Shown: piece after piece, positions 1 through 64,000 of the stretch
Position numbering within the stretch: the first letter of the stretch is position 1
How the letters are laid out: every line of letters starts with the position of its first letter
Assembly: GCF_014349155.1 (NCBI RefSeq)
Contig: NZ_JACSIT010000135.1
Location: 1 to 64,000, forward strand
Reading direction: 5' to 3'
Source of the DNA: Neolewinella lacunae
GTDB taxonomy: Bacteria > Bacteroidota > Bacteroidia > Chitinophagales > Saprospiraceae
Length of the DNA: 64,000 bases
Position numbers and translations under genes: made by a program
The notes under the pieces: model-generated
Told to the model about the DNA's origin: nothing
The model's input: only the letters and a program-made list of their open reading frames with translations
Databases searched by the model: none

Positions 1-177
1 ACGCTGACGGTACAGGATGCCGCTGGCCGCCTGCTGCTGACGCGCAAGCTGGAGGCTACGGCTGGCCGCAACCAGGTGACGCTGACGGCAGCGGAGCTGG
101 GCGCTGCGGGTGTACTTACGTACACGCTGACGGCTGGTGACTTCACCGCTACCCGCAAGATGGTGGTGGTACGGTAG
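1..177 (+). CDS. C-terminal sorting domain of a T9SS-secreted protein (5' end outside window)
   Basis: Only the last 58 codons are visible; the frame is open from base 1 and stops with TAG at 175-177. The tail reads as a beta-rich domain ending GVLTYTLTAGDFTATRKMVV, followed by VR. A Gly-x-x-x-Tyr-x-Leu strand and then a Thr-(Arg/Lys)-Lys-hydrophobic-Val final strand are the hallmarks of the type A sorting domain that sends cargo through the type IX secretion system of Bacteroidota. The cargo part lies upstream and cannot be named. A strong terminator follows 41 bp after the stop, so this is the end of a transcription unit. Confidence is good for the domain and nil for the activity of the whole protein. 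Confidence 0.8.
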   Translation, partial: TLTVQDAAGRLLLTRKLEATAGRNQVTLTAAELGAAGVLTYTLTAGDFTATRKMVVVR

Positions 178-217
178 GACTGAATTAGTAGTTGCCTTGT
201 GAGAGGCGACCTGGTGG

Positions 218-261
218 AAAGCCCCGCTGCTCCCTGGTTGGAGTGGTGGGGCTTTTCTCTT
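218..261 (+). terminator. Rho-independent terminator after the T9SS cargo gene
   Basis: AAAGCCCC (218-225) pairs with GGGGCTTTT (248-256). An inner CTCC/GGAG stem closes the loop, and TCTCTTTTT follows. Confidence 0.75.
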
Positions 262-290
262 TTTGGTGGTAGGACCTTCGGTCTTGGTAG

Positions 291-526
291 TCGGGCTGAA
301 GCCGCGACAATACCTTGGGCGACCTTCGGTCTTGAGAGAGTCAGGCTGAAGCCGCGACAATACCTTGGGCGACCTTCGGTCCTGGGGTCGGGCTGAAGCC
401 GCGACAATACCTTGGGCGCTGAACTCCGTGTAACTCCATGCTTCACTCCAGGCAACTCCATGGGCCAAAACGAGCCGGACCGTAGGTCCACAGTTGGTCA
501 GGCTGAAGCCGCGACAATACCTGGGG
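291..526 (+). repeat. REP-like array 1 (four copies)
   Basis: Four copies of TCGGGCTGAAGCCGCGACAA plus TACCTTG start at 291, 341, 388 and 498; copies 2 and 4 read TCAGG. Each core can fold as TCG-GGC-TGAA-GCC-G-CGA and copy 1 is preceded by GTAG. Between copies lie GACCTTCGGTC-type mini-hairpins, and an AACTCCATGGGCCAAAA segment sits near 456-472. Bases 527-773, up to the next gene, hold nothing I recognise. No coding signal is seen in the array. Confidence 0.8.
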
Positions 527-773
527 ATTCTATCCGGTATTCCCTGGCACTCATCGAAATAGTAGGGAAGCAATGGACCTAAGGGACAATTTTTGTGGGA
601 GCAAAACATTACTACTGGGTCCAACCGGAAGTCTTGCGCGCCCCAGGCTTGTTTCTTCATCTTCAGGCCCGGCCCGGAGATTTACGAGCTAAGCGGAAGC
701 AACAGGCAGCCTTACCCAAGTGTAGTGTCCACCGCACTGAACTCTCCATATTCCCAACCCCAAAGCGTTTACG

Positions 774-1883
774 ATGAATAATGCAAAAGACTTCTTTCTC
801 TTCTGTTCGGGCGTTGACCGAACCATCCTCGACCAAGTGCCCTCCGACGAAAACAAGTACTTGGGCATCGGTGGAACCATCTTTTTTACGGGTGTCCTGG
901 CCTTCATTTCGGCGGGCTACGCGCTCTACACCGTATTTGACAGCTACGTCATGGCCGTTCTCTTCGGGGTGGTGTGGGGCCTGATGATTTTCAATCTCGA
1001 CCGCTACATCGTCTCCAGTATGAAGAGCAAAGGGGGTTTCTTCGGCAATTTTATGGTCGCACTACCCCGAATTGCGATGGCCGTCTTACTGGCACTCGTG
1101 ATCTCGAAACCCCTGGAACTGAAGATTTTTGAGAAGGAGATCAACGCTGAACTGATCGTGATGGAGCAAGAGACCTTCAAGGCCCAGGAAGACCGCATCC
1201 AGGCCCGCTTCAACGATCGCATTGCCGCCCAGGAGGCGGAGATCGCCCAATTGCGGGGTGAACTGGCCGCCAAAACCCTCGCCCGCGACGAAGCTGCCGC
1301 TGCGGCCCTGGCCGAAGCCGACGGGAGTGGTGGATCGGGCATCCGGAACATGGGCCCCATTTACCGCGCCAAACAAGCCACGGCTGCTCAGGCCCAGGCT
1401 GAGCTGGTGGCCACCCAGGCTGAATTGCAGCCCCGCATTGATGCCCTCCTTGCCGAAGCGGCTGCCTTGCGCAGTGAGGTAAGCAGCGAGATCACGGGCC
1501 TGCAGCGCAGCGCCTACGGAGGCATGGCCGCCCGCATCGATGCGCTAGACCGACTCGGCAGCCGCAGCAACGCCATCTACCTGGCCAGCATTTTCATCAT
1601 GCTCCTGTTCATCGCCATTGAAACGGCCCCGATATTTACGAAACTGATTTCTCCGCGCAGCCCCTACGATCACCTGCTCAACGAGCACGAGCACGTCTAC
1701 GAAATGGCCGCCAAGGAAAGCATTACCGTGCGGGCCAACGAAGTGAAAAATCGCCTGCGGACCCACACCGAAGTGGGTATTCACCAGACGACGGCGGACA
1801 TTGCCGCCAAGAAAGCGGAAATCGACCACACCCTGCGCCAGCACCGCGAATCCCTCGGAGCACGCGGCTACGGACTGGGCTAG
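774..1883 (+). CDS. DUF4407 family membrane protein with central coiled coil
   Basis: The product is 369 residues. Hydrophobic segments at about 31-53, 59-74, 93-111 and 266-286 suggest four membrane spans. Between the third and fourth lies a long, charged, Ala/Glu/Gln-rich helix (about 115-255), predicted to be a coiled coil outside the membrane. The motif FNLDRYIV at 73-80 and the overall plan match DUF4407, a Bacteroidota-rich family of unknown role. The tail after residue 287 is soluble and ends in Lys/Glu helices. The ATG at 774 is chosen because the family begins directly with a short amphipathic helix before the first span. The gene is monocistronic, with a terminator 11 bp downstream. 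No function is assigned. Confidence 0.8.
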   Translation: MNNAKDFFLFCSGVDRTILDQVPSDENKYLGIGGTIFFTGVLAFISAGYALYTVFDSYVMAVLFGVVWGLMIFNLDRYIVSSMKSKGGFFGNFMVALPRIAMAVLLALVISKPLELKIFEKEINAELIVMEQETFKAQEDRIQARFNDRIAAQEAEIAQLRGELAAKTLARDEAAAAALAEADGSGGSGIRNMGPIYRAKQATAAQAQAELVATQAELQPRIDALLAEAAALRSEVSSEITGLQRSAYGGMAARIDALDRLGSRSNAIYLASIFIMLLFIAIETAPIFTKLISPRSPYDHLLNEHEHVYEMAAKESITVRANEVKNRLRTHTEVGIHQTTADIAAKKAEIDHTLRQHRESLGARGYGLG

Positions 1884-1893
1884 TGGGCCAACC

Positions 1894-1936
1894 AAAGTGG
1901 CTGGGGAGCACCTCTCCCCAGCCGCTTTTCGTTTTT
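1894..1936 (+). terminator. Rho-independent terminator after the DUF4407 gene
   Basis: A 15-bp stem, 1894-1908 with 1914-1928 (core GGCTGGGGAG/CTCCCCAGCC, one T-G mismatch), has a 5-base loop and is followed by TTTTCGTTTTT. The opposing amidohydrolase gene ends just beyond it. Confidence 0.8.
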
Positions 1937-1954
1937 CTCAGGGCAGACGATCCG

Positions 1955-3166
1955 TTAGTGCAGGCGGCGTACGGTGGTTGCGGCGCCGATGTGGAAATCA
2001 GTGGGGTGGCTGCCCTCCAGGTTTTGGAGAACGAGAAGACCGGGCGTCTTGCCTGGCTCCAGACTACCCAGGTCGGCGGCAAAGCCCAAAGCTTCAGCCC
2101 CATTGAGGGTGGCCCAGGTGAGTAAGGTATCGAATGGGACGTAGCTCTGGAACTTACTGATCGTACGCAATTCTTCCAGGATGGAGAGTTGCCAATTGGA
2201 GGTCAGAGAGTCGGTCCCGACGGTAACTTTGGCGTTTTCGGCGAGGAAAAGCGCGTAGCGGGGCAAGCGGTTTTCGATGTACAGGTTGGCGTTGGGGCAG
2301 GTGGCCCAGAATACGCCGTCTTGGCCCCAGGCACTGGCCGCCCGGATGCCTTCGGCCGTCGTCAGGGTATTGTGAACGAAAAGGGTACGGTTGCGGGGGT
2401 CCATGCGGCGCAGGGCGTGAAAAATAGAGCCCTGGCCGGTGGCAGCGAAGTGCTCCAGGCTGGCGCCAAAGCCTTCGAAAAAGGGAAGGAAAGGGCCGGT
2501 GCCCGTTCGGAAAAGTTCCTCTTCTGCCTCGGTTTCCTGGTTGTGGATGGAGACGGTGCCTTGGCCTCCATTGAGGGCATTGATCAGGTCATAGAGGGGA
2601 TCGGAAACGGTGTAAGGGGCGTGGGGTACGGCTGTTTTGGCGTTGCCGCTTTCTGCGCCAGCCTGTCCTTCGTAGACGGGCAGGTAGCCGTCGTAGCTCG
2701 CCGCCGCACGGCTGGGCTGCAGAAAGTCAAACATCTCCACGAAGCTGTGGTAGCGGATGGGGCTGCGGCGTTTGACGGCGGCGGTATCGAGCTTATTGCA
2801 GATGTCGCCCACCGCCTGGATGCCATTTTCCCACATCAGGGCGTCCTGTTTTTCGATGGCTGCATCGATCTCCTCCTGGGGCATTTCGCGCATGGTTACT
2901 ACGTCGATCAGGAAGGGGAGCAGCGTCTTACCGGTCTGGCTTTTGCCCGCCAGGTGGCTCAGTTCGAGGTGACAGTGGGTATTGATGAAGCCGGGAATGA
3001 GTATGCCGGCGTGTTTTTGGGGCGCGGTCGCAGGTGCAGTGAACGCTGGGTCAGCCGGGTCTTGTACGCTCACAACCTGGCCCTGGGCGTCAATGCCAAC
3101 GATGCCTCCCTTGATGGGCGGAGCAGCAATGGGGTAGCAGTAATCGGCGGTATGAAAGGTTACCAT
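1955..3166 (-). CDS. Amidohydrolase family protein (deaminase-like)
   Basis: The product is 403 residues. It shows the metal-dependent amidohydrolase barrel: [14 protein letters not shown] near 59-72 (His64-x-His66 metal ligands), [22 protein letters not shown] and VGTDSLTSN, the last supplying the conserved Asp. Family members deaminate or dechlorinate ring compounds; the closest look is to the cytosine/S-adenosylhomocysteine/aminofutalosine deaminase branch, but the substrate cannot be read from sequence. The ATG at 3166 is preferred over longer in-frame starts, which would run into the trehalase gene on the other strand. No signal peptide, so cytoplasmic. It converges on DUF4407 and diverges from the trehalase. 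Confidence 0.8.
3020..3037 (-). repeat. Dispersed 18-bp motif, ACC variant, inside the amidohydrolase
   Basis: GCACCTGCGACCGCGCCC on the minus strand, about 130 bp into the gene and in the same direction. It encodes A-P-A-T-A-P within the N-terminal beta domain. Confidence 0.55.
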
Positions 3167-3275
3167 GGGGGGCGGGGATAAAAGCAAAAGGAGGGGATTC
3201 GCAAGCAAATTGGCAGCGACCCGGGCAAATGTCCTTACTTTAGCCCAATTCCGTACTGAATAAGTAGTTTTTCTG

Positions 3276-4907
3276 ATGCAAAAGAATGGATTTTCCCCGC
3301 GCCTGGGGTGGGGGCTAATGCTGGGTGTACTGTTCCTGGGCCAGGGCTGTGACCCGGAGCCGTCGCACCTGGCCGTATTGACTTCCCTGGCACCTGCGGC
3401 CGCGCCCACGGCCACGCTCCAGCGTCAGGCACCGGATGAGCTCTTCGGCGAACTCTTCCGCCGCGTGCAAATGGAACGGGTGTTTGCCGACGGCAAGACC
3501 TTCGTAGACATGATACCCAAGGCCGAACCCAGCGAAATAATGGGCGCCTACGCCGCGGCCAAAGACCTGCCGGGCTTTAATCTCAAGGCTTTTGTGGAGC
3601 AGTATTTCGCGCCCCCCGCCCAGCCCGAAAGCGGGTTTGTGAGCGACAGCACGCGGGACATCGCGGACCACATCAACGCCCTTTGGCCCTACCTGACCCG
3701 CCGCGCGGGCGCCGACGAAGGTGCCGCCGGCAGCCTCATCCCCCTGCCCAATGACTACGTCGTTCCCGGCGGCCGCTTCCGCGAGGTGTACTACTGGGAC
3801 AGCTACTTCACCCTGCTCGGCCTGCAAACGGCGGGCCGCAATGACCTCGTGCGCGACATGGTAGAGAACTTCGCCTTCCTAATCGACAAGGTCGGGCACG
3901 TACCCAACGGCAACCGGACGTACTACCTCACCCGCTCGCAACCGCCGTTTTTTGCCCTCATGGTGGAAGTCCTGGCCGAAATCGAAGGGGAGGAAGTGTA
4001 CGCCGAATTCATGCCCCAGCTGATCAGCGAGCACCAGTACTGGATGCAGGGGGCGGCGGACCTGACCCCCAAGCAGCGGGCCAGTAACCACAGCGTCTTA
4101 CTGGGCGACGGCAGCATCCTCAACCGTTATTACGACGCCGGAGACCGTCCCCGCGCCGAGAGTTACCGCGAAGATGTGCTCACCATCCGGGAAAGTGGCC
4201 GCGACAGCCAACTGGTGGCCCGCCACCTGCGCTCGGGGGCAGAATCCGGCTGGGATTATTCCGCCCGCTGGTTTGCCGACGGTGAAAATATTGCCTCCAT
4301 CGTTACGACCGATATCCTGCCGCCGGACCTCAACAGCTTGCTGTGGAAACTCGAACAGGTGATCAGCGAGCACCACCCCGACGAAACAACGGCTACCAAG
4401 TACACCCGCCTGGCCAGCAAACGCGCCGCAGCCATCGATAAATTCCTCTGGAACCCCCTGAGCCGCTACTACGAAGACTACAACTGGACCACCGGCCAAC
4501 ACACCGGCTACCTCACCCTGGCGGGTACCTACCCGTTTTTTGTCGGTTTGGCGCCGCAGGAATACGTCGAGACCGTCGGCAACCGCCTGAGTAAAGACTT
4601 CCTCGGTCCCGGTGGCTTGCGGACCTCCCTCCAACGTACGGGCCAGCAGTGGGATGCGCCCAATGGCTGGCCGCCCCTGCAGTGGATGGCCTATAAGGGG
4701 ATGCTCGACTACGGCCGTATTGCGCTGGCTTTGGAGATCAAGAACCGCTGGATGAAAAACAACCAGCGGGTGTACGCCAACGTGCAGAAGATGGTCGAAA
4801 AATACAACGTCGAAGACATCAGCCTCCTGGCCGGCGGCGGGGAGTATCCCGTGCAAGACGGCTTTGGTTGGAGCAACGGCGTGTACCTGCGGATGACGGC
4901 GGAGTAA
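3276..4907 (+). CDS. treA: Periplasmic or lipoprotein alpha,alpha-trehalase (GH37)
   Basis: The product is 543 residues. The N terminus is a lipoprotein signal ending LGQGC (Cys25), so the enzyme is probably anchored outside the inner membrane. Both GH37 signatures are present: [15 protein letters not shown] at 164-178 and [12 protein letters not shown] at about 458-469. The Gly-rich [17 protein letters not shown] stretch lies near the C terminus. Asp327 in SGWDYSARW corresponds to the family's catalytic acid. Trehalases hydrolyse trehalose to two glucose molecules, feeding glycolysis or osmolyte recycling. Length is normal for the family. A copy of the dispersed 18-bp motif lies in the linker just after the lipobox. 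The gene converges tightly on the next symporter (6 bp between stops). Confidence 0.93.
3390..3407 (+). repeat. Dispersed 18-bp motif inside the trehalase leader region
   Basis: Exact GCACCTGCGGCCGCGCCC, co-oriented with the gene and about 115 bp after its start. It encodes A-P-A-A-A-P in the low-complexity linker after the lipobox. Confidence 0.8.
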
Positions 4908-4913
4908 AGGCTA

Positions 4914-6677
4914 TCAGAACCGGTCGCGTTGCATTACCATAAAGGCGATCCCCACGAGCGCAATGCCACTTGCCACCAGCGTGCCCGTCAGGTTGCCATA
5001 GAGGTAAAAGCCAGTGGCAAAAAGTACGGCGTAAACGGCTACGGCACCCACCAGCATGGCCAGGATGCCGAAGGCGAGTTTGCCAGAGCCGGTGGCTACG
5101 GTGTCTTCGGGAAGGCTCGCCTCCACGGGCCCCCAGCCCGGGCCGCCGGGCTTGATGCGGAGGTAGAAGCTTTGCAGGGTGGCCTCGTCGGTCGGTCGGG
5201 TCATGAACGTGACGGCCAGCCAGCCCACGGTGGTAATGGCAATGCCGAGGAGGAGTACCTGCCAGGGCAACAACTCCGGCAAGCCCAGCAACGGATAGAC
5301 GAAGTGCATAAACAAGGCGACGGCGAAAGAGATGAACATGCCGGCGATTTCGGTAAAGGCGTTGATGCGCCACCAGAACCAGCGCAGGATGAAGATCAGG
5401 CCAGTACCCGCACCCACCTGCAGCAGGATATTAAATGCCTCCAAGGCGTTGTTGAGGACCAGAGCGAAGAGGGCGGCCAATACCATCAGGACCACGGTGG
5501 TTATGCGGCCGACCATGACGAGGTTTTCCTCCGTTGCACTGGGCTTCATGAAACGCTGGTAGAAGTCATTGACGACGTAAGACGCCCCCCAGTTGAGGTG
5601 GGTAGAGAGGGTGGACATCAGGGCCGCAATCAAGGAGGCCACTACGAGCCCCTTCAGCCCCGGCGAAAGAAACGTGAGCATGGCGGAGTAGGCCAGGTCA
5701 TCGTTGACTTTCTCGGCGTTGGGGAAGGCCACCCGGATGCTGTCCAGATCGGGGAAGACGATCAGGGAAGCGAGGGCGATGAGGATCCAGGGCCAGGGGC
5801 GCAGCGCGTAGTGGAACGCGTTGTACAGGAAAGTAGCGCCTACGGCGTGGCGCTCGTTTTTGGCGGCCAACATCCGTTGGGCCACGTAGCCTCCGCCGCC
5901 GGGTTCCGAACCGGGGTACCAAACGCTCCACCACTGTACGGCAATGGGAATGAGAAACAGGGGCACGTACATTTCGGGATTATTGAAGTCGGGCAGGAAA
6001 TCCAGCCGGTCGACCACATTCGGATGGGTGAACAGGACATCGAGGCCACCGATTTCGGGCATATTGACCAAGGCCACGGCCGCCCAGACGGCACCTACCA
6101 TGGCCAGTCCGAACTGGATAAAATCGGTAATGACAATGCCGCGCAGTCCGCCCAATGCAGAATAGGCCACGGTAATTATCCCGACGAGGAGTACGGTGGT
6201 TGTGCCGGGAATGCCCAGCATGACGCTGCCGATCTTGATGCCTGCCAGGCACACGGTAGCCATGATCATGACATTAAAAAACACCCCCAGGTAAATGGCC
6301 CGGAAGCCCCGCAGAAAACGGGCCGGAGCGCCGCTGTAGCGCATTTCGTAGAACTCGAGGTCGGTCATGATGCCCGAGCGACGCCAGAGCCGGGCGTACA
6401 CGAACACTGTGAGCATGCCCGTGAGCAGGAAGGCCCACCAAGCCCAGTTGCCCGCAACACCTTGTTTGCGGACAATGTCAGTGACGAGGTTCGGGGTATC
6501 CGCCGAAAAAGTGGTGGCCACCATGGAGATGCCCAACAGCCACCAGGGCATATTGCGGCCGGAGAGAAAGAACTCTTTGGAGGATTGGCCCGACTGCCGG
6601 CTGGTGAGGATGCCGACGGCAAGGGAAACGATGAAAAAAACGGCAATGATGCCCCAGTCGAGTGTATTGAGTTGCAT
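4914..6677 (-). CDS. Sodium:solute symporter (SSS family)
   Basis: The product is 587 residues, with about 13-14 hydrophobic spans and no large soluble domain. The N-terminal region has the SSS pattern: a first span, then SKEFFLSGRNMPWWLLGISM and a short amphipathic loop. The inner GGLRGIVITDFIQ segment is typical of the fifth to sixth spans. Members couple sodium entry to uptake of sugars, amino acids or organic acids; the substrate is not readable here. The gene is alone on the minus strand, converging on the trehalase; uptake of a sugar from the same diet is a guess from location. Bases 6678-6823 upstream hold only short AT-rich sequence, including a TAGTTCATAGTT-type simple repeat near 6730. 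Confidence 0.88.
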   Translation of the reverse strand: MQLNTLDWGIIAVFFIVSLAVGILTSRQSGQSSKEFFLSGRNMPWWLLGISMVATTFSADTPNLVTDIVRKQGVAGNWAWWAFLLTGMLTVFVYARLWRRSGIMTDLEFYEMRYSGAPARFLRGFRAIYLGVFFNVMIMATVCLAGIKIGSVMLGIPGTTTVLLVGIITVAYSALGGLRGIVITDFIQFGLAMVGAVWAAVALVNMPEIGGLDVLFTHPNVVDRLDFLPDFNNPEMYVPLFLIPIAVQWWSVWYPGSEPGGGGYVAQRMLAAKNERHAVGATFLYNAFHYALRPWPWILIALASLIVFPDLDSIRVAFPNAEKVNDDLAYSAMLTFLSPGLKGLVVASLIAALMSTLSTHLNWGASYVVNDFYQRFMKPSATEENLVMVGRITTVVLMVLAALFALVLNNALEAFNILLQVGAGTGLIFILRWFWWRINAFTEIAGMFISFAVALFMHFVYPLLGLPELLPWQVLLLGIAITTVGWLAVTFMTRPTDEATLQSFYLRIKPGGPGWGPVEASLPEDTVATGSGKLAFGILAMLVGAVAVYAVLFATGFYLYGNLTGTLVASGIALVGIAFMVMQRDRF

Positions 6678-6823
6678 GAGCGAAGGGTGGTAGAGTAGCG
6701 TGGTGAGCGGGAAGGTAGAGCTTATTTTAGTTTAGTAGTTCATAGTTTATCAGCGGGGTGCTAAAGGATCGACCAGACTATTGCACTAACGACGAATAAA
6801 CTGCGGCACGAATAAACGCTCAA

Positions 6824-7483
6824 TTACTCAATCCCCAGGATCTTGTGGGTTTGCAGGCTGATGCGCCACTGGGGGTGCTCCAGGCAGTAGCGGACTGTGG
6901 CGGGGGTATGGTTGTGGCCGGCTTCGTCTTTGGGTTGCAGGAAAAAGTGCTGGAAGGCCAGGTGGGTAAATGCTGCGGGCTGGGCTGCGGCTTCGGGCTG
7001 GGGATAGACGAGTTTGAGTTCGTCGCCGGCCGTAACGACGAGACCGGCGTTGGCTTTGGGGCTAACGCAGACCCAGTCGATACCCGCGGGCAATGGAATG
7101 GTGCCGTTGGTTTCCACTGCCACTTCAAAGCCGCGTTCGTGGAGGGCTTCGATCAGGGGCTCGTCGAGTTGCAGCAAAGGCTCGCCGCCGGTACAGACGA
7201 CGTAGGGTTGTCCGCCGCCCGGCCAAAGGCTTTGCACCAGATCCGCACACTGCACCTGCGTGTAGCGCCCCCCATTCTGGCCGTCGGTGCCAATAAAGTC
7301 GGTATCACAAAAGCGGCAAACGGCGTCGTGTCGGTCTTCTTCACGCCCGCTCCAGAGGTTGCAGCCGGTGAAGCGCAGGAATACGGCGGCCCGCCCGGCC
7401 TGGGCACCTTCGCCCTGGAGGGTGTAGAAGCATTCCTTGATTTTGTAGGTGCGCACGGGGCCGATCGCGTTTTGGGGCCGCAA
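6824..7483 (-). CDS. queE: 7-carboxy-7-deazaguanine synthase (radical SAM)
   Basis: The product is 219 residues. QueE turns 6-carboxy-tetrahydropterin into 7-carboxy-7-deazaguanine, a step towards queuosine in tRNA. The iron-sulfur ligands are Cys41, Cys56 and Cys59, a CX14CX2C spacing found in one QueE subgroup instead of the usual radical-SAM CX3CX2C. The neighbouring FYTLQGEG (19-26), GCNLWSG and FCDTDF motifs and the later CTGGEPLLQ (SAM-binding GGE) also fit. The gene starts 18 bp behind the trans-sulfuration gene on the same strand, so the two are probably co-transcribed. No other queuosine gene is in the window. Confidence 0.93.
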   Translation of the reverse strand: MRPQNAIGPVRTYKIKECFYTLQGEGAQAGRAAVFLRFTGCNLWSGREEDRHDAVCRFCDTDFIGTDGQNGGRYTQVQCADLVQSLWPGGGQPYVVCTGGEPLLQLDEPLIEALHERGFEVAVETNGTIPLPAGIDWVCVSPKANAGLVVTAGDELKLVYPQPEAAAQPAAFTHLAFQHFFLQPKDEAGHNHTPATVRYCLEHPQWRISLQTHKILGIE

Positions 7484-7501
7484 AAGTACGCAATTCCGGT
7501 C

Positions 7502-8638
7502 TCAGTCTCCCAGGGCCTGCTCCCAATCCGCCAGCAGATCGGCAGTATTTTCCAGGCCAACGGAGAGGCGCAGCAGGTTATCGGGCGTTTGTGAGTCGGG
7601 GCCTTCGACGGAGCGGCGGTGCTCCACGAGGCTCTCCACGCCTCCGAGGCTCGTGGCGGTGGTGAAGAGCCGCAGGCACGCGGCGACGCGCATGGCCGCA
7701 GTGCGGTCGCCCCGGATCTGCACGGAAAGCATGCCGCCAAAACCGCCCTGCATCTGTTGGCTGGCCACCGCATGGCCCGGGTGCCCGGGCAGGCCGGGGT
7801 AATTAACCCTTTCGATGCCGGGGTGGCTGGCCAGGAAGACCGCGAGTTGGGCAGCGGAGTGGCTTTGGGCGCCAACGCGCAGGTGCAGGGTCTGTATGCC
7901 GCGGGCGACCAGCCAGGCGTCAAACGGCGAAGGCACTCCGCCCGTAAGCACCTGGATGCGGCGCAAGCGCGTAGCCAATTCCCCCTCCTCCCGCACGATT
8001 ACGCAACCCCCGAGCACATCGCTGTGGCCCCCAAAGTACTTGGTCGTGGAATGCATCACGATATCGGCCCCCAGGTCGAGTGGCTTTTGCAAGACCGGCG
8101 TCGGCCAGGTATTGTCTACGGCCACCAGGCAGCCGTGGGTTTTGGCCAGTGCGACGATGGCCCGGATGTCCGTAACCTTCAGCAGAGGATTCGACGGTGT
8201 TTCCAACCAAATCAGCCGCGTGTTGGGGCGCAGGGCAGCGGCAACGGCGGCCAGATCGACCATATTTACCGGCGTGTAGCTCAGGTCCCAGTCGGCAAAG
8301 ACCTCGCGGAGGAGGAGCTGGACGTTGTAGTAGGCATCGTCGGGGAGCAACAGGTGGTCGCCCGCCCGCAGACTTTGGAAAACGGCCGTCACCGCGGCCA
8401 TCCCCGAGCCAAAGGCGAAGGCCGCAGCTCCCCCTTCCAGCTGCGCCAGGCTGTGCTCCAGCAGCTGGCGGTTGGGATTTTCGGCGCGGGAATAAACGAA
8501 GCCGTGGTTGTAGCTCCCGTCCTCATTACGGCGGTAAGTGGTGGAAAGGTACAGCGCCGGGACCACCGGGCGGATGTCTTCCGGCAATTGCTGGACGGAG
8601 TGAATGGCCTGGGTAGCGGGGTGGAGGTCTTTTTGCAT
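7502..8638 (-). CDS. PLP-dependent trans-sulfuration enzyme (cystathionine gamma-synthase/lyase type)
   Basis: The product is 378 residues, normal length for the Cys/Met metabolism PLP family. Landmarks are YSRAENPNRQLLE (about 49-61), FGSGMAA (76-82), ETPSNPLLKVTDI (about 146-158), and the PLP lysine Lys200 in HSTTKYFGGHSDVLGG. The family includes cystathionine gamma-synthase, cystathionine gamma-lyase and O-acetylhomoserine sulfhydrylase; sequence alone does not choose between them, so no symbol is given. It is first in a likely two-gene operon with queE. Confidence 0.9.
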   Translation of the reverse strand: MQKDLHPATQAIHSVQQLPEDIRPVVPALYLSTTYRRNEDGSYNHGFVYSRAENPNRQLLEHSLAQLEGGAAAFAFGSGMAAVTAVFQSLRAGDHLLLPDDAYYNVQLLLREVFADWDLSYTPVNMVDLAAVAAALRPNTRLIWLETPSNPLLKVTDIRAIVALAKTHGCLVAVDNTWPTPVLQKPLDLGADIVMHSTTKYFGGHSDVLGGCVIVREEGELATRLRRIQVLTGGVPSPFDAWLVARGIQTLHLRVGAQSHSAAQLAVFLASHPGIERVNYPGLPGHPGHAVASQQMQGGFGGMLSVQIRGDRTAAMRVAACLRLFTTATSLGGVESLVEHRRSVEGPDSQTPDNLLRLSVGLENTADLLADWEQALGD

Positions 8639-8739
8639 CGGGAGCGGGGGATTGATGGCGTGAAGCTACACCCACACCGGGGAATTTGCGGATTTGGCTA
8701 CATTTACGACTGCTTATCCCCACTTATCCATACCTCGCC

Positions 8740-11700
8740 ATGCGCAATTTTCTTGCCTTTCTGCTGCTTGTCGCAACGACGGCCGCCTTTGCCCAGTCGC
8801 CCCTGTACTTTCCTAGTGATCCGGCCTTGACGCCCGACGGCAAGCACATCGTATTTGCCTATTCGGGCGACCTCTGGAAAGTCGCCACGGCGGGTGGTCG
8901 GGCGGATCGCCTGACGGCCTTGGACGGCGCGGAGAGCCACCCCCGGATTTCGCCCGATGGCAAATGGCTCGCCTTCAGCGCCGCCCAGTACGGCAACGAC
9001 GACGTGTACGTAACTTCGCTGGAAGGCGGCCCGATCCGGCAGCTCACCTTCCACGATGCCAACGACCAGGTGGCCAACTGGAGCTGGGACAGCCAAACCA
9101 TTTACTTCGCCAGCAATCGCTACAACCGGGGCACTACCTTCGGCGTATCCCGCACCGGCGGCACCCCCGTGCGGCAGTTCGAGCACTACTTCAATACCAT
9201 CCACAACGTAGCGCCGCACCCGAAGACCGGAGAATTTTACTTCAACGAAAGCTGGGAGAGCAGCATTTTTGCCCACCGCCGGGGTTACCGCGGGCCGTTT
9301 AACCCGGATATAAAGTCGTTCGACGCCCAGCGCACCAAAGTAACCAAGCACACCGCGTGGGAAGGCAAAGACCTCTGGCCCATGATCGACCGGGCGGGGA
9401 AGGTCTACTTCGTCTCCGACCGCGATAACGATACTTACAACCTCTACCTGCTGGAGGGGAAGGTACCCAAGCCCCTGACCAAATTCCCCACTTCGGTCTT
9501 TACGCCTTCGATCAGCGCCGACGGGCAGCAGATCGTGTTCGTGCGCGACTACCAACTGGAGATCTACGATGTAGCCACGGGGAAATCCCGGCGCGTCTCC
9601 ATCGAGCTGAACGCCTTCCCGGGGCTGGTCAAAACAAAAGACTTCAACACGGACGGTAAACTGGAGGCTTTTGACGTGGCCCGCGATGGTAAGAAGATTG
9701 CTTTCGTGTCCCGTGGCTCCCTCTTCGTTTCCGATGCCGAAGGCAAATTCATCCAGCAAGTTCCCACGGGCGAAGAACGGGTGGCGGAGGTCCGCTGGCT
9801 CAAAGATGACCGGACCCTCCTCTTCACCCAAACCCTGGGGGGCTACCAGAACCTCTACACCGTTTTGGCCGACGGCAGCGCCGCGCCCGTCCGGCGCACC
9901 AACGATACGCGCAACAACCGCGGGCTCGAAATCAGCAAAGACAGCAGCCGCGTCGTGTACCTGAGCGGACGCGACGAAGTACGGGTAATGGACCTCAACG
10001 ACTTCAGCGTCCAGACCGTCGCCAAACAGGAAATCTGGGCCTTCCAGAACAGCCTGCCGCGGTGGTCGCCCGACGATCGCTACATCCTCTTTACGGGCTA
10101 CCTGGATTTTGAGCAGGACCTCTTTTTGGTCGATACCAAAGCGGGTAATCGCCTGATCAACCTGACGAATACCGGCGTGACGGAGGCCGACCCGGTGTGG
10201 TCTCCCGACGGCAAATACATCTACTTCACCTCCGCGCGCCACCAGCCGAATTACCCCCGGGGTGGGGGAGAGGTCAACCTCTACCGCCTGCCCCTGAAGG
10301 CCTTCGACGCGCCTTACGCGGGCGAGAAGTTCAGCAGCCTGTTTGCGGATGAGGAAAAAGGGAAAGGCAAGAAGGACAGTGTGGTGGTGGAAATCGACTT
10401 CGCCAACCTGATGGAGCGCATGGAGACGGTGGGGCCGCGTTTTGGCACCCAATCGGGCCCCTTTGTGGTAAAAGACGGTGCCAAGACGGTGGTGTTGTAC
10501 GGCTCCGACCACGCGGAGGGCAAAACCCTGCTGTACAAGACGGTCTATGAGGACTTCGAAGCACCAAAGACCGAACTGATCAAAGGCAGTGGGGTGGGCA
10601 ACGCTACGGATCTGGTGACGGCCAAGGGCAAGCACTACGTTCTGGGGGGCGGCAAATTGCAGCAGATTGACCTGAGCCAGAACAAGTTAAACCCGACCGA
10701 GCTCAAGCATACTTTCCGGCGCAACCTCGCGGCGGAATTCCGGCAGATGTACTACGAGACCTGGGCCAATTTGGAGGAAAATTTCTACTCAGAAGACTTC
10801 CACGGCGTCGATTGGCCGGCTCTGCGCGACCGTTACGCGGCCTACCTGCCGCACCTGACCAACCGCGCCGATCTGCGGCGGCTGACCAACGACCTGCTGG
10901 GGGAGTTGAACACGTCGCACTTTGGCTTCAACAGCTCCGGCAGCGAGGAGCGGACTACGGATCGGGCGCAGAGCCTGGCCCTGGGGCTGGAATTTTCGGC
11001 CACTGACCCTTACCTCATCACGGGCATTATTGCCGATGGACCCGCGGACCGTGCGGGCATCGACCTGCGGCCGGGCGATCGGCTGGTGGCCATCGACGGG
11101 GAGCGGATTGACCCTACGCGCAACCGCGAGGCTTACCTGAGTCGGCCGAGTGTAGATAAAGAAGTGGCGCTGACGCAGGTGCGGGGAACGGTGGAAAGCA
11201 TTGTTCGTCTCCACCCCACGACTACCGCCGAAGAGCGCAATCACCGCTACGACGCCTGGGTGGACGACTGCCAGCGGCGCGTGGACGAGCAAACGGAACA
11301 ACGGGTGGCCTACATCCACATGAAAAACATGGGCGGCGGCGAGCTCGACAACTTCCTCAACGAAATGGTCTCCGAAGGTCACCGGCGGGATGCGCTGATT
11401 CTGGACCTCCGCTACAACACGGGCGGCAACGTCCACGATGCGGTATTGCAATTCCTCCAGCAAAAACCTTACCTCCGTTGGAAGTACCGGGGCGGGGCCG
11501 CCGCTGCGCAGCCCAACTTTGCCCCCAGCGCCAAGCCCATCGTCCTGCTCATCAACGAGCAAAGCCTCTCCGACGCCGAAATGACCACCGAAGGCTTCAA
11601 GCAACTGGGGCTGGGGACGGTCATGGGCACCCCCACTTACCGCTGGATCATTTTCACTTCCGGCAAAGGGCTCGTCGACGGCTCCTTCTACCGTCTGCCC

Positions 11701-11853
11701 AGCTGGGGGTGCTATGCCCTCGACGGCAGGAACCTCGAAAAAACCGGTGTGGAACCCGACATCCGCATCGACAACACCGCCGCAGACCGGCAGGCGGGCC
11801 GTGACCCCCAGCTTGATGCCGCCATCCGGGAAGTGTTGCGGCAGTTGAAGTAA
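8740..11853 (+). CDS. Tricorn-type protease, S41 family, secreted
   Basis: The product is 1037 residues. A Sec signal (MRNFLAFLLL...AFA|Q, about 19 residues) is followed by repeated WD40/PD40-like blades such as LTPDGKHIVFAYSGDLW and ISPDGKWLAFSA. A second propeller region, a PDZ domain near 743-790 (ADGPADRAGIDLRPGDRL) and a C-terminal S41 peptidase domain follow. Ser944 in SLSDAE sits where the tricorn nucleophile lies, with TYRWIIFTSG and the GVEPDI end also typical. Tricorn proteases finish peptide breakdown; Bacteroidota copies with a signal peptide probably work in the periplasm. The ATG at 8740 is chosen because it begins the signal peptide; longer in-frame starts add a non-signal leader. 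Length is close to tricorn. Confidence 0.92.
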   Translation: MRNFLAFLLLVATTAAFAQSPLYFPSDPALTPDGKHIVFAYSGDLWKVATAGGRADRLTALDGAESHPRISPDGKWLAFSAAQYGNDDVYVTSLEGGPIRQLTFHDANDQVANWSWDSQTIYFASNRYNRGTTFGVSRTGGTPVRQFEHYFNTIHNVAPHPKTGEFYFNESWESSIFAHRRGYRGPFNPDIKSFDAQRTKVTKHTAWEGKDLWPMIDRAGKVYFVSDRDNDTYNLYLLEGKVPKPLTKFPTSVFTPSISADGQQIVFVRDYQLEIYDVATGKSRRVSIELNAFPGLVKTKDFNTDGKLEAFDVARDGKKIAFVSRGSLFVSDAEGKFIQQVPTGEERVAEVRWLKDDRTLLFTQTLGGYQNLYTVLADGSAAPVRRTNDTRNNRGLEISKDSSRVVYLSGRDEVRVMDLNDFSVQTVAKQEIWAFQNSLPRWSPDDRYILFTGYLDFEQDLFLVDTKAGNRLINLTNTGVTEADPVWSPDGKYIYFTSARHQPNYPRGGGEVNLYRLPLKAFDAPYAGEKFSSLFADEEKGKGKKDSVVVEIDFANLMERMETVGPRFGTQSGPFVVKDGAKTVVLYGSDHAEGKTLLYKTVYEDFEAPKTELIKGSGVGNATDLVTAKGKHYVLGGGKLQQIDLSQNKLNPTELKHTFRRNLAAEFRQMYYETWANLEENFYSEDFHGVDWPALRDRYAAYLPHLTNRADLRRLTNDLLGELNTSHFGFNSSGSEERTTDRAQSLALGLEFSATDPYLITGIIADGPADRAGIDLRPGDRLVAIDGERIDPTRNREAYLSRPSVDKEVALTQVRGTVESIVRLHPTTTAEERNHRYDAWVDDCQRRVDEQTEQRVAYIHMKNMGGGELDNFLNEMVSEGHRRDALILDLRYNTGGNVHDAVLQFLQQKPYLRWKYRGGAAAAQPNFAPSAKPIVLLINEQSLSDAEMTTEGFKQLGLGTVMGTPTYRWIIFTSGKGLVDGSFYRLPSWGCYALDGRNLEKTGVEPDIRIDNTAADRQAGRDPQLDAAIREVLRQLK

Positions 11854-11867
11854 CTCCATGGGTATGC

Positions 11868-12250
11868 CGGACCGGAGGTCCGTAGTTGGTCGGGCTAAAG
11901 CCGCGAGAATACCTTGAGCGAAACTCCATGTATAACTCCAAGCAACTCCATGGGCTAAAAATGGGCCTTCGGTCATGGTAGTCGGGCTGAAGCCGCGACA
12001 ATACCTTGAGCGAAACTCCAAGCAACTCCATGGGCTAAAAAAAGGGCCTTCGGCCTTGGTAGTCGGGCTGAAGCCGCGAGAATACCTTGAGCGAAACTCC
12101 AAGCAACTCCATGTATAACTCCAAGCAACTCCATGGGCTAAAAAAAGGGCCCTCGGCCTTGGTAGTCGGGCTGAAGCCGCGACAATACCTTGAGCGAAAC
12201 TCCATGCAACTCCCTGGGCTAAAAAAGCCGGACCGGAGGTCCGGATCCAT
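11868..12250 (+). repeat. REP-like array 2 (four copies)
   Basis: Core palindromes start at 11890, 11982, 12063 and 12166, spaced 92, 81 and 103 bp; three are preceded by GGTAG. Between them sit AACTCCATGGGCTAAAAA boxes and GGGCCTTCGGCC hairpins. The array is bounded by CCGGACCGGAGGTCCG (11868 onward) and CCGGACCGGAGGTCCGGATC (about 12229-12248). It fills the whole space between the tricorn gene and the YdeI-like gene. Confidence 0.85.
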
Positions 12251-12283
12251 CCCGACAATCCCATGGGCCAAAAACCAGCCAGC

Positions 12284-12820
12284 ATGATCGAACTGAAAAC
12301 CAAACTTCAACTCGCCGACGAGGACCTCAACTACGGAAGCCTGTATTATACCGTCTTCCCCGTCCCGCGCAGCAGCGTAGCGACCCTGCTGGAGCGCGAG
12401 CACAACGCTACCCGGGTACTGGTGAAAGTCAATGGCCGGGGCAACCTGAGCGCGGGGTTAATGCCGGATGGCAAGGGCGACTTTTTCATCACCGTCAGTA
12501 AGGAGGTGCGCAGGAAATTCGATCTGGAAGAAGGCCAGGCGGTAGTACTCCAGATCAGCCCCGACGACAGCGAGTACGGTATGCCCCTGCCCGAAGAGGT
12601 GGCGGAGTTGTGGGCGATGGACGAAGAGGCCTACACCGTCTTCCATACCCTTACCCCGGGCAAACAGCGGGGATTGCTCTACGTCATCGGTAAACCCAAA
12701 CGCCCGGAGACCCGCGTGAAAAAGGCCGTGCAGATTTTTGAATACCTTAAGTCCGTTGGCGGTAAGTTGGATTACCGGGAGCTGAATGCGTACATGAAGG
12801 CGGAGAATGAGCGGTGGTAG
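12284..12820 (+). CDS. DUF1905 / YdeI-OmpD-associated family protein
   Basis: The product is 178 residues. The N-terminal half (about 1-90) resembles a DUF1905 small beta domain with VKVNGRGNLSAGLMPDGKGDFFITVSKEVR. The C-terminal half has the YdeI/OmdA-type helical repeat: VAELWAMDEEAYTVFHTLTPGKQRGLLYVI and then a Lys-rich helix. Such proteins are small, cytoplasmic and poorly understood; some are annotated as bacteriocin-protection proteins. The ATG at 12284 is preferred over the one 21 bp upstream, because that lies in a CCATGGGCC box of the repeat array and so is probably not native coding sequence. Confidence 0.72.
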   Translation: MIELKTKLQLADEDLNYGSLYYTVFPVPRSSVATLLEREHNATRVLVKVNGRGNLSAGLMPDGKGDFFITVSKEVRRKFDLEEGQAVVLQISPDDSEYGMPLPEEVAELWAMDEEAYTVFHTLTPGKQRGLLYVIGKPKRPETRVKKAVQIFEYLKSVGGKLDYRELNAYMKAENERW

Positions 12821-12822
12821 GG

Positions 12823-12980
12823 GAGTGAGTGAATGCGTGAATGATTGAATGCGTGAATGGCTACCGCATGCGACTGGCTACCGCACAGGATTTGCCGCCG
12901 CAGGGGATAAGCTGCCGCAGACTGTTCACATAGGTGTCTGGCGAAAACTATGAACTATGAACTATGAACTACTACACGGG
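12823..12980 (+). repeat. Short-repeat patch (GAATGGCTACCGCA family and CTATGAACTA repeats)
   Basis: GTGAATGCGTGAATG units lead into GAATGGCTACCGCA (12855-12868) and a second GGCTACCGCA copy. GCCGCCGCAGG/GCTGCCGCAG pieces follow, then three tandem AACTATGA units around 12946-12973. The family recurs at 16034, 16250 (inverted) and 56579. The rest of the 12821-13159 gap holds only the 18-bp motif listed separately. Confidence 0.6.
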
Positions 12981-13011
12981 GCGTCCTTCCCTGCTCTTTA
13001 GTCCTCGCCTG

Positions 13012-13029
13012 GCACCTGCGGCCGCGCCC
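13012..13029 (+). repeat. Dispersed 18-bp motif upstream of the repeat-protein gene
   Basis: Exact GCACCTGCGGCCGCGCCC, same direction as the gene at 13160 and 130 bp before its ATG. Preceded by TCCCTGCTCTTTAGTCC, which resembles the left flank of other copies. Confidence 0.85.
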
Positions 13030-13159
13030 CGCTGACCAGGCTCCGCACAATAATCAGCGGGTGGTGTTCATTAAAGTGCTCGTTGGAAAGCTAACTTCGG
13101 CCCCGGGAATTTCCGCCCGCCACTTTCTACCGACACGAATGACCAGCAACACGCGATTT

Positions 13160-13978
13160 ATGTACCGACTACTCTTTTTTCTACTGGCTGCATCCACCTC
13201 CTGGGGCGTATTTGCCCAGCAATTTACGGGAATCTACCAGCCCTCCGACGCCGAAGTGCGGCAGGTGACGGTGGGCGGCTGGGAGGCTTTCCTGGCCGAG
13301 CACAAGCGCCAAAACCAGGCAGGATTTCGCCTGCGGGACCTGGAGACCTACAAACAAGGCGGCGATGACCGTAAGTACGTGGGCCTCTACTCTGAGAGTC
13401 CACTGATTGACTCGGTGGGCAAGGCCAGCAGTTGGACCGAATTCATCAAAATGAAGCGGGACATGGTAAAGGCGGGCTACACGATGGTGGACATCGCGGC
13501 CGTGGTGCTCAACGAACGCGACTACGATTTTTACGGGGTTTGGGTGAAAGAAGCTCACCCCACGATTCACAAAGTCTGGTTGCTCGAAAGCCGTGAAAGC
13601 ATTGAGAAAAGGACCACCATCATGGCCAAAGACCGCTTTAAGATCAAGCGCGTTCACGTCTTGAACATCCCCAATGGCGAACCATCTTTCGTGGTGCTGT
13701 ACCATTTTTCACCGATTGACCGCTTTAACTTTTTGTACTTCGCCGACGATCTGGAGACTTTCCGGCAGGAACGGGACGAGCGGCGGCGCAGTAAAGTGGA
13801 GCTTATCGACTTCGACCGTTACCGGGAAGGGGACAAAACCGCCTACGTAGCCATTTTTCAGGACGGGGAATACGACAGCGAATTCATCTCCGGCGTCTCC
13901 ATCGAAACCATTAACGAGCAGGCACGGGCGCTGGAAAAAAGCCGGGGGCTGAAGTTGACCAACCTGAGCGTGGATTAG
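13160..13978 (+). CDS. Secreted protein of about 50-residue tandem repeats
   Basis: The product is 272 residues with a clear signal peptide (MYRLLFFLLAAST...VFAQ). The rest divides into four repeats of about 50 residues plus a partial fifth. Each starts with a Trp/Glu helix (WEAFLAEHKRQNQAG, WTEFIKMKRDMVKAG, ETFRQERDERRRSK), then a hydrophobic strand such as GYTMVDIAAV, and ends in a Tyr/Trp strand (KYVGLYSES, FYGVWVKEA, FVVLYHFSP, AYVAIFQDG). The pattern resembles the 'bacterial tandem repeat domain 1' family, but that match is from memory. The ATG at 13160 is chosen because it begins the signal; another lies 21 bp upstream. Function unknown. Confidence 0.65.
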   Translation: MYRLLFFLLAASTSWGVFAQQFTGIYQPSDAEVRQVTVGGWEAFLAEHKRQNQAGFRLRDLETYKQGGDDRKYVGLYSESPLIDSVGKASSWTEFIKMKRDMVKAGYTMVDIAAVVLNERDYDFYGVWVKEAHPTIHKVWLLESRESIEKRTTIMAKDRFKIKRVHVLNIPNGEPSFVVLYHFSPIDRFNFLYFADDLETFRQERDERRRSKVELIDFDRYREGDKTAYVAIFQDGEYDSEFISGVSIETINEQARALEKSRGLKLTNLSVD

Positions 13979-14042
13979 GGGTGGGGTAGGGCGAAATCCT
14001 CGGGTGAACGGCGTACCTTGCCCGACGCCAGAATCCAGTGCC

Positions 14043-15386
14043 ATGCCCGCCGTACCCAGTATTCCCCTCTTTAAAGTGTTGCCCAACGTGTTGCGCACGG
14101 CCCGGCGGCCCATTGAAGTGTTTCAGGAATACCACCAGATTTACGGCGATAACTTGCTCCTTTCCGTGGGGGGAAGCCGGCGGACCCACCTGACGGCCGA
14201 CCCCGAGGTGATCCAGCACGTTTTGCAGCGCAACCACCGGAACTACGATAAGAGCGAGATCCAGGCCACCCAGATGGCCAAGTACCTCGGCAAGGGCCTG
14301 CTGACCAACACGGGCCAACCGTGGCTGACCCAGCGGCGGCTCATTCAGCCCGGCTTCCACCGCAAGCGCCTGGATAGCCTGGTAACGGAGATGCGTGCGG
14401 TCATCGAACGGCAGTGCGCTCAATTGGATGCGGCCCGGGCGGCGGGCAGCACCCTCTCTTTGCACGGCTTTACGCGCTCGGCCGTTTTTCGCATCATCGC
14501 CCGGGCGATCTTTACCGATGGCTTTTCCGAGCAAGAGACCATGGAGTTGAACCGGACGATGGACGCCATCCAGGCCTTCATCATTTATCCGGTCCGGATG
14601 CCCTTTCTCCGCAAGCCCCTGCGCTGGATCGGCCGGGAGGGCAAATACCTCGCCATGGCCACCTCCATCCGGCAGCGCTTGCAGGAGCGGATCGACGAGC
14701 GGCGGGCGGGGGGAGCCCAGGATGATCTCCTGCAAATGCTGCTGGACAGCCGCTACGAAGACGACGGCACACCGATGGCCGACGAGCAATTGATCGACGA
14801 GATCATGATCCTCTTCGCCGCCGGGCACGAGACCAGCGCCAACGCCCTGGCCTGGACGATCTGGCTGCTGTTGCAGCACCCGGAAGAACTGGCGAAGGTC
14901 AAAGCAGAAATTGCGGCGGCCAAAACGCTTGGCCCGCTGGACCTGGACGGGGTGAAAAACCTGCCCTACCTGACCCAGGTCATTGAGGAAAGCATGCGGC
15001 TTTACCCGCCCGCCTGGATTACCGACCGGGTGGCCCTGGGCCCCGACGTAGCCAACGGTTACGCCATCGACACCCATACGGTAGTGGGCATCTTCATTTA
15101 CGGCCTGCACCACAACCCCCGCTACTGGCCGGAGCCGGAACGCTTTTGGCCCGAACGGATGTCGGCCGCCGCCAAAAAAGACCGCCACCCCTACGCATTC
15201 CTGCCCTTCGGTGCCGGACCCCGCCTGTGCATCGGCAACCACTTTGCCATGTTGGAAATGCAGCTGTTCCTGGCACAGGTGCTTGGCGACTACACGTTGG
15301 AGCTGACCACGCCCGCTGCTGAGGTGGGGGTGAAGCCCTACATTACCTTGCACATGGACCGGGAGGTGGGCGTGCGGGTGTGCTGA
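14043..15386 (+). CDS. Cytochrome P450
   Basis: The product is 447 residues. Its signatures are the I-helix oxygen-binding AGHETS (260-265), ExxR (Glu316, Arg319 in EESMR), and the haem loop FGAGPRLCIG with Cys396 as the thiolate ligand. No signal or membrane anchor is seen, so it is soluble and would need separate redox partners, none of which is nearby. Its look is that of bacterial P450s of the CYP102/fatty-acid type, but the substrate is not deducible. The ATG at 14043 is chosen over an in-frame GTG at 14004 because the P450 fold begins directly after it. The gene stands alone and leads towards maf 40 bp downstream, possibly in the same transcript. Confidence 0.93.
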   Translation: MPAVPSIPLFKVLPNVLRTARRPIEVFQEYHQIYGDNLLLSVGGSRRTHLTADPEVIQHVLQRNHRNYDKSEIQATQMAKYLGKGLLTNTGQPWLTQRRLIQPGFHRKRLDSLVTEMRAVIERQCAQLDAARAAGSTLSLHGFTRSAVFRIIARAIFTDGFSEQETMELNRTMDAIQAFIIYPVRMPFLRKPLRWIGREGKYLAMATSIRQRLQERIDERRAGGAQDDLLQMLLDSRYEDDGTPMADEQLIDEIMILFAAGHETSANALAWTIWLLLQHPEELAKVKAEIAAAKTLGPLDLDGVKNLPYLTQVIEESMRLYPPAWITDRVALGPDVANGYAIDTHTVVGIFIYGLHHNPRYWPEPERFWPERMSAAAKKDRHPYAFLPFGAGPRLCIGNHFAMLEMQLFLAQVLGDYTLELTTPAAEVGVKPYITLHMDREVGVRVC

Positions 15387-15426
15387 GACGATTTCAAGCA
15401 TTTCCATTTTTTACTGATTTCCAACT

Positions 15427-16008
15427 ATGCAATTACTTCCCGACCTTTCATTAGTCCTCGCCTCCCAATCCCCCCGCCGCGCCTACCTCCTGGAGCAGGC
15501 GGGCATTCCCTTCGTGGTGCGTACCGCCGATACGGAAGAGGTCTATCCCCCGGAAACGCCGGTACTGGAGGTAGCACCGTATCTTGCCGAACTCAAGGCG
15601 GAAGGCGCGCGCCACCTGTTGCAGCACGATGACGAGGTACTCCTGACGGCGGACAGCGTGGTCATCCTCGACAGCCTGATCTATGGTAAACCAGCCGACC
15701 GGGACGAAGCCATTTCCACCTTGCGGCGCTTGGCAGGGCGTACCCACACTGTAGTCACCGGCTGCTGCCTGCTGGACGCCCGCAGGAAGGAAGTTTTTAG
15801 CGGCATCAGCTACGTGACCTTTAACGACATGACCGACGCAGAAATCACCTGGTACGTAGACCACTGCCAGCCTTACGATAAAGCAGGTGCCTACGCCATC
15901 CAGGAATGGGTGGGGCTGGCCAAAATCTCCCGGATCGAAGGCACTTACCCCAACATCATGGGCCTGCCGGTAGACCTGGTGTACGAACGGCTTTTGAAGT
16001 GGAAGTAG
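15427..16008 (+). CDS. maf: Maf-family nucleoside triphosphate pyrophosphatase
   Basis: The product is 193 residues, the usual length. Motifs are LASQSPRRAYLLEQAG near the N terminus, LTADSVV in the middle with the catalytic Asp, and YDKAGAYAIQEW near the end. Maf proteins hydrolyse non-canonical or modified nucleotides (dTTP, UTP, CTP or methylated forms, depending on subgroup) and slow septum formation when overexpressed. Cytoplasmic. It follows the P450 gene by 40 bp on the same strand; the link is probably positional only. Confidence 0.92.
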   Translation: MQLLPDLSLVLASQSPRRAYLLEQAGIPFVVRTADTEEVYPPETPVLEVAPYLAELKAEGARHLLQHDDEVLLTADSVVILDSLIYGKPADRDEAISTLRRLAGRTHTVVTGCCLLDARRKEVFSGISYVTFNDMTDAEITWYVDHCQPYDKAGAYAIQEWVGLAKISRIEGTYPNIMGLPVDLVYERLLKWK

Positions 16009-16010
16009 AG

Positions 16011-16283
16011 AATGGGCGAATGAGCGAATGCGTGAATGGCTACCGCACGGGACATGCTAATGCACTGGAAAGGTAACTGCGCTTGCCAAATGACCAGGAG
16101 GGTGTATCACTCCTAAAATAAGTGAATGTTTTTGAAGCAGTTTCTTCAAATTTGGTGACATTGCATTTCCAAGCGTCCAAATTCGCCCACCACAGGCTTA
16201 CGGAATCTAAAGATATGCGGCAGCTAATCCAATGCGGCAGCCTGTCAAATGCGGCAGCCATTCACTCATCCACCCATTCACTC
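16011..16283. repeat. Inverted GAATGGCTACCGCA copies in the maf to DUF1080 space
   Basis: GAATGGCTACCGCA at 16034-16047 faces TGCGGCAGCCATTC at 16250-16263 (one mismatch when inverted), about 200 bp apart. Three ATGCGGCAGC units (16215-16259) precede the inverted arm. Between the arms is AT-richer sequence with no coding signal I trust. Confidence 0.5.
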
Positions 16284-17099
16284 ATGCAATACCTCGCCTC
16301 CCTCGCCATCGCCCTCGTTCTCCTCACTGCCTGTGGCAACGCCGATACCCCGGAAGCCGCCCCACCCACCGAAAATTGGCAAGACCTGTTCAACGGGCAA
16401 GACCTGACGGGCTGGACCATCAAAATGTCGGGCCGCGAGCTGGGTGAGAATTACCTGAACACCTTCGCCGTAGAGGACGGCATGCTGCGCATCAAATATG
16501 CCGAGTACGACAGCTTCCGCAACGAATACGGCCATATTTACTACGAGCAGCCGTACAGCAATTACCGCCTGCGCTTTGAGTACCGCTTTACCGGCGAGCA
16601 GACGCCCGGCGGAGCAACCTGGAACGTGCGCAACAGTGGCGTGATGCTGCATTCTCAGTCGGCGGCCAGCAATGAATTTGACCAGGATTTCCCCGTCTCC
16701 ATCGAACTCCAACTGCTCGGTGGCCTCAGCAACGGCGAAGCCCGCACCACCGGCAACGTCTGCACCCCCGGCACCGCCGTCATGATGGGCGACACCATCA
16801 ACTACCAACACTGCATCAGCTCCTCCTCCCGAACCTACGACGGCGACCGCTGGGTGAAAGCCGAAGCCATCGTCAACGGCGGTGAATCGATGCACTTTCT
16901 CATTGAAGGAGACACGGTGCTTTCTTTCCAACAACCCCTGGTGGCCTCCCTGGATATGACCCAAGAAGTGGAGGCCTTCGGACTGTCCGCCAGCTGGGTG
17001 GAGAAAAACGGGCAGAAACTCCCTACGGGATACATCGCGCTACAGGCGGAGAGCCACCCGATTGACTTCCGGAATATCCAGTTGCTGGAGTTGCGCTAA
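16284..17099 (+). CDS. DUF1080 (3-keto-disaccharide hydrolase domain) lipoprotein
   Basis: The product is 271 residues. The lipoprotein signal MQYLASLAIALVLLTAC gives Cys17. The body is one DUF1080 domain: WQDLFNGQDLTGWTIK, a VEDGMLRI strand, YSNYRLRFEYRF, NSGVMLHSQ, the FPVSIELQLLGG segment, and a final HPIDFRNIQLLEL strand. The family is a jelly-roll, laminin-G-like fold; some members cleave 3-keto-glycosides after oxidation of the sugar. The ATG at 16284 is chosen because it begins the signal; upstream in-frame codons lie in repeat sequence. Bases 17100-17264 after it contain no gene. Confidence 0.85.
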   Translation: MQYLASLAIALVLLTACGNADTPEAAPPTENWQDLFNGQDLTGWTIKMSGRELGENYLNTFAVEDGMLRIKYAEYDSFRNEYGHIYYEQPYSNYRLRFEYRFTGEQTPGGATWNVRNSGVMLHSQSAASNEFDQDFPVSIELQLLGGLSNGEARTTGNVCTPGTAVMMGDTINYQHCISSSSRTYDGDRWVKAEAIVNGGESMHFLIEGDTVLSFQQPLVASLDMTQEVEAFGLSASWVEKNGQKLPTGYIALQAESHPIDFRNIQLLELR

Positions 17100-17264
17100 G
17101 CAAAAAGCTTTTCAGCGAGCAGCAATTCTCAGTTTAACCATTTTGAGTTTACTACCTTGCAAAAATCAGGGGAAATTTCTCCACTATTGGTTTAAAAAGG
17201 CATACTGACGAAATAAAATTTGGTTTTCCCAAAAATCCTACTGCATCAGCCACCCAAACCAGCC

Positions 17265-18467
<1,203 letters not shown>

Positions 18468-18603
18468 GCGCTGGGGTTGTGAATTTGGGCGAAGGTAAGG
18501 AGCCCGCACGGAAATTGAAGCCTCCGGGCACTAATCTGTCGGATTTTGCGCTTCTGCCCTCGCCGCACCAGGTGTAGCGTAACCATTTTTCCGTTGTGTA
18601 TTG

Positions 18604-18652
18604 GGGCGCGGACGCAGGTGCTCCCCCCCGGCCCCCCAAAGGGGGGAGACAG
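18604..18652 (-). repeat. 18-bp motif (TCC variant) joined to C-run/G-run hairpin
   Basis: GCACCTGCGTCCGCGCCC on the minus strand (18604-18621), pointing towards sucC 136 bp away. It is joined to TCCCCCCCGGCCCCCC-AAA-GGGGGG on the plus strand, a strong hairpin. The divergent space 18468-18789 holds no other recognised feature. Confidence 0.75.
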
Positions 18653-18789
18653 GACAATGAGCAAGGTGCCTGACAAACTTTCGCATTCCCGGAGAATCTT
18701 CCACCCACAGGCCACGTTTATCATCACCTTTGTGTCTACATCCCGAGAGCGCACCCCCGTGGGTGGCATTTGAGCGCCCAACCAAGTGT

Positions 18790-20016
18790 ATGAAGATCCT
18801 ACTACTGACCAAGAAATTCCCCTACCCACTCAAGGATGGCGAAAGCCAGGCCATTCACGGCCTCAGCAAGAGTTTGAGCGAGCTGGGTTGTGAGGTAAGC
18901 CTGCTGGCCATGAATACCAGCAAGCACTTTTTCGCCGGCCAGGTACTCCCCGATAAGATGAGCCACTACCGCGAAGTGCGCACCGTGAGCGTCAACAACG
19001 AACTGGGCCTGTTCGACGCTGCGCACAACCTCGTCCGGGGAACTTCCTACCACATCAGTCGCTTCGATTTGCCCGACTACCACTCCGCCCTCGCCCGCTG
19101 GTTGATGGAGGAGACCTTCGACGTGGTACAGCTCGAAACCCTCTACCTCGCTCCCTACATTCCCACCATCCGCAAGCACTCCGAAGCCCAGGTGGTCATG
19201 CGCTCCCACAACGTGGAACACGAAATCTGGGAACGCTGCAGCGAAAACATCCGCTTTGCCCCCAAACGCTGGTACCTGCGCCACCTCACCCGGCAGCTGG
19301 CCGAATACGAGCGGCAACAACTTAACCAGTACGATCTGCTGCTGCCCATCACCGGCCGCGACGAGCGGCACTTCAAGGCCCTCGGCTTCCGGGGCGAAAG
19401 CATGGTCTTGCCCATTGGCCTGGATACCGTTTGCGGAGAGCCCCGCTACGACAGTTACAGCAAGCCCCTCAGCCTCCACTTCATCGGTTCCCTCGATTGG
19501 CTGCCCAACCTCGAAGGGCTGCAGTGGTTCCTGAACGACGTCTGGCCGCAGGTCCACCGCCGTTTCCCGGAGCTGGAGTTCCACATTGCCGGCCGCAATA
19601 TGCCTCCTTCCCTCCAGGCATTGCGCATGAAGAACGTCATCATCCACGGCGAGGTGGAAAGCAGCTGCGACTTCGTAGCCGCCCACAGCATCAGCATCGT
19701 GCCCTTGCTCAGTGGCGGCGGAATGCGGGCCAAGATTCTGGAAGCCATGTCTTTGGGCCGCGTCGTCATCTCTACCTCCGTTGGCCTGGAAGGCATCAGC
19801 GCCAAACACCGCCGTGATCTTTTCATTGCCGACACGGCTGGCCAGTTCGTCGAAGTGCTCAGCGAATGTCTGCTCCGGGGCCGCAAGCTGGAACGCATCG
19901 GCCGCGCTGCCGTGACTTGCTTCCAGAAGAAGTACGACCGCCGCGTTCTGGCCCAGCGCTTGCTCGATCGCTACGCCGCCCTCGTCAGCCGCGAAGAGGT
20001 GGAGACCATCGGGTGA
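18790..20016 (+). CDS. Glycosyltransferase, GT4 family (GT-B fold)
   Basis: The product is 408 residues. The N-terminal Rossmann half starts MKILLLTKKFPYPLKDGESQ; VVMRSHNVEHEIWER follows in the middle. The C-terminal half has the donor site with LHFIGSLDWLPNLEGLQWF, IHGEVES and the SIVPLLSGGGMRAKILEAMSLG loop, where the Glu contacts the nucleotide sugar. This is the classical retaining GT4 plan, used for envelope glycans or exopolysaccharide. It has no neighbour that reveals the sugar. Cytoplasmic or peripheral to the membrane. The ATG at 18790 matches the conserved N terminus. Confidence 0.9.
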   Translation: MKILLLTKKFPYPLKDGESQAIHGLSKSLSELGCEVSLLAMNTSKHFFAGQVLPDKMSHYREVRTVSVNNELGLFDAAHNLVRGTSYHISRFDLPDYHSALARWLMEETFDVVQLETLYLAPYIPTIRKHSEAQVVMRSHNVEHEIWERCSENIRFAPKRWYLRHLTRQLAEYERQQLNQYDLLLPITGRDERHFKALGFRGESMVLPIGLDTVCGEPRYDSYSKPLSLHFIGSLDWLPNLEGLQWFLNDVWPQVHRRFPELEFHIAGRNMPPSLQALRMKNVIIHGEVESSCDFVAAHSISIVPLLSGGGMRAKILEAMSLGRVVISTSVGLEGISAKHRRDLFIADTAGQFVEVLSECLLRGRKLERIGRAAVTCFQKKYDRRVLAQRLLDRYAALVSREEVETIG

Positions 20017-20099
20017 GCCCCTGCCCGGTGGATTGCACCACGGCCTTCTCCTAAGTTCTGGAAAGTACCGACCTAAGCCGATTGCCGTACCTTTGGCCC

Positions 20100-21203
20100 A
20101 TGCGCAGCTTCCTCAAAATTTCGGCCGGGCTCCTGGGGCTCCTCCTTCTTTACGTCGTAGGTATCCTGCTGTTTGGCACCTTTACCGACTGGACACCAAA
20201 GGGGACCCAAAGCCTGCCCGTCACCGCACCCGCAGCGGGGGCACCTGCTGGCATCCAGGACTCCGTGCTCCGCTTCGTTACCTGGAACGTGGGCTACGGC
20301 GGGATCGGGGACCAGGATTTTTTCTTCTACAACAAAGGCGATTTCTTCTGGACCAAGCCGGGCACGGTGCGCATGGCTAAAGCGCGCGTAGCGGCCAACG
20401 TTTTTGGACAAGAAGCCACCCTGAAAGCAAACGCCAGCGACTTCTACCTGCTTCAGGAGGTGGACACCGCCGCCCGCCGCAGCCACTACACCAACCAGGT
20501 GGCCAACGCCCGGCTGGCGCTGCCTGGCTACTTCGTCGCCTTCGCGCCCAATTTCCAAAGCCAGCGGGTGCCCCTGCCCCTGTTTCAGCCATGGGACCAT
20601 TACGGCTACGTGGTAAGCGGCCTGGTTTCTGCCGCACGCTACCCCGCCGCCAGCGCGGAGCGCGTCCAGTTGCCGGGGGAATTTCCCTGGCCGAGCCGCT
20701 TGTTTCACCTCGACCGTTGTGCGCTGCGCCAGCTTTATCCCGTGGGCAACGCGGGCAAGATGCTGGCCGTGTACAACATTCACCTTTCGGCCTACGATAA
20801 GGACGGATCCATCCGCCACCAGCAGATCGGGGCGCTGCGGGAACTGGCGCTGGCCGATTACGCGGCGGGACATTACGTCGTCATTGGCGGCGATTGGAAC
20901 CAGCTGCCGCCCGGCTTCAACTGGTTCAGCCTTAACCCTACCGTGGAACAGATCGAACTGCCCAAAGCCCTCGCCTTCGATTACCTGCCGCCGGGCTGGA
21001 AGTACGCCTACGACCCCGCTACGGCTACCGTCCGGGAAAGCGACGCCCCCTACGATGCGCACCGGAGCCTGAAATCAGTCATCGACTTTTTTGTTGTCAG
21101 TCCCAACCTGCGGATTCGCAGTGTGCGGGGCATTGATCAGGAGTTTATGTTCAGCGACCACCACCCGGTTTACCTCGAAGTGGAGTTGCTGGACAGCAAT
21201 TAG
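20100..21203 (+). CDS. Endonuclease/exonuclease/phosphatase (EEP) family protein, membrane-anchored
   Basis: The product is 367 residues. One N-terminal span (about 5-25, ISAGLLGLLLLYVVGILLFG) anchors or exports it. The EEP fold follows: TWNVGYGG (Asn), LLQEVD (metal-binding Glu), GGDWNQLP (Asp/Asn) and FSDHHPV (Asp-His pair) appear in the proper order. The family includes DNases, sphingomyelinases and inositol phosphatases; with an exported domain, a phosphodiesterase acting outside the cytoplasm is plausible. A TACCTTTG box lies only 5 bp upstream of the ATG, so the transcript may have a very short leader. Confidence 0.85.
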   Translation: MRSFLKISAGLLGLLLLYVVGILLFGTFTDWTPKGTQSLPVTAPAAGAPAGIQDSVLRFVTWNVGYGGIGDQDFFFYNKGDFFWTKPGTVRMAKARVAANVFGQEATLKANASDFYLLQEVDTAARRSHYTNQVANARLALPGYFVAFAPNFQSQRVPLPLFQPWDHYGYVVSGLVSAARYPAASAERVQLPGEFPWPSRLFHLDRCALRQLYPVGNAGKMLAVYNIHLSAYDKDGSIRHQQIGALRELALADYAAGHYVVIGGDWNQLPPGFNWFSLNPTVEQIELPKALAFDYLPPGWKYAYDPATATVRESDAPYDAHRSLKSVIDFFVVSPNLRIRSVRGIDQEFMFSDHHPVYLEVELLDSN

Positions 21204-21222
21204 ACGCCGGCCCCCGACCCAC

Positions 21223-21283
21223 CTTGCTGCTCCCCCGGTGGGGGTTGGGGGGCGTTCCTGCCCCGGCACCTGCGGCCGCGCCA
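21223..21283 (+). repeat. C/G-run hairpin joined to the 18-bp motif
   Basis: TGCTGCTCCCCCGGTGGGGG with GGTTGGGGGG runs leads into GCACCTGCGGCCGCGCCA (21266-21283, one mismatch to the exact motif). It points towards the lipoprotein gene 71 bp downstream. Confidence 0.7.
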
Positions 21284-21354
21284 TAAGATAAGAACCGACG
21301 GCACCCTACCTTTGCACTTCCTGCGCCCCCCGGCGCGGGCAAAAACCATCGAAG

Positions 21355-22200
21355 ATGAAACTGAGCGTACTATGTTTTTTCCTGGCCTGCGTACTCTTGG
21401 CCTGCAACCAATCGACTGAAACGGCCAACGCCTCTACGGCCGGAACGGATACCCTGGAGAGCAAGCGCATCACGCTGGAACCCGTGATGCTTTCCGGGGA
21501 AGAAAGCCCCAACCCCGCCGCGCCGGGTTTTGATGCGGCCAATTCCAACCCCCAGGCCATCAAGATCGCCGATAGCATCGTACACTTTCACGGGGGCCGC
21601 GCAGCCTACGACGCGGTGAATTACCTGCGCTGGAATTTTTTCGGGGCCCGCACCCTGCACTGGGACAAGCAAAACAGCCGCGTCCGGATTGAAGTACCCC
21701 AGAAAAATATGGTCTACCTCCTGGACTACAGCACCACGCCCCTGAGCGGGAAAGTGCGGAAGCTGGGCGACGAGATTGTGCAACCCGATACCCTGGCCAA
21801 GTACCTCCAGGAAGCCAATTCCATGTTCATCAATGACAGTTACTGGCTCGTCCAGCAGTTCAAGCTCAAAGACGCTGGTGTCACCCTGAAGCTGGTGGAG
21901 GAAGTACGCCTCGACCCCCAGGCCAAGCGGCCCAGCTACGTGATTGACCAAACCTTTGCCGGCGTCGGCGATACTCCCGGCAACCGCTACCGCCTGTTCG
22001 TTGATAAGGTCAGCTTCCGCATCAATACCTGGCAGTTTTTCCGCAACGCCGCCGATACGGAGCCCGCCATCGAAACCCCTTGGAAAGGCTACCTGCCCCA
22101 CCAGGGCATCCTGCTTTCCGGCGACCGCAGCGGCCGCTTTCAGCTGACCGACATCAGCGCCAGTAAAGACATCCCCGACCGGATTTTTGACGATTTTTAA
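21355..22200 (+). CDS. Lipoprotein of unknown function
   Basis: The product is 281 residues with a lipobox at VLLAC (Cys17). The mature part opens with a Ser/Thr/Ala-rich linker. It continues as a mainly beta protein with ADSIVHFHGGRAAYDAVNYLRWNFFGARTLHWD, a pattern seen in several Bacteroidota lipoproteins that may have a LolA-like half-barrel. The C terminus runs GRFQLTDISASKDIPDRIFDDF. I do not recognise a named family with certainty. A TACCTTTG box at 21307-21314 is 40 bp before the ATG and may be its -7 element. A REP-like array follows the stop. Confidence 0.7.
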   Translation: MKLSVLCFFLACVLLACNQSTETANASTAGTDTLESKRITLEPVMLSGEESPNPAAPGFDAANSNPQAIKIADSIVHFHGGRAAYDAVNYLRWNFFGARTLHWDKQNSRVRIEVPQKNMVYLLDYSTTPLSGKVRKLGDEIVQPDTLAKYLQEANSMFINDSYWLVQQFKLKDAGVTLKLVEEVRLDPQAKRPSYVIDQTFAGVGDTPGNRYRLFVDKVSFRINTWQFFRNAADTEPAIETPWKGYLPHQGILLSGDRSGRFQLTDISASKDIPDRIFDDF

Positions 22201-22235
22201 GCTGTACAAAAGCCGGAAAGGGCAGAAGGGGAGGG

Positions 22236-22520
22236 TCGGGCTAAAGCCGCGACAATACCTTGCACGGACCAAACACTCCATGAGCATGAAATACTGCGCA
22301 GCAAAACTCCGTGGGCAGAAGGGAGGGTCGGGCTAAAGCCGCGACAATACCTTGCGCGGACCAAACACTCCAGGAGCATGAAATACTGCGCAGCAAAACT
22401 CCGTGGGCAGAAGGGAGGGTCGGGCTAAAGCCGCGACAATACCTTGCGCGGACCAAACACTCCATGAACTCCATGCAACTCCATGGGCTAAAAACCAGCC
22501 AGACCGGAGGTCCGGATCCG
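22236..22520 (+). repeat. REP-like array 3: three 92-bp tandem units
   Basis: Core TCGGGCTAAAGCCGCGACAA starts at 22236, 22328 and 22420, exactly 92 bp apart; units differ by only a few bases. Each unit also carries GCGGACCAAACACTCCA, GCATGAAATACTGCGCAGCA and AACTCCGTGGGCAGAAGG. The array ends with AACTCCATGGGCTAAAAA and GACCGGAGGTCCGGATCC, as in array 2. It fills the whole gap between the convergent lipoprotein and AAA genes. Confidence 0.9.
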
Positions 22521-22527
22521 CGTTGGC

Positions 22528-25191
22528 CTAAAAGCCGATGCGCTTGCGCTGGATGGAGAGCTCTTTGGTATCCAGCTTGAGGTGTTCCACGTCGGCCTTG
22601 AGCAGGCGGGTAGGCTTGCTGTTGTCTTCCAGGGCGACGCCTTCTTCGGCCAGGCGCAGGTCGTGGCGGCGGATGATATCGACCACGATCTGCCGGACGG
22701 AGCGGGCATTGCCGAAGTAGGCGTCGCGGTACTTGTAGAGGAAGGCCAGGTAATCGTCCAGGTGCTTCAGGGCTGCGGGGCTGATCTGTACTTTCCGTTC
22801 GGCCAGGATGCGTTCGGCGATGGCCGTCAGTTGGGCGGGCTCGTAATCTTCGAACCGCAGGATTTTATCAAAGCGGCTGCTCAGGCCGGGGTTGGCCTTG
22901 AGGAATACGTCCATATTATCGGGGTAGCCGGCGACGCAGACGAAAAACTCTCCCCGCCGGTCTTCCATCCGCTTGAGCAAAGTCTGGATGGCTTCTTCGC
23001 CGAAGTCTCCCTGGTGGGTGCCTTTCTGGCTCAGGGCGTAGGCTTCGTCGATGAAGAGTACGCCGCCAATGGCTTCCTCTACTTTCTTGGCCGTCTTTTC
23101 CGCCGTTTGCCCCACGTAGCCTGCCACCATGCCCTGCCGGTCGGTTTCCACGATGTGCCCGCGTTCGAGGATGCCGAGCGCGTTGTAGAGCATGGCCAGG
23201 ATGCGGGCCACGGTGGTTTTGCCCGTGCCGGGATTGCCGATCAAGACGGTATGGAGGTGGAAAGCGTTGAGTACATCGCGGCCATTCTGGCGGTAGTAGC
23301 GAACCAGGCTGACGAGTTCACGCAGCTGGATTTTGACGTTTTCCATCCCGATGAGGCCGTCCAGTTCCGCCAACGTTTCTTCCAGCAAAACCTCGTTGAT
23401 GGGGATGGCCGGCCGTTGGGGCTTGCTGATGCCGTTGATTCTTTCTACGTCCTCGAGCCGGATGGTACTGATCTCGTCTTTGTCTAACTCGGTTACTCCT
23501 GCTTCATTTTCCATGATGCGCAGGGCCATCTGGATCTTGGCTTTCTCCACCAGGTCGTGGACGAAGCGGGCGTTGCCAAAGGCTTTATCCCGTTCCCGGA
23601 AAGCTTTGATGATCACTTCATCGATTTTCGCCTTGGCGCGTACGGACAGTTGCACGCCGATCTGCTCGGCGGCATAGTCGGCAATGGCGCTGAGCTCCTG
23701 GGGTACGAAGTCGCGGAAATCGTAGTGGTGCTTGAAGCGCGATTTGAGGCCGGAGTTGCTGTCTAAGAAACGCTTCATTTCATCGGGGTAACCCGCCACG
23801 ATGATGGCGATGTCTCCCGTTCCGCTGGACATTTCCTTGACCAGGATTTCGATCACTTCGCGCCCGAAGTCTTTGCCATCGTCGTTGCTGCGGGCCAGCG
23901 CGTAGGCCTCGTCGATGAACAGTACGCCGCCGCGGGCACGGTCAATCACCTCACGGGTTTTGGGTGCGGTTTGGCCGATGTATTCCCCGACCAGGTCAAC
24001 GCGGTCGGCCACCACGGTGTGGCCGCTGGAGAGTAGACCCATTTTGCGGTAGAGCTGCCCCATCATCCGGGCTACGGTGGTTTTTCCCGTCCCCGGATTC
24101 CCGCTAAAGACGGAGTGGACCTCAATGCCCTGGTCCATCGGGAACCCGCGCCGCTGCCGCATCTGGAGAAAGCGGATGTAAATGGCGTGTTCTTTAATTT
24201 GCTGTTTGACCTGGTGCAAACCGGTAAGTGCTTCGAGCCGGCCCATGATGGTCTCGAAGCTTTCGGTGACTTCGTGGTTCGGCGGGGCCAGGACCAGGGT
24301 GCTGTCATCTCCGGGCAGGAACACGGGTGGGTTGCCGGGCAGGGCTTCGTCGTCGACCAAAAACGGAATGGTGGCCACCAGCTTATCGAGGAAGACAATG
24401 TCGGCCGAATAGGCATCAATGCGCCAAAGATTGGGGTTGGCCGCACCCCAGCCTGCCGTGATTTTGATGATTTCCTGGCCGGCTTTGATCTGTTGCAGGC
24501 GGATGATCTGCCCCTTCAGATCGCGGGCCCGGTTGTGAAACTTGGTGAACAGCTCCAGGTGCCAGTCATTGCTGGGCTGGAGGTTTTTGAACGTTAGTTC
24601 AACGTAGATGTAGCGGGTTTCTTTGACGGAGAACTCCTTGAGGTACACCCGGTCGTCTTCTAGCACGTCGTCGTAAGGGCCTTCGTAGAGGCGGGCACTC
24701 TGGAGGTGCAGGTAGTTATCGACGGACTCCCGGATGTTCCAATCGTCTTCCAGTTCCTCCGGTATTTCGTCGGTGGCCTCAATGACGTAAAAGTATTTAC
24801 TCCCCAGTTTTTTGCCGTCCAGGTAGGCTTCCCAGTAGTAGGTCCCCTGTTTCCAAAAGGTGCCCTTTTTCTGGTTGCCCCAGCCTTCCCGCAGGTAAAC
24901 GACGTGGTCGAACTTACTGATTTCCCGCTCAATGGTGAGGGTGCAGATGTCGGTTTTCGACTTCTCTTCCACCTTAAAGCACTTGAGATCGACGCGCAGC
25001 GACCAGTCGGCGAGATCAAAATTTTTGTTGTAGAGCGAGAGTTCCGTGTAGATGTAGGCCGTCTCGTTGCGGTCAAACACCTGCCGGTATTTTTTCACGT
25101 TTTCCCACAGGTACTCTGTGGAATTATAGACCTTCAGCTCTTTGAATTTAAAGGGAAGGTGTTCGGCGATTTGGTCTTGGCCAGTCTGCAT
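22528..25191 (-). CDS. Double-AAA CbbX/SpoVK-type ATPase with duplicated N-terminal beta modules
   Basis: The product is 887 residues. Residues about 18-138 and 164-280 are two related beta-rich modules: both contain a Tyr-Ile-Tyr-x-Glu-Leu strand, an Asp-Trp-x-Leu strand and a Gly-Trp-Gly turn. Two CbbX-type AAA+ domains follow: Walker A GNPGTGKTT at 364-372 and 652-660, Walker B FIDEAY at 425-430 and 713-718, pore-like YIGQT/YVGQT at 404 and 692, and SRF sensor motifs in GLKSRF and GLSSRF. CbbX proteins remodel partners such as Rubisco; SpoVK-like copies in other bacteria are unexplained. No Rubisco gene is present. The gene stands alone, its upstream region full of hairpins. The target is unknown. 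Confidence 0.88.
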   Translation of the reverse strand: MQTGQDQIAEHLPFKFKELKVYNSTEYLWENVKKYRQVFDRNETAYIYTELSLYNKNFDLADWSLRVDLKCFKVEEKSKTDICTLTIEREISKFDHVVYLREGWGNQKKGTFWKQGTYYWEAYLDGKKLGSKYFYVIEATDEIPEELEDDWNIRESVDNYLHLQSARLYEGPYDDVLEDDRVYLKEFSVKETRYIYVELTFKNLQPSNDWHLELFTKFHNRARDLKGQIIRLQQIKAGQEIIKITAGWGAANPNLWRIDAYSADIVFLDKLVATIPFLVDDEALPGNPPVFLPGDDSTLVLAPPNHEVTESFETIMGRLEALTGLHQVKQQIKEHAIYIRFLQMRQRRGFPMDQGIEVHSVFSGNPGTGKTTVARMMGQLYRKMGLLSSGHTVVADRVDLVGEYIGQTAPKTREVIDRARGGVLFIDEAYALARSNDDGKDFGREVIEILVKEMSSGTGDIAIIVAGYPDEMKRFLDSNSGLKSRFKHHYDFRDFVPQELSAIADYAAEQIGVQLSVRAKAKIDEVIIKAFRERDKAFGNARFVHDLVEKAKIQMALRIMENEAGVTELDKDEISTIRLEDVERINGISKPQRPAIPINEVLLEETLAELDGLIGMENVKIQLRELVSLVRYYRQNGRDVLNAFHLHTVLIGNPGTGKTTVARILAMLYNALGILERGHIVETDRQGMVAGYVGQTAEKTAKKVEEAIGGVLFIDEAYALSQKGTHQGDFGEEAIQTLLKRMEDRRGEFFVCVAGYPDNMDVFLKANPGLSSRFDKILRFEDYEPAQLTAIAERILAERKVQISPAALKHLDDYLAFLYKYRDAYFGNARSVRQIVVDIIRRHDLRLAEEGVALEDNSKPTRLLKADVEHLKLDTKELSIQRKRIGF

Positions 25192-25224
25192 GGAGAGTAA
25201 AGAAAATATTAATTATGCTTCCGT

Positions 25225-25437
25225 GCAAGTAATCGCGGGGGAATGTGCGAACGGGGTACAAAGTGATTGGCACTTGCTGGCTCCGGGAACAAAGAAGGCG
25301 CGTCAGTAAATACCTGACGCGCCCTAAAACCACCTATCTAAACTTGGCTCCGGCTGGTTCCGCCGGGGCCAGATTTGACGGATGCGAACCTAACCGAGCG
25401 GGTGAAAATTGGTTGCGGCACGGGCAGATTTTTTTTT
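25225..25437. ncRNA. Candidate structured RNA or leader in the AAA/YkuK divergent space
   Basis: Three hairpins lie in series: 25225-25277 (GCAAGT-AATC with GATT-GGC-ACTTGC), 25297-25323 (a perfect 10-bp stem GGCGCGTCAG/CTGACGCGCC, 7-base loop) and 25345-25371 (TGGCTCCGGC/GCCGGGGCCA). A run of nine T follows at 25429-25437 on the plus strand. On the minus strand the same stems would form the 5' leader of the AAA gene. It could be a plus-strand small RNA or a minus-strand leader. I found no RNase P, tmRNA or SRP landmark. Confidence 0.35.
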
Positions 25438-25461
25438 GGCGTCCTACTGACATTCCGATTT

Positions 25462-25480
25462 GGGCGCTCAACGCAGGTGC
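25462..25480 (-). repeat. 18-bp motif, 19-base variant
   Basis: GCACCTGCGTTGAGCGCCC on the minus strand, one base longer in the spacer; 270 bp before the AAA gene and co-oriented with it. Bases 25481-25640 beyond it are GC-rich, fold readily and hold no gene. Confidence 0.5.
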
Positions 25481-25644
25481 CGGGGAAGTCGGATAAGCCC
25501 CCCGGACTCCCGGCCACGACGGTCCCCCACCCGCAGAGATGAACCTGCGTGGAGGGCAGCTTCAACCCAGCCTTAACGGGGGGCAGCAGGGGAAGGAGCT
25601 ACCCGTGCAGCCCCTTCGGCAGCGGGTAAACCCCGCATTAAATT

Positions 25645-25677
25645 TTTGTAAATGCCCTGATGCGCAACTTTAATTTG
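25645..25677 (+). promoter_or_regulatory. Possible Bacteroidota-type promoter for ykuK
   Basis: TTTG at 25645-25648, a 21-base spacer, then TTAATTTG (one mismatch to TAnnTTTG) at 25670-25677, 40 bp before the ATG. The spacer is a little longer than the usual 19. Confidence 0.35.
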
Positions 25678-25717
25678 CTCACTTTGGGTTACTTTGGCGA
25701 ACCAGAACCTTTCAACT

Positions 25718-26212
25718 ATGAATGTACCTACGTTGACGGAGATGAAATGGCGGCGCTACGACGGCCGCAAACTCGAAGTCCCCGTCGTCGAAGCCGTCCG
25801 CCAAACCCTCATCAAAGAGCGGGAAGCGGGCCACCGCCTCAAGGTTTGCATCGGGACTGATAGCCAGGTCCGGGGCTCGGTTACGGAGTTTGCCACCGTC
25901 ATCGTTTTCCTCCGCGAAAAGAAGGGCGGCTTCATGTTCATCGCCAATTACAAGAGCGAACAAGACATGAGCATTCGCGAACGCATGATTTTGGAGGTCG
26001 CCCGGTCGGTGGAAATCGCTTACGCCCTTTGTAATCTCCTGGACGAGCACAAGGTGGAACTGGAAGTCCACGCCGACATCAATACCGACCCCCACTTCAA
26101 ATCCAATACGGCCCTGACCGAGGCCATGGGTTACATTCTGGGGATGGGCTTTGCCTTCAAGGCCAAGCCCGATGCGTTCGCCAGTTCGGCCTGTGCGGAT
26201 AAGGTATGCTAG
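25718..26212 (+). CDS. YkuK/DUF458 RNase H-like protein
   Basis: The product is 164 residues, the usual size. The RNase H-like fold shows in VCIGTDSQVRGSVTEFATVIVF (acidic strand), the MSIRERMILEVARSVEIA helix, VELEVHADINTDPHFKSN (second acidic strand) and a C-terminal FKAKPDAFASSACADKV. The family occurs in Bacilli and Bacteroidota; its substrate is unknown, although a nuclease role is suggested by the fold. The ATG at 25718 is chosen over an in-frame TTG 24 bp upstream. It stands alone, diverging from the AAA ATPase gene. Confidence 0.85.
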   Translation: MNVPTLTEMKWRRYDGRKLEVPVVEAVRQTLIKEREAGHRLKVCIGTDSQVRGSVTEFATVIVFLREKKGGFMFIANYKSEQDMSIRERMILEVARSVEIAYALCNLLDEHKVELEVHADINTDPHFKSNTALTEAMGYILGMGFAFKAKPDAFASSACADKVC

Positions 26213-26231
26213 TGGGCCTCCGGAGGGCTTG

Positions 26232-26299
26232 CCCCGGATTCCGGGTGTGGTGCATCCTCGTTTGGGAGCACCCCCGGATTCCGGGTGCTGCGCATCCTC
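26232..26299 (+). repeat. Direct repeat pair, CCCCGGATTCCGGGTG type
   Basis: Two copies of CCCCGGATTCCGGGTG followed by nnGnGCATCCTC, at 26232-26259 and 26272-26299, 40 bp apart. Each contains the palindrome CCGGATTCCGG. They lie in the convergent gap between ykuK and the MATE gene. Confidence 0.7.
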
Positions 26300-26397
26300 C
26301 ATCCGGAGTTATTCCGGTTGGTGCCTTGCCTGGGCCAGCAGGAGCAATTCTCCATAGGCATGGGTAATCGGACTGTAAACCAGGACGCCCTTACTCC

Positions 26398-27726
26398 CTA
26401 ACTCCGCCAGCGCGGCCGGCGGAAGAAAATGAGCGAAAGGATAAAAAGGGCGATCCAGTAAAGCATTTCAACGGACCAGGCCCAGACCATCGTCCCCCAC
26501 GGTACGCGCACCACCACAAAAATCAGTATCACGTACCCTATCGCACAGGCGAATTGCATGCCCAGGGCCAGGCCCGTTTCTCCCGCCCCGATCAAACCGT
26601 TGAAGAAGATGCTGCCGAAGCTAAAAGTGGTCAAAATCCCCCAAAGCACCCAAAAAACGGGGTAGGCGGCCTCAATCAGGTAGGCGCGCTCATCGCCCAG
26701 GATAGGGTAGAGCACCTGGGTAGGAAAAATGAGCAAGGGCATAATCAGCACGGTGGTAATGACCAGGCAGAGCAGGGAAGTCTTCCAGAGCACGGTCTTG
26801 ACCTTGTGTGGTTTGCCTGCCCCGACGAAATAGCTGGCCATGGTATTGATGCCCGTACAAAAGCCCCAGGCAGGTACCGAAAGAATCAGGTAAACGATCC
26901 GTACGATGTTGGTGACGGCCAGGGCCCGTTCCCCGAAGTTATCGACGAGGCCGAAAAACACGAAAGCACTGCCGAGGCCTACGACCGACATGGCTACAAT
27001 GGGCACCGAAATGCCAATGATGTCTTTGATGATGGCCGGATCCCACTTCGGCAATTTAAATATGTTGTAGATCCGGTTCTTTTTGTCAAAGGCCATGTAC
27101 ACCAGGAACACCAGCAGGGCCACGTATTCGGCGATGGTGCTGGCCAGGCCGGCACCCGCAATTCCCATTTCTGGAAAACCGTACATGCCGAAAATCAGCG
27201 CCCGATCCAGAAAAATATTGGTAATGGCCAGGATGAAGGTGTCCACGATAATGAAGGTGGGGCGCGCAATACCCGTATACAAGGCAATGCAGGCTACGCC
27301 CAGATAGCTGGCAAATACCCCCCATTTGCGGGTCTCCAGGTACTCTAAAGACTTGTAGAAAATGATGTCCGAATCCACCAGGCTGGCAAACAACCAGTAG
27401 GAACCGTAAGTCATGAACAAGAAAAGCAGGGCGGCCAGCACCAACTCAAAATAGACCGTACTGTAGAAAGTCCGGCCTACCGTACCCGGCTGTTTTTGCC
27501 CCGAGCGGCGGGCCATCAGGATCTGCCCGCCGCGGCTGAAACCGAAGCCGATGGCCGCCACAATGATGTAAAAAGTGGACACGAAGCCAATGGCCGCGAA
27601 GTCCTCTTCTCCTTTGTAGTAAAGGAAAACGCTATCCGTCATCGCCACCACGTTCTGGGCGGCACTGCCGATGATGATCGGGAGGGACACCTTCCAGATA
27701 TCGCGGTATGAGGTAGTCAGCTTCAC
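26398..27726 (-). CDS. MATE family efflux transporter
   Basis: The product is 442 residues with about twelve hydrophobic spans. It begins MKLTTSYRDIWKVSLPIIIGSAAQNVVAMTDS, the N-terminal MATE pattern (Leu-Pro-x-x-x-Gly-x-x-x-Gln plus the Asp of span 1). A second copy of the fold starts near WDPAIIKDIIGISVPIVAMSV. MATE proteins export cationic drugs or metabolites using a sodium or proton gradient. The start is GTG at 27726; a TATCTTCG -7-like box lies only 6 bp upstream (27733-27740), suggesting a very short leader. proC ends 74 bp upstream on the same strand. Confidence 0.92.
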   Translation of the reverse strand: MKLTTSYRDIWKVSLPIIIGSAAQNVVAMTDSVFLYYKGEEDFAAIGFVSTFYIIVAAIGFGFSRGGQILMARRSGQKQPGTVGRTFYSTVYFELVLAALLFLFMTYGSYWLFASLVDSDIIFYKSLEYLETRKWGVFASYLGVACIALYTGIARPTFIIVDTFILAITNIFLDRALIFGMYGFPEMGIAGAGLASTIAEYVALLVFLVYMAFDKKNRIYNIFKLPKWDPAIIKDIIGISVPIVAMSVVGLGSAFVFFGLVDNFGERALAVTNIVRIVYLILSVPAWGFCTGINTMASYFVGAGKPHKVKTVLWKTSLLCLVITTVLIMPLLIFPTQVLYPILGDERAYLIEAAYPVFWVLWGILTTFSFGSIFFNGLIGAGETGLALGMQFACAIGYVILIFVVVRVPWGTMVWAWSVEMLYWIALFILSLIFFRRPRWRS

Positions 27727-27800
27727 TGCCCGCGAAGATAGAATAGTGGCCGTCAGCGGGCGGAATTTTTCTTTGCTGCTGCGCCCGGGGCCTCGTGGGC

Positions 27801-28607
27801 CTAATCTACTTTGCCCAATTCGATGGCACGGTCTAAGGCGGCGCGGGCACCGTTTTTGATGTCTTCAAAAACACTGGTGGCCCGGAAGGTTTGCATGGCC
27901 GCCTCGGTAGTGCCCCCCTTGCTGGAGACGCGGCGAATCCACTCCGCGCAACTCAAGTCGTTTTTCATTTGCAACTCAACCGCCCCCCGGAAGGTCTGGG
28001 CCACCAGGAGTTCTGCCTGGCTGGCGTTGAAGCCCATTTCCTGGGCGGCCTCAATCATGGCTTCCATAAAGTAGAGGACGTAGGCCGGGCCACTGCCGGA
28101 GATGGCCGTAGTGGCATCGATGGCGTATTCATTGTCCACGTAAATGGCTTTGCCCGTGGTATTGAGCAGGTTCTGCACCAGCACCAGCTCAATGCGGGTA
28201 ACGGCTTCGGAGGCCGTGTAGCTGGTCATGCCCAAACCAATCTGGGCGGGCAGGTTCGGCATGGCCCGGATGACTTTTTCCACCCCCAGCCCCCGTTGAA
28301 TCGAAGCAATGGTTACCCCCGCCATGATGGAGAGGTACACTTGCTGCGGGTCAGTTGACGGACGCAGGGTTTCAAACAGTTGGGCACTGTCCTGCGGCTT
28401 GACCGCCAGGATGATCAGGTCGGCCACGGAGAGGCACTCCCCAGGGTTGGTGTGGACTACGCCCATGTTCTCGGCCCGCAGTACTTCGGCCTGCTCCGGG
28501 CTGCGCTCCAGAATCATCAGGTCCTCGGGCTGCACCAGGTGGGCACGCAGGAGGCTGCGGGCATAAGTTTTGCCCATATTTCCTCCGCCAATTACGAGAA
28601 TTTTCAT
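27801..28607 (-). CDS. proC: Pyrroline-5-carboxylate reductase
   Basis: The product is 268 residues, the usual size. The Rossmann start MKILVIGGGNMGKTYARSL binds NAD(P)H; the middle has RAMPNLPAQIGLGMTSY. The C-terminal dimer domain has AISGSGPAYVLYFMEAMIEAA and RRVSSKGGTTEAAMQTF. ProC makes proline from pyrroline-5-carboxylate, the last step of proline synthesis. A TATGTTTG box lies 22 bp upstream. It is followed by the MATE gene after 74 bp. Confidence 0.96.
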   Translation of the reverse strand: MKILVIGGGNMGKTYARSLLRAHLVQPEDLMILERSPEQAEVLRAENMGVVHTNPGECLSVADLIILAVKPQDSAQLFETLRPSTDPQQVYLSIMAGVTIASIQRGLGVEKVIRAMPNLPAQIGLGMTSYTASEAVTRIELVLVQNLLNTTGKAIYVDNEYAIDATTAISGSGPAYVLYFMEAMIEAAQEMGFNASQAELLVAQTFRGAVELQMKNDLSCAEWIRRVSSKGGTTEAAMQTFRATSVFEDIKNGARAALDRAIELGKVD

Positions 28608-28629
28608 TGGTCAATCGTTTAAATCGCTG

Positions 28630-28658
28630 CAAACATAAGCAACCACCTCGCGGCCAAC
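28630..28658 (-). promoter_or_regulatory. Likely promoter of proC
   Basis: On the minus strand GTTG (28658-28655), a 17-base spacer and TATGTTTG (28637-28630) match the TTTG/TAnnTTTG pattern of the Bacteroidota sigma factor, with one mismatch in the -33 box. Confidence 0.5.
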
Positions 28659-28728
28659 TGCCCTCCTCACCGATTGGACACACCGAAAACCTGCTCGTTT
28701 TACAACGCCGGGTATGAAAACAAGCCGA

Positions 28729-28736
28729 TATATTTG
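28729..28736 (+). promoter_or_regulatory. -7 box upstream of the marR-type gene
   Basis: TATATTTG is a perfect TAnnTTTG box; the -33 box is not obvious. It would give a leader of about 150 bases before the ATG at 28891. Confidence 0.4.
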
Positions 28737-28890
28737 CAAAAATCGGGTAAGGGTGAAAACATTTACGCCCTAAATTTTCTTTCCAACGGGAGCTGTTCCG
28801 GTGTTTCCACGGAAGTTGTGCTTACTTTGCTCATTGCTCTCCGCAGCGCCTTTGAAGAAAGTTATTTTAAATCAAGACCCTTTTGAGACT

Positions 28891-29352
28891 ATGCCAACTA
28901 TTGAGGAAGCCATCCAGCAGCCAAAATTTTCTTCACCTGGTCACCGCGCTCAGGTCAATATAATTTATACCGCAGCGGTGCTTAACCAAGTCACCAACCG
29001 TCAGCTGAAACCCTTTGGCATCAGCCTGCAGCAGTTCAACATCCTGCGCATATTGCGGGGCCGGGGCAGCAACCCCGTCACCATCAAGCTGCTTACCCAG
29101 CGCATGCTCGATAAGATGAGCAACGCCAGCCGGCTGGTCGATAAACTGAAGGACAAGGGCCTGGTGATCCGCGAAGAGTGCTCCGAAGACCGCCGCCGGG
29201 TGGACATCGTCATCACCAAAGCAGGCCTGGAGCTCATCGAAAAGGCCAGCCGTGCGGTAGAACAGGCCCGCCTGAATCACTTTGAAAACCTGACCAACGA
29301 GGAAGCCGATCAGTTGAGCAAACTCCTCGACAAACTGCGGGGAGGGGCCTAA
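28891..29352 (+). CDS. MarR family transcriptional regulator
   Basis: The product is 153 residues. The winged-helix plan is complete: a dimerisation helix (VNIIYTAAVLNQVTNRQLKPFGIS), QQFNILRILRG, the recognition helix region RMLDKMSNASRLVDKLKDKGLV, and the wing EECSEDRRRVDIVITKAG. MarR proteins are dimeric repressors that usually respond to small aromatic molecules or oxidants and often control a neighbour. The nearest candidates are the divergent proC-MATE genes. The ATG at 28891 is preferred to in-frame codons further up, which add a Cys/Leu-rich leader unlike the family. Confidence 0.9.
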   Translation: MPTIEEAIQQPKFSSPGHRAQVNIIYTAAVLNQVTNRQLKPFGISLQQFNILRILRGRGSNPVTIKLLTQRMLDKMSNASRLVDKLKDKGLVIREECSEDRRRVDIVITKAGLELIEKASRAVEQARLNHFENLTNEEADQLSKLLDKLRGGA

Positions 29353-29372
29353 GGGAAGCTTCAATCCTCTAT

Positions 29373-30674
29373 TTATTGCTTCTGGTAACAAACTTCTACG
29401 TACTGCTCGCCTTTGGTGGGGGCAAGCACCGTCCGTGCCCAAAACAAATGCTCCCCCAACCGCGCCAGCTTTGGGAAGCCTGATCCCCGCGCTGCCGAGG
29501 TCTCGGCCAGGATCTGCCGCCGTACTTCGCCGCTGCTACTGACTGTAAAAAGGGTAAGTTGGGCCGCATCTGCTTGCTGGGAAGTGCACAGGGCCGTCAC
29601 GTAGGCCGTGCCATCTTCTTCCAGGCGCAAATCCAGGCGGCCCAGCGGGTTGGCCGCATCGAGCACTGTAGGTAAGCCAAAACGACCCGCCGCAGGTTCA
29701 TACCGGGCAAACTGAATCCGGGGATTGTCCTCCGCTCCCGTATACCAGGCGATGGCAAATTGACCCGCCGCATTGGCTCCCAGGGCCGGGCCATTGACAG
29801 GGCAACCCTTAATTTCCCAGTTATCGGCCGCCACCAGCTTGGGGGTGGACCAGTCGCCAGGGGCTGTGGTGGGGCGGGTGACGTAGGCGATGTCCCGGAT
29901 TTCGTGTTCGGAGCGGTCGCGGTAGGCCACCATTACCAGGTCCCGACTGGCGGCCGTGGCGGTGTTGCAACAGTCACAGACACGATTATCCAGCGCTACA
30001 CTTCCACTGTCGGTCAAAGTCCTGGCCCGCAGCGTCATTGCTCCGCCGTGGGCGTGGTCTTCACTTTGCTCCTTGTCCGCTGACCCTGCACCTGCGGCCG
30101 CGCCCGTACCCAATTTGGTGAAGCGCCCGTCCAGCCAGGCCAACTGTAAATCACCGTCTGGCAAGGGTGCTGCCGACAAAAAGCCGTGCTCGGCCCGGAC
30201 CGTATCGCCGTGCAATTTTCCCCGCAGCAGGGCCGACGGACCCGCCAATGCGCCCACGCCGTAATGGATGTCGTAATCGTAAGTACCCGCGCCGGAGTAG
30301 CGCCGCCAGTGAAAAAAGTATTCGTCCGCCCCGTAAAAGGCCACGCCGGGGTGATCCGCCCAGTTGATGAACCAGTCGGTACCGCTCGCCAGATCCTGCA
30401 CTTTCTGCAGGCCCTCGGGCGCTACCTCGAACAGTTGCAAAGTATCGGCCTGCTCCTTTGCCGCTTGCAGGACGGAAAGGAAAAGACGTTCATTCCCCTC
30501 CCCAAAATCGGGCAGGTGGGTACCCGCTGGCAACCGATAGCACTGCGGTGCTGCTTGCGTTGCAACCCGCTCTCCACAACCACCGAGCAAGAGGGGCAAG
30601 AGCGCCCACCACCGCAGTTTCAGGAGATGGCCGCTAAGTTTTTGGCTCCGCCCGGCGGAAAGGAATTGCGCCAT
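29373..30674 (-). CDS. Sialidase-like (BNR-type) lipoprotein
   Basis: The product is 433 residues. The start has a Lys/Arg-rich n-region, then WWALLPLLLGGC (lipobox at the Cys). The body is a repeated beta-blade protein in which VCDCCNTATAASRDLVMVAYRDR is reminiscent of sialidase-like proteins with a CDCC motif; catalytic residues cannot be placed with certainty. The start codon overlaps the stop of the upstream isomerase gene by one base (TGATG), so the two are translationally coupled. An intact 18-bp motif with its TTGCTCCTTGTCC flank lies in frame inside it, giving a Gly/Ala-rich loop (GTGAAAGAGSADKEQSED) that may be an insertion. Confidence 0.7.
   Translation of the reverse strand: MAQFLSAGRSQKLSGHLLKLRWWALLPLLLGGCGERVATQAAPQCYRLPAGTHLPDFGEGNERLFLSVLQAAKEQADTLQLFEVAPEGLQKVQDLASGTDWFINWADHPGVAFYGADEYFFHWRRYSGAGTYDYDIHYGVGALAGPSALLRGKLHGDTVRAEHGFLSAAPLPDGDLQLAWLDGRFTKLGTGAAAGAGSADKEQSEDHAHGGAMTLRARTLTDSGSVALDNRVCDCCNTATAASRDLVMVAYRDRSEHEIRDIAYVTRPTTAPGDWSTPKLVAADNWEIKGCPVNGPALGANAAGQFAIAWYTGAEDNPRIQFARYEPAAGRFGLPTVLDAANPLGRLDLRLEEDGTAYVTALCTSQQADAAQLTLFTVSSSGEVRRQILAETSAARGSGFPKLARLGEHLFWARTVLAPTKGEQYVEVCYQKQ
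30088..30105 (+). repeat. Dispersed 18-bp motif inside the sialidase-like gene
   Basis: Exact GCACCTGCGGCCGCGCCC, antisense to the gene and the only strict non-convergent copy not co-oriented with its host. Preceded on the plus strand by TTGCTCCTTGTCC, a flank shared with intergenic copies. Confidence 0.85.
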
Positions 30675-31729
30675 CAGCTCAAACCGAGGATTTTACGGTT
30701 CGTAGCAGCGTCCGTACCGGCGTCGGCAAAATCATCGAATGCGCGTTCGGTAACCTCAATGAGGTGACTGCTGATGAAAGGAGCCCCTTCGGCCGCGCCC
30801 TGGGCACTGGATTTGATGGCACATTCCCACTCCAGGACCGCCCAGCCGCCGTAGTTGTACTGGCTGAGCTTGGAGAAAATGGCCTTGAAGTCCACCTGCC
30901 CGTCGCCGAGGCTGCGGAAGCGCCCGGCCCGTTCCGTCCATCCTGCGTAGCCGGAGTAGACGCCCTGGCGACCGCTGGGGTTGAATTCAGCGTCTTTGAC
31001 GTGGAAGGCGCAGATGCGCTCGTGGTAGATGTCGATAAAAGACAGGTAATCGAGGCACTGGAGGACAAAGTGGCTGGGGTCGTAGTTGATCTGGGCGCGG
31101 GGGTGGCCGTCCACGGCCGCTACGAAGCGCTCGAAGCTGGTGCCGTCGAAGAGGTCTTCGCCGGGGTGGAGTTCGTAGCCGACGTCCACGCCACATTCAT
31201 CGAAGGCATCCAGGATCGGCTTCCAGCGTTTGGCCAGCTCACCGAAGGCTTCCTCCACCAGTCCTGCGGGCCGTTGTGGCCAGGGGTAGAGGTAGGGCCA
31301 CAGGAGCGCACCGGAGAAGGTCGGGTGGGCGGTGAGGCCCAGGTTTTGGCTGGCCTTGGCGTTCCACTTAAGCTGTTGGGTGGCCCACTCCTGGGTGGCC
31401 TGGGCGTTGCCCGCCACGGCTTGGGGGGCAAAGCCCTCGTACATTTTCTGGTAGGCGGGGTGGGTGGCCACCAGCTGTCCCTGGAGGTGGCTGGCCAGTT
31501 CCGTGATCGTCAGGCCATGGTCGGCAATGCGGCCTTTTAGCTCATCGCAGTAGGTCTTGGAAGTGGCGGCTTTTTCGAGATCGATCAGGCGGGCGTCCCA
31601 GGTTGGAATCTGAATACCCTTGTAGCCCAACCCGGCCATGTAGCGGCAAATATCGTCGAGGTTGTTGAAAGGGGCTTCGTCGCCCATGAATTGGGCCAGA
31701 AAAATGGCGGGTCCCTGAATGGTCTTCAT
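30674..31729 (-). CDS. Sugar phosphate isomerase/epimerase family protein
   Basis: The product is 351 residues with the xylose-isomerase-like TIM barrel plan: GLGYKGIQIPTWD early, LTITELASHLQGQ, DVGYELHPGEDLFDGTSFERF (metal-binding Glu and His), AQINYDPSHFVLQ, ICAFHVKDAEF and AVLEWECAIK. The acids and histidines sit where the family binds its divalent metal. Members isomerise or epimerise sugars, inositols or keto-sugars; the substrate is unknown. It is translationally coupled to the sialidase-like lipoprotein (TGATG) and follows the RibF fusion by 99 bp on the same strand. Cytoplasmic. Confidence 0.88.
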   Translation of the reverse strand: MKTIQGPAIFLAQFMGDEAPFNNLDDICRYMAGLGYKGIQIPTWDARLIDLEKAATSKTYCDELKGRIADHGLTITELASHLQGQLVATHPAYQKMYEGFAPQAVAGNAQATQEWATQQLKWNAKASQNLGLTAHPTFSGALLWPYLYPWPQRPAGLVEEAFGELAKRWKPILDAFDECGVDVGYELHPGEDLFDGTSFERFVAAVDGHPRAQINYDPSHFVLQCLDYLSFIDIYHERICAFHVKDAEFNPSGRQGVYSGYAGWTERAGRFRSLGDGQVDFKAIFSKLSQYNYGGWAVLEWECAIKSSAQGAAEGAPFISSHLIEVTERAFDDFADAGTDAATNRKILGLS

Positions 31730-31828
31730 GCGTAAACTTTAGGAGGTATGGGCAGGCCAGGCGGCTGCCGCTGCCGGGGTTGAACAATTGCGGCGTCAAG
31801 ATAGGAAAAGGGGGAGGAACGGAGCAAA

Positions 31829-33853
31829 TTACTCTACCCGCGAACTCCGCACCTGCTTGGTCACCACTTCGGCAAACCGGCGGTGGCCCAGCAAATAGTA
31901 GTGCAGAATGATGCTATCGGCAATCCGCCCGATCTCAGTGCGGTCGAGGCCGATGCTGACGGCTTCGATCTCGGCCGAGCGCTGCCGGCGCCGCTTGATC
32001 CACATGCTGAAGTGGCCGTAGAAGTGGCCGTGCGCCCGCAAAATGGAGCCGATGTGGGCCACGTTGCCCTGGCTGAGGAACAGCACCGCCGCCAGGCCAT
32101 CCAGCAACAGGCGTACGGGCAGCCACCACAGGAGGCGGCCCAGCGGCTCGTTTTTAAAACTGGTGGACAGCGTGTTGCGAAAGTTGAGGTAGGTCTTGCG
32201 CGGCGTGTTGTACGACAGGGTGCCGCCCCCGACGTGGTAGACCACCGACCGGGGCTCCACCAAAATGCGGTAGCCCGCCCGCTTCATCCGCCAGCACAGG
32301 TCAATCTCTTCGGCGTGGGCAAAGTACTCGGGCTCAAAACCTCCCAGGGCGTGGAAAAGCTCCGCCCGGCAAAAGAAAGCCGCCCCGCTGGCCCAGAAAA
32401 TTTCCTTTTGCCCGTCGTACTGCCCTTCGTCGCGCTCCGTGTGGTGGAATAGCCGGCCGCGGCAGAAGGGATAGCCCAGGTAATCCAGGTAACCACCCGC
32501 AGCTCCGGCGTACTCAAAGACGTCGTGGTCGCCTTCGGCCAGAATCTTGGGTTGGATGGCCGCCACGTCCGGCCGTTCAAAGAGGGGGATGATGCGCTCA
32601 ATCCACCCCGGTGTGACGCGCACGTCGCTGTTGAGCAATACGTAAACCTCGGCCTTAACCCGGCGCAAGGCCTCATTGTAGCCGTTCGCAAAACCGTAGT
32701 TCTCCGGCAATTCGATCAGCTCAAGGTCTGGATGTTGCTCCCGCAGCCAGACAACGGAATCGTCGGTGCTGCAATTGTCGGCCACCACCGCCCGCGCGTA
32801 GTCGGGCAGGTTAGCCAAGACCTCGGGCAGGTATTTTTCCAGATAGGCCCGTCCGTTGTAGTTGAGGATGACGACGGCCGTGGCCGGGGTATGACCCGGT
32901 ACGGTGCTGGTTTTTTCTTCCAGGCGGGCCAGAGACTGCCGGGCGGCAACCTCGTCTTTTTCCAGCTGCTCCCGGAGGGCTTCGAGGCCCTCCAGCGTTA
33001 TGTCTCCCCGCAGGCGTTCGTGGAAACTTACCGTGAGGATTTCTCCGTAGAGTTCTTCGGCGAAGTCGAAAATGTTCAGCTCAATGGTCCGCCCGCGCCC
33101 GTCTTGCAGCACTGGCCGTTGGCCGATATAGAGCATTCCCTCCAGTTCGCGGCCATCCCACCCGACCCGCACGGCATAAATGCCATCGGCGGGAATGAGC
33201 TTCTGGTCGTGGGAAGGCACCAGATTGGCGGTGGGGAAGCCGATGGTGCGGCCAATTTTTGCTCCGCTGACCACCGTGCCCGTCAGTAAATAAGGATGTC
33301 CGAGCAGGCTCGTGGCCGTGCCGATCTCGCCCGCCAACAGGGCCTGGCGGATCTTGGTGGAGCTTACGGTGATGTCGTTGACCTCCTGCGCATCAATTTC
33401 GATGACCTCGTACTTGTGGCCCCGGCCGTGGTGGCGCAGGTAGGCCAGGTCGCCCTTGCGGTCTTTGCCGAAACGGTGGTCGTAGCCAATCACGATGCGG
33501 TCGGGCTGAAAGTACCGGACCAGAAAATTTTCAATGTATTCCTCCGGCGTTAACTGGCTGAAAGCGGCCGTGAAGGGAATCACCACCAGGTGGTCAATGC
33601 CCGCCTCGGCGCAGTACCGGGCTTTCTCTACCGTTGTGGTCAGCAGCCGCAGGCTATTGTCTTCCGGCTGTAAAACGGCACGCGGATGAGGATCAAAAGT
33701 AATGACGATGCTCTCTCCCCCCCGGCGCTCGGCCAGGCGGCGGATGCGGGCGAGCAGTTGCTGGTGCCCCCGGTGGACGCCGTCAAAACTCCCAATCGTG
33801 ACCACTGCGCGGCGGAATCGGGGCAGTTCGGCTAGCTCGTAATGGATTTTCAT
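31829..33853 (-). CDS. ribF: Fusion of riboflavin kinase/FAD synthetase (RibF) with a family 2 glycosyltransferase
   Basis: The product is 674 residues in one open frame. Residues 1-312 are a complete RibF: GSFDGVHRGH (21-30) and VSSTKIR (163-169) for the FMN adenylyltransferase; TGTVVSGAKIGRTIGFPTAN (191-210) and the acidic IELNIFDF (Glu258) for the riboflavin kinase. A short Thr/Pro linker (about 313-323) leads to a GT2 domain: TAVVILNYNGR (325-335), VADNCSTDDS, the NSD metal site (408-410) in LLNSDV, and EIDLCWRMKRAGYRI (516-530), as in rhamnosyltransferase-like enzymes. Hydrophobic C-terminal helices (571-595) follow. The RibF half makes FMN and FAD; the GT half adds a sugar to a surface glycan. 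I see no stop or rebinding site between the halves. Confidence 0.88.
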   Translation of the reverse strand: MKIHYELAELPRFRRAVVTIGSFDGVHRGHQQLLARIRRLAERRGGESIVITFDPHPRAVLQPEDNSLRLLTTTVEKARYCAEAGIDHLVVIPFTAAFSQLTPEEYIENFLVRYFQPDRIVIGYDHRFGKDRKGDLAYLRHHGRGHKYEVIEIDAQEVNDITVSSTKIRQALLAGEIGTATSLLGHPYLLTGTVVSGAKIGRTIGFPTANLVPSHDQKLIPADGIYAVRVGWDGRELEGMLYIGQRPVLQDGRGRTIELNIFDFAEELYGEILTVSFHERLRGDITLEGLEALREQLEKDEVAARQSLARLEEKTSTVPGHTPATAVVILNYNGRAYLEKYLPEVLANLPDYARAVVADNCSTDDSVVWLREQHPDLELIELPENYGFANGYNEALRRVKAEVYVLLNSDVRVTPGWIERIIPLFERPDVAAIQPKILAEGDHDVFEYAGAAGGYLDYLGYPFCRGRLFHHTERDEGQYDGQKEIFWASGAAFFCRAELFHALGGFEPEYFAHAEEIDLCWRMKRAGYRILVEPRSVVYHVGGGTLSYNTPRKTYLNFRNTLSTSFKNEPLGRLLWWLPVRLLLDGLAAVLFLSQGNVAHIGSILRAHGHFYGHFSMWIKRRRQRSAEIEAVSIGLDRTEIGRIADSIILHYYLLGHRRFAEVVTKQVRSSRVE

Positions 33854-33908
33854 TCGCTTCGGGAGGGGGCTGGGCTAATTGCTGCACGTACGGTGGCCAA
33901 AAACTCAG

Positions 33909-33926
33909 GGGCGCTGACGCAGGTGC
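33909..33926 (-). repeat. Dispersed 18-bp motif, TCA variant, upstream of ribF
   Basis: GCACCTGCGTCAGCGCCC on the minus strand, 55 bp before the ribF start and co-oriented with it. The rest of the ribF-carB gap (33854-34072) holds no gene. Confidence 0.8.
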
Positions 33927-34072
33927 AAGGTAAGGATAAAAACAAGCTTGGGTCAACGCGCCAGGGCCAGCTCCGCAAAATCGCAGCGGCAAGACCGCAG
34001 GAGGAGTAAGCCCCAACGGCCACTTATCCCAACCCGCCGGGCGGAGGACGCTGGTCGCAGCACCAGTCGCCG

Positions 34073-36910
34073 CTAACGCGTCAGGTACATCGAGCGGTTG
34101 CGGTCCAGCTCCCGGAAGAAAGGATCGGTCATGTCTTTGACGAAGCGGATGGTTTCTCCGGTAGATTTCATCTCCGGCCCCAGCTGCTTGTCTACGTTCG
34201 GGAATTTATTGAAGCTGAACACCGGAACCTTGATGGCAAAGCCACTGGGCTGGGGATTGATGTGGAAGTCTTTGAGCTTATGCGTGCCCAGCATCACCTT
34301 GGTGGCAATGTTGAGGTAAGGCACCTTGTAGGCCTTGGCAATAAAGGGCGTCGTCCGCGAAGCCCGCGGGTTGGCTTCGATGACGTACACGATCTCCTCG
34401 CCCGTCGCCTTGTCGGTCTTGATGGCAAACTGGACGTTGATCAGGCCCTTGGTCTTGAGCGCAAAGGCCAGCTTTTCGGTATACTCCTGCATCTTCGCTA
34501 CCGCATCAACGCTTAGGGAGTAGGTTGGCAGCACCGCCGAGGAGTCTCCGGAGTGGATGCCCGCCGGCTCAATGTGTTCCATGATGCCCATGATGTGGAC
34601 TTCCTCTCCGTCGCAAATGGCGTCTACTTCACCCTCTTTGGCGCGGTCCAGGAAGTGATCGACCAGCACCACCATATTGGGGTCTTTTTTGAAAATGCTC
34701 AGTACGTGGCGCTCCAGTTCGTCGTCGTTGATGACGATGCGCATGTCCTGCCCGCCGAGCACGTAGCTGGGCCGCACCAGTACCGGGTACCCGACGCGGT
34801 GGGCAACCTCCAGGGCCTGGTCGGCATCCTTGGCCGTTCCGTAGTTGGGGTAGGGGATGTCGAGCTCCTTCAGCAGGTCGGAAAAACGGCCGCGGTCTTC
34901 GGCCAGGTCCAGGCTTTCGTAGCTGGAGCCAAAGACGGGGATGCCCCGACGGTGGAACTCCTGGGCCAGTTTCAGGGCCGTCTGACCACCAAGCTGGACA
35001 ATGACGCCCTCCGGCTTTTCCAGGTCGATGATCTCCTGGATGTGTTCCCAGAATACGGGCTCAAAGTAGAGTTTGTCCGCCTGGTCAAAGTCCGTCGATA
35101 CCGTCTCCGGGTTGCAGTTGACCATGATGGCTTCGTAGCCGGCTTCCTGTACCGCCTTTAGGCCGTGGACGCAGCAGTAGTCAAATTCAATACCCTGGCC
35201 AATGCGGTTGGGGCCGGAACCCAAGACGATTACTTTCCGCCGGTCGGAGGCAAAACTCTCGTTCTCGCCGTCGAAGGTGGAATAGAAATAGGGCGTCTTG
35301 GCGGCAAACTCGGCAGCGCAGGTATCAACCATCTTGTAGGTCCGGCGAATGCCCAGTTTGTAGCGTTGCTTGGTCACGGCTTCTTCGTCGACGCGCAGCA
35401 GGTAGGCAATTTGCAAATCGCTGTAGCCCACTTCTTTGAGCTCCCGGAATAAGTCGGTGGGGATGTCCTCCGGTACGTTGTACTTCTGTACCTGGAGATC
35501 GTAATCCACCAAACGCTTGATCTGGTTGATGAACCAGGGGTCAATCTTGGTGAGTTTGTGTACCGTTTTGCGGGGGACACCCAGTCGCAGGGCGTCTTTG
35601 AGGCGGAAGATGCGGTCTTCGGATACGTTCTCCAGGCGGTGGAGGATGTCGTCGGTCTTGATCCATTCCTTGATGTCGGAACCAAGGCCGGCCCGGCCAT
35701 TTTCCAGGCTTTGGCAGGCCTTCTGGAGGGCTTCCAGAAAGTTGCGGCCAATGCCCATGACCTCGCCGACCGACTTCATCTGGAGGCCCAGGATGTGGTC
35801 GGCTCCCGGGAATTTGTTGAAATTCCAGCGGGGAATTTTCACGATCACGTAGTCCAGCGTAGGCTCGAAGAAAGCGGAGGTGGTGCCGGTGATCTGGTTT
35901 TTGAGTTCATCCAGGCGGTAGCCCAGGGCGAGTTTGGCCGCAATTTTGGCAATGGGATACCCCGTAGCCTTCGACGCGAGGGCCGAAGAACGGCTGACGC
36001 GGGGATTGATCTCAATGACGATAAGCTCCTCCGTTTCAGGGTTTTGGCTGAATTGGATGTTGCAACCACCTGCGAAGTTGCCCATTCCGCGCATAGCGAT
36101 AATCGCCTGGTCCCGCATGTCCTGGTAGGCCCGGTCGCTGAGCGTCATGGCGGGCGCTACGGTGATGGAATCTCCCGTGTGGATGCCCATGGGGTCGAAG
36201 TTCTCGACCGTACAGATGATGACCACGTTATCGGCCGCATCGCGCAGCAACTCCAGCTCGAATTCTTTCCAGCCCAGCACCGCTTTATCGATCAGCACCT
36301 CGTGGGTGGGGCTGGCGTCGAGGCCGCGGCGTAGCATTTCGGGATAGTCTTCTTCCTTGTGGCAGAAGCCGCCACCGAAGCCGCCCAGAGTATAGCTGGG
36401 GCGAATGACGAGGGGGAAACCAATTTCCTGGGCCGCTTCCATGCCCTCCAGGAAGGAGTTGGCAATCATGGCCGGCGCACACTTCAAACCCAGTTTCTCC
36501 ATGTGCAGGCGGAACAGTTCCCGGTTTTCGGCCAGGTCGATGGCCTCCAGGTCTACCCCGATCAGGCGGACGTTGTACTTTTCCCAGATCCCCAGCTCGC
36601 CGCACTCGATGGCCAGGTTGAGCGCCGTTTGCCCGCCCATCGTAGGCAGAACGGCGTCGATCTGTGGCTGCTCTTTCAGGACCTGCTCCACGTATTCGGG
36701 CGTCAGGGGCAGGAGGTAAACGTGGTCGGCCGTCATGGGATCCGTCATGATCGTGGCCGGGTTGGGGTTGATGATGGTCACTTCAACGCCTTCTTCCCGC
36801 AAGCTGCGGCTGGCCTGACTTCCCGAGTAATCAAATTCACAAGCTTGGCCGATGATGATCGGTCCGGAGCCGATGATGAGCACTGATTTGATGCTGGTAT
36901 CCTGGGGCAT
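34073..36910 (-). CDS. carB: Carbamoyl-phosphate synthase large subunit, short form lacking the allosteric domain
   Basis: The product is 945 residues, against about 1070 for the usual enzyme. Both ATP-grasp halves are complete: the N-terminal GSGPIIIGQACEFDYSGSQ start, EINPRVSRSSALASKATGYP, and the second half with VLGSGPNRIGQGIEFDYCC, EANPRASRTTPFIAKAYKVP and a final GPEMKSTGETIRFVKDMTD. The protein stops with NRSMYLTR where the C-terminal MGS-like regulatory domain (ornithine/UMP binding in E. coli) would begin. CarB makes carbamoyl phosphate for arginine and pyrimidines with CarA, which is not in the window. The ATG at 36910 gives the family's N terminus. I recall short CarB forms from other Bacteroidota, so this may be a clade trait. 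Confidence 0.95.
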   Translation of the reverse strand: MPQDTSIKSVLIIGSGPIIIGQACEFDYSGSQASRSLREEGVEVTIINPNPATIMTDPMTADHVYLLPLTPEYVEQVLKEQPQIDAVLPTMGGQTALNLAIECGELGIWEKYNVRLIGVDLEAIDLAENRELFRLHMEKLGLKCAPAMIANSFLEGMEAAQEIGFPLVIRPSYTLGGFGGGFCHKEEDYPEMLRRGLDASPTHEVLIDKAVLGWKEFELELLRDAADNVVIICTVENFDPMGIHTGDSITVAPAMTLSDRAYQDMRDQAIIAMRGMGNFAGGCNIQFSQNPETEELIVIEINPRVSRSSALASKATGYPIAKIAAKLALGYRLDELKNQITGTTSAFFEPTLDYVIVKIPRWNFNKFPGADHILGLQMKSVGEVMGIGRNFLEALQKACQSLENGRAGLGSDIKEWIKTDDILHRLENVSEDRIFRLKDALRLGVPRKTVHKLTKIDPWFINQIKRLVDYDLQVQKYNVPEDIPTDLFRELKEVGYSDLQIAYLLRVDEEAVTKQRYKLGIRRTYKMVDTCAAEFAAKTPYFYSTFDGENESFASDRRKVIVLGSGPNRIGQGIEFDYCCVHGLKAVQEAGYEAIMVNCNPETVSTDFDQADKLYFEPVFWEHIQEIIDLEKPEGVIVQLGGQTALKLAQEFHRRGIPVFGSSYESLDLAEDRGRFSDLLKELDIPYPNYGTAKDADQALEVAHRVGYPVLVRPSYVLGGQDMRIVINDDELERHVLSIFKKDPNMVVLVDHFLDRAKEGEVDAICDGEEVHIMGIMEHIEPAGIHSGDSSAVLPTYSLSVDAVAKMQEYTEKLAFALKTKGLINVQFAIKTDKATGEEIVYVIEANPRASRTTPFIAKAYKVPYLNIATKVMLGTHKLKDFHINPQPSGFAIKVPVFSFNKFPNVDKQLGPEMKSTGETIRFVKDMTDPFFRELDRNRSMYLTR

Positions 36911-36936
36911 GGCTTTGGGGTGGGTATAAATTCGCG

Positions 36937-36944
36937 CAAAGATA
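36937..36944 (-). promoter_or_regulatory. -7 box of carB
   Basis: On the minus strand TATCTTTG, a perfect TAnnTTTG box, 26 bp upstream of the carB ATG. No clear TTTG 19 bases further up. Confidence 0.45.
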
Positions 36945-37053
36945 GAACACCCCGCCAGCTTTTTGGGGCCTTTCGCAGGGGAATTCCAACGTCCGGAACT
37001 TTTCTTGCCCCCGCTCCCGATCATTTTTACCCCGAGCGGCTGTTAGAAGAGAC

Positions 37054-37071
37054 GGGCGCGGGCGCAGGTGC
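37054..37071 (-). repeat. Dispersed 18-bp motif, CCC variant, upstream of carB
   Basis: GCACCTGCGCCCGCGCCC on the minus strand, 143 bp before the carB start and co-oriented with it, in the divergent gap to the gene at 37205. Confidence 0.7.
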
Positions 37072-37204
37072 CAGGGGAGTTGAAGGAGCCGGGCACGCCC
37101 CCACCGCCAACGTTAAACCTAGCTTAAACACCGATCCGAAAGGTGTCCTTTTCACGCAACAACCGTATATATATGGTCTTCCCCACGGTTAATTCTTTCC
37201 ATTA

Positions 37205-37786
37205 ATGCGTCCACTACTACTCCTCTTCATCAGCCTCACTGCACTGCCGCTCTCCGCCCAGGATAGCCTCCAGTTCACGCCCGATACCCTCGTTGCTGCG
37301 AGCTACCCGGACAGTCTTCCACCCGCGCCTGATACTCTGGTCCTGGCGGCCCGCTGGGACAGCCTGCTGACCACCCCCGACTGGCTGGAAAGCACCCCCG
37401 GCCCCCGCAACGGCTACCGCCTTACCCTGACCACTGAAGGGAATTTCGACGAAGACGGTGGCCCCAGCCACGGGCGTGCCTACCAGCACCTGCTCGGCCG
37501 CTGGACGATCGACACCGCAGCCCATACCCTCACCTTCGGCGTGGACGGGATGATGGGCAACAAACTTGTCCACCGCCGTTACCTGCGCGGCCGCGACTTT
37601 TTCATTACCTACGACGTCCTTACCCTCAATGCCGAAACGCTGCGCCTGCGCGACCGGCTGACCGACGAAATTCGCACCTTCACCGCTGCGGAACGGACCG
37701 ACTACGTTGACCCCGCCGTGCGCCGCATGCCCAAATTTCCGGACCCTGTCAAGCTGAAACTGCCCGGGGAATGGGGTGGGGGATGA
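37205..37786 (+). CDS. Secreted protein of unknown function
   Basis: The product is 193 residues with a signal peptide (MRPLLLLFISLTALPLSAQ). A Pro/Asp/Leu-rich stretch (PDTLVAASYPDSLPPAPDTLVL) comes next. A compact beta segment follows, HLLGRWTIDTAAHTLTFGVD to FITYDVLTLNAETLRLRDR, which looks like the strands of a lipocalin-type 'how much of the spectrum is left' domain. I cannot name a family. The gene diverges from carB and is followed by the C/G-run hairpin and motif. Confidence 0.6.
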   Translation: MRPLLLLFISLTALPLSAQDSLQFTPDTLVAASYPDSLPPAPDTLVLAARWDSLLTTPDWLESTPGPRNGYRLTLTTEGNFDEDGGPSHGRAYQHLLGRWTIDTAAHTLTFGVDGMMGNKLVHRRYLRGRDFFITYDVLTLNAETLRLRDRLTDEIRTFTAAERTDYVDPAVRRMPKFPDPVKLKLPGEWGGG

Positions 37787-37819
37787 CCTGGCCCTGACTT
37801 TCCCTGCTCCTCGTCTTAA

Positions 37820-37864
37820 CTCCCCCTTTCGGGGGGTGGGGGGGGAGCACCTGCGGCCGCGCCC
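37820..37864 (+). repeat. C-run/G-run hairpin joined to the 18-bp motif (convergent gap)
   Basis: CTCCCCCTTTCGGGGGG plus a second G-run, then GCACCTGCGGCCGCGCCC (37847-37864, exact). It lies between the stops of the secreted-protein gene and recN and may end transcription from both sides. Confidence 0.8.
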
Positions 37865-37875
37865 CGCAAAAAAAA

Positions 37876-39537
37876 TCAGCCTTCGATGAGTTCCCGGGCG
37901 TTGGTAAGCGCAGACTCGCTCGGCGGATTCTGGCTGAGCATTACGGCAATGGACCGCACACGCTCCTCCGCGTTGAGCTCGCGCACGCGGGTGATGGTGC
38001 GCTCTACGCCCTCCTTGTCTTGTTTGTACACGAAGTAGTGGCGGTCGGCGCGGCTGGCCACTTGCGGGCTATGGGTGATGACGACGACCTGGTGGTGGCG
38101 GCTGAGGTCGGTCAGGATCCGCCCCATTTTCTGGGCTACGTCGCCCGAAACTCCGGCGTCAATTTCGTCGAAAATCAAGGTCGGCAGCTTCATCGCCGAA
38201 GCCACCAGCGACTTGGTGACCAGCGCCAAACGGCTCATCTCGCCGCCCGAAGCGGCCGTTTTGATGGACTGCAAACGCCCACCCTTGTTGGCACTGAAGA
38301 GCACCTGGACCTCGTCGAGGCCGTACGGGCCGGGCTTCTCCAGCGCCTGGAAATCAACCTGGAGCTGGGCATTTTCCATGCTCAGGTCGGCCAGCTGCTC
38401 CTGCACCGACTTCGCAAATTGGGGGGCCACCCGCTGCCGGCCCGCGCGGAGGGCCGCACCGTCTTTGAGCAGTTGCTGCAAAAGTTTGTCTTTTGCCGCC
38501 GTGCGTTTGGCGATGGCTTCGTCCAGGTCGGCAAACTGGCCGAGCCGACTGGAGAGTTCCTCCTGGATGCGCAGCAGGTCTTCGGTGGTCTTCACCGCGT
38601 GCTTCGCTTGCAAGCGGTAGATGAGGCTCAGGCGGTCTTCCACTTCCTGGAGGCGTTCGGGGCTCACCTCGGTGTCTTCGCCGAAGGCTTCCAGCTCGGA
38701 GGCCAATTCTTCCAGTTCCAGGCGGAGGCTTTCGAAGCGTTCGTAGAGTACCTTTAGTTTGGCATCGCCGTGCGCGAGCGGGTAGAGCCGCAGGGCGATG
38801 CTGGCCAGCTGGTCGGTGACGGCGTTGTCGTCTTCGGAAAGAAAATGAAAGGCACCGGAGGTGAGTTGCTTGATCTCCTCGGCGTTGCTCAGGCGGTGGC
38901 GCTCGCTTTCCAGGGCGTCTTGTTCGTCGGGCAGCAGCGCCGCTTCGTTGAATTCGTTGACCTGAAACTCCAGAAACTCCTGCTCCCGGCGGGCGCGGGC
39001 CTGCTCTTCGTGGAGTTGGGCGAGTTGGCGGCGCAACTCCTGCCACTGGGCGTAGGCCTTGCGGTAGCTGACCACCGCTTCCCGCTGCCCGGCCAGGGCG
39101 TCCAGCAGTTCCAGTTGGAAAGTGGGGTTATTGATGTAGAGCGTATCAAATTGCTGATGCAGGTCGATCAGCGTGGAACCCAGGTCTTGCAGCACTTTCA
39201 GGTTGGCGGGGGTATCGTTAACGAAAGCGCGGCTTTTGCCGGAGGGCGTGATTTCCCGGCGGATGATGAGCTCTTCGTCGTAATCCAGGTCGTTTTCCGC
39301 AAAAAAGGACTGCAAGTCGTAAGCTGCCAGGGAGAAACGGCCCTCGATGACGCACTTCTCCTCGGGGTTGAACAGCGTCTTGGTGTCGGCCCGCCCCCCC
39401 AGAATGAGGTTGAGCGCGCCCAGCACGATCGATTTGCCCGCGCCCGTTTCTCCGGTGATGATGCTCAGCCCATCGGCAAAATCAAGGCGCAGTTCTTCGA
39501 TGATGGCGTAGTTGCGAATTTGCAAACGTTGGATCAT
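37876..39537 (-). CDS. recN: DNA repair protein RecN
   Basis: The product is 553 residues, the usual length. The SMC-like plan is clear: Walker A GETGAGKS (29-36) in the head, a long coiled-coil middle from about 150 to 370 rich in Glu/Arg/Gln, the signature ASGGEMSRLALVTKSL, and Walker B TLIFDEIDAGVSG. RecN helps hold and repair double-strand breaks in the cytoplasm. The ATG at 39537 begins at the conserved MIQRLQIRNYAIIEEL; an in-frame start 24 bp upstream is less likely. It diverges from a small lipoprotein gene. Confidence 0.96.
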   Translation of the reverse strand: MIQRLQIRNYAIIEELRLDFADGLSIITGETGAGKSIVLGALNLILGGRADTKTLFNPEEKCVIEGRFSLAAYDLQSFFAENDLDYDEELIIRREITPSGKSRAFVNDTPANLKVLQDLGSTLIDLHQQFDTLYINNPTFQLELLDALAGQREAVVSYRKAYAQWQELRRQLAQLHEEQARARREQEFLEFQVNEFNEAALLPDEQDALESERHRLSNAEEIKQLTSGAFHFLSEDDNAVTDQLASIALRLYPLAHGDAKLKVLYERFESLRLELEELASELEAFGEDTEVSPERLQEVEDRLSLIYRLQAKHAVKTTEDLLRIQEELSSRLGQFADLDEAIAKRTAAKDKLLQQLLKDGAALRAGRQRVAPQFAKSVQEQLADLSMENAQLQVDFQALEKPGPYGLDEVQVLFSANKGGRLQSIKTAASGGEMSRLALVTKSLVASAMKLPTLIFDEIDAGVSGDVAQKMGRILTDLSRHHQVVVITHSPQVASRADRHYFVYKQDKEGVERTITRVRELNAEERVRSIAVMLSQNPPSESALTNARELIEG

Positions 39538-39663
39538 GCTGTTATTTGTTGGAAAAGACAAATTTACAAACGTTCTGCACAGTTGGGCCTTTTTCGGCGG
39601 AAAAAAGCGATTCCTGCTCCGCCGCGTGCTAAGTTTGCGCCTCCATTCAGAAATCCCGCCCCC

Positions 39664-40143
39664 ATGCGTACCTTAATATTGTTTTGCCTTGGCTGCTGCC
39701 TCGCAGGTTGCGCCGGAGAGCCCGCCCAGCAGTGGCCCGAGCTCGACCTGACGCGCTACAACATCCCCTTGAAGATCCACGCCCCGGACAGTGCCAAGGT
39801 AGTGGCCAAGAACCTATCGGGCATCATGCAGGATGTTACGATTAAGAGCCCGGCCGATAAATTCTCTCTCCAGATCCTCGCCAGCCAGGCCCCGACCAAC
39901 GATATGGCCCGCCTGAAATCCGAGCAACTCGAGCTCGTGCGCGATAACCGCTACTTCAGCAGCATCATCCGGGAAGACCCCAACGGCTTCGTTTTCCAGA
40001 ACCGGATTGACACCACGGCCTACTACGGCTTTCGCTACATAGTGTACCAGGGCGATCAGGAATACGTTTTTCAAAACAGCTTCAACGCTACGCAAAGCCT
40101 AGCCGAGATTGAAGCGATGTACGCCGCAGTAAAACAAAAGTAG
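39664..40143 (+). CDS. Small lipoprotein of unknown function
   Basis: The product is 159 residues with lipobox CLAGC (Cys16). The mature part is a small alpha/beta domain (WPELDLTRYNIPLKIHAPDSAKVV, then DKFSLQILASQ, NGFVFQNRID, YGFRYIVYQGDQEYVFQNSF and a final short helix). I do not recognise the family. The TAAGTTTG box at 39630-39637 is 26 bp before the ATG and may be its -7 element. Its stop is 76 bp before the DUF368 gene. Confidence 0.7.
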   Translation: MRTLILFCLGCCLAGCAGEPAQQWPELDLTRYNIPLKIHAPDSAKVVAKNLSGIMQDVTIKSPADKFSLQILASQAPTNDMARLKSEQLELVRDNRYFSSIIREDPNGFVFQNRIDTTAYYGFRYIVYQGDQEYVFQNSFNATQSLAEIEAMYAAVKQK

Positions 40144-40150
40144 GGGCTAC

Positions 40151-40218
40151 TACTCCCTACCTCCTTTATTCCCTTACCCCCTTATTCCCTTACTCCTTTA
40201 TTCCCTTACTCCCTTACT
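40151..40218 (+). repeat. Pyrimidine tandem repeat (TTATTCCCTTAC units)
   Basis: About three and a half units of CCTTTATTCCCTTACC type, 16 bp each with one or two changes. The array ends one base before the ATG of the DUF368 gene, so no purine-rich ribosome site is present there. Confidence 0.75.
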
Positions 40219-40219
40219 T

Positions 40220-41173
40220 ATGTCAATTTCCCTGATTCTTAAAGGCATGGCCATGGGGGTTGCCGAGGCCATCCCCGGCGTGAGTGGGGGGACAATCGCC
40301 TTCATCACCGGCATCTACGAGCGGCTGCTGCGCGCCATTGGCCTGGTTTTGGGGCCGGAGGTGGTGAGAAGCCTGCGACACGACGGCCTGATGCCTGCGT
40401 GGCGGGCGGCCGACGGCGCATTTCTGTTACAACTCGGCGCCGGGATGGTCGTTGGACTGGGCATCGCCGTGTTTACGATCACGGAATTATTGGCCACCTA
40501 CCCGCCGGTAGTGTGGGCCTTCTTTTTCGGCCTCATCATCAGTTCGGCCATCTACGTCGGGCGGCAGATTGACCGTTGGAATTTCACCACCATCGCCTTG
40601 CTCTTGCTCGGAGCGGTCTTTGCGTACTTTCTGACGACCATCAACCCTATGGCCGGAAGTTCAAATCCCGTCCTGGTGTTTCTGGCGGGAATGATTGCCA
40701 TCTCGGCCCTGATTCTGCCGGGCATTTCCGGCTCCTTCATTTTGCTGCTGTTGGGGATGTACACCGTGGTCTTCTCGGCGGTGCGCAACCTCGCTTCGGG
40801 CGATGCCGGGGCGCTGCTCATCGTGGGCGTTTTTGCCCTGGGCTGTTTGGTGGGTTTGGGCTTGTTCAGCCGGGTGCTGACGTACACGTTCAAGACTTTT
40901 CCCCAGCAGACCCTGGCTACGCTGACGGGCTTTATGCTCGGTTCCCTCGGCAAACTCTGGCCCTGGCGCAACGCCGTCACCACCCGTATCGATAGCGATG
41001 GCGTGGAACTCCCCTTGCTGGAAAAGACGGTTTTGCCCGCCAATTATCTGGGCGGCGAACCCTTCGTGCTGGCCGTTATTGTGGCCTTCGTCGCTGGTCT
41101 GCTGGTGGTCTTTTTGCTCGATCGTCTTTCGGGTGCCGGTGAGGCCATTGATGAGGTTATTACCGAAGATTAA
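40220..41173 (+). CDS. DUF368 family polyprenyl-phosphate transporter
   Basis: The product is 317 residues with about eight to ten spans. The signature LKGMAMGVAEAIPGVSGGTIAFITGIYERLL sits at the N terminus, and a second re-entrant-like motif, ISALILPGISGSFILLLLGMY, in the middle. DUF368 members (PopT-type) recycle undecaprenyl phosphate across the membrane for envelope synthesis. The GVSGGT and GISGSF pair is typical of the inverted-repeat fold. Downstream comes the hairpin plus motif. The pyrimidine repeat just before the ATG is odd and could affect translation. Confidence 0.88.
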   Translation: MSISLILKGMAMGVAEAIPGVSGGTIAFITGIYERLLRAIGLVLGPEVVRSLRHDGLMPAWRAADGAFLLQLGAGMVVGLGIAVFTITELLATYPPVVWAFFFGLIISSAIYVGRQIDRWNFTTIALLLLGAVFAYFLTTINPMAGSSNPVLVFLAGMIAISALILPGISGSFILLLLGMYTVVFSAVRNLASGDAGALLIVGVFALGCLVGLGLFSRVLTYTFKTFPQQTLATLTGFMLGSLGKLWPWRNAVTTRIDSDGVELPLLEKTVLPANYLGGEPFVLAVIVAFVAGLLVVFLLDRLSGAGEAIDEVITED

Positions 41174-41205
41174 AGCAAGTCCATCAGGTAGCACATTTTT
41201 GTTCC

Positions 41206-41260
41206 GGGCGCGGCCGCAGGTGCTCCCCCCCCATCCCCCCCGAAGTGGGGGAGTTCGGAC
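41206..41260 (-). repeat. 18-bp motif joined to C-run/G-run hairpin (convergent gap)
   Basis: GCACCTGCGGCCGCGCCC on the minus strand (41206-41223, exact), followed on the plus strand by TGCTCCCCCCCCATCCCCCC, then CGAAGTGGGGGAGTTCGGAC. It lies between the convergent DUF368 and metalloprotease genes. Confidence 0.85.
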
Positions 41261-41343
41261 AGGGAGCAAGGGAGGGCCCGAAAGACAATGTGCTAATGCA
41301 ACTTTGTGGCATTTTAGCCATCGTAAAAAAGCGCCAAAAGTGA

Positions 41344-41376
41344 ACAGCCCGCCCCGGAGCATCCGGAGCGGGCTGT
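41344..41376 (-). terminator. Terminator hairpin of the metalloprotease gene
   Basis: ACAGCCCGC (plus 41344-41352) pairs with GCGGGCTGT (41368-41376), with an inner CCGG/CCGG stem. On the minus strand a T-rich stretch (TTTTGGCGCTTTTTT) follows, so it ends transcription from the 42281 gene. Confidence 0.65.
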
Positions 41377-41402
41377 CGGCTTAACGGTGCCTGCGTGGTC
41401 CG

Positions 41403-42281
41403 CTAGTAAATGGTTTCCAGAGCGATGCGGTCGAAATTGCCGAACTCTCCGTCTTCGTTGCTGCCGAAGCAGGCGAGCATGATGGAGTTGGCGTCGTAGC
41501 CAGTCGGAGTTCCGGGGATGTGTACCGCTCCGGCAGAGCCAGCGGACTCGCCAGACTGTCCGCAAGACTGGCGGCTGAACCAATCGGTGTGGCGCAGGCC
41601 CATGCAGTGGCCAATCTCGTGCGTCATCACGTGCTCATTGACGTTGGTGTTGTAGGCTTCCATGCCACTGTAGATGGTTACCCATTTGTAGGGGTTGCCG
41701 CCGGAGGGGAAGCCCGCTACGCCACCCGCACCCTGGTTATTGGGGTCGCGGTACACTACGATGTCCGCATTGGTGCTGGAGGAGAAGGTGAGGGTAAACG
41801 TCTTGTTGGTATTCAGGGCATTGTAGTTGTCTACGGCCCACTGGAGAGCAGTGCGCATCTTCGTCGTCAGGGCATTGCTGCCACCGGTATAGCCAATCAC
41901 GCGAATGGTGGAGCGGCTTACCAGGTTATTGGTACGGTATTGCTTCTCCTGGGCAGGGCTCATCCCCTGGAACATGCGGAGGTCGTCCTTGGTGAGCTCA
42001 ATGTCTCCGTCTACGACGTAGCGGGTGTCGGTAGTGCCGTCCGGGCGGAGAATGTCCTTGCGTTCGGCGTCGAGGTAGTGTGCGGAAAGTCCCTCGGCGT
42101 GCGCCAGCAGGGCGTCGGCAAAGGGCACGTCGGGGAGGTTGGTATGGCCATCTTCATGCTCATCGTGGATGAAGCTGACGGAATAGTTGGTGTCTTCGGC
42201 GGGCTGGACGGCAGTGTCCTGGTTGCAGGCCGTGAAGGCGAGGAAGCCGCAAATAGCGGCACAGAAAGAAATTGGTTTCAT
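41403..42281 (-). CDS. HEIGH-type zinc metalloprotease lipoprotein (M57-like)
   Basis: The product is 292 residues. The lipoprotein signal MKPISFCAAICGFLAFTAC gives Cys19. The mature part has an Asp/Glu/His-rich head (FIHDEHEDGH), an early domain with DDLRMFQGMSPAQEKQYRTNNLV, and a zinc site HEIGHCMGLRH at 221-231 (His, His and His ligands, Glu222 catalytic). The family ('dual-action HEIGH metallo-peptidase') is secreted; its substrates are not known. After the zinc site comes a Ser/Gly/Cys segment and the end FDRIALETIY. The ATG at 42281 is chosen because the signal begins there. The next gene is more than 500 bp away. Confidence 0.85.
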   Translation of the reverse strand: MKPISFCAAICGFLAFTACNQDTAVQPAEDTNYSVSFIHDEHEDGHTNLPDVPFADALLAHAEGLSAHYLDAERKDILRPDGTTDTRYVVDGDIELTKDDLRMFQGMSPAQEKQYRTNNLVSRSTIRVIGYTGGSNALTTKMRTALQWAVDNYNALNTNKTFTLTFSSSTNADIVVYRDPNNQGAGGVAGFPSGGNPYKWVTIYSGMEAYNTNVNEHVMTHEIGHCMGLRHTDWFSRQSCGQSGESAGSAGAVHIPGTPTGYDANSIMLACFGSNEDGEFGNFDRIALETIY

Positions 42282-42684
42282 CGAAAAAATGTGGATAAAG
42301 GTTAGTGAAAAACTATGTGAAGCACAGCAGTGGCTGGCAGGCGAAGCGCACCGCCGTCGACGGATGGAAATCCACGGAGCGCAAAATGCCTGATCCAATC
42401 ACCTGGCGGGTGATGGCAGATTGTTACAGGGATGTGAAAACTGGGGGATGTCTACTCGGCCCTAAGGAGGGGCGGAAAACCAAGTGCAATAAGCGTGAAG
42501 AAGAGAGAGAACTAGTGAATTTGTCGGTTTAGAAATCGTAAATACTTCAGCTCGAGGCTAAAGGTAAAGTCTTGGCCGGTTTTTCCAAATGTTTTGCGAA
42601 AAAAATATTTTCCCCGACAAAATTTGCTGTGGGGCTGGGTAGTGTTTCCTTTCCATGGTGCAGGTGGGCGGCGGAGAAATATTG

Positions 42685-42716
42685 TTTTCGCGGTAGGGGA
42701 AATACGACTATCTTGG
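42685..42716 (+). promoter_or_regulatory. Possible promoter for the small membrane protein
   Basis: TTTT (42685-42688), 20 bases, then TATCTTGG (42709-42716, one mismatch to TAnnTTTG), 76 bp before the ATG at 42793. The rest of the 42282-42792 gap is AT-richer sequence without a gene that I can support. Confidence 0.3.
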
Positions 42717-42792
42717 GGCTTCGGCCGAAAAATTATGGGGCCAACGAGCAAATGACCCGCTGCGGCGTTTGATCGAAATAAATCCACTGTCT

Positions 42793-43056
42793 ATGCCCAT
42801 TTTGCTTCTCCTCCTCGGTTTCTTTTTTCCCCGGGTCGTCATTGTGTTGCTCTACCTCTTCACGGGCTGGTGGCGGGCCGCTTTTGACTCCATCCTCTGG
42901 CCCGTCCTGGGTTTTCTGTTCATGCCGCTGACGGTACTTTGGTACGGCATTTCGGAGACCTACTTCCCAGGCAATGTGCAGACGATCGGTTTGGTCATTG
43001 CCGTCTTGCTCGATCTGGGCCTGATTGGTGGCGGTGCCCGGCAGCGGCGGCGTTAG
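42793..43056 (+). CDS. Small membrane protein
   Basis: The product is 87 residues, nearly all hydrophobic: a first span (PILLLLLGFFFPRVVIVLLYLF), a Trp-rich loop (TGWWRAAFDSILW), a second span (PVLGFLFMPLTVLWYG) and a third (TIGLVIAVLLDLGLIGGG) with an Arg-rich tail QRRR. The Arg tail would be cytoplasmic. The pattern occurs in short bacterial membrane proteins of unknown role. The ATG at 42793 is chosen; an in-frame TTG lies 24 bp upstream. Confidence 0.7.
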   Translation: MPILLLLLGFFFPRVVIVLLYLFTGWWRAAFDSILWPVLGFLFMPLTVLWYGISETYFPGNVQTIGLVIAVLLDLGLIGGGARQRRR

Positions 43057-43102
43057 GGCTGCACGGGTTGCTGACTTGCCTCGCTCCTTAGTCCGGATGG
43101 TG

Positions 43103-43120
43103 GCACCTGCGGCCGCGCCC
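43103..43120 (+). repeat. Dispersed 18-bp motif upstream of the 43247 lipoprotein
   Basis: Exact GCACCTGCGGCCGCGCCC, co-oriented with the gene and 126 bp before its ATG; preceded by TCGCTCCTTAGTCC. Confidence 0.85.
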
Positions 43121-43221
43121 TGCTGCCCTTTCTGCTCTGGCGGGGACCCAGAGAAGCGTTGCCTTAACATATCTTAATTCCCTTTAAGTTATCAGTAAGC
43201 AACCGATCCTGGCCGGTATCG

Positions 43222-43229
43222 TAATTTTG
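43222..43229 (+). promoter_or_regulatory. -7 box of the 43247 lipoprotein gene
   Basis: TAATTTTG is a perfect TAnnTTTG box 17 bp before the ATG. The -33 position is not recognisable. Confidence 0.45.
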
Positions 43230-43246
43230 TTTCAAACGACTCAGCC

Positions 43247-44440
43247 ATGAAACACACCACATTGATCCCCCTGCTCTATTTCTTTGCCCTTAGTATTTTC
43301 CTGCTTCCCGCCTGCACCTCAGTGCAGGAGTTGGTGGAAAGCGGCAACTACGAGGAGACCATTCGCCTGGCGCAAGACCGCCTGACGGGCAGGCAAAAGA
43401 AGGACCCCAAGCTCGTAGCCGCCCTCGAAACGGCGTTCAATAAAGCCACCGCCGAAGACCTGGAAACCGCCCGTCGCCTCAGCGAAAGTGGTAATGCCGA
43501 CTGGCCCCGGGTCCACAGCATCTACGATAAAATGCTGCGCCGCCAGGACGCCCTCAAGCCCCTGCTGCCCCTGACGGATAAGCGCGGGTACCAGGCCGAA
43601 TTCCGTTTTGCACGGGTAGACGGTCTTCTGGACGAGGCCGCCGAAAACGCTGCCGCCCAAATCTACGAGCAGGGTCTCCGCCTGCTGGAAACCGGCCGGG
43701 CCGGCGATAAAGCATCCGCCCGGGCCGCCTACGCAGAGTTTGAACGCATCCCCCGCTACCGCCGCAACTACCGCGATACGGAACAACTGCAACTGGAATC
43801 CGAACAGCTCGGCATCGTCCACATTGCCGTAGCCGTGCTCAACCGCAGCGGTGCCTACCTGCCCCGGGGCTTTGAAGAAGAGTTGCTCCGGGTGCGTACG
43901 GACGGAATGGACGATCAGTGGCGGGTGTACGACTTCAGCAAATCCCCTGCCAAAAGCTACGACTACGACGCCCAGATCGTGATCCGCAACATCCAGGTCA
44001 GCCCAGAACGCGTCAACGAACGCACCTACATCGACGAAAAAGAGATCACCGATGGCACCGAATACGTCCTGGATGGCAACGGCAACGTAGCCAAAGACTC
44101 TCTGGGCAACGACATTACCCGGCCCCGCCAGGTCATCATTCGTGCCGACGTCATTGAAGTCCTCCAAACCAAGTCTGCCCTCGTGTCCGGTAGCCTGGTG
44201 TTGTTCGACAACGTCCGCCAGCGCGTCGTCGAGGAAGCTGACCTGACGGCCGAAGCGGTTTTCGAAAATTATGCCAGCACCTTTCGCGGAGACCGTCGGG
44301 CCCTGAGCAACGACAGCCGTCGCAACATCGGCAACCAGCCTACGAACTTCCCTACGGATGAGCAACTCATCCTCGATGCGGCCGAGGCGCTCAAACCGCA
44401 GTTGCAGGAACGACTGGCCCGTAGTTACCGTACGATATAG
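43247..44440 (+). CDS. Large lipoprotein with helical repeats, unknown function
   Basis: The product is 397 residues with a lipobox at FLLPAC (Cys24). The first half is helical, with paired helices reminiscent of TPR units (VQELVESGNYEETIRLAQDRL, AEDLETARRLSESGNADWPRVHSIYDKML, YEQGLRLLETGRAGDKASARAAYAEFERI). The second half is a beta-rich domain with VHIAVAVLNRSGAYLPRGFEEELLRVRTDG, YDAQIVIRNIQVSPERV and LVSGSLVLFDNVRQRVV, and ends in a helix. It is probably attached to a membrane facing the periplasm. I do not recognise a named family. Confidence 0.72.
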   Translation: MKHTTLIPLLYFFALSIFLLPACTSVQELVESGNYEETIRLAQDRLTGRQKKDPKLVAALETAFNKATAEDLETARRLSESGNADWPRVHSIYDKMLRRQDALKPLLPLTDKRGYQAEFRFARVDGLLDEAAENAAAQIYEQGLRLLETGRAGDKASARAAYAEFERIPRYRRNYRDTEQLQLESEQLGIVHIAVAVLNRSGAYLPRGFEEELLRVRTDGMDDQWRVYDFSKSPAKSYDYDAQIVIRNIQVSPERVNERTYIDEKEITDGTEYVLDGNGNVAKDSLGNDITRPRQVIIRADVIEVLQTKSALVSGSLVLFDNVRQRVVEEADLTAEAVFENYASTFRGDRRALSNDSRRNIGNQPTNFPTDEQLILDAAEALKPQLQERLARSYRTI

Positions 44441-44455
44441 CTTAGTCGACTCCTT

Positions 44456-44545
44456 AAGCATCCGTTAAATAGTGTGGATAAGGTGCTATGAATTACTGTC
44501 AATAGATTGTGACCATTGAACTTTATCCTGCTTTAACGGATGCTT
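44456..44545 (+). repeat. 90-bp imperfect palindrome after the lipoprotein gene
   Basis: AAGCATCCGTTAAA (44456-44469) and TTTAACGGATGCTT (44532-44545) are perfect 14-bp inverted arms. An inner GGATAA/TTATCC pair tightens the middle. CTTTTTG follows the right arm, so it may act as a terminator. Confidence 0.7.
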
Positions 44546-44583
44546 CTTTTTGATTCAGGTGTTGATTCTCCGTTAGTTATAAA

Positions 44584-44618
44584 TCCCTCTCCCTCGGTCC
44601 CTCTCCAAAAGAGAGGGA
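44584..44618 (+). terminator. Possible hairpin with alternative left arms
   Basis: TCCCTCTC occurs at 44584-44591 and again at 44598-44605; either can pair with GAGAGGGA (44611-44618). No T-run follows. Bases 44619-44932 contain no gene I can support. Confidence 0.4.
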
Positions 44619-44932
44619 TGCCCAGGAGTAGTAGCTTTCAATGTTCAAAGTGTTGATTTTTAACGAATTATGCTCTGTCCCGGCTCGTAAGAGAAGTGTC
44701 TTCTTCCTTTGCTCTGAGCACTGAAAATATTTTCCTTAAACAAGAAAAAAGCCTGGAGAAGAGGACTCCTTGCCTATGGAGTTGACGGCGGAGAGGGAAA
44801 AAGAGCTGGCTTAACCAAGGCATTCCTCCGCCGGAGGAAACCGAATATAGCTTGTTTCGTCCTGCGGAATGATGGCCACCGTACTGCGCTGGCTGGCCGG
44901 GTTTCTGAGGCATTGCTTACCTTCCGGTCCAC

Positions 44933-45469
44933 ATGAATTTCTGCTCCCACTGTGGTTCTCCGGATTTGCACCTCGTCGTCCCCACCGGCGATAACCGCCC
45001 GCGCCAGGTATGCAGCGCCTGCGCCACCATTCATTACCAGAACCCCAAAATCGTGACGGGGTGCCTGCCGGTGTGGGAAGACAAAGTCCTGCTCTGCCGC
45101 CGGGCCATTGCCCCCGCCTACGGGCTGTGGAACGTCCCGAGCGGTTACCTGGAAAATGGGGAATCGGTAGAGAGCGGTGCCCGGCGCGAAGTGTGGGAAG
45201 AGGCGGCGGCGCGTGTGGAGCTTGACTACCTCATCACCCTCTACAATCTGGAAAAGATCAACCAGATTTACCTCCAGTTTGTCGGAGCCCTCGTTGATGG
45301 CCAGTACGGGGTGGGGGAGGAGAGCCTGGAATGTGCCTTGTTCACCGAGGACGATATTCCCTGGAGCGAAATGGCCTTTACTTCCTCGGTATTTACCCTG
45401 CGCCGTTACTTCGCTAACCGGCGGAGTGGCCGTAAGCTGCTCCACCGTGCCTGCTACCCCGAGGAATAA
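44933..45469 (+). CDS. NUDIX hydrolase with N-terminal zinc ribbon
   Basis: The product is 178 residues. A zinc ribbon opens it (FCSHCGSPDL, then VCSACATIHY: four Cys in two pairs). The Nudix box is GYLENGESVESGARREVWEEAAARV, fitting Gly-x5-Glu-x7-Arg-Glu-x2-Glu-Glu-x-Gly/Ala. Ribbon plus Nudix is the NADH-pyrophosphatase-like (NudC-type) or CoA/ADP-ribose-type plan; the substrate is not decided. A TACCTTCC -7-like box lies upstream at about 44919. It converges on the glucosidase, with a large palindrome in between. Confidence 0.9.
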   Translation: MNFCSHCGSPDLHLVVPTGDNRPRQVCSACATIHYQNPKIVTGCLPVWEDKVLLCRRAIAPAYGLWNVPSGYLENGESVESGARREVWEEAAARVELDYLITLYNLEKINQIYLQFVGALVDGQYGVGEESLECALFTEDDIPWSEMAFTSSVFTLRRYFANRRSGRKLLHRACYPEE

Positions 45470-45477
45470 AGTAAAAG

Positions 45478-45674
45478 AACGTCAGGTTGGAGGTATGCAA
45501 CGTAGATGTTCGTTGATTTTCAGATGGTTATGTCGCCATGGTTTTTAGTTCGGTAGTTTTGTAGTTCGGTAGTGGGGCATTGTCCTCTACCGAACTACAA
45601 AACTACCGAACTACCTTCTAAAAGCCGTTGATGACCAATAAGTGGTGATTATTTCAAGCGCTCAACCTGACGTT
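45478..45674. repeat. Nested palindrome filling the NUDIX/GH3 convergent gap
   Basis: AACGTCAGGTTG (45478-45489) faces CAACCTGACGTT (45663-45674), a perfect 12-bp outer pair. In the centre is a perfect 27-bp inverted repeat, 45546-45572 and 45587-45613, built of two TAGTTCGGTAG units per arm with a 14-base loop. The stem is AT-rich and could end transcription from both sides. Confidence 0.85.
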
Positions 45675-45690
45675 AAAAGAAGGCGCGGTC

Positions 45691-48063
45691 TTACTCCGTC
45701 AGGGTAAAAGTTACTTTGCCCAGGTCTTCATCGCGGCTGCTGCTGCCCACCATGATTTCAAATTCCCCTGGTTCAACGATCCAGCGCATCCCGGGGCCGA
45801 GAAATTCCAGTTGTTCCTGGCCGAGGGGGAAGGTCACCGTCTGGGACGCCCCGGGTTCGAGGTAGATTTTCTCGAAGCCTTTGAGTTCCTTGACCGGGCG
45901 GGTGACGCTGCTGACTTTATCACGGATGTAAAGCTGGACAACCTCAAAGCCAGCGCGGGTTCCGCTGTTGGTGACCGTAACGGAGACGGATACCTCCGCA
46001 GCGGTGGTCGCCGAAGCTGCCGTGAGCGTTGGCGGAGAAATGGTGAAGGTGGTGTAGCTCAGGCCATAGCCAAAGGGCCAGGCTGCCGAAGCATCGTCAA
46101 ACAGGTAGCCCCGCCGTGCGGTGGGTTTGTAATTGTAGTAGGCCGGGATGTGGCCCGCCGACCGGGGGATGCTGATGGGAAGCCTGCCGCCCGGGTCTAC
46201 GGTGCCCAGCAACACATCGGCGACGCTGTTGCCCGTTTCCTGGCCGAGATAAAAACACTGGAAGACGGCGTCGGATTTTTCCGTCAGGTTGCGGATGTCG
46301 AGCGGGCGGCCGCCAAAGACCAGGCCGACGATGGGCTTGCCCGTGGCGGCCAGGGCATCGATCAATTCGTTTTGCAGGCCGGGCAGCTCCAGCGTCGGCC
46401 GGTCGCCCAGGTGCCCTTCTGCCCAGGCCTCGCGACTGGTCAGTTCATTGCCGCCTACGGCCAGGACGATCAGGTCGGCGTTCCGGACGGCCGAAACGGC
46501 GGCGGCGATGCGCAGGCGGTCTTCGCTCTCGGGAACGGCTACTACCGGGTCCAGGTACCAACTGCCCGCCTCCGTCACCCGCACGCCCTCGGCGTAAACG
46601 GTGCTCAGGTTGCGGGCGCTGAAGGCGGCTTCCAACCCGGCTCGTACCGTCACGAAGGTGTCGGGCTGGTCGCTGTAGCCGCCCAGGAGCAACTTATCGG
46701 CATTCGGGCCGATGATGGCCAGGGTCTTCACCTCGTCGCCAAGGGGCAATACGCCGTTGTTCTTCAGCAGGATCATCCCTTCGCTGCCGGCACGGCGGAC
46801 GAGGGCGCGATCGGCCGACGTAGTTTCCAGTGCCCCGGCGGGATCGAGGTAGGGGTCTTCGAACAGGCCGCGGTCGAATTTCTGCTGCAGGATGCGTCCA
46901 ACGGCCGTGTTGAGGATGGATTCTTTAAGGGCGCCGGAATGGACGGCTTCCACCAGCGAAGGGTAGGCTTCCCGGTCGGGCAGTTCAATGTCTACCCCCG
47001 CAGAAATGGCGAGGATGGCTGCTTCCTGCCAGTTGGCGGCTACGGCGTGGCGGTCGGCGAGTTCCCGCACGGCGAAGTAGTCGGAAACAACGGCCCCCTG
47101 GTAGCCCCAGGTATCCCGTAACAGGTCGTTGAGCATCCAGGCGTTGGCGTGGCTCGGGACGCCATTGACCTCGTTGTAGCTCGCCATGATGTTGCGCACG
47201 GGGGTCTTTTGGACGATGTAGCGGAAGGGGTGCAGGAAAACCTCCCGGAGGGTGCGTTCGGAAATGTTGGCGGGGGCGATGTTATTACCGCCTTCGGGTT
47301 CGCCGTGGCCGGCCATGTGCTTGAGGGTGGCGAATACCTCGCCCGGGTCCCATTTGGCATCATCGCCCTGGAAGCCAAGTACTGCCTGGAGACCCAGTTG
47401 CCCGGCCAGGTAGGGATCTTCTCCCAGGGTCTCTTCCACCCGTCCCCAGCGGGGGTCGCGGGCGACGTCAACCACCGGCGTAAGCACCACGTGGGCCCCG
47501 CGGGAGGCGGCCTGCCGCGCGGCGGTGGCGTAAAGCTGGCGGGTCAAATCCCTGTTGAAAGTGGCAGCAACGGCGATGGGCTGCCCCCAGCTGGTAGCAT
47601 TTTTGGCGGCCAGGCCGTGGAGGCTTTCCTCGTGGGCCAGGGCCGGGATACCCAAGCGGGTTTCCTCCACCAGCCAGCGCTGGACCGCATTGAGGTACAC
47701 CACCTGCTCCGCCCCGGAGCGCCCCGGAGCGGGCGGACCCGCCAGTTCACTGGGGCGGGTAATGTGGCCAATGCCGTGGGGCATCAATATGGCGGCGCTG
47801 TCGGGGTTGAAGCCCTGCCCATTCAGGTACATCCTTTTCTTGTCGGCCCAGACGGCGGTGACCTGGGCCACTTTTTCCTCCACCGTCATGCGGTTGATGA
47901 GGTCCGCAATCCGGGCTTCGGTTGTTTCGCTGGCGTTGCGGTACACTGCATCGGCGGGCGGCTTCTCCGTCATGTTGATGGTAGGCTCGGCGGGGGATTC
48001 CTTGCCACCACAGGCGTCCAGGGCAGCGAGGTAGGGGAGCAGGAGCAGGAGCAGGAAACGCAT
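45691..48063 (-). CDS. Beta-glucosidase, GH3 family
   Basis: The product is 790 residues. The start MRFLLLLLLPYLAALDACGG has a signal and possibly a Cys for lipid attachment. The GH3 N-terminal barrel has LKHMAGHGEPEGGNN (substrate His/Glu) and WGYQGAVVSDYFAV, whose Asp is in the nucleophile position. The C-terminal half has IGPNADKLLLGGYSD, and a fibronectin-III-like end carries GFEVVQLYIRD and LKGFEKIYLEPG. GH3 enzymes of this plan cleave beta-1,4 or beta-1,3 glucosides from the non-reducing end. It follows the amidohydrolase by 53 bp on the same strand, probably as one transcript. Confidence 0.93.
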   Translation of the reverse strand: MRFLLLLLLPYLAALDACGGKESPAEPTINMTEKPPADAVYRNASETTEARIADLINRMTVEEKVAQVTAVWADKKRMYLNGQGFNPDSAAILMPHGIGHITRPSELAGPPAPGRSGAEQVVYLNAVQRWLVEETRLGIPALAHEESLHGLAAKNATSWGQPIAVAATFNRDLTRQLYATAARQAASRGAHVVLTPVVDVARDPRWGRVEETLGEDPYLAGQLGLQAVLGFQGDDAKWDPGEVFATLKHMAGHGEPEGGNNIAPANISERTLREVFLHPFRYIVQKTPVRNIMASYNEVNGVPSHANAWMLNDLLRDTWGYQGAVVSDYFAVRELADRHAVAANWQEAAILAISAGVDIELPDREAYPSLVEAVHSGALKESILNTAVGRILQQKFDRGLFEDPYLDPAGALETTSADRALVRRAGSEGMILLKNNGVLPLGDEVKTLAIIGPNADKLLLGGYSDQPDTFVTVRAGLEAAFSARNLSTVYAEGVRVTEAGSWYLDPVVAVPESEDRLRIAAAVSAVRNADLIVLAVGGNELTSREAWAEGHLGDRPTLELPGLQNELIDALAATGKPIVGLVFGGRPLDIRNLTEKSDAVFQCFYLGQETGNSVADVLLGTVDPGGRLPISIPRSAGHIPAYYNYKPTARRGYLFDDASAAWPFGYGLSYTTFTISPPTLTAASATTAAEVSVSVTVTNSGTRAGFEVVQLYIRDKVSSVTRPVKELKGFEKIYLEPGASQTVTFPLGQEQLEFLGPGMRWIVEPGEFEIMVGSSSRDEDLGKVTFTLTE

Positions 48064-48116
48064 GGCGGAAGAAAACTTGTAAGGAGAAATGTACGGCGTA
48101 TTTGGGAAACGTCCCC

Positions 48117-49667
48117 CTATGGCCGCTTCGCCTCTTTAACCATTTCCCGCACGGCGGCGCGCAGCGCGACCGCGTCGTAGACAATGCCGTCCTTTACGGT
48201 GTAGATGATGCCCTTGGTGGTGGTGACCTCCCCGGCTTCATCCAGGCGGGTTGCGCCGGTACCGTAGAGGACTTTGAGGTCGGCCAATGGGTTTTCCCCG
48301 ACGATGACGAGGTCGGCCAGTTTCCCCGGCTCGATGGTGCCGATGAGGTCTTCCATTCCCAGCGCCTCGGCACCGTAGAGGGTGGCCGAGCGGATGACTT
48401 CCAATGGGTGGAAGCCCGCTTCGCGAAGCAGCTCCAGCTCGCGGATGTAACCGAAGCCGTAGAGTTGGTAGATAAAGCCCGAGTCGGAACCTGCCGTCAC
48501 GCGGCCGCCCCGGTTTTTGTACTCGTTGATGAAGGTCATCCAGAGTTGGTAATTTTTCTTCCAGTTGACTTCCTGCTCCGTACCCCACTGGTGCCAGTAG
48601 CTGCCGTGGCTGACGCGGCTGGGCTGGTAAAACTTCCAGAGACTGGGCAGGGTGTACTCGGCGTGCCAGTCGGCGTTGCGGGCCCGCATGACGTCGCGGT
48701 TGGCGTCGTAGATATTGAAGGTGGGGTTGATGGTGAAGTCCAGGTCCAGCAGTTCATTCATCACCGCGTTCCAGTGGTCGCTGTAGGGGGCGGCCGCTTG
48801 CTCCCAGAGGCGGCCGGCCTCGCCGAAGCGGTCTTGCTCGTTTTGGTAGTTGTAGTCGACGGGGTAATCCTGCACCGTCCGGTCGTTGAACAGCGCCTCG
48901 GGCAATCCGTACCAGTGTTCCATAGAGGTCAGTCCCGCCCGGGCGGATTTGAGTACGTTCCAGCGGCCTACGTCCATCTGCGCGTGGTGGCAGGCGGAGC
49001 CGAGGCCAATTTCCTTGTTGGTTTCCAGGGCGGCTTGCATCAGATCGGGGCGGGCACCGAAAAATTTGATGCCGTCGCTGCCCTTGGCCTTATTGGCGCG
49101 CACCCATTCGCGGACTTGCTCGGTGGTGGTAAAGGGCTCCTCGCGGCCCATCCCGAAGCCGGTGTAGGCCACGATCCGGGGGGCGGCGATGGCGTTGCTC
49201 GCCGAGCGTTTTTTGTGATCGAGCACCCAGTCCAGGCCGTTGAAACTGCCGGGTTCGCGGATGGTGGTGATGCCGTGGCTGAGCCAGAGTTTAAAAACGT
49301 AGTCGGCATCCGCCCCCTGCGCTCTGCCGCCGATGTGGCCGTGCATGTCCACAAAACCGGGCAGGACGTACATGCCCGCGCAGTCGATTTCCTTACCGCC
49401 CGCCTTTAGTTTGGGACGGCCGTTGGGGTTGATCTCCATGTCCGGCACGCCTACGGTGCTGGTGCTGACGATCTTGTTGCCCTCAATGACGATGTCCACC
49501 GGCCCAATGGGCGGCGCGCAGTTGCCATTGATCAGGGTCAGGCCCCGCAAAATAAGCTGGGGGTGGGGGCCGTCGCCCACGTCGCCACGGTCCGGCGCTT
49601 TCCGGACTTGGGCGCTGACGCAGGTGCCAAGGAAAAGGACAAAAAAGCAGAGTAGGTACTTACGCAT
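48117..49667 (-). CDS. Secreted amidohydrolase family protein
   Basis: The product is 516 residues with a signal peptide (MRKYLLCFFVLFLGTCVSAQ). The metal-dependent barrel shows GFVDMHGHIGGRA (His-x-His), a Lys-containing middle strand, ACHHAQMDVGRW and VTAGSDSGF (Asp), then LGMEDLIGTIEPGKLADLVIV, the usual small beta domain. Bacteroidota copies with a signal are often called imidazolonepropionase-like or prolidase-like; the substrate is open. The ATG at 49667 begins the signal. The 18-bp motif (TCA variant) encodes the T-C-V-S-A part of its signal cleavage region. It is first in a likely pair with the GH3 gene. Confidence 0.85.
   Translation of the reverse strand: MRKYLLCFFVLFLGTCVSAQVRKAPDRGDVGDGPHPQLILRGLTLINGNCAPPIGPVDIVIEGNKIVSTSTVGVPDMEINPNGRPKLKAGGKEIDCAGMYVLPGFVDMHGHIGGRAQGADADYVFKLWLSHGITTIREPGSFNGLDWVLDHKKRSASNAIAAPRIVAYTGFGMGREEPFTTTEQVREWVRANKAKGSDGIKFFGARPDLMQAALETNKEIGLGSACHHAQMDVGRWNVLKSARAGLTSMEHWYGLPEALFNDRTVQDYPVDYNYQNEQDRFGEAGRLWEQAAAPYSDHWNAVMNELLDLDFTINPTFNIYDANRDVMRARNADWHAEYTLPSLWKFYQPSRVSHGSYWHQWGTEQEVNWKKNYQLWMTFINEYKNRGGRVTAGSDSGFIYQLYGFGYIRELELLREAGFHPLEVIRSATLYGAEALGMEDLIGTIEPGKLADLVIVGENPLADLKVLYGTGATRLDEAGEVTTTKGIIYTVKDGIVYDAVALRAAVREMVKEAKRP
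49610..49627 (-). repeat. 18-bp motif, TCA variant, in a signal-peptide coding region
   Basis: GCACCTGCGTCAGCGCCC on the minus strand, co-oriented, 40 bp into the gene; it encodes the T-C-V-S-A of the signal cleavage zone. Confidence 0.7.
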
Positions 49668-49902
49668 AGTTGGTGTAGCTAACGATAGGAGATGCTGCCA
49701 AGGTAAGGTGCTTCGCCGGGAAAATGAACGCGATGTTTTAGCCGGCGAGGGTAGCGCGGTAAAGCCAAACCCTTTCCCGCCGCAGAAAAGACCCTCCTGC
49801 ATCCCTTCCGTAGTTCCCGATTCCATTTTCCCCGGGCAATAGGAAACGGAAGACCGGAAACCGAAATCGCCCCTGATTTTATATATTTTACCTTTTAAGA
49901 TG

Positions 49903-49958
49903 AACGCATTTTAAAATACCGCAATATGTCAATTTTGCGGTATTAAAAGTGGCGTTTA
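49903..49958. other. AT-rich hairpin island in the divergent gap
   Basis: AATACCGCAA (49915-49924) and TTGCGGTATT (49935-49944) are perfect 10-bp arms with a 10-base loop, and outer AACGC/GCGTT can pair at the ends. The stretch 49870-50010 is far AT-richer than its surroundings. It lies between the amidohydrolase and the lipoprotein at 50072, both of which start away from it. Confidence 0.5.
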
Positions 49959-50071
49959 TGAATAAAGACAAGTAATGTGATAAATTTTAAAACCTATTTC
50001 CTGCCTTCCAGTTAGGTGGGCGAACCGGCCAGTTCGATCACCCGATTCTTCATTCTAATAACCTTTCTCTT

Positions 50072-50788
50072 ATGAAATTCAAGTTCACCCACATTCTTGG
50101 ACTCTGCCTCGTGGCCCTGCTCTTCGCCCTGCAGTCCTGCACCCCCGACGAAGCGATTACGATCGCCGACGAAAACCAGCTTGCCGACATCGATCAGCAG
50201 TTTGCTGACCAAGCGCCCTCTGGAGATTACCTCGAACTCACCGGAGAGGAAATCATCAGTACCGTGTCTAAGGTACACGGAGACGTATCCAGCCTCAGCT
50301 ACGAAGAGGTGCTGGAGCTTCACGCCCCCATCTTCGTAAAGGAGCAGGCCGCAAAATTTCAACCCAGCCCCGCTCCGGGGAGTAAATCCGACGCTGAGTC
50401 AGTAAATGACGTATACAGCACCTACCTGGCCATCACGATCATTCCGTTCCAGAACGCTCCACCGAACCTGTGGACCACGTTCATCGACCCGACCCCGCCG
50501 ATCATCGGCACACCGACCTTCAATTCCACGCGCACGCTGATCAAGGATTTTTGCCCGGGCTTTTTCCAGATGACGGTTATTGCAGCCGCTTTCAAAAACA
50601 ATGTCGGCCTGTCTTCAAGATCCGCTACCCGGTCCAACAACCCTACGTGTAGTCTTGGCAGGAAACTACGGGGGACGGCCCAGGCTACCTTGTTCACCAA
50701 TGGTTCGGCCACTACCGTTGCCACGATTGGTTGCATCAACCAGTTCTGCATTGTCGCGGAAGAACCTATTGAGGTGCGTCGGGAGTAA
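50072..50788 (+). CDS. Lipoprotein of unknown function
   Basis: The product is 238 residues with signal MKFKFTHILGLCLVALLFAL and lipobox LQSC. The mature part opens with DEAITIADENQLADIDQQF, then a helical SLSYEEVLELHAPIFVKEQ. After a Ser/Asp linker comes a beta domain with TYLAITIIPFQNAPPNLWTTF, several Cys (FCPGFF, NPTCSL, GCINQFC) and a final IVAEEPIEVRRE strand. The Cys residues could form disulfides outside the cell. I do not recognise a family. The AT-rich upstream region may carry its promoter. Confidence 0.65.
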   Translation: MKFKFTHILGLCLVALLFALQSCTPDEAITIADENQLADIDQQFADQAPSGDYLELTGEEIISTVSKVHGDVSSLSYEEVLELHAPIFVKEQAAKFQPSPAPGSKSDAESVNDVYSTYLAITIIPFQNAPPNLWTTFIDPTPPIIGTPTFNSTRTLIKDFCPGFFQMTVIAAAFKNNVGLSSRSATRSNNPTCSLGRKLRGTAQATLFTNGSATTVATIGCINQFCIVAEEPIEVRRE

Positions 50789-51062
50789 TGCAATGACCCC
50801 GATGAGCTCTAAGAAGCAATTGAGCTGGGGACCTAAACATTGGCTTAAGCAGGATGAGGCCCCGTCCGCAAGTATGCTGGCGGGGTCTTGTTGTTGGTTA
50901 GTGCACGGGGGGATTTTGCTGCGCAGTTTTTTTTGGAACATTGTGTTTTTGGCTGCGCCTGGTTGGGCCGTTTCACGGCGAAGGAGGAAACAGTCGCCGT
51001 ATAACGGCTCCACCATTTTGAACCACTAAGGACACGAAGAGGGACTAAGTTGGGGCTGGTCC

Positions 51063-51116
51063 AACTCCAAGCAACTCCATGGGCTACAAAACAGCAGGAC
51101 GAGAGGTCCGGATCCC
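51063..51116 (+). repeat. Partial REP-array remnant
   Basis: AACTCCAAGCAACTCCATGG, GCTACAAAACAGC and GAGGTCCGGATCC match the end pieces of arrays 2 and 3, but the palindromic core is missing. It lies in the 50789-51198 gap, which otherwise shows no gene. Confidence 0.65.
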
Positions 51117-51198
51117 ACTTGCAGCGGCGTTTCTTCGCCATTTCTGGAACTGGCCAAGGCAAAGAACCAAAGCCCCACTTTTCCGTTTCCTCTGCACT

Positions 51199-51942
51199 AT
51201 GGCTACTACTCCCGATCACAACACGATCAAACCCTACGGCGCAAGCGACTCCAAGAAAGCGGAAGTCGGGCAAATGTTTGACGCCATTGCGCCTACTTAT
51301 GACCTGCTCAACCGGGGGACTTCCCTGGGCGTGGACACCCTCTGGCGGGCCAAGATGATCCGGCAGCTCGAGCCTGCCGTTCACCGGCGGATCCTGGACG
51401 TGGCAACGGGGACGGCCGACGTGGCCATCCAGACCGTCAAGCGGGCCGACGTGGACCACGTCACGGGGCTTGACCTCAGCGCGGGCATGCTCCACTACGG
51501 CCGGCAAAAGGTCTCCGCTGCGGGCCTGGACGATCGGATCACGCTGGTTCAGGGCGACAGCGAAAACCTGCCCTACCCGGCGGCTTCCTTCGATGCGGTG
51601 ACGGTCTCCTTCGGGGTTCGGAACTTCGAGAACCTGGAGCGGGGGCTGGCCGAGATGCACCGTGTGCTCCGGCCGGGTGGGAAGTTGGTGGTCCTGGAGT
51701 TCAGCCGTATTACCTTTGCCCCCATCCGTTGGGGGTTTAATTTCTACTTCGGTAAAATTATGCCGCTCATCGGGCGTTTACAGTCCAAAGATCCCCGTGC
51801 ATACGCCTACCTGTTCGAGAGTGTTCAGGCTTTCCCTTCGGGCAAAGCTTTCACCGCCAAGCTGGAGAAGGTCGGCTTCAAAAAAACTGAATGCAAAGCA
51901 TTAACTTTCGGCATCGCGTCCATTTATACGGGCGTAAAGTAG
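51199..51942 (+). CDS. menG: Demethylmenaquinone methyltransferase
   Basis: The product is 247 residues, as usual for MenG/UbiE. SAM motifs are VGQMFDAIAPTYDLLNRGTS at the start, RILDVATGTADVAIQ (motif I) and ENLPYPAASFDAVTVSFGVRN (post-I to motif II), with VLRPGGKLVVLEFS. MenG adds the last methyl group to demethylmenaquinone, the respiratory quinone of Bacteroidota. The ATG at 51199 begins the protein with a short disordered leader; longer in-frame starts run into the repeat remnant. The last 52 bp overlap porT. I recall menG-porT adjacency as common in this phylum. Confidence 0.93.
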   Translation: MATTPDHNTIKPYGASDSKKAEVGQMFDAIAPTYDLLNRGTSLGVDTLWRAKMIRQLEPAVHRRILDVATGTADVAIQTVKRADVDHVTGLDLSAGMLHYGRQKVSAAGLDDRITLVQGDSENLPYPAASFDAVTVSFGVRNFENLERGLAEMHRVLRPGGKLVVLEFSRITFAPIRWGFNFYFGKIMPLIGRLQSKDPRAYAYLFESVQAFPSGKAFTAKLEKVGFKKTECKALTFGIASIYTGVK

Positions 51943-52637
51943 TCCTTACCTTGCTTCTGGTGGGCGGACTTTGCACCTGCGTCAGCGCCCAATTTACCGG
52001 CGGCGATAATTATAACTTCTACGATTTTCAGGCCAAGCCCTTCTACTTTGGCCTTACGCTGGGCTTCAACTCCAGCCGTTACACACCCTTTCGAAGTGAA
52101 GAATTTCTGTTCTCCGATACGATCGTTTCGGTGAAGAGCCTCAACGGGCCGGGCTTCAACCTCAACATGATTGCCAACCTGAAGATTGGGCAGTACTTTG
52201 ATTTTCGCTTCACGCCGGGCTTCAGTTTTGCCGAGCGGCGGCTGAACTACGACCTCAACGCCCGCTCGAACCGCGAAATTGAAGAGTCGATCCAGTCGGT
52301 CTTCGTAGAACTTCCCTTCCTGTTCCGTTACAAATCGGCACCCTACCGCGATAAGCGCCTGTTCCTGATCGCGGGTGTGAAATACAGCTTCGACGTGGCC
52401 AGCGAAAGCCGGGCCAAGCAAGCCGAGAGCCTGGTACGGATCAGTCCCCACGATTTTCATCTGGAATACGGCGCGGGCATTCAGATTTTCTTCGATTACT
52501 TCATCTTTTCGCCCGAATTCAAGATCAGCCAAGGCATTGGCAACACCCTGCTTTTCAACCCCAATCTACCGCAGAGTACGGTGCTGGATAAGGTGTTGAG
52601 CCGGACTTTTACGCTGTCTTTTCACATCGAGGGGTAA
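51891..52637 (+). CDS. porT: PorT family outer-membrane protein of the T9SS
   Basis: The product is 248 residues. The start MQSINFRHRVHLYGRK is a basic n-region followed by VVLTLLLVGGLCTCVSAQ, a signal peptide. The rest is an eight-strand type beta barrel with alternating residues (FYFGLTLGFNSSRYTPFRSE, FNLNMIANLKIGQYFDFRFTPGF, VFVELPFLFRYKSAPY, YGAGIQIFFDYFIFSPEFKISQG) and ends FTLSFHIEG. PorT is required for type IX secretion, fitting the sorting domain at the window's left edge. The ATG at 51891 lies inside menG; no better start is seen, since later in-frame start codons would remove the signal. Confidence 0.88.
   Translation: MQSINFRHRVHLYGRKVVLTLLLVGGLCTCVSAQFTGGDNYNFYDFQAKPFYFGLTLGFNSSRYTPFRSEEFLFSDTIVSVKSLNGPGFNLNMIANLKIGQYFDFRFTPGFSFAERRLNYDLNARSNREIEESIQSVFVELPFLFRYKSAPYRDKRLFLIAGVKYSFDVASESRAKQAESLVRISPHDFHLEYGAGIQIFFDYFIFSPEFKISQGIGNTLLFNPNLPQSTVLDKVLSRTFTLSFHIEG
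51973..51990 (+). repeat. 18-bp motif, TCA variant, in the porT signal peptide
   Basis: GCACCTGCGTCAGCGCCC, co-oriented, 82 bp into porT; it encodes T-C-V-S-A of the cleavage zone, in the same frame as in the 49667 gene. Confidence 0.7.
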
Positions 52638-52669
52638 TTGTAGTCGTCTCCTCCCGTTCCTGGAGCGAA

Positions 52670-53425
<756 letters not shown>

Positions 53426-53499
53426 GTTATTTTTTTGTTTAGCGTCCCCGGACTTTCGTCCGGGGTTATTAATGTTCGACCCCTCCGGGGTCGGTTGGC

Positions 53500-54582
53500 T
53501 TATTTCCGTTTGGCTTCGTTGCGTTCGATGGTGTGGCCGGGGCGGCTCCACTTGATTTTGGTTTTGGTCTCGGGTGGGCCGGGGTCGGCTTTCAGGCTGG
53601 GCTTTTCGCCTTTGGCGTAGGGCGCGGTGGGACGCAGGCCGAGTTGTTGGAAGAGCTCCAGGTCGGCAAAGGCATCCGGGTTGGGGGTGGTCAGGAGCTT
53701 ATCGCCGGCGAAGATGGATCCCGCACCGGCCAGGAAGCAGAGGGCCTGGCCTTCGGGGCTCATGGTATTGCGGCCGGCGGAGAGGCGGACGGTCGTTTTG
53801 GGCATCACGATGCGGGTTACGGCAATCATGCGGACCATTTCGAAGATGCTGACGGGCTGTTGGTCTTCCAGGGGCGTTCCTTCGACGGCGACGAGGGCGT
53901 TGATGGGCACGGATTCTGGCTGGGGGCGGAGGCTGGCCAGGGTGAGGAGCATCTTCAGGCGGTCGTCCACGCTTTCGCCCATCCCCAGGATGCCGCCCGA
54001 GCAGACGGTCAGGCCGGCGCGGCGGGCGTTATCGATGGTATCCAGACGGTCTTGGTAGCCGCGGGTGGAGATGACTTCCTTGTAGTATTCTTCGGAGCTG
54101 TCCAGGTTGTGGTTGTAGGCGTAGAGGCCGGCGGCGGCCAGGCGTTCGGCCTGGTTGGGGGTGAGCATGCCGAGGGTGGCGCAGACTTCCATATCGAGGC
54201 CATTGACGGTGCGGACGAGGTCGAGCACCTGCTCAAATTCTGCGTCGTCGCGGACGTTGCGCCAGGCGGCACCCATGCACAGGCGGCTGCTGCCCAGGCC
54301 CTTGGCCCGTTCGGCGGCGGTACGGACCTGCTCGACCGTCATCAGAGCGTTTTCTTCAATGTCCGTATGGTAGCGGGCGGCCTGGGGGCAGTAGCCGCAG
54401 TCTTCGGGGCAGCCACCGGTTTTGATGCTCAGCAGGCTGCTCATCTGTACCTCGTTGGGGTCGTGGTGGGCCCGGTGAACGGTGGCGGCCTGGAATACGA
54501 GGTCCATCAAAGGGCTGGCGTAGAGGGTACGTAATGCTTCGAGGCTCCAGATTTGGTCGATGGCTTCGGTCTTGGCGGTCAT
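53500..54582 (-). CDS. bioB: Biotin synthase
   Basis: The product is 360 residues. The radical-SAM cluster is GGCPEDCGYCPQ (CX3CX2C). Further marks are SSRLCMGAAWRN, MEVCATLGMLT, YNHNLDSSEEYY, a late RIVMPKTTVRLSAGR (Arg of the auxiliary cluster) and GAGSIFAGDKLLTTPNP. BioB inserts sulfur into dethiobiotin to make biotin. A C-terminal tail (KADPGPPETKTKIKWSRPGH and on) goes beyond the usual family end; it is basic and probably disordered. The ATG at 54582 begins the conserved protein. First of a pair with tpiA. Confidence 0.96.
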   Translation of the reverse strand: MTAKTEAIDQIWSLEALRTLYASPLMDLVFQAATVHRAHHDPNEVQMSSLLSIKTGGCPEDCGYCPQAARYHTDIEENALMTVEQVRTAAERAKGLGSSRLCMGAAWRNVRDDAEFEQVLDLVRTVNGLDMEVCATLGMLTPNQAERLAAAGLYAYNHNLDSSEEYYKEVISTRGYQDRLDTIDNARRAGLTVCSGGILGMGESVDDRLKMLLTLASLRPQPESVPINALVAVEGTPLEDQQPVSIFEMVRMIAVTRIVMPKTTVRLSAGRNTMSPEGQALCFLAGAGSIFAGDKLLTTPNPDAFADLELFQQLGLRPTAPYAKGEKPSLKADPGPPETKTKIKWSRPGHTIERNEAKRK

Positions 54583-54733
54583 GGCAGTTCGTTTGGGCGG
54601 CAAATATAGGCAAAGGGGCCGGTGTTGGGCGGTTGCTGGGGTGAGGTATTGCATTTTGGCGGGAGGTTCTATTTCGCCTATCCGCCATTTCCAGGTTTTT
54701 CCGCATCTTTGGTAGCATCCAGTTCCCGCGCAC

Positions 54734-55627
54734 ATGAAAACCACCTTACTCTTTGCCCTTGCTTTGGTAGCCCAGAGCACCCTCTTTGCCCAGCAGTGGG
54801 TGGATACTACTTATCATCCCTCGGGGGAAATTCACCGCCTCTACTTTCAGCGGATGGTGGGCAATGGAGACAGCATCCCGATATCGGCCTTGTTCGTCCG
54901 GGGCCTCAAGGAGGGCGATACCGTTGAACCTTTCCCCCTCACGGACAGCATACAAACCTTCGATACGGCGGGTCAGCGGATTCCGGCTGCCACCTTCATC
55001 CAGCCCAGGGGGGGAAGAAATGCGCTTATTGAAGAGACACAAGGTAAATTCACGGTAATTGCAAGCAAGCCCCAGTGGTCGGAAGTAGCTCCCACCCAAC
55101 AGTTCTACGCCCGCATCGGGGATACAGTCAGCTCCACCGTAGTCCTCGCCATCCCAGCCGAAGACCAGGCTAAGCCCACGCCAAAGCGCAGCGATAAACA
55201 ACGGAACATTAAAACAGCCCAGCCCCTGCTACTGGAAGAAGGAAAAGCCTTTAGTGCCGATTTTCAACTGGAGGTAGAAGCCGGCAACCAATACCAAACC
55301 CTCCGCTACCAGTTTCCTTCGGGACAGGAGCAGTCTTTCACCTTCACCACCCGGGGTTACCACCTTCAAGAAGCCGATTTCCAGGAGCTGGCCCAACTAA
55401 ACGATCAGCATACCCTCCACCTCTCCGGCCAAACCACGCTTTATCTCTACCTGGATTCCGCAGAGAAATTGCTCACCATCCACCGGGAAGGCAAGGTGCT
55501 GGAGAAAATTCCCGTGGGGCGACAGCTCGACGCCATCGACCTGCGCCACCTGGCCCAAGGGAATTACCTGCTCGACATCGTCAATCTGCGCACTGGCGAG
55601 CACCGCTACCACGGCCTGCACCTGTAG
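54734..55627 (+). CDS. Secreted protein of unknown function
   Basis: The product is 297 residues with signal MKTTLLFALALVAQSTLFAQ. An early strand WVDTTYHPSGEIHRLYF is followed by mixed beta segments, a Lys/Arg stretch (PTPKRSDKQRNIKTAQ) and a beta-rich C-terminal half ending LDAIDLRHLAQGNYLLDIV, which resembles the last strands of a T9SS-type domain without its typical end. I do not recognise a family. It is followed after 47 bp by the methyltransferase gene on the same strand. Confidence 0.6.
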   Translation: MKTTLLFALALVAQSTLFAQQWVDTTYHPSGEIHRLYFQRMVGNGDSIPISALFVRGLKEGDTVEPFPLTDSIQTFDTAGQRIPAATFIQPRGGRNALIEETQGKFTVIASKPQWSEVAPTQQFYARIGDTVSSTVVLAIPAEDQAKPTPKRSDKQRNIKTAQPLLLEEGKAFSADFQLEVEAGNQYQTLRYQFPSGQEQSFTFTTRGYHLQEADFQELAQLNDQHTLHLSGQTTLYLYLDSAEKLLTIHREGKVLEKIPVGRQLDAIDLRHLAQGNYLLDIVNLRTGEHRYHGLHL

Positions 55628-55674
55628 GTCGGCTCCGCAAGCATCAAGCAGGCGGAATTTTCTACCTTCGCCCC

Positions 55675-56565
55675 ATGGCTACTTTGCACTACGACCGCTG
55701 CCCGCTTTGTCAATCCACCGCCATTGCGGCTGAAATGATGGTGAAAGACCACAGCATCAGCGGCGAGCAATTTCCCCTCTGGCGCTGTGCCGACTGCGAT
55801 TTCCTCTTCACCCAGGATCCGCCCGTGGCCGCCGATGCAGGGTCTTACTATAAGGGCGAGGCCTACATCAGCCACAGCGACAGCCAGCGGGGCATCGTCA
55901 ATAAGCTCTACCACCGGGCGCGGGAGTTCATGCTGGGGCAGAAATTTCAGTTGGTGGATCGGGTAGCTACGGGCAAAAGACTCCTGGATTACGGCACCGG
56001 AACGGGCTATTTCACCGATTTTATGGTCCGCCACGGCTACGCTGCCGAAGGAATGGAAATCGACGAAGCGGCGCGGCGTTACGGGGCCGAAAAATTCGGG
56101 ATCACCGTCCATCCCCCCGAGCACCTCTTCGCGGAAGGCACGCCGGGCAGCCTCGATGTAATTACGCTCTGGCACGTACTGGAGCACCTGTATTCGCCGC
56201 GCGATTACCTCCGCCGTTTCCACGAGTTGCTGGCCGAGCGCGGGCGGCTCATCATCGCCGTCCCCAACCACAAGAGCAAAGACGCCGAAGCCTACGGCCC
56301 CCATTGGGCGGCCTACGACGTGCCGCGCCACCTTTGGCACTTCAGCCCCGCCACGCTGCGTCGCATGGTCGGGCAGGCCGGTTTCCGCGTTTTCGAAACC
56401 CGCCACATGCCGCTCGACCCCTTTTACGTTTCCCTGATGAGCGAAAAATACGCCAACGGGGGCGGCCTCGTTGCGGGTGGCTGGCGCGGTTTTCAGTCGT
56501 TTACCACGGGCCTGAGCGATGCTAATCGGGCCAGTTCGGTGATTTACGTCTGCGAAAAGGGCTAA
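55675..56565 (+). CDS. Class I SAM methyltransferase with N-terminal zinc ribbon
   Basis: The product is 296 residues. A zinc ribbon opens it (RCPLCQSTAI and WRCADCDFLFTQ: two Cys pairs). The methyltransferase core has LLDYGTGTGYFTDFM (motif I), AEGMEIDEAARRYG, DVITLWHVLEHLYSP (motif II) and GRLIIAVPNHKS. The plan is that of small-molecule or sugar methyltransferases with a ribbon, often in glycan or antibiotic clusters. The ATG at 55675 follows a TACCTTCG box 5 bp upstream, hinting at a near-leaderless transcript. Confidence 0.88.
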   Translation: MATLHYDRCPLCQSTAIAAEMMVKDHSISGEQFPLWRCADCDFLFTQDPPVAADAGSYYKGEAYISHSDSQRGIVNKLYHRAREFMLGQKFQLVDRVATGKRLLDYGTGTGYFTDFMVRHGYAAEGMEIDEAARRYGAEKFGITVHPPEHLFAEGTPGSLDVITLWHVLEHLYSPRDYLRRFHELLAERGRLIIAVPNHKSKDAEAYGPHWAAYDVPRHLWHFSPATLRRMVGQAGFRVFETRHMPLDPFYVSLMSEKYANGGGLVAGGWRGFQSFTTGLSDANRASSVIYVCEKG

Positions 56566-56578
56566 GGAACTAATGAGC

Positions 56579-56760
56579 GAATGGGCTACCGCGAGGGATA
56601 GGCGAGACAGGAATAGGCGAGGCACACTTAAATGAACAGTCTCACAGTCTCATGTCGGAAAAATCCCACGTTTTTGAAACACCAACCTCATCATAAATAT
56701 CATACCTCCTGCGTAGCCAAATGTTGAATTTTGAATGTTGAATTGTAAATTGTAAATTTT
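56579..56760 (+). repeat. Short-repeat patch with GAATGGGCTACCGCG and TTGAATTTTGAATG units
   Basis: GAATGGGCTACCGCG (56579-56593) is the fourth member of the GAATGGCTACCGCA family. GATAGGCGAGACAGGAATAGGCGAGG follows as two AGGCGAG units. At 56720-56760 there are TTGAATTTTGAATGTTGAAT and TTGTAAATTGTAAATT simple repeats. Confidence 0.6.
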
Positions 56761-57649
56761 AAAACGTCTTCCGTTCCAGCGCCAAATATTCCCGCTTTTC
56801 CGGCCCAAAACTTTGGAAAAATTCTGCGACGCCGGGCAGGTCTGAGCCTTCAAAATCAAATAACTTTCCAGGGCCCCCGTGTTTTTCCAGGATGGCGGCC
56901 AGCAGGCGGGCCATGCCTTCCCGGGCGTAGCCGGCGGCGGAAGAGGCGGCGAAGAGGTTGATGATGCGGCCCCGGTAGGAAGGGAAAAAGCCGGCGGCGA
57001 GCAGCCCGTGTTCGGCTTCGTCGAGGCGGTAGCAAAGGCTAAGTCCGCGGCTTTCGGCGGCCCGGTGCAACTTCAGCAGGCGGGCGTAGTGATGTTCTTT
57101 GAGCCCCGCCTTTTGGCCGGCGCTGGGGCGGTAGAGGGCAACGACCGTGTCAATGTCGGCAAGACTTAGGGTGGCAGGCCCGAATTTCTTTAGTTTGCGG
57201 CGCAAGTCGCGGTGGAAGCCCGTCTGGAGGGTGGGGCGGGGGGGGCTGAGGTCCAGGACCAGGTTGGTGCGCTGTCGGGAGTTGAACCCGGCGGGTAGGT
57301 CGTCAGTGCGGAAGCCTTCGCGGAGGGACAGGGCGAATTGGACGGTCCCTGCTGGCAAATGCTGGAGGGCCAGGGCAAGGTCGGGGCCAGTAACCTGGCC
57401 GAAGGGGCCACACTGTTGCGTGAATGGCGGCCTTTGCACCTGCGTTAAGCGCCCAAATTTACGGCGGTACGGCAGCGGCAACACCCAGCGATAATCGTCG
57501 CCCACCAGCCCGCCCCAGCGGCCATCGGTCACCGCATCGAGCCACCAGCTCAGTCCGTAGGGCAGGCCCGTGGGATCCTGGGCAACGGCCGCATCCCACC
57601 GAATGCGGTCGATGGCAGGCCCTCGGAGATGCTGCACGCTGCTGGTCAA
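56759..57649 (-). CDS. FemAB/GNAT-like acetyltransferase domain protein
   Basis: The product is 296 residues from a TTG at 57649; a GTG at 57637 is an equal candidate (292 residues) and there is no ATG nearby. The first half has WWLDAVTDGRWGGLVGDDYRWVLPLPYRRKFGRL, the second LSLADIDTVVALYRPSAGQKAGLKEHHYARLLKLHR and GLLAAGFFPSYRGRIINLFAAS. This is the two-GNAT-domain look of FemAB-type peptidyl or acyl transferases; no catalytic residue can be fixed. It is the third gene of an operon with SMP-30 and UPF0158, starting 12 bp after the UPF0158 stop. Confidence 0.7.
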   Translation of the reverse strand: MTSSVQHLRGPAIDRIRWDAAVAQDPTGLPYGLSWWLDAVTDGRWGGLVGDDYRWVLPLPYRRKFGRLTQVQRPPFTQQCGPFGQVTGPDLALALQHLPAGTVQFALSLREGFRTDDLPAGFNSRQRTNLVLDLSPPRPTLQTGFHRDLRRKLKKFGPATLSLADIDTVVALYRPSAGQKAGLKEHHYARLLKLHRAAESRGLSLCYRLDEAEHGLLAAGFFPSYRGRIINLFAASSAAGYAREGMARLLAAILEKHGGPGKLFDFEGSDLPGVAEFFQSFGPEKREYLALERKTF

Positions 57650-57661
57650 TCCGCGGGGAGG

Positions 57662-58090
57662 TTAAGGGCGCTGGTCGGCGGCAATGACGTCCTGGACGTA
57701 TTTGCGGTAGCGCACCTGGCGGTAATCGCGCCAGAGTTCATAATTTTTTGGGAAGCCTTCGAGCTCGGCCTTGAAGGTTTGGAAGGGGTGGGGCCGTTTG
57801 AGGGCGTAGGTCAGGGCCTGCCAAAGTTCCTGGTTGCGGACGCGGTCGGTGAAGTCTTTCATGATCTGGAGGGCATCCGGCGTGGGCATCCGTTCGATGT
57901 GGATGTAGGCGTCGGGGTCCGTCGAAATGTCCTGCATAATGGCTTCAAAGACTTCCGGATCGGCGCGGACGTTGCGCTCGGGATCGTCGGCAATCAGCAT
58001 GCGGCCGTGCTCGCGGTGGACGTAAACTTCCATTCCGCGGCGAATGGCGGTGGCGGCATCATTGATTTCGGCGTCGCTTAGATGGGGCAT
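57662..58090 (-). CDS. UPF0158 family protein
   Basis: The product is 142 residues, cytoplasmic and acidic at the start (MPHLSDAEINDAATAIRRGM). Its core strand-helix pattern, MEVYVHREHGRMLIADDP, then DPDAYIHIERMPTPDALQIMKDF, and the final FPKNYELWRDYRQVRYRKYVQDVI match the UPF0158 family, whose role is unknown. It begins 4 bp after the SMP-30 stop, and the next gene begins 12 bp after its own stop, so the three are one transcription unit. Confidence 0.8.
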   Translation of the reverse strand: MPHLSDAEINDAATAIRRGMEVYVHREHGRMLIADDPERNVRADPEVFEAIMQDISTDPDAYIHIERMPTPDALQIMKDFTDRVRNQELWQALTYALKRPHPFQTFKAELEGFPKNYELWRDYRQVRYRKYVQDVIAADQRP

Positions 58091-58094
58091 TTTG

Positions 58095-59117
58095 CTACAA
58101 AAGTTTTAAACGGATCAGGTAGTAATCACTGGTAAGGTAGAGGTAGTCTTCCTGCGGGGCGAGCTCGACGTTGGCCACCCGCTGCCCGGTGCTGATCTTG
58201 GACAGCAGCCTGCCGTCGGGCTCAATCACCCAAACGCCACCGGGGGCGGTGGCAAAGATGCGTCCGTTTTTGGCAACGGCCAACCCGTCGGTGGAACCTT
58301 CTGCTTTTCCCACCAGGCTGCGGGCGTTGATCAGTGTGTCCCCCGGGCCGAGGCGGTAGTTTTCGTCGAGGATAGGGGTGGCCGTGACGGTTAAGCGGCT
58401 GCGGTCGGAATCGGCTACGTAAAGCGTTTTTCCGTCGGGACTCAGGCCGATGCCATTGGGCTGGACGTAGGCATCGGAAAGGAGCTGCACACTTCCGTCG
58501 GGCCGAATGCGGAAGACGCCCTGGAAATCGAGCTCGCGCAGGGGGCTTTCCCGCTGTCCGGGCAGGCCATAGGTGGGGTCGGTGAAGAGGATGCTGCCGT
58601 CGGGGGCTACGACCAGGTCGTTGGGGCTGTTGAATTTTTTGCCGTCGTAGTTGTCGGCCACGGTTACGAAAACGGGCTGGGGATCGTCCAGCGGGGCGTC
58701 CATGCGGGCGATGCGGCGGGCCCCGTGCTGGCAGAGCAGGAGCCGGCCGGCGGCATCGAGGTGGAGGCCGTTGCTGCCCGGTTCCCCGGAATAATCGTTG
58801 GGCGCCGCACCGGAACCTTCCAGGTAGACGCTGCTGCCACTGCCCGTCCAGCGCAAAATCTGGTTCTTCGGGACGTCCGAGCAAATCACTCCGCCGTCGG
58901 GCAAAACCAGCGGTCCCTCGGCCCATTCCATGCCGCCGAAAAGGACGGTGAATTCGGGGGCCTTACCAAACAGGGCCTCGGTGACGGCCGTATCCACCGG
59001 GCTGACCGCCAGGGCCAACGGCGGCGCGTCGGTGTCGGCCGGGGGCGTCTGGGGAGCGGTTGGGGTGCCCTGGCAAGACAGCCACAGGAAGGGAAGGAGA
59101 AGCAGGCAACGTAGCAT
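58095..59117 (-). CDS. SMP-30/gluconolactonase family lipoprotein
   Basis: The product is 340 residues with signal MLRCLLLLPFLWLSC (Cys15). The six-blade propeller is seen as repeated Asp/Gly strands: GGMEWAEGPLVLPDGGVICSD (metal-binding Glu), NGLHLDAAGRLLLCQHGARR, NSPNDLVVAPDGSILFTDPTYG (Asn/Asp metal ligands), QPNGIGLSPDGKTLYVADSD and DGLAVAKNGRIFATAPGG. Members hydrolyse sugar lactones, with calcium or zinc at the centre. Being a lipoprotein, it would act in the periplasm or outside. First gene of a three-gene operon; a TTAATTTG box lies just upstream of the ATG. Confidence 0.9.
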   Translation of the reverse strand: MLRCLLLLPFLWLSCQGTPTAPQTPPADTDAPPLALAVSPVDTAVTEALFGKAPEFTVLFGGMEWAEGPLVLPDGGVICSDVPKNQILRWTGSGSSVYLEGSGAAPNDYSGEPGSNGLHLDAAGRLLLCQHGARRIARMDAPLDDPQPVFVTVADNYDGKKFNSPNDLVVAPDGSILFTDPTYGLPGQRESPLRELDFQGVFRIRPDGSVQLLSDAYVQPNGIGLSPDGKTLYVADSDRSRLTVTATPILDENYRLGPGDTLINARSLVGKAEGSTDGLAVAKNGRIFATAPGGVWVIEPDGRLLSKISTGQRVANVELAPQEDYLYLTSDYYLIRLKLL

Positions 59118-59224
59118 GCGGCAAATTAAGGCATTTTCGGGCGGTCGGCCCAGCCTTCCGCCCGGAAAGCGTTGCTGAAAAAGCGGCGTTGGGCCGCGAA
59201 TCCAAAATTTTGTGGGGTGCTTTA

Positions 59225-59254
59225 TTTGCGTGCTGACTTAAATGTGTATACTTG
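59225..59254 (+). promoter_or_regulatory. Likely promoter for the symporter gene
   Basis: TTTG (59225-59228), an 18-base spacer, then TATACTTG (59247-59254, one mismatch to TAnnTTTG). It is the best -33/-7 match in the window, 192 bp before the ATG at 59447. The space between (59255-59446) includes an open frame of 60 codons that I do not support as a gene. Confidence 0.55.
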
Positions 59255-59446
59255 GGCCACCGATCATGTAAGAGAAAGACGCGGCAATGGCCCAGCACCC
59301 CCCGATCGATTTTCGCAACACCTTCTGGCTTAGGGCTTCCCGCGCTTTTTCTGGCCCGGTAGCTGCCGCTGAAGCGGGCTTGCGGAAAGTCGCTTCCCGG
59401 GTGCAGACCGCTGGTTTTCCGGTCCTTCTCCAAGAAAACTTCCACT

Positions 59447-61210
59447 ATGGGTTCCTTTTCGCTTTCTAACGTCGATTTGATAGTTATGGCGGTCTACGCC
59501 GTGTGCATTATTGGCTATGGCTTGTACAGTGCCAAGGCCCAGAGTTCGGAAGAGTACTTTTTGGCGGGCCGGAACATGACCTGGCCCATCGTGGGCATTT
59601 CCCTGTTTGCCGCCAATATTTCCAGTTCAACCCTGGTGGGTCTGGCCGGTGATGCCTACAAAACCAACACCCAGGTGTTCAACTACGAGTGGCTGGCGGC
59701 AGTGGTGCTGGTGTTTTTTGCCATCTTTTTTCTGCCGTTTTACCTCAAGTCGCAGGTCTATACCATGCCCGAGTTTCTGGAGCGGCGCTACGACGTGCGT
59801 TCCCGCTACTATTTCAGCTTCATTACCATCGTGGGCAACGTCATGCTGGACACCGCCTCGGGCCTTTACGTGGGTACCGTGATCCTCAAACTGCTGTTTC
59901 CCGACCTTTCCACGGCGGCCATTGTGGTTATCCTGGCCATCGCTGCGGCGGCCTACACGGTTCCCGGCGGGCTCAACTCGGTCATCCAAACGGAAGTCAT
60001 CCAGGCCATTTTGCTGGTCCTGGGCAGTTGTATGATTACCTACTACACCTTCCAGGAAATCGGGGGCTGGAACCAGATGATTGCCGGGCTCAACGAGATG
60101 GGCGCAGCCGGCACCCTGCCCGATAATGGCGCGGCTTATCAACCCAGTAACGCCGAGGAAGTGCTCAGTTTGGTCCGACCGGCGGGGGATACCTGGCGGG
60201 AGTTTTTGCTGGGCACCGGTGGCGATGGCTTTATGCCCTGGACGGGCCTGCTGCTGGGCGCTCCGCTGCTGGGCTTTTACTTCTGGGCCAATAACCAGTT
60301 TATGGTCCAGCGCGTGCTGGGGGCCAAAGACCTCAACCACGGCCGCTGGGGAGCGCTCTTCGCCGGTTTACTGAAACTGCCGGTACTGTTCATCATGGTG
60401 CTGCCCGGCACGGCGGCCATCATCTACATCCAGCAGCAGGGCGGCATGGAAAATGGCTTCGACATCGCCAGCATGAACTACCAACTGCCCGGCGGCGGCT
60501 ACTGCCAAAACCTGATCGATTGCCCCAACGCCACTTACCCCATGCTGCTCTTCCAGATGCTGCCCAACGGTATCGTTGGCCTGGTGCTGGCGGGCCTCCT
60601 GGCGGCGATGATGTCTTCCGTCTCCGCTACCTTCAATTCGGCGTCGACGCTCATTACCATGGACTTCGCCGTAAAAATCAAGCCCGACCTCAGCAGCAAA
60701 CAGCTCGTCCGTGTCGGGCAGATCTCCACCCTGGTGCTCGTCATTCTGGCTTGCCTCTGGGCTCCGCAGATAGAGCGCTACAGCTCGCTCTGGGAATATT
60801 TGCAACTGGTCCTCAGCTTCATCGCGCCGCCGGTTGCTGCGGCCTTTATTCTGGGGATGTTCTGGCGGCGTGCCAACGGTACCGGTGCCTTCATTTCCCT
60901 GCTGTCCGGGGCCGCCGTGAGCATCATCTACCTCCTGATGGTGCGGTGGGAAGCCGACAATTGGTTCACGGAAATGCACTTTCTCCACCGGACCTTCTAC
61001 CTCTTCGTCTTCTGCGGCCTGATCAACTTTATCGTCAGTTCCCTCACCCCCGCTCCCGCCCCGGAAAAGGTAAATGGTTTCACCTGGAACCGCAGCCTGA
61101 TCAAGGAGGAAACGGAGGAACTTTCCGTACTGCCCTGGTACAAAAACTACCGCATCCAGGCGGTTTTCCTGCTCATCATCACCTTCCTGCTGGTAGGCTG
61201 GTTCTGGTAA
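59447..61210 (+). CDS. Sodium/solute symporter (SSS family, SGLT-like)
   Basis: The product is 587 residues with about 14 spans. It starts NVDLIVMAVYAVCIIGYGLYSAKAQSSEEYFLAGRNMTWPIVG, the SGLT-like N terminus. It continues with ISSSTLVGLAGDAY (sodium-site Ser/Thr) and AAYTVPGGLNSVIQTEVIQAILLVLG, near the sugar-binding span. The last domain is hydrophobic with a short Lys/Glu loop. The look is of a sugar rather than amino acid carrier, but the substrate is inferred only. It diverges from the SMP-30 operon, which could process the same class of sugar. Confidence 0.9.
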   Translation: MGSFSLSNVDLIVMAVYAVCIIGYGLYSAKAQSSEEYFLAGRNMTWPIVGISLFAANISSSTLVGLAGDAYKTNTQVFNYEWLAAVVLVFFAIFFLPFYLKSQVYTMPEFLERRYDVRSRYYFSFITIVGNVMLDTASGLYVGTVILKLLFPDLSTAAIVVILAIAAAAYTVPGGLNSVIQTEVIQAILLVLGSCMITYYTFQEIGGWNQMIAGLNEMGAAGTLPDNGAAYQPSNAEEVLSLVRPAGDTWREFLLGTGGDGFMPWTGLLLGAPLLGFYFWANNQFMVQRVLGAKDLNHGRWGALFAGLLKLPVLFIMVLPGTAAIIYIQQQGGMENGFDIASMNYQLPGGGYCQNLIDCPNATYPMLLFQMLPNGIVGLVLAGLLAAMMSSVSATFNSASTLITMDFAVKIKPDLSSKQLVRVGQISTLVLVILACLWAPQIERYSSLWEYLQLVLSFIAPPVAAAFILGMFWRRANGTGAFISLLSGAAVSIIYLLMVRWEADNWFTEMHFLHRTFYLFVFCGLINFIVSSLTPAPAPEKVNGFTWNRSLIKEETEELSVLPWYKNYRIQAVFLLIITFLLVGWFW

Positions 61211-61228
61211 GGATCACTTTTTTAAGCA

Positions 61229-61285
61229 GGGCGCGGCCGCAGGTGCTCCCCCCCGACCCCCCGAAGGGGGGAGTTAGGACGCCCC
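61229..61285 (-). repeat. 18-bp motif joined to C-run/G-run hairpin (convergent gap)
   Basis: GCACCTGCGGCCGCGCCC on the minus strand (61229-61246, exact), then on the plus strand CTCCCCCCCGACCCCCCGAA and GGGGGGAGTTAGGAC, followed by a second, similar C/G-run hairpin to about 61305. It sits between the stops of the symporter and the next lipoprotein gene. Confidence 0.85.
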
Positions 61286-61319
61286 CCAACCCCCAAAGGG
61301 GGAGGAGCAAGGGAAAAAA

Positions 61320-61748
61320 TCACTCTTCCCTGACCTGCCACGCCGTCAGCAACAACTCGGCTTCAATATCTCCTGCGAGCAGGTCCCGCTTAACGGCCCC
61401 CACGCGGCCCCGGGCAAAGCCATACTGCCCGGTTTGGAGCACCGCAATTACTTCCGGACTGGTAGCGGAATTCACCTCGTAGCGCACGCCACTGCGGTCT
61501 TTCAAGCGGTAGCGTTCTACGGGGTCGCCGCCCAGGCCCGCCACTTTTTCGTAACCCTCCACGTAGAATTGCCAGCCCTCTACGGGTTGTTCCTCCAGCA
61601 AGACGGGCTCCAGGTCACCGTGGTCTTTCAGGCGCTTGTGGGCCAGCTCCACGTCGATCTGGTCGGCGGGGAAGGCCGTGGAGTCAAAGCCATCTCCCGC
61701 ACAGGAAAGGAGCAGGGCGGAAAGGAGCAGGGAACAGAGCAAGCGCAT
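61320..61748 (-). CDS. Small lipoprotein of unknown function
   Basis: The product is 142 residues with signal MRLLCSLLLSALLLSC (lipobox LLSC). The mature part is one small domain with a helical QIDVELAHKRLKDHGDLEPVLL, then WQFYVEGYEKVAGLGG, YRLKDRSGVRYEVNS and a final TSPEVIAVLQTGQYG plus strand. No family recognised. It ends converging on the symporter and starts next to the MITE. Confidence 0.65.
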   Translation of the reverse strand: MRLLCSLLLSALLLSCAGDGFDSTAFPADQIDVELAHKRLKDHGDLEPVLLEEQPVEGWQFYVEGYEKVAGLGGDPVERYRLKDRSGVRYEVNSATSPEVIAVLQTGQYGFARGRVGAVKRDLLAGDIEAELLLTAWQVREE

Positions 61749-61793
61749 GCGATAAATTTTCTAAGGGCAAAAGTAGGCGGAGGCCACGCCTTA

Positions 61794-61966
61794 GAGCGTG
61801 TCTAAATTTTTAAGAACTGATAATCAATGACTTATGGTTCTGGCTAGACAAAAAATTGCGCGCATAGTGGACTACGTAAGCCATTTTTTGTGACGCCAGG
61901 TTCATAGCACGAAGTACTGCGTAGCAAACTACTTGGTTATCAGGAAGTAAAAATTTAGACACGCTC
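61794..61966. mobile_element. MITE with 19-bp terminal inverted repeats and TTA target duplication
   Basis: GAGCGTGTCTAAATTTTTA (61794-61812) and its reverse complement (61948-61966) are perfect. TTA flanks both ends (61791-61793 and 61967-61969), as expected for a target-site duplication of the TNA type, seen in some IS5-family elements. CTGATAATCAA (61817-61827) and TTGGTTATCAG (61933-61943) extend the palindrome, and CAAAAAATTGC/GCCATTTTTTG pair inside. It has no open frame of its own, so its transposase is elsewhere. It is 173 bp long. Confidence 0.85.
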
Positions 61967-62593
61967 TTAATCCACCCGCTTCAGGTAAATTCCTTCCTGG
62001 GTGTCCAGGTTCAGGGCGGTGAGGTAGCCCATTCCCGGCAGGGTGAAAGCACAGCCGCTGTCAATGCACACCCGCTGGTCTCTTTGGATGTGTTCAATGC
62101 CGTACTGCACGCTTTGTAGTGGCTCTGGCGTGTGGCCGTGGACCAGCACGCGGTCGCCCAGCCAATCTTTATCAAGGGATTCGTACCAATTGCGGATCCA
62201 GATCATGGACTCCTGATCGTGCAGCGGATTGGGGTGGCGGAAGTTTAAGCCAGCGTGAACGAGCAGGTAGCCGGGCGTTTCCGCGTAGCGCGGCAGCCGG
62301 TACATCCACTCCAGGGCCTGGCTGCGGATGGGGCCCAGGGAATTACCGCGTGCCATCTCCAGATACAGGTCGTTCAGCCACATTGCTTCGTGGTTGCCCA
62401 TCAGCGAGGTCACCCGGTAGCCTTGGTTTTCCAGGTCCCAGATCGCCGTCAGCATTCCTTCGCTATCTGGCCCCCGGTCAACGTAATCGCCCAGCAAAAA
62501 CAGGTCGTCCTCCCGGGTCAGGCCGATTTTCGCCAGCATGGTCAAAAAAGTCTTCGGGCAACCGTGGAGATCAGTCAGGGCGTAACGGGGCAT
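61967..62593 (-). CDS. Calcineurin-like metallophosphoesterase (serine/threonine phosphatase or ApaH-like)
   Basis: The product is 208 residues. Metal motifs are ALTDLHGCPKTF (Asp-x-His), LLGDYVDRGPDSEG (Gly-Asp-x2-Asp-Arg), MGNHEAMWL (Gly-Asn-His-Glu) and, later, VHAGLNF and VHGHTPEP (two His). This is the PPP-type phosphatase plan shared by ApaH and PrpE-like proteins; whether it cleaves protein phosphate or diadenosine tetraphosphate is not decided. The stop TAA at 61967-61969 is also one half of the MITE's target duplication. The ATG at 62593 is chosen; the AsmA-like gene ends 45 bp upstream on the same strand. Confidence 0.9.
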   Translation of the reverse strand: MPRYALTDLHGCPKTFLTMLAKIGLTREDDLFLLGDYVDRGPDSEGMLTAIWDLENQGYRVTSLMGNHEAMWLNDLYLEMARGNSLGPIRSQALEWMYRLPRYAETPGYLLVHAGLNFRHPNPLHDQESMIWIRNWYESLDKDWLGDRVLVHGHTPEPLQSVQYGIEHIQRDQRVCIDSGCAFTLPGMGYLTALNLDTQEGIYLKRVD

Positions 62594-62638
62594 AGTAAGG
62601 GCTAAGGTAATTGCGCGTGCTGACCCGGGCAAGCGGCG

Positions 62639-64000
62639 CTATCTGCCGCCCCCGGGTTTCTTCTTTTTGAACGGATTGAACTTCTCCAACTCCTCCTTCA
62701 CCTTGTTGGCATTCTCATTGACGCCGGGCGGGAGGAGGCGGCGCAGCGAGTCGAGCCGCGCTGAATCCAACTGCATGCGGAGCCGTTGCTCGGCTTCCTG
62801 CCGCAACCGGTTCGTTTGGGCGTTGACGGCGTTGCGGATGGAGTCCTGGATGGCGCGGGAACGGTCGGTGGCAATGTTCTTCAGGCTATCGAGGCGGCGC
62901 TCGGCGTCTTGCCGGACGGCGTCTACTTGCTGGTTGATTTCATTTTCTACTTCGTCGCGGCGGGTATCCAGTTCGTTCTGGAGGCGGTCTTTTACCGCAT
63001 CCTCCACCGTTTGGGGGCCACTGCCGTTGGTGCCCAGGAGCTTGAAGGAGGTTTGCGGACTACCGATGCTGCCCGTCAGGCCAATGGCAATGTTGAGGGT
63101 ATCGCCGGGGGTGATGTTCAGGCCAAGTTTACCGGCTTCGCCCGCCAGCTTATCCAGGGCCGATAGCGCCGTTCCCGTGACGATATTGCCTTTGATCAGG
63201 GAGCGGGGAATGGCGGCGTTGATGGTATAGTTCATGTCCTGCTCCAGCCCGTGGGTACCGGCTACCGTCATGGGGATGCCGGCCAGTTTCAGGTCAAAGG
63301 GTTCGATGCTGACTTTACCATCGTTGATCTGAAAAACGGTCATCAGGTTTTTGAAAACCGCGCTCTGTTTCAGGGTTTCGACGTCGAGGGCCTGCCCGAT
63401 CTTTTGCAGGGGAGGGAAGGCAGTCAGGCGGGCCTCCGCCGTCTGGAAAAAGCCTTGGGCATCAATGGTATTGAGCTTGGGAAAGAGGTCGGGGCCCAGC
63501 TTGCCCTCCAGCACCAGGTCGGTACTGAAGTTGCCTTCCAGGAATTTCCCGATCGGGGCCAGCGCCGCAAAGCTGTTGAGGACCGCAAAAGACTCCTTAA
63601 AGTCCAGCGCGCTCAGGTCATAGTGGAATCGGAAGCCCGGGTCGCCCGGCTCACTCGTGTCGTAAGCTCCGGCAAAGGACATCCGCCCGCCCAGCAGCGC
63701 CGCCGATCCGTCTTCAATCACGGCCTGTCCACCCTGCACCAGCATTTTGCCCTGCATGGCATTCAGGGTGAGGTTATCGTACTTCACCCGGTCGGCCACC
63801 ACGTCCATCTTCAGGTTGATGTTGGCGGGTACGGGGATGGCTGCCGAAGCTTCTTCCCCGGTCGCCGTCGCAGGCTCCGCCGTTGCGGTGCTGCTTTCCT
63901 CCTCCATGAAGTCGGCCAGGTCAATAAACGGCGAACGCACGCTCAGGTCTCCGCCCAGCACGCCGTTGCCGAAGGTATAGTCAAAGAGATTCGTGATGGT
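62639..64000 (-). CDS. AsmA-like protein, C-terminal part (5' end outside window)
   Basis: The frame stays open to base 64000, so 453 residues are visible, from TITNLFDYTFGNGVLGG to a basic end FNPFKKKKPGGGR. Visible features are beta-rich repeats with FRFHYDLSALDFKESF, FLEGNFSTDLVLEGKLG and FFQTAEARLTAFPPLQKIGQ, typical of the AsmA/YhdP-type bridge that carries lipids between membranes, and an inner GLEQDMNYTINAAIPRSLIKG. The last 110 residues are a charged helix (DRLQNELDTRRDEVENEINQ and so on), likely a coiled coil, ending Lys-rich. The 5' part, with its membrane anchor, is not in view. It is followed on the same strand by the phosphatase gene after 45 bp. Confidence 0.85.
   Translation of the reverse strand, partial: TITNLFDYTFGNGVLGGDLSVRSPFIDLADFMEEESSTATAEPATATGEEASAAIPVPANINLKMDVVADRVKYDNLTLNAMQGKMLVQGGQAVIEDGSAALLGGRMSFAGAYDTSEPGDPGFRFHYDLSALDFKESFAVLNSFAALAPIGKFLEGNFSTDLVLEGKLGPDLFPKLNTIDAQGFFQTAEARLTAFPPLQKIGQALDVETLKQSAVFKNLMTVFQINDGKVSIEPFDLKLAGIPMTVAGTHGLEQDMNYTINAAIPRSLIKGNIVTGTALSALDKLAGEAGKLGLNITPGDTLNIAIGLTGSIGSPQTSFKLLGTNGSGPQTVEDAVKDRLQNELDTRRDEVENEINQQVDAVRQDAERRLDSLKNIATDRSRAIQDSIRNAVNAQTNRLRQEAEQRLRMQLDSARLDSLRRLLPPGVNENANKVKEELEKFNPFKKKKPGGGR

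What the first reader, a model, noticed from the sequence alone, without database searches (positions are those of the whole stretch)
3020..61246. Dispersed 18-bp motif GCACCTGCG-N3-GCGCCC, 14 strict copies, oriented with gene starts
Strict copies lie at 3020(-), 3390(+), 13012(+), 18604(-), 21266(+, last base changed), 30088(+), 33909(-), 37054(-), 37847(+), 41206(-), 43103(+), 49610(-), 51973(+) and 61229(-); seven are exact GCACCTGCGGCCGCGCCC. Of the eleven outside convergent gaps, ten run the same way as a gene whose start lies within about 150 bp (six upstream of it, four just inside); the exception is 30088. Chance cannot give seven exact 18-mers in 64 kb. Nothing I know by name has this consensus. 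It could be a regulator site, a leader element read as RNA, or a very short mobile repeat. Three upstream copies lie in divergent gaps, so their assignment to one gene is my choice.
Basis: seen in the sequence. Interest (0 to 1): 0.75.

Follow-up and report, generated by a model that had tools for sequence, protein, structure and literature searches.

The report
Genome-wide self-DNA tag in Neolewinella
A marine bacterium carries more than a thousand copies of one short DNA word, its relatives carry their own versions of it, and its layout resembles the tags by which a few other bacteria recognise DNA of their own kind, although the usual DNA-uptake pilus was not found in this group.

Summary
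The motif is real. The window holds 17 copies at up to two mismatches against 0.5 by chance; the genome holds 1,248 at up to one mismatch, against 5 for the reversed control. The organism is most likely Neolewinella (Bacteroidota).

Copies sit in every kind of intergenic gap, on both strands, and inside genes; twelve sampled copies encode predicted signal-peptide ends.

Many copies have two parts: a TTGCTCCTT box, then about two helical turns later the 18-bp core. Copies are more regularly spaced than chance, and all close pairs sampled are inverted. At alignable orthologous sites the core is mostly kept and changes by substitution. Congeners use other versions that broadly follow the carB tree, including a quite different word in G010.

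This fits DNA uptake sequences (DUS/USS) better than a mobile repeat or promoter element. But no type IV pilins and no convincing pilus ATPases were found, although ComEC and DprA are present. I read it as an uptake-signal-like self-recognition motif with an unknown receptor (confidence about 0.47). A hairpin form, seen only in this genome, is the main loose end.

The parts
3020..3037 (-). core copy, inside gene 1955-3166(-), 129 nt from its called start, frame reading A-P-A-T-A-P
3390..3407 (+). core copy (commonest 18-mer), inside the trehalase gene 3276-4907(+), 114 nt from its called start
3707..3724 (-). near copy, 1 mismatch, no upstream box by eye; probably chance
11165..11182 (-). near copy, 1 mismatch, antisense inside gene 8740-11853(+)
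13012..13029 (+). core copy (commonest 18-mer) upstream of gene 13139-13978(+), with an upstream TGCTCT box
18604..18621 (-). hairpin form: box, C6/G6 hairpin and core, in the divergent gap 18467-18790
21266..21283 (+). core copy, 1 mismatch, preceded by a C5/G5 hairpin; upstream of gene 21355(+)
30088..30105 (+). core copy (commonest 18-mer) with box TTGCTCCTTGTCC, antisense inside gene 29373-30674(-)
30783..30800 (+). near copy, 2 mismatches; probably chance
33909..33926 (-). core copy 55 bp upstream of the gene at 31829-33853(-) (FAD synthetase / riboflavin kinase domains)
37054..37071 (-). core copy 29 bp upstream of carB (34073-37024, -)
37847..37864 (+). hairpin form in the convergent gap 37786-37876; the stretch around it matches other places of the genome at 89-95% over 59-80 bases
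41206..41223 (-). hairpin form (variant hairpin, seen in the flank) in the convergent gap 41173-41403
43103..43120 (+). core copy with box CGCTCCTTAGTCC, upstream of gene 43247(+)
49610..49627 (-). core copy encoding the end of the predicted signal peptide MRKYLLCFFVLFLGTCVSAQ of the amidohydrolase gene 48117-49667(-)
51973..51990 (+). core copy encoding ..LCTCVSAQ, the predicted signal peptide end of the outer-membrane beta-barrel gene 51960-52637(+)
61229..61246 (-). hairpin form with two hairpins in tandem, in the convergent gap 61210-61320

Best explanation
The element works like a DNA uptake sequence. A surface or periplasmic receptor binds the two-part double-stranded site (TTGCTCCTT box, about two helical turns, GCACCTGCGNNNGCGCCC core), so that naturally competent cells preferentially import DNA of their own kind. 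Repeated uptake and recombination then accumulate and maintain copies wherever the sequence does little harm: intergenic gaps, inverted pairs, Ala-Pro linkers and signal peptides. The receptor's specificity shifts between lineages, which gives clades their own versions of the word. Shown here: abundance, the two-part layout of version A, regular spacing, inverted orientation of close pairs, versions that broadly follow the carB tree, mostly in-place conservation in small samples, and presence of ComEC and DprA. Inferred: the binding protein, competence, and biased uptake. No type IV pilins were found, so the receptor is probably not a ComP-like minor pilin.
For: 1,248 copies with nearly equal counts in the two orientations. 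High numbers only in one genus among the 40 genomes (0-5 in the 19 others). Lineage versions: 482 copies each of version B in G001 and G006, and 392 copies of TTGCTACTTTGNNNGCCMAA in G010 with 0 in the other 20 genomes, broadly sorting with the carB tree. Over-regular spacing: CV 0.79 against 1.08 (95% 0.91-1.29) in 2,000 permutations, and 4 gaps over 10 kb against 12.4 expected. All 12 close pairs sampled are inverted, P = 0.0005. At alignable orthologous sites the core is mostly kept, changing by substitution. A box in an 8-position window upstream of the core in 77 of 160, 59 of 136 and 28 of 50 copies, against 22, 8 and 9 in an equal downstream window; in the hairpin form it lies at 42-43 bp instead of about 21. 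ComEC in 21 of 21 congeners, DprA in 20 of 21. A Bacteroidota species, Riemerella columbina, is reported to prefer its own DNA (PMC7965970, passages read).
Against: No uptake assay exists here. No type IV pilin (PF07963, 0 of 21) and no convincing PilB/PilT: PF00437 matches are short (mostly profile positions 139-222 of 370), E 1e-5 or weaker, barely over the cut-off in 11 of 21 genomes. ComEC and DprA are widespread and prove nothing alone. The hairpin form (29 of 149 copies, this genome only) looks like recent copying of a unit of about 65 bp, which biased uptake does not obviously explain. Scarcity beside atypical genes is weak: 10 of 71 gaps against 77 of 288, P = 0.03, but 7 of 48 against 66 of 263, P = 0.14, for gaps under 500 bp. 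Close pairs are inverted but not more frequent than chance (9 against 13.4 expected). In the pooled orthologue alignments the 28 bp upstream of the core are no better kept than the flanks (68% and 68%). A mild preference for pointing at gene starts remains (P = 0.033). Orthologue samples are small and many copies had no counterpart.
Confidence: 0.47

Rival explanations
1. A miniature mobile repeat (REP-like or MITE-like) that copied itself through the genus. The hairpin form would be its currently active version in this genome, moved by an enzyme encoded elsewhere.
For: Hairpin-form stretches resemble each other at 89-95% over 59-80 bases. 34 of 49 C-run/G-run hairpins in 712 kb stand directly before a core. 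The hairpin form is absent from 140 cores in 80 named loci and 50 cores in nine congeners. A typed example folds to -32 kcal/mol with the box paired to the first core bases. One G007 copy faces a 38-column gap in G003.
Against: The tyrosine transposase of REP elements (PF01797) does not follow copy number: G018 has none with 1,034 copies, and this genome has two weak ones, with no core or hairpin in the 3 kb fetched around each. Aligned orthologous sites mostly show substitution, not block insertion. Copies encode predicted signal peptides in one frame. Regular spacing is not what I would expect of a transposon (inference).
Confidence: 0.24
2. A binding site of a chromosome-organising or nucleoid-associated protein that needs evenly spread sites, with the protein and site co-evolving between clades.
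For: Over-regular spacing, phased two-part site in version A, conservation in place, versions broadly following the carB tree.
Against: Strictly inverted close pairs are not a specific prediction. Neighbouring copies change orientation freely (34 of 116 neighbour pairs in the same orientation), unlike replication-directing motifs. No candidate protein was sought.
Confidence: 0.18
3. A transcription signal (promoter-proximal regulator site, leader or terminator).
For: In the window ten of eleven copies outside convergent gaps point at a nearby start. Wider sample: 41 with against 23 against the gene, P = 0.033. TAnnTTTG boxes are enriched 20-29 bp downstream (5 against 0.3 expected) and at 100-109 bp (4), but in few of 144 copies.
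Against: One-way gaps show no clear orientation preference (30 against 22, P = 0.33). 19 copies lie in convergent gaps, 22 antisense and 27 sense within genes, of 149. About 1,200 sites seems far too many for a regulon (inference). No Rfam match in the window.
Confidence: 0.08
4. A signal-peptide-derived sequence: DNA coding for ..T-C-V-S-A|Q spread from secreted-protein genes.
For: 12 of 142 sense-read copies form predicted signal peptides in one frame and 2 in other frames, against 3 of 142 in the antisense control. By eye, one copy each of the G010 and G017 versions can also be read as an ..A-Q end.
Against: 100 of 149 copies are intergenic, on either strand. Version B shows 0 of 19 (G001) and 1 doubtful of 22 (G006, control 2 of 23) signal-peptide copies; G010 shows 1 of 13, in another frame. 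The core letters are kept in non-coding copies.
Confidence: 0.03

Closest known systems
Pasteurellaceae uptake signal sequence (USS)
   Same: Hundreds to thousands of copies; discontinuous motif with a core plus weaker segments about two helical turns away; lineage types that follow phylogeny (PMC12616744, passages read); copies in genes and gaps (PMC2346458, first of three parts read).
   Different: Letters unrelated; the second box here is upstream and pyrimidine-rich, not downstream and AT-rich; core 18 bp rather than 9; a different phylum; no pilins found. Uptake is untested here.
Neisseriaceae DNA uptake sequence (DUS)
   Same: Dialects congruent with the core-genome tree (PMC3630211, passages read); close inverted pairs; permissive positions (PMC2397512, passages read).
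   Different: DUS is a continuous motif of up to about 13 nt read by the minor pilin ComP (PMC12616744, passages); no type IV pilin was found here. Absence from recent acquisitions, reported for DUS, is only weakly seen here.
REP / REPIN elements with RAYT transposases (features recalled)
   Same: High-copy intergenic repeats; some inverted pairs; a hairpin form exists in this genome.
   Different: No matching transposase distribution; most copies have no strong hairpin; aligned copies mostly stay in place at orthologous loci; some lie in signal peptides.
Natural transformation of Riemerella (Bacteroidota)
   Same: Same phylum; ComEC, DprA, ComF and RecA needed together with unknown proteins (PMC8459023, abstract and passages read); self-DNA preference in R. 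columbina (PMC7965970, passages read).
   Different: In the passages I read no uptake motif is reported for Riemerella; I found nothing on competence of Neolewinella in my searches (0 papers; partial listing).

Membership tests
Neisseriaceae DUS / Pasteurellaceae USS | Hundreds to thousands of copies, far above chance, on both strands | tested here: met
   1,248 against 5 for the reversed control; 615 forward, 633 reverse
Neisseriaceae DUS / Pasteurellaceae USS | Lineage-specific dialects congruent with phylogeny | tested here: met
   Versions A, B and C broadly sort with the carB tree of 21 congeners; single-gene tree, one key fork at 80/89, several genomes mixed
Neisseriaceae DUS / Pasteurellaceae USS | Located in permissive sites and conserved in place | tested here: met
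   100 of 149 intergenic where 22% of DNA is intergenic; pooled core identity 85% against 68% flank, biased by finding sites through the core
Neisseriaceae DUS / Pasteurellaceae USS | Rare in recently acquired DNA | tested here: inconclusive
   Low coding score as proxy: 10 of 71 against 77 of 288 gaps, P = 0.03; gaps under 500 bp only, 7 of 48 against 66 of 263, P = 0.14
Neisseriaceae DUS / Pasteurellaceae USS | Uptake through a type IV pilus or pseudopilus (minor-pilin receptor ComP for DUS) | tested here: not met
   PF07963 0 of 21 genomes with 8 of 14 control genomes ringing; PF00437 only short, borderline matches, over the cut-off in 11 of 21
Neisseriaceae DUS / Pasteurellaceae USS | The motif enhances DNA uptake or transformation | not testable with these tools
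   needs an uptake assay
Neisseriaceae DUS / Pasteurellaceae USS | Sequence homology to DUS or USS | tested here: not met
   Core GCACCTGCGNNNGCGCCC differs from ATGCCGTCTGAA and AAGTGCGGT as printed in PMC2346458 and PMC12616744; compared by eye
REP / REPIN with RAYT | Cognate Y1 transposase gene accompanied by the repeat | tested here: not met
   G018: 0 PF01797 hits and 1,034 copies; two weak hits in G000 without copies in the 3 kb fetched around each
REP / REPIN with RAYT | Hairpin-forming repeat unit | tested here: inconclusive
   Hairpin in 29 of 149 copies in G000, 0 of 140 named-locus cores
Insertion-type mobile element (MITE) | Filled and empty orthologous sites | tested here: inconclusive
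   All six G009 copies have a gap-free counterpart in G002; one G007 copy (15159) faces a 38-column gap in G003 with poor flanks; five of ten G002 copies, two of five G003 copies and four of seven G007 copies had no usable counterpart in the sample

The most novel reading that the evidence does not exclude
A self-DNA recognition system in Bacteroidota that works without type IV pili. A two-part site is read at two or, with a hairpin insert, four helical turns. Dialect changes between clades would channel gene exchange within lineages, and a still unknown envelope protein would be the first non-pilin uptake-motif receptor.
Probability: 0.4. Interest if true: 0.9.

Novelty: new variant of a known kind. 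Interest (0 to 1): 0.74.

Why it matters
The uptake-specificity motifs in the papers I read belong to two proteobacterial families and are linked to type IV pili. An independent case in another phylum without pilins would show that self-recognition in bacterial gene exchange evolved repeatedly by different machinery. It would also give a ready set of diverged versions in 21 genomes with which to find the receptor by co-variation.

Tried and rejected
Codon usage or chance: rejected by shuffles and the reversed-pattern control. Hymenobacter as source was my first guess; replaced by Neolewinella after the named scan. RAYT-driven REP: transposase does not track copy number. RNA leader: no Rfam hit in the window. 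General promoter element: TAnnTTTG enrichment exists but in few copies. Replication-oriented motif: not tested along replichores because contigs are unordered; neighbouring copies change orientation freely. De novo k-mer search in small samples of some congeners was swamped by tandem repeats, and samples of other genera (G021-G024; 7-60 kb each) showed no comparable motif but are too small to exclude one. Motif-free stretches: one (C22 126-146 kb) holds low-coding-score genes including a Schlafen-group helicase and a MazG-like gene, and also a gene with a type IX secretion domain; the others hold ordinary genes, among them a 2,000-aa frame without a Pfam match; anecdotal. Literature: nine of ten searches used. 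No listed paper is on such a motif in Lewinella, Saprospiraceae or Bacteroidota, but listings were partial (for example 15 of 187 and 20 of 1,943 papers), and the library is open-licence only.

Limits: context statistics rest on 711,696 bp of 5.8 Mb and on my own simple gene finder, whose start sites are approximate. The permutation test uses 110 copies on five contigs. Core-versus-flank identity counts most orthologous pairs twice, includes chance coding matches in G016/G012, and is biased because sites were found by the core. The named loci may share species with the numbered genomes, and 10 of the 80 are other taxa. The counts for versions A and B use patterns of different length.

On recheck the atypical-gene test was recomputed: searches counted two boundary gaps twice (10 of 72 against 78 of 289, P = 0.021); one search gives 10 of 71 against 77 of 288, P = 0.03, and P = 0.14 for short gaps. 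I therefore lowered the main confidence from 0.50 to 0.47 and the novel case from 0.42 to 0.40, and raised the mobile-repeat rival from 0.22 to 0.24 and the chromosome-organiser rival from 0.17 to 0.18.
Full report
What was checked. At up to two mismatches the window holds 17 matches, against a mean of 0.54 and a maximum of 4 in 100 dinucleotide shuffles. The genome (5.8 Mb, 154 contigs; the window is C117:1-64000) holds 615 forward and 633 reverse matches at up to one mismatch; the pattern read backwards gives 0 and 5.

Organism and range. Of 40 genomes searched, the 21 of the window's genus (own included) have 4 to 1,263 copies, and the 19 from other genera have 0 to 5. By my count 70 of them are Neolewinella, Lewinella or other Saprospiraceae/Bacteroidia assemblies, and 10 are scattered other taxa with a single hit each. 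The genus is therefore most likely Neolewinella (inference).

Anatomy. Aligning 108 copies shows a sharp core GCACCTGCG[G/T]C[C/A]GCGCC[C], a pyrimidine-rich, A-poor stretch upstream of it, and almost nothing downstream. The upstream part often contains a box like TTGCTCCTT. Its start lies mostly 19-22 bp before the core (24 of 149 copies at exactly 21; no position of a downstream control exceeds 3). Within 17-24 bp the box is found in 79 of 162 copies here, 62 of 140 in the named loci and 28 of 50 in nine other congeners. With an equal downstream window as control the counts are 77 against 22 of 160, 59 against 8 of 136, and 28 against 9 of 50. In this genome 29 of 149 copies carry a C6-TTCG-G6-NN-G7-like hairpin between box and core, and the box then lies 42-43 bp upstream. 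Twenty-one and 42 bp are close to two and four helical turns, which suggests recognition of double-stranded DNA on one face (inference). The hairpin form was not seen in 140 cores from named loci or in 50 cores from nine congeners.

Where copies sit. I called genes with a simple codon-bias finder on 711,696 bp and placed 149 copies: 100 outside genes, 27 inside genes in sense and 22 in antisense. Outside genes, 30 lie between co-oriented genes pointing with them, 22 pointing against them, 25 in divergent gaps, 19 in convergent gaps and 4 at stretch ends. Intergenic DNA is 22% of the total. Within 150 bp upstream of a start it is 41 against 15, or 41 against 23 (P = 0.033) once the footprint of the upstream half is allowed for; just inside starts it is 17 against 2. 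Among sense copies, 15 lie within 50 nt of a predicted start, and 12 of these share one frame. An independent scan finds 12 of 142 sense-read copies as predicted signal peptides ending ..T-C-[VGD]-[SR]-A|Q in that frame and 2 in other frames, against 3 of 142 in the antisense control. By a crude rule 9 of 107 signal-peptide-like N-termini in the sample carry the motif. Two of the 12 are in the window (49610 and 51973).

Spacing and pairs. On five contigs with 110 copies the gap CV is 0.79, against 1.08 (0.91-1.29) when copies are placed at random with the same intergenic share. Four gaps exceed 10 kb against 12.4 (8-17) expected; 2,000 permutations. Close pairs (<300 bp) are not more frequent than expected (9 against 13.4), but all are inverted: 12 of 12 over all stretches (P = 0.0005), 9 of 9 on the joined contigs.

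Foreign DNA. I ranked gaps by the poorer coding score of their two neighbours. The lowest fifth carries a copy in 10 of 71 gaps and the rest in 77 of 288 (P = 0.03); limited to gaps under 500 bp the difference is 7 of 48 against 66 of 263 (P = 0.14). Low score is only a proxy for foreign origin, so this is a hint, not evidence to lean on.

Evolution in place. No close relative was available: carB is 78-82% identical in the 20 congeners. Between G009 and G002 all six G009 copies have a gap-free counterpart, with core identity 13, 17, 18, 17, 17 and 16 of 18, including an inverted pair (80 bp start to start) kept in both; five of the ten G002 copies had no match in the single G009 contig. Between G003 and G007 two copies are clearly shared (18/18 and 17/18); one G007 copy faces a 38-column gap in G003; one G003 copy aligns badly; two G003 and four G007 copies had no usable counterpart. 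Between G016 and G012 an inverted pair is kept at 18/18 in both cores, one kept core (17/18) has a 19-bp length change just upstream, one G016 copy has only 10/18 in G012 without any gap, and many of the 16 and 15 loose matches look like chance coding hits. Pooled core identity is 85%, against 68% in the 28 bp upstream and 68% in flanks; the core figure is biased by finding sites through the core, and the upstream box is not better kept than its surroundings in this pool.

Dialects. Species poor in the main word have their own. G010 has 392 copies of TTGCTACTTTGNNNGCCMAA at up to one mismatch; the other 20 genomes have none. G001 and G006 have 482 each of CYGCGCNCCGCCGCCC; G012, G020, G016, G004 and G017 have 176-254; the remaining genomes have 3-134, this one 38. 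On a carB tree G010 branches first (the rest together 93/97). Nine genomes form one clade (99/99): G001 and G006 use almost only the second version, five are mixed, and G011 and G008 keep mostly the main word. The other eleven, with this genome and the highest main-word counts, form the second clade (80/89, modest support; G015 is intermediate). The second box is not evident in the samples of the B and C versions, so the two-part layout is shown only for version A.

Machinery. ComEC is found in 21 of 21 congeners and DprA in 20 of 21, the exception being a 55%-complete genome. Type IV pilin N-methylation motifs are found in 0 of 21, with 8 of 14 control genomes positive. The pilus/secretion ATPase family gives only short matches, E 1e-5 or weaker, over its cut-off in 11 of 21 genomes by less than a bit and, in those, in frames of 943-1,074 aa, which I take for another ATPase. 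In Riemerella, another member of the phylum, ComEC, DprA, ComF, RecA and several unknown proteins are needed for transformation (PMC8459023, abstract), and R. columbina prefers its own DNA (PMC7965970, passages).

Judgement. Abundance without strand preference, dialects that follow phylogeny, permissive placement, inverted pairs and in-place conservation are traits reported for DUS and USS (PMC2397512, PMC3630211 and PMC12616744, passages read; PMC2346458, first of three parts read). The discontinuous, helically phased layout resembles USS in particular. Because a defining feature, the pilus route, was tested and not met, I do not file it as a DUS or USS; I say that it works like one, with a little under even odds. 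The hairpin form is the main loose end: it looks like a unit copied recently in this genome only, and neither the uptake model nor the transposase search explains it.

Noticed in passing
window 18604, 37847, 41206, 61229 and 29 of 149 sampled copies: A C6-TTCG-G6-NN-G7-like hairpin between box and core, seen only in this genome, doubling the box-to-core distance from about 21 to about 42 bp.
   Followed up: partly
window about 12950-13000 and other stretches of the genome: Tandem AACTATGAACTATGAAC-type repeats; TATGAACTA is among the most over-represented 9-mers of the sampled genome.
   Followed up: no
L213, L214 (G002 C27): Overlapping 12-mers, 16-17 copies each in 40 kb, that by overlap spell GTCTTAATCCTTCTTGTGATGGAT; possibly a repeat array.
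   Followed up: no
L048 10344-16788 (G000 C22, about 130-137 kb): A motif-free stretch with low coding scores holding a Schlafen-group helicase/S24 peptidase gene, a MazG-like gene and a TPR gene; looks like an acquired or defence island.
   Followed up: partly
L201, L204, L205, L211, L232 (G006, G001, G004, G017): Several version-B or mixed copies stand shortly before a TATCTTTG promoter-like box.
   Followed up: partly
window 31832-33853: One open frame with FAD synthetase, riboflavin kinase and family 2 glycosyltransferase domains, which looks to me like an unusual fusion.
   Followed up: no
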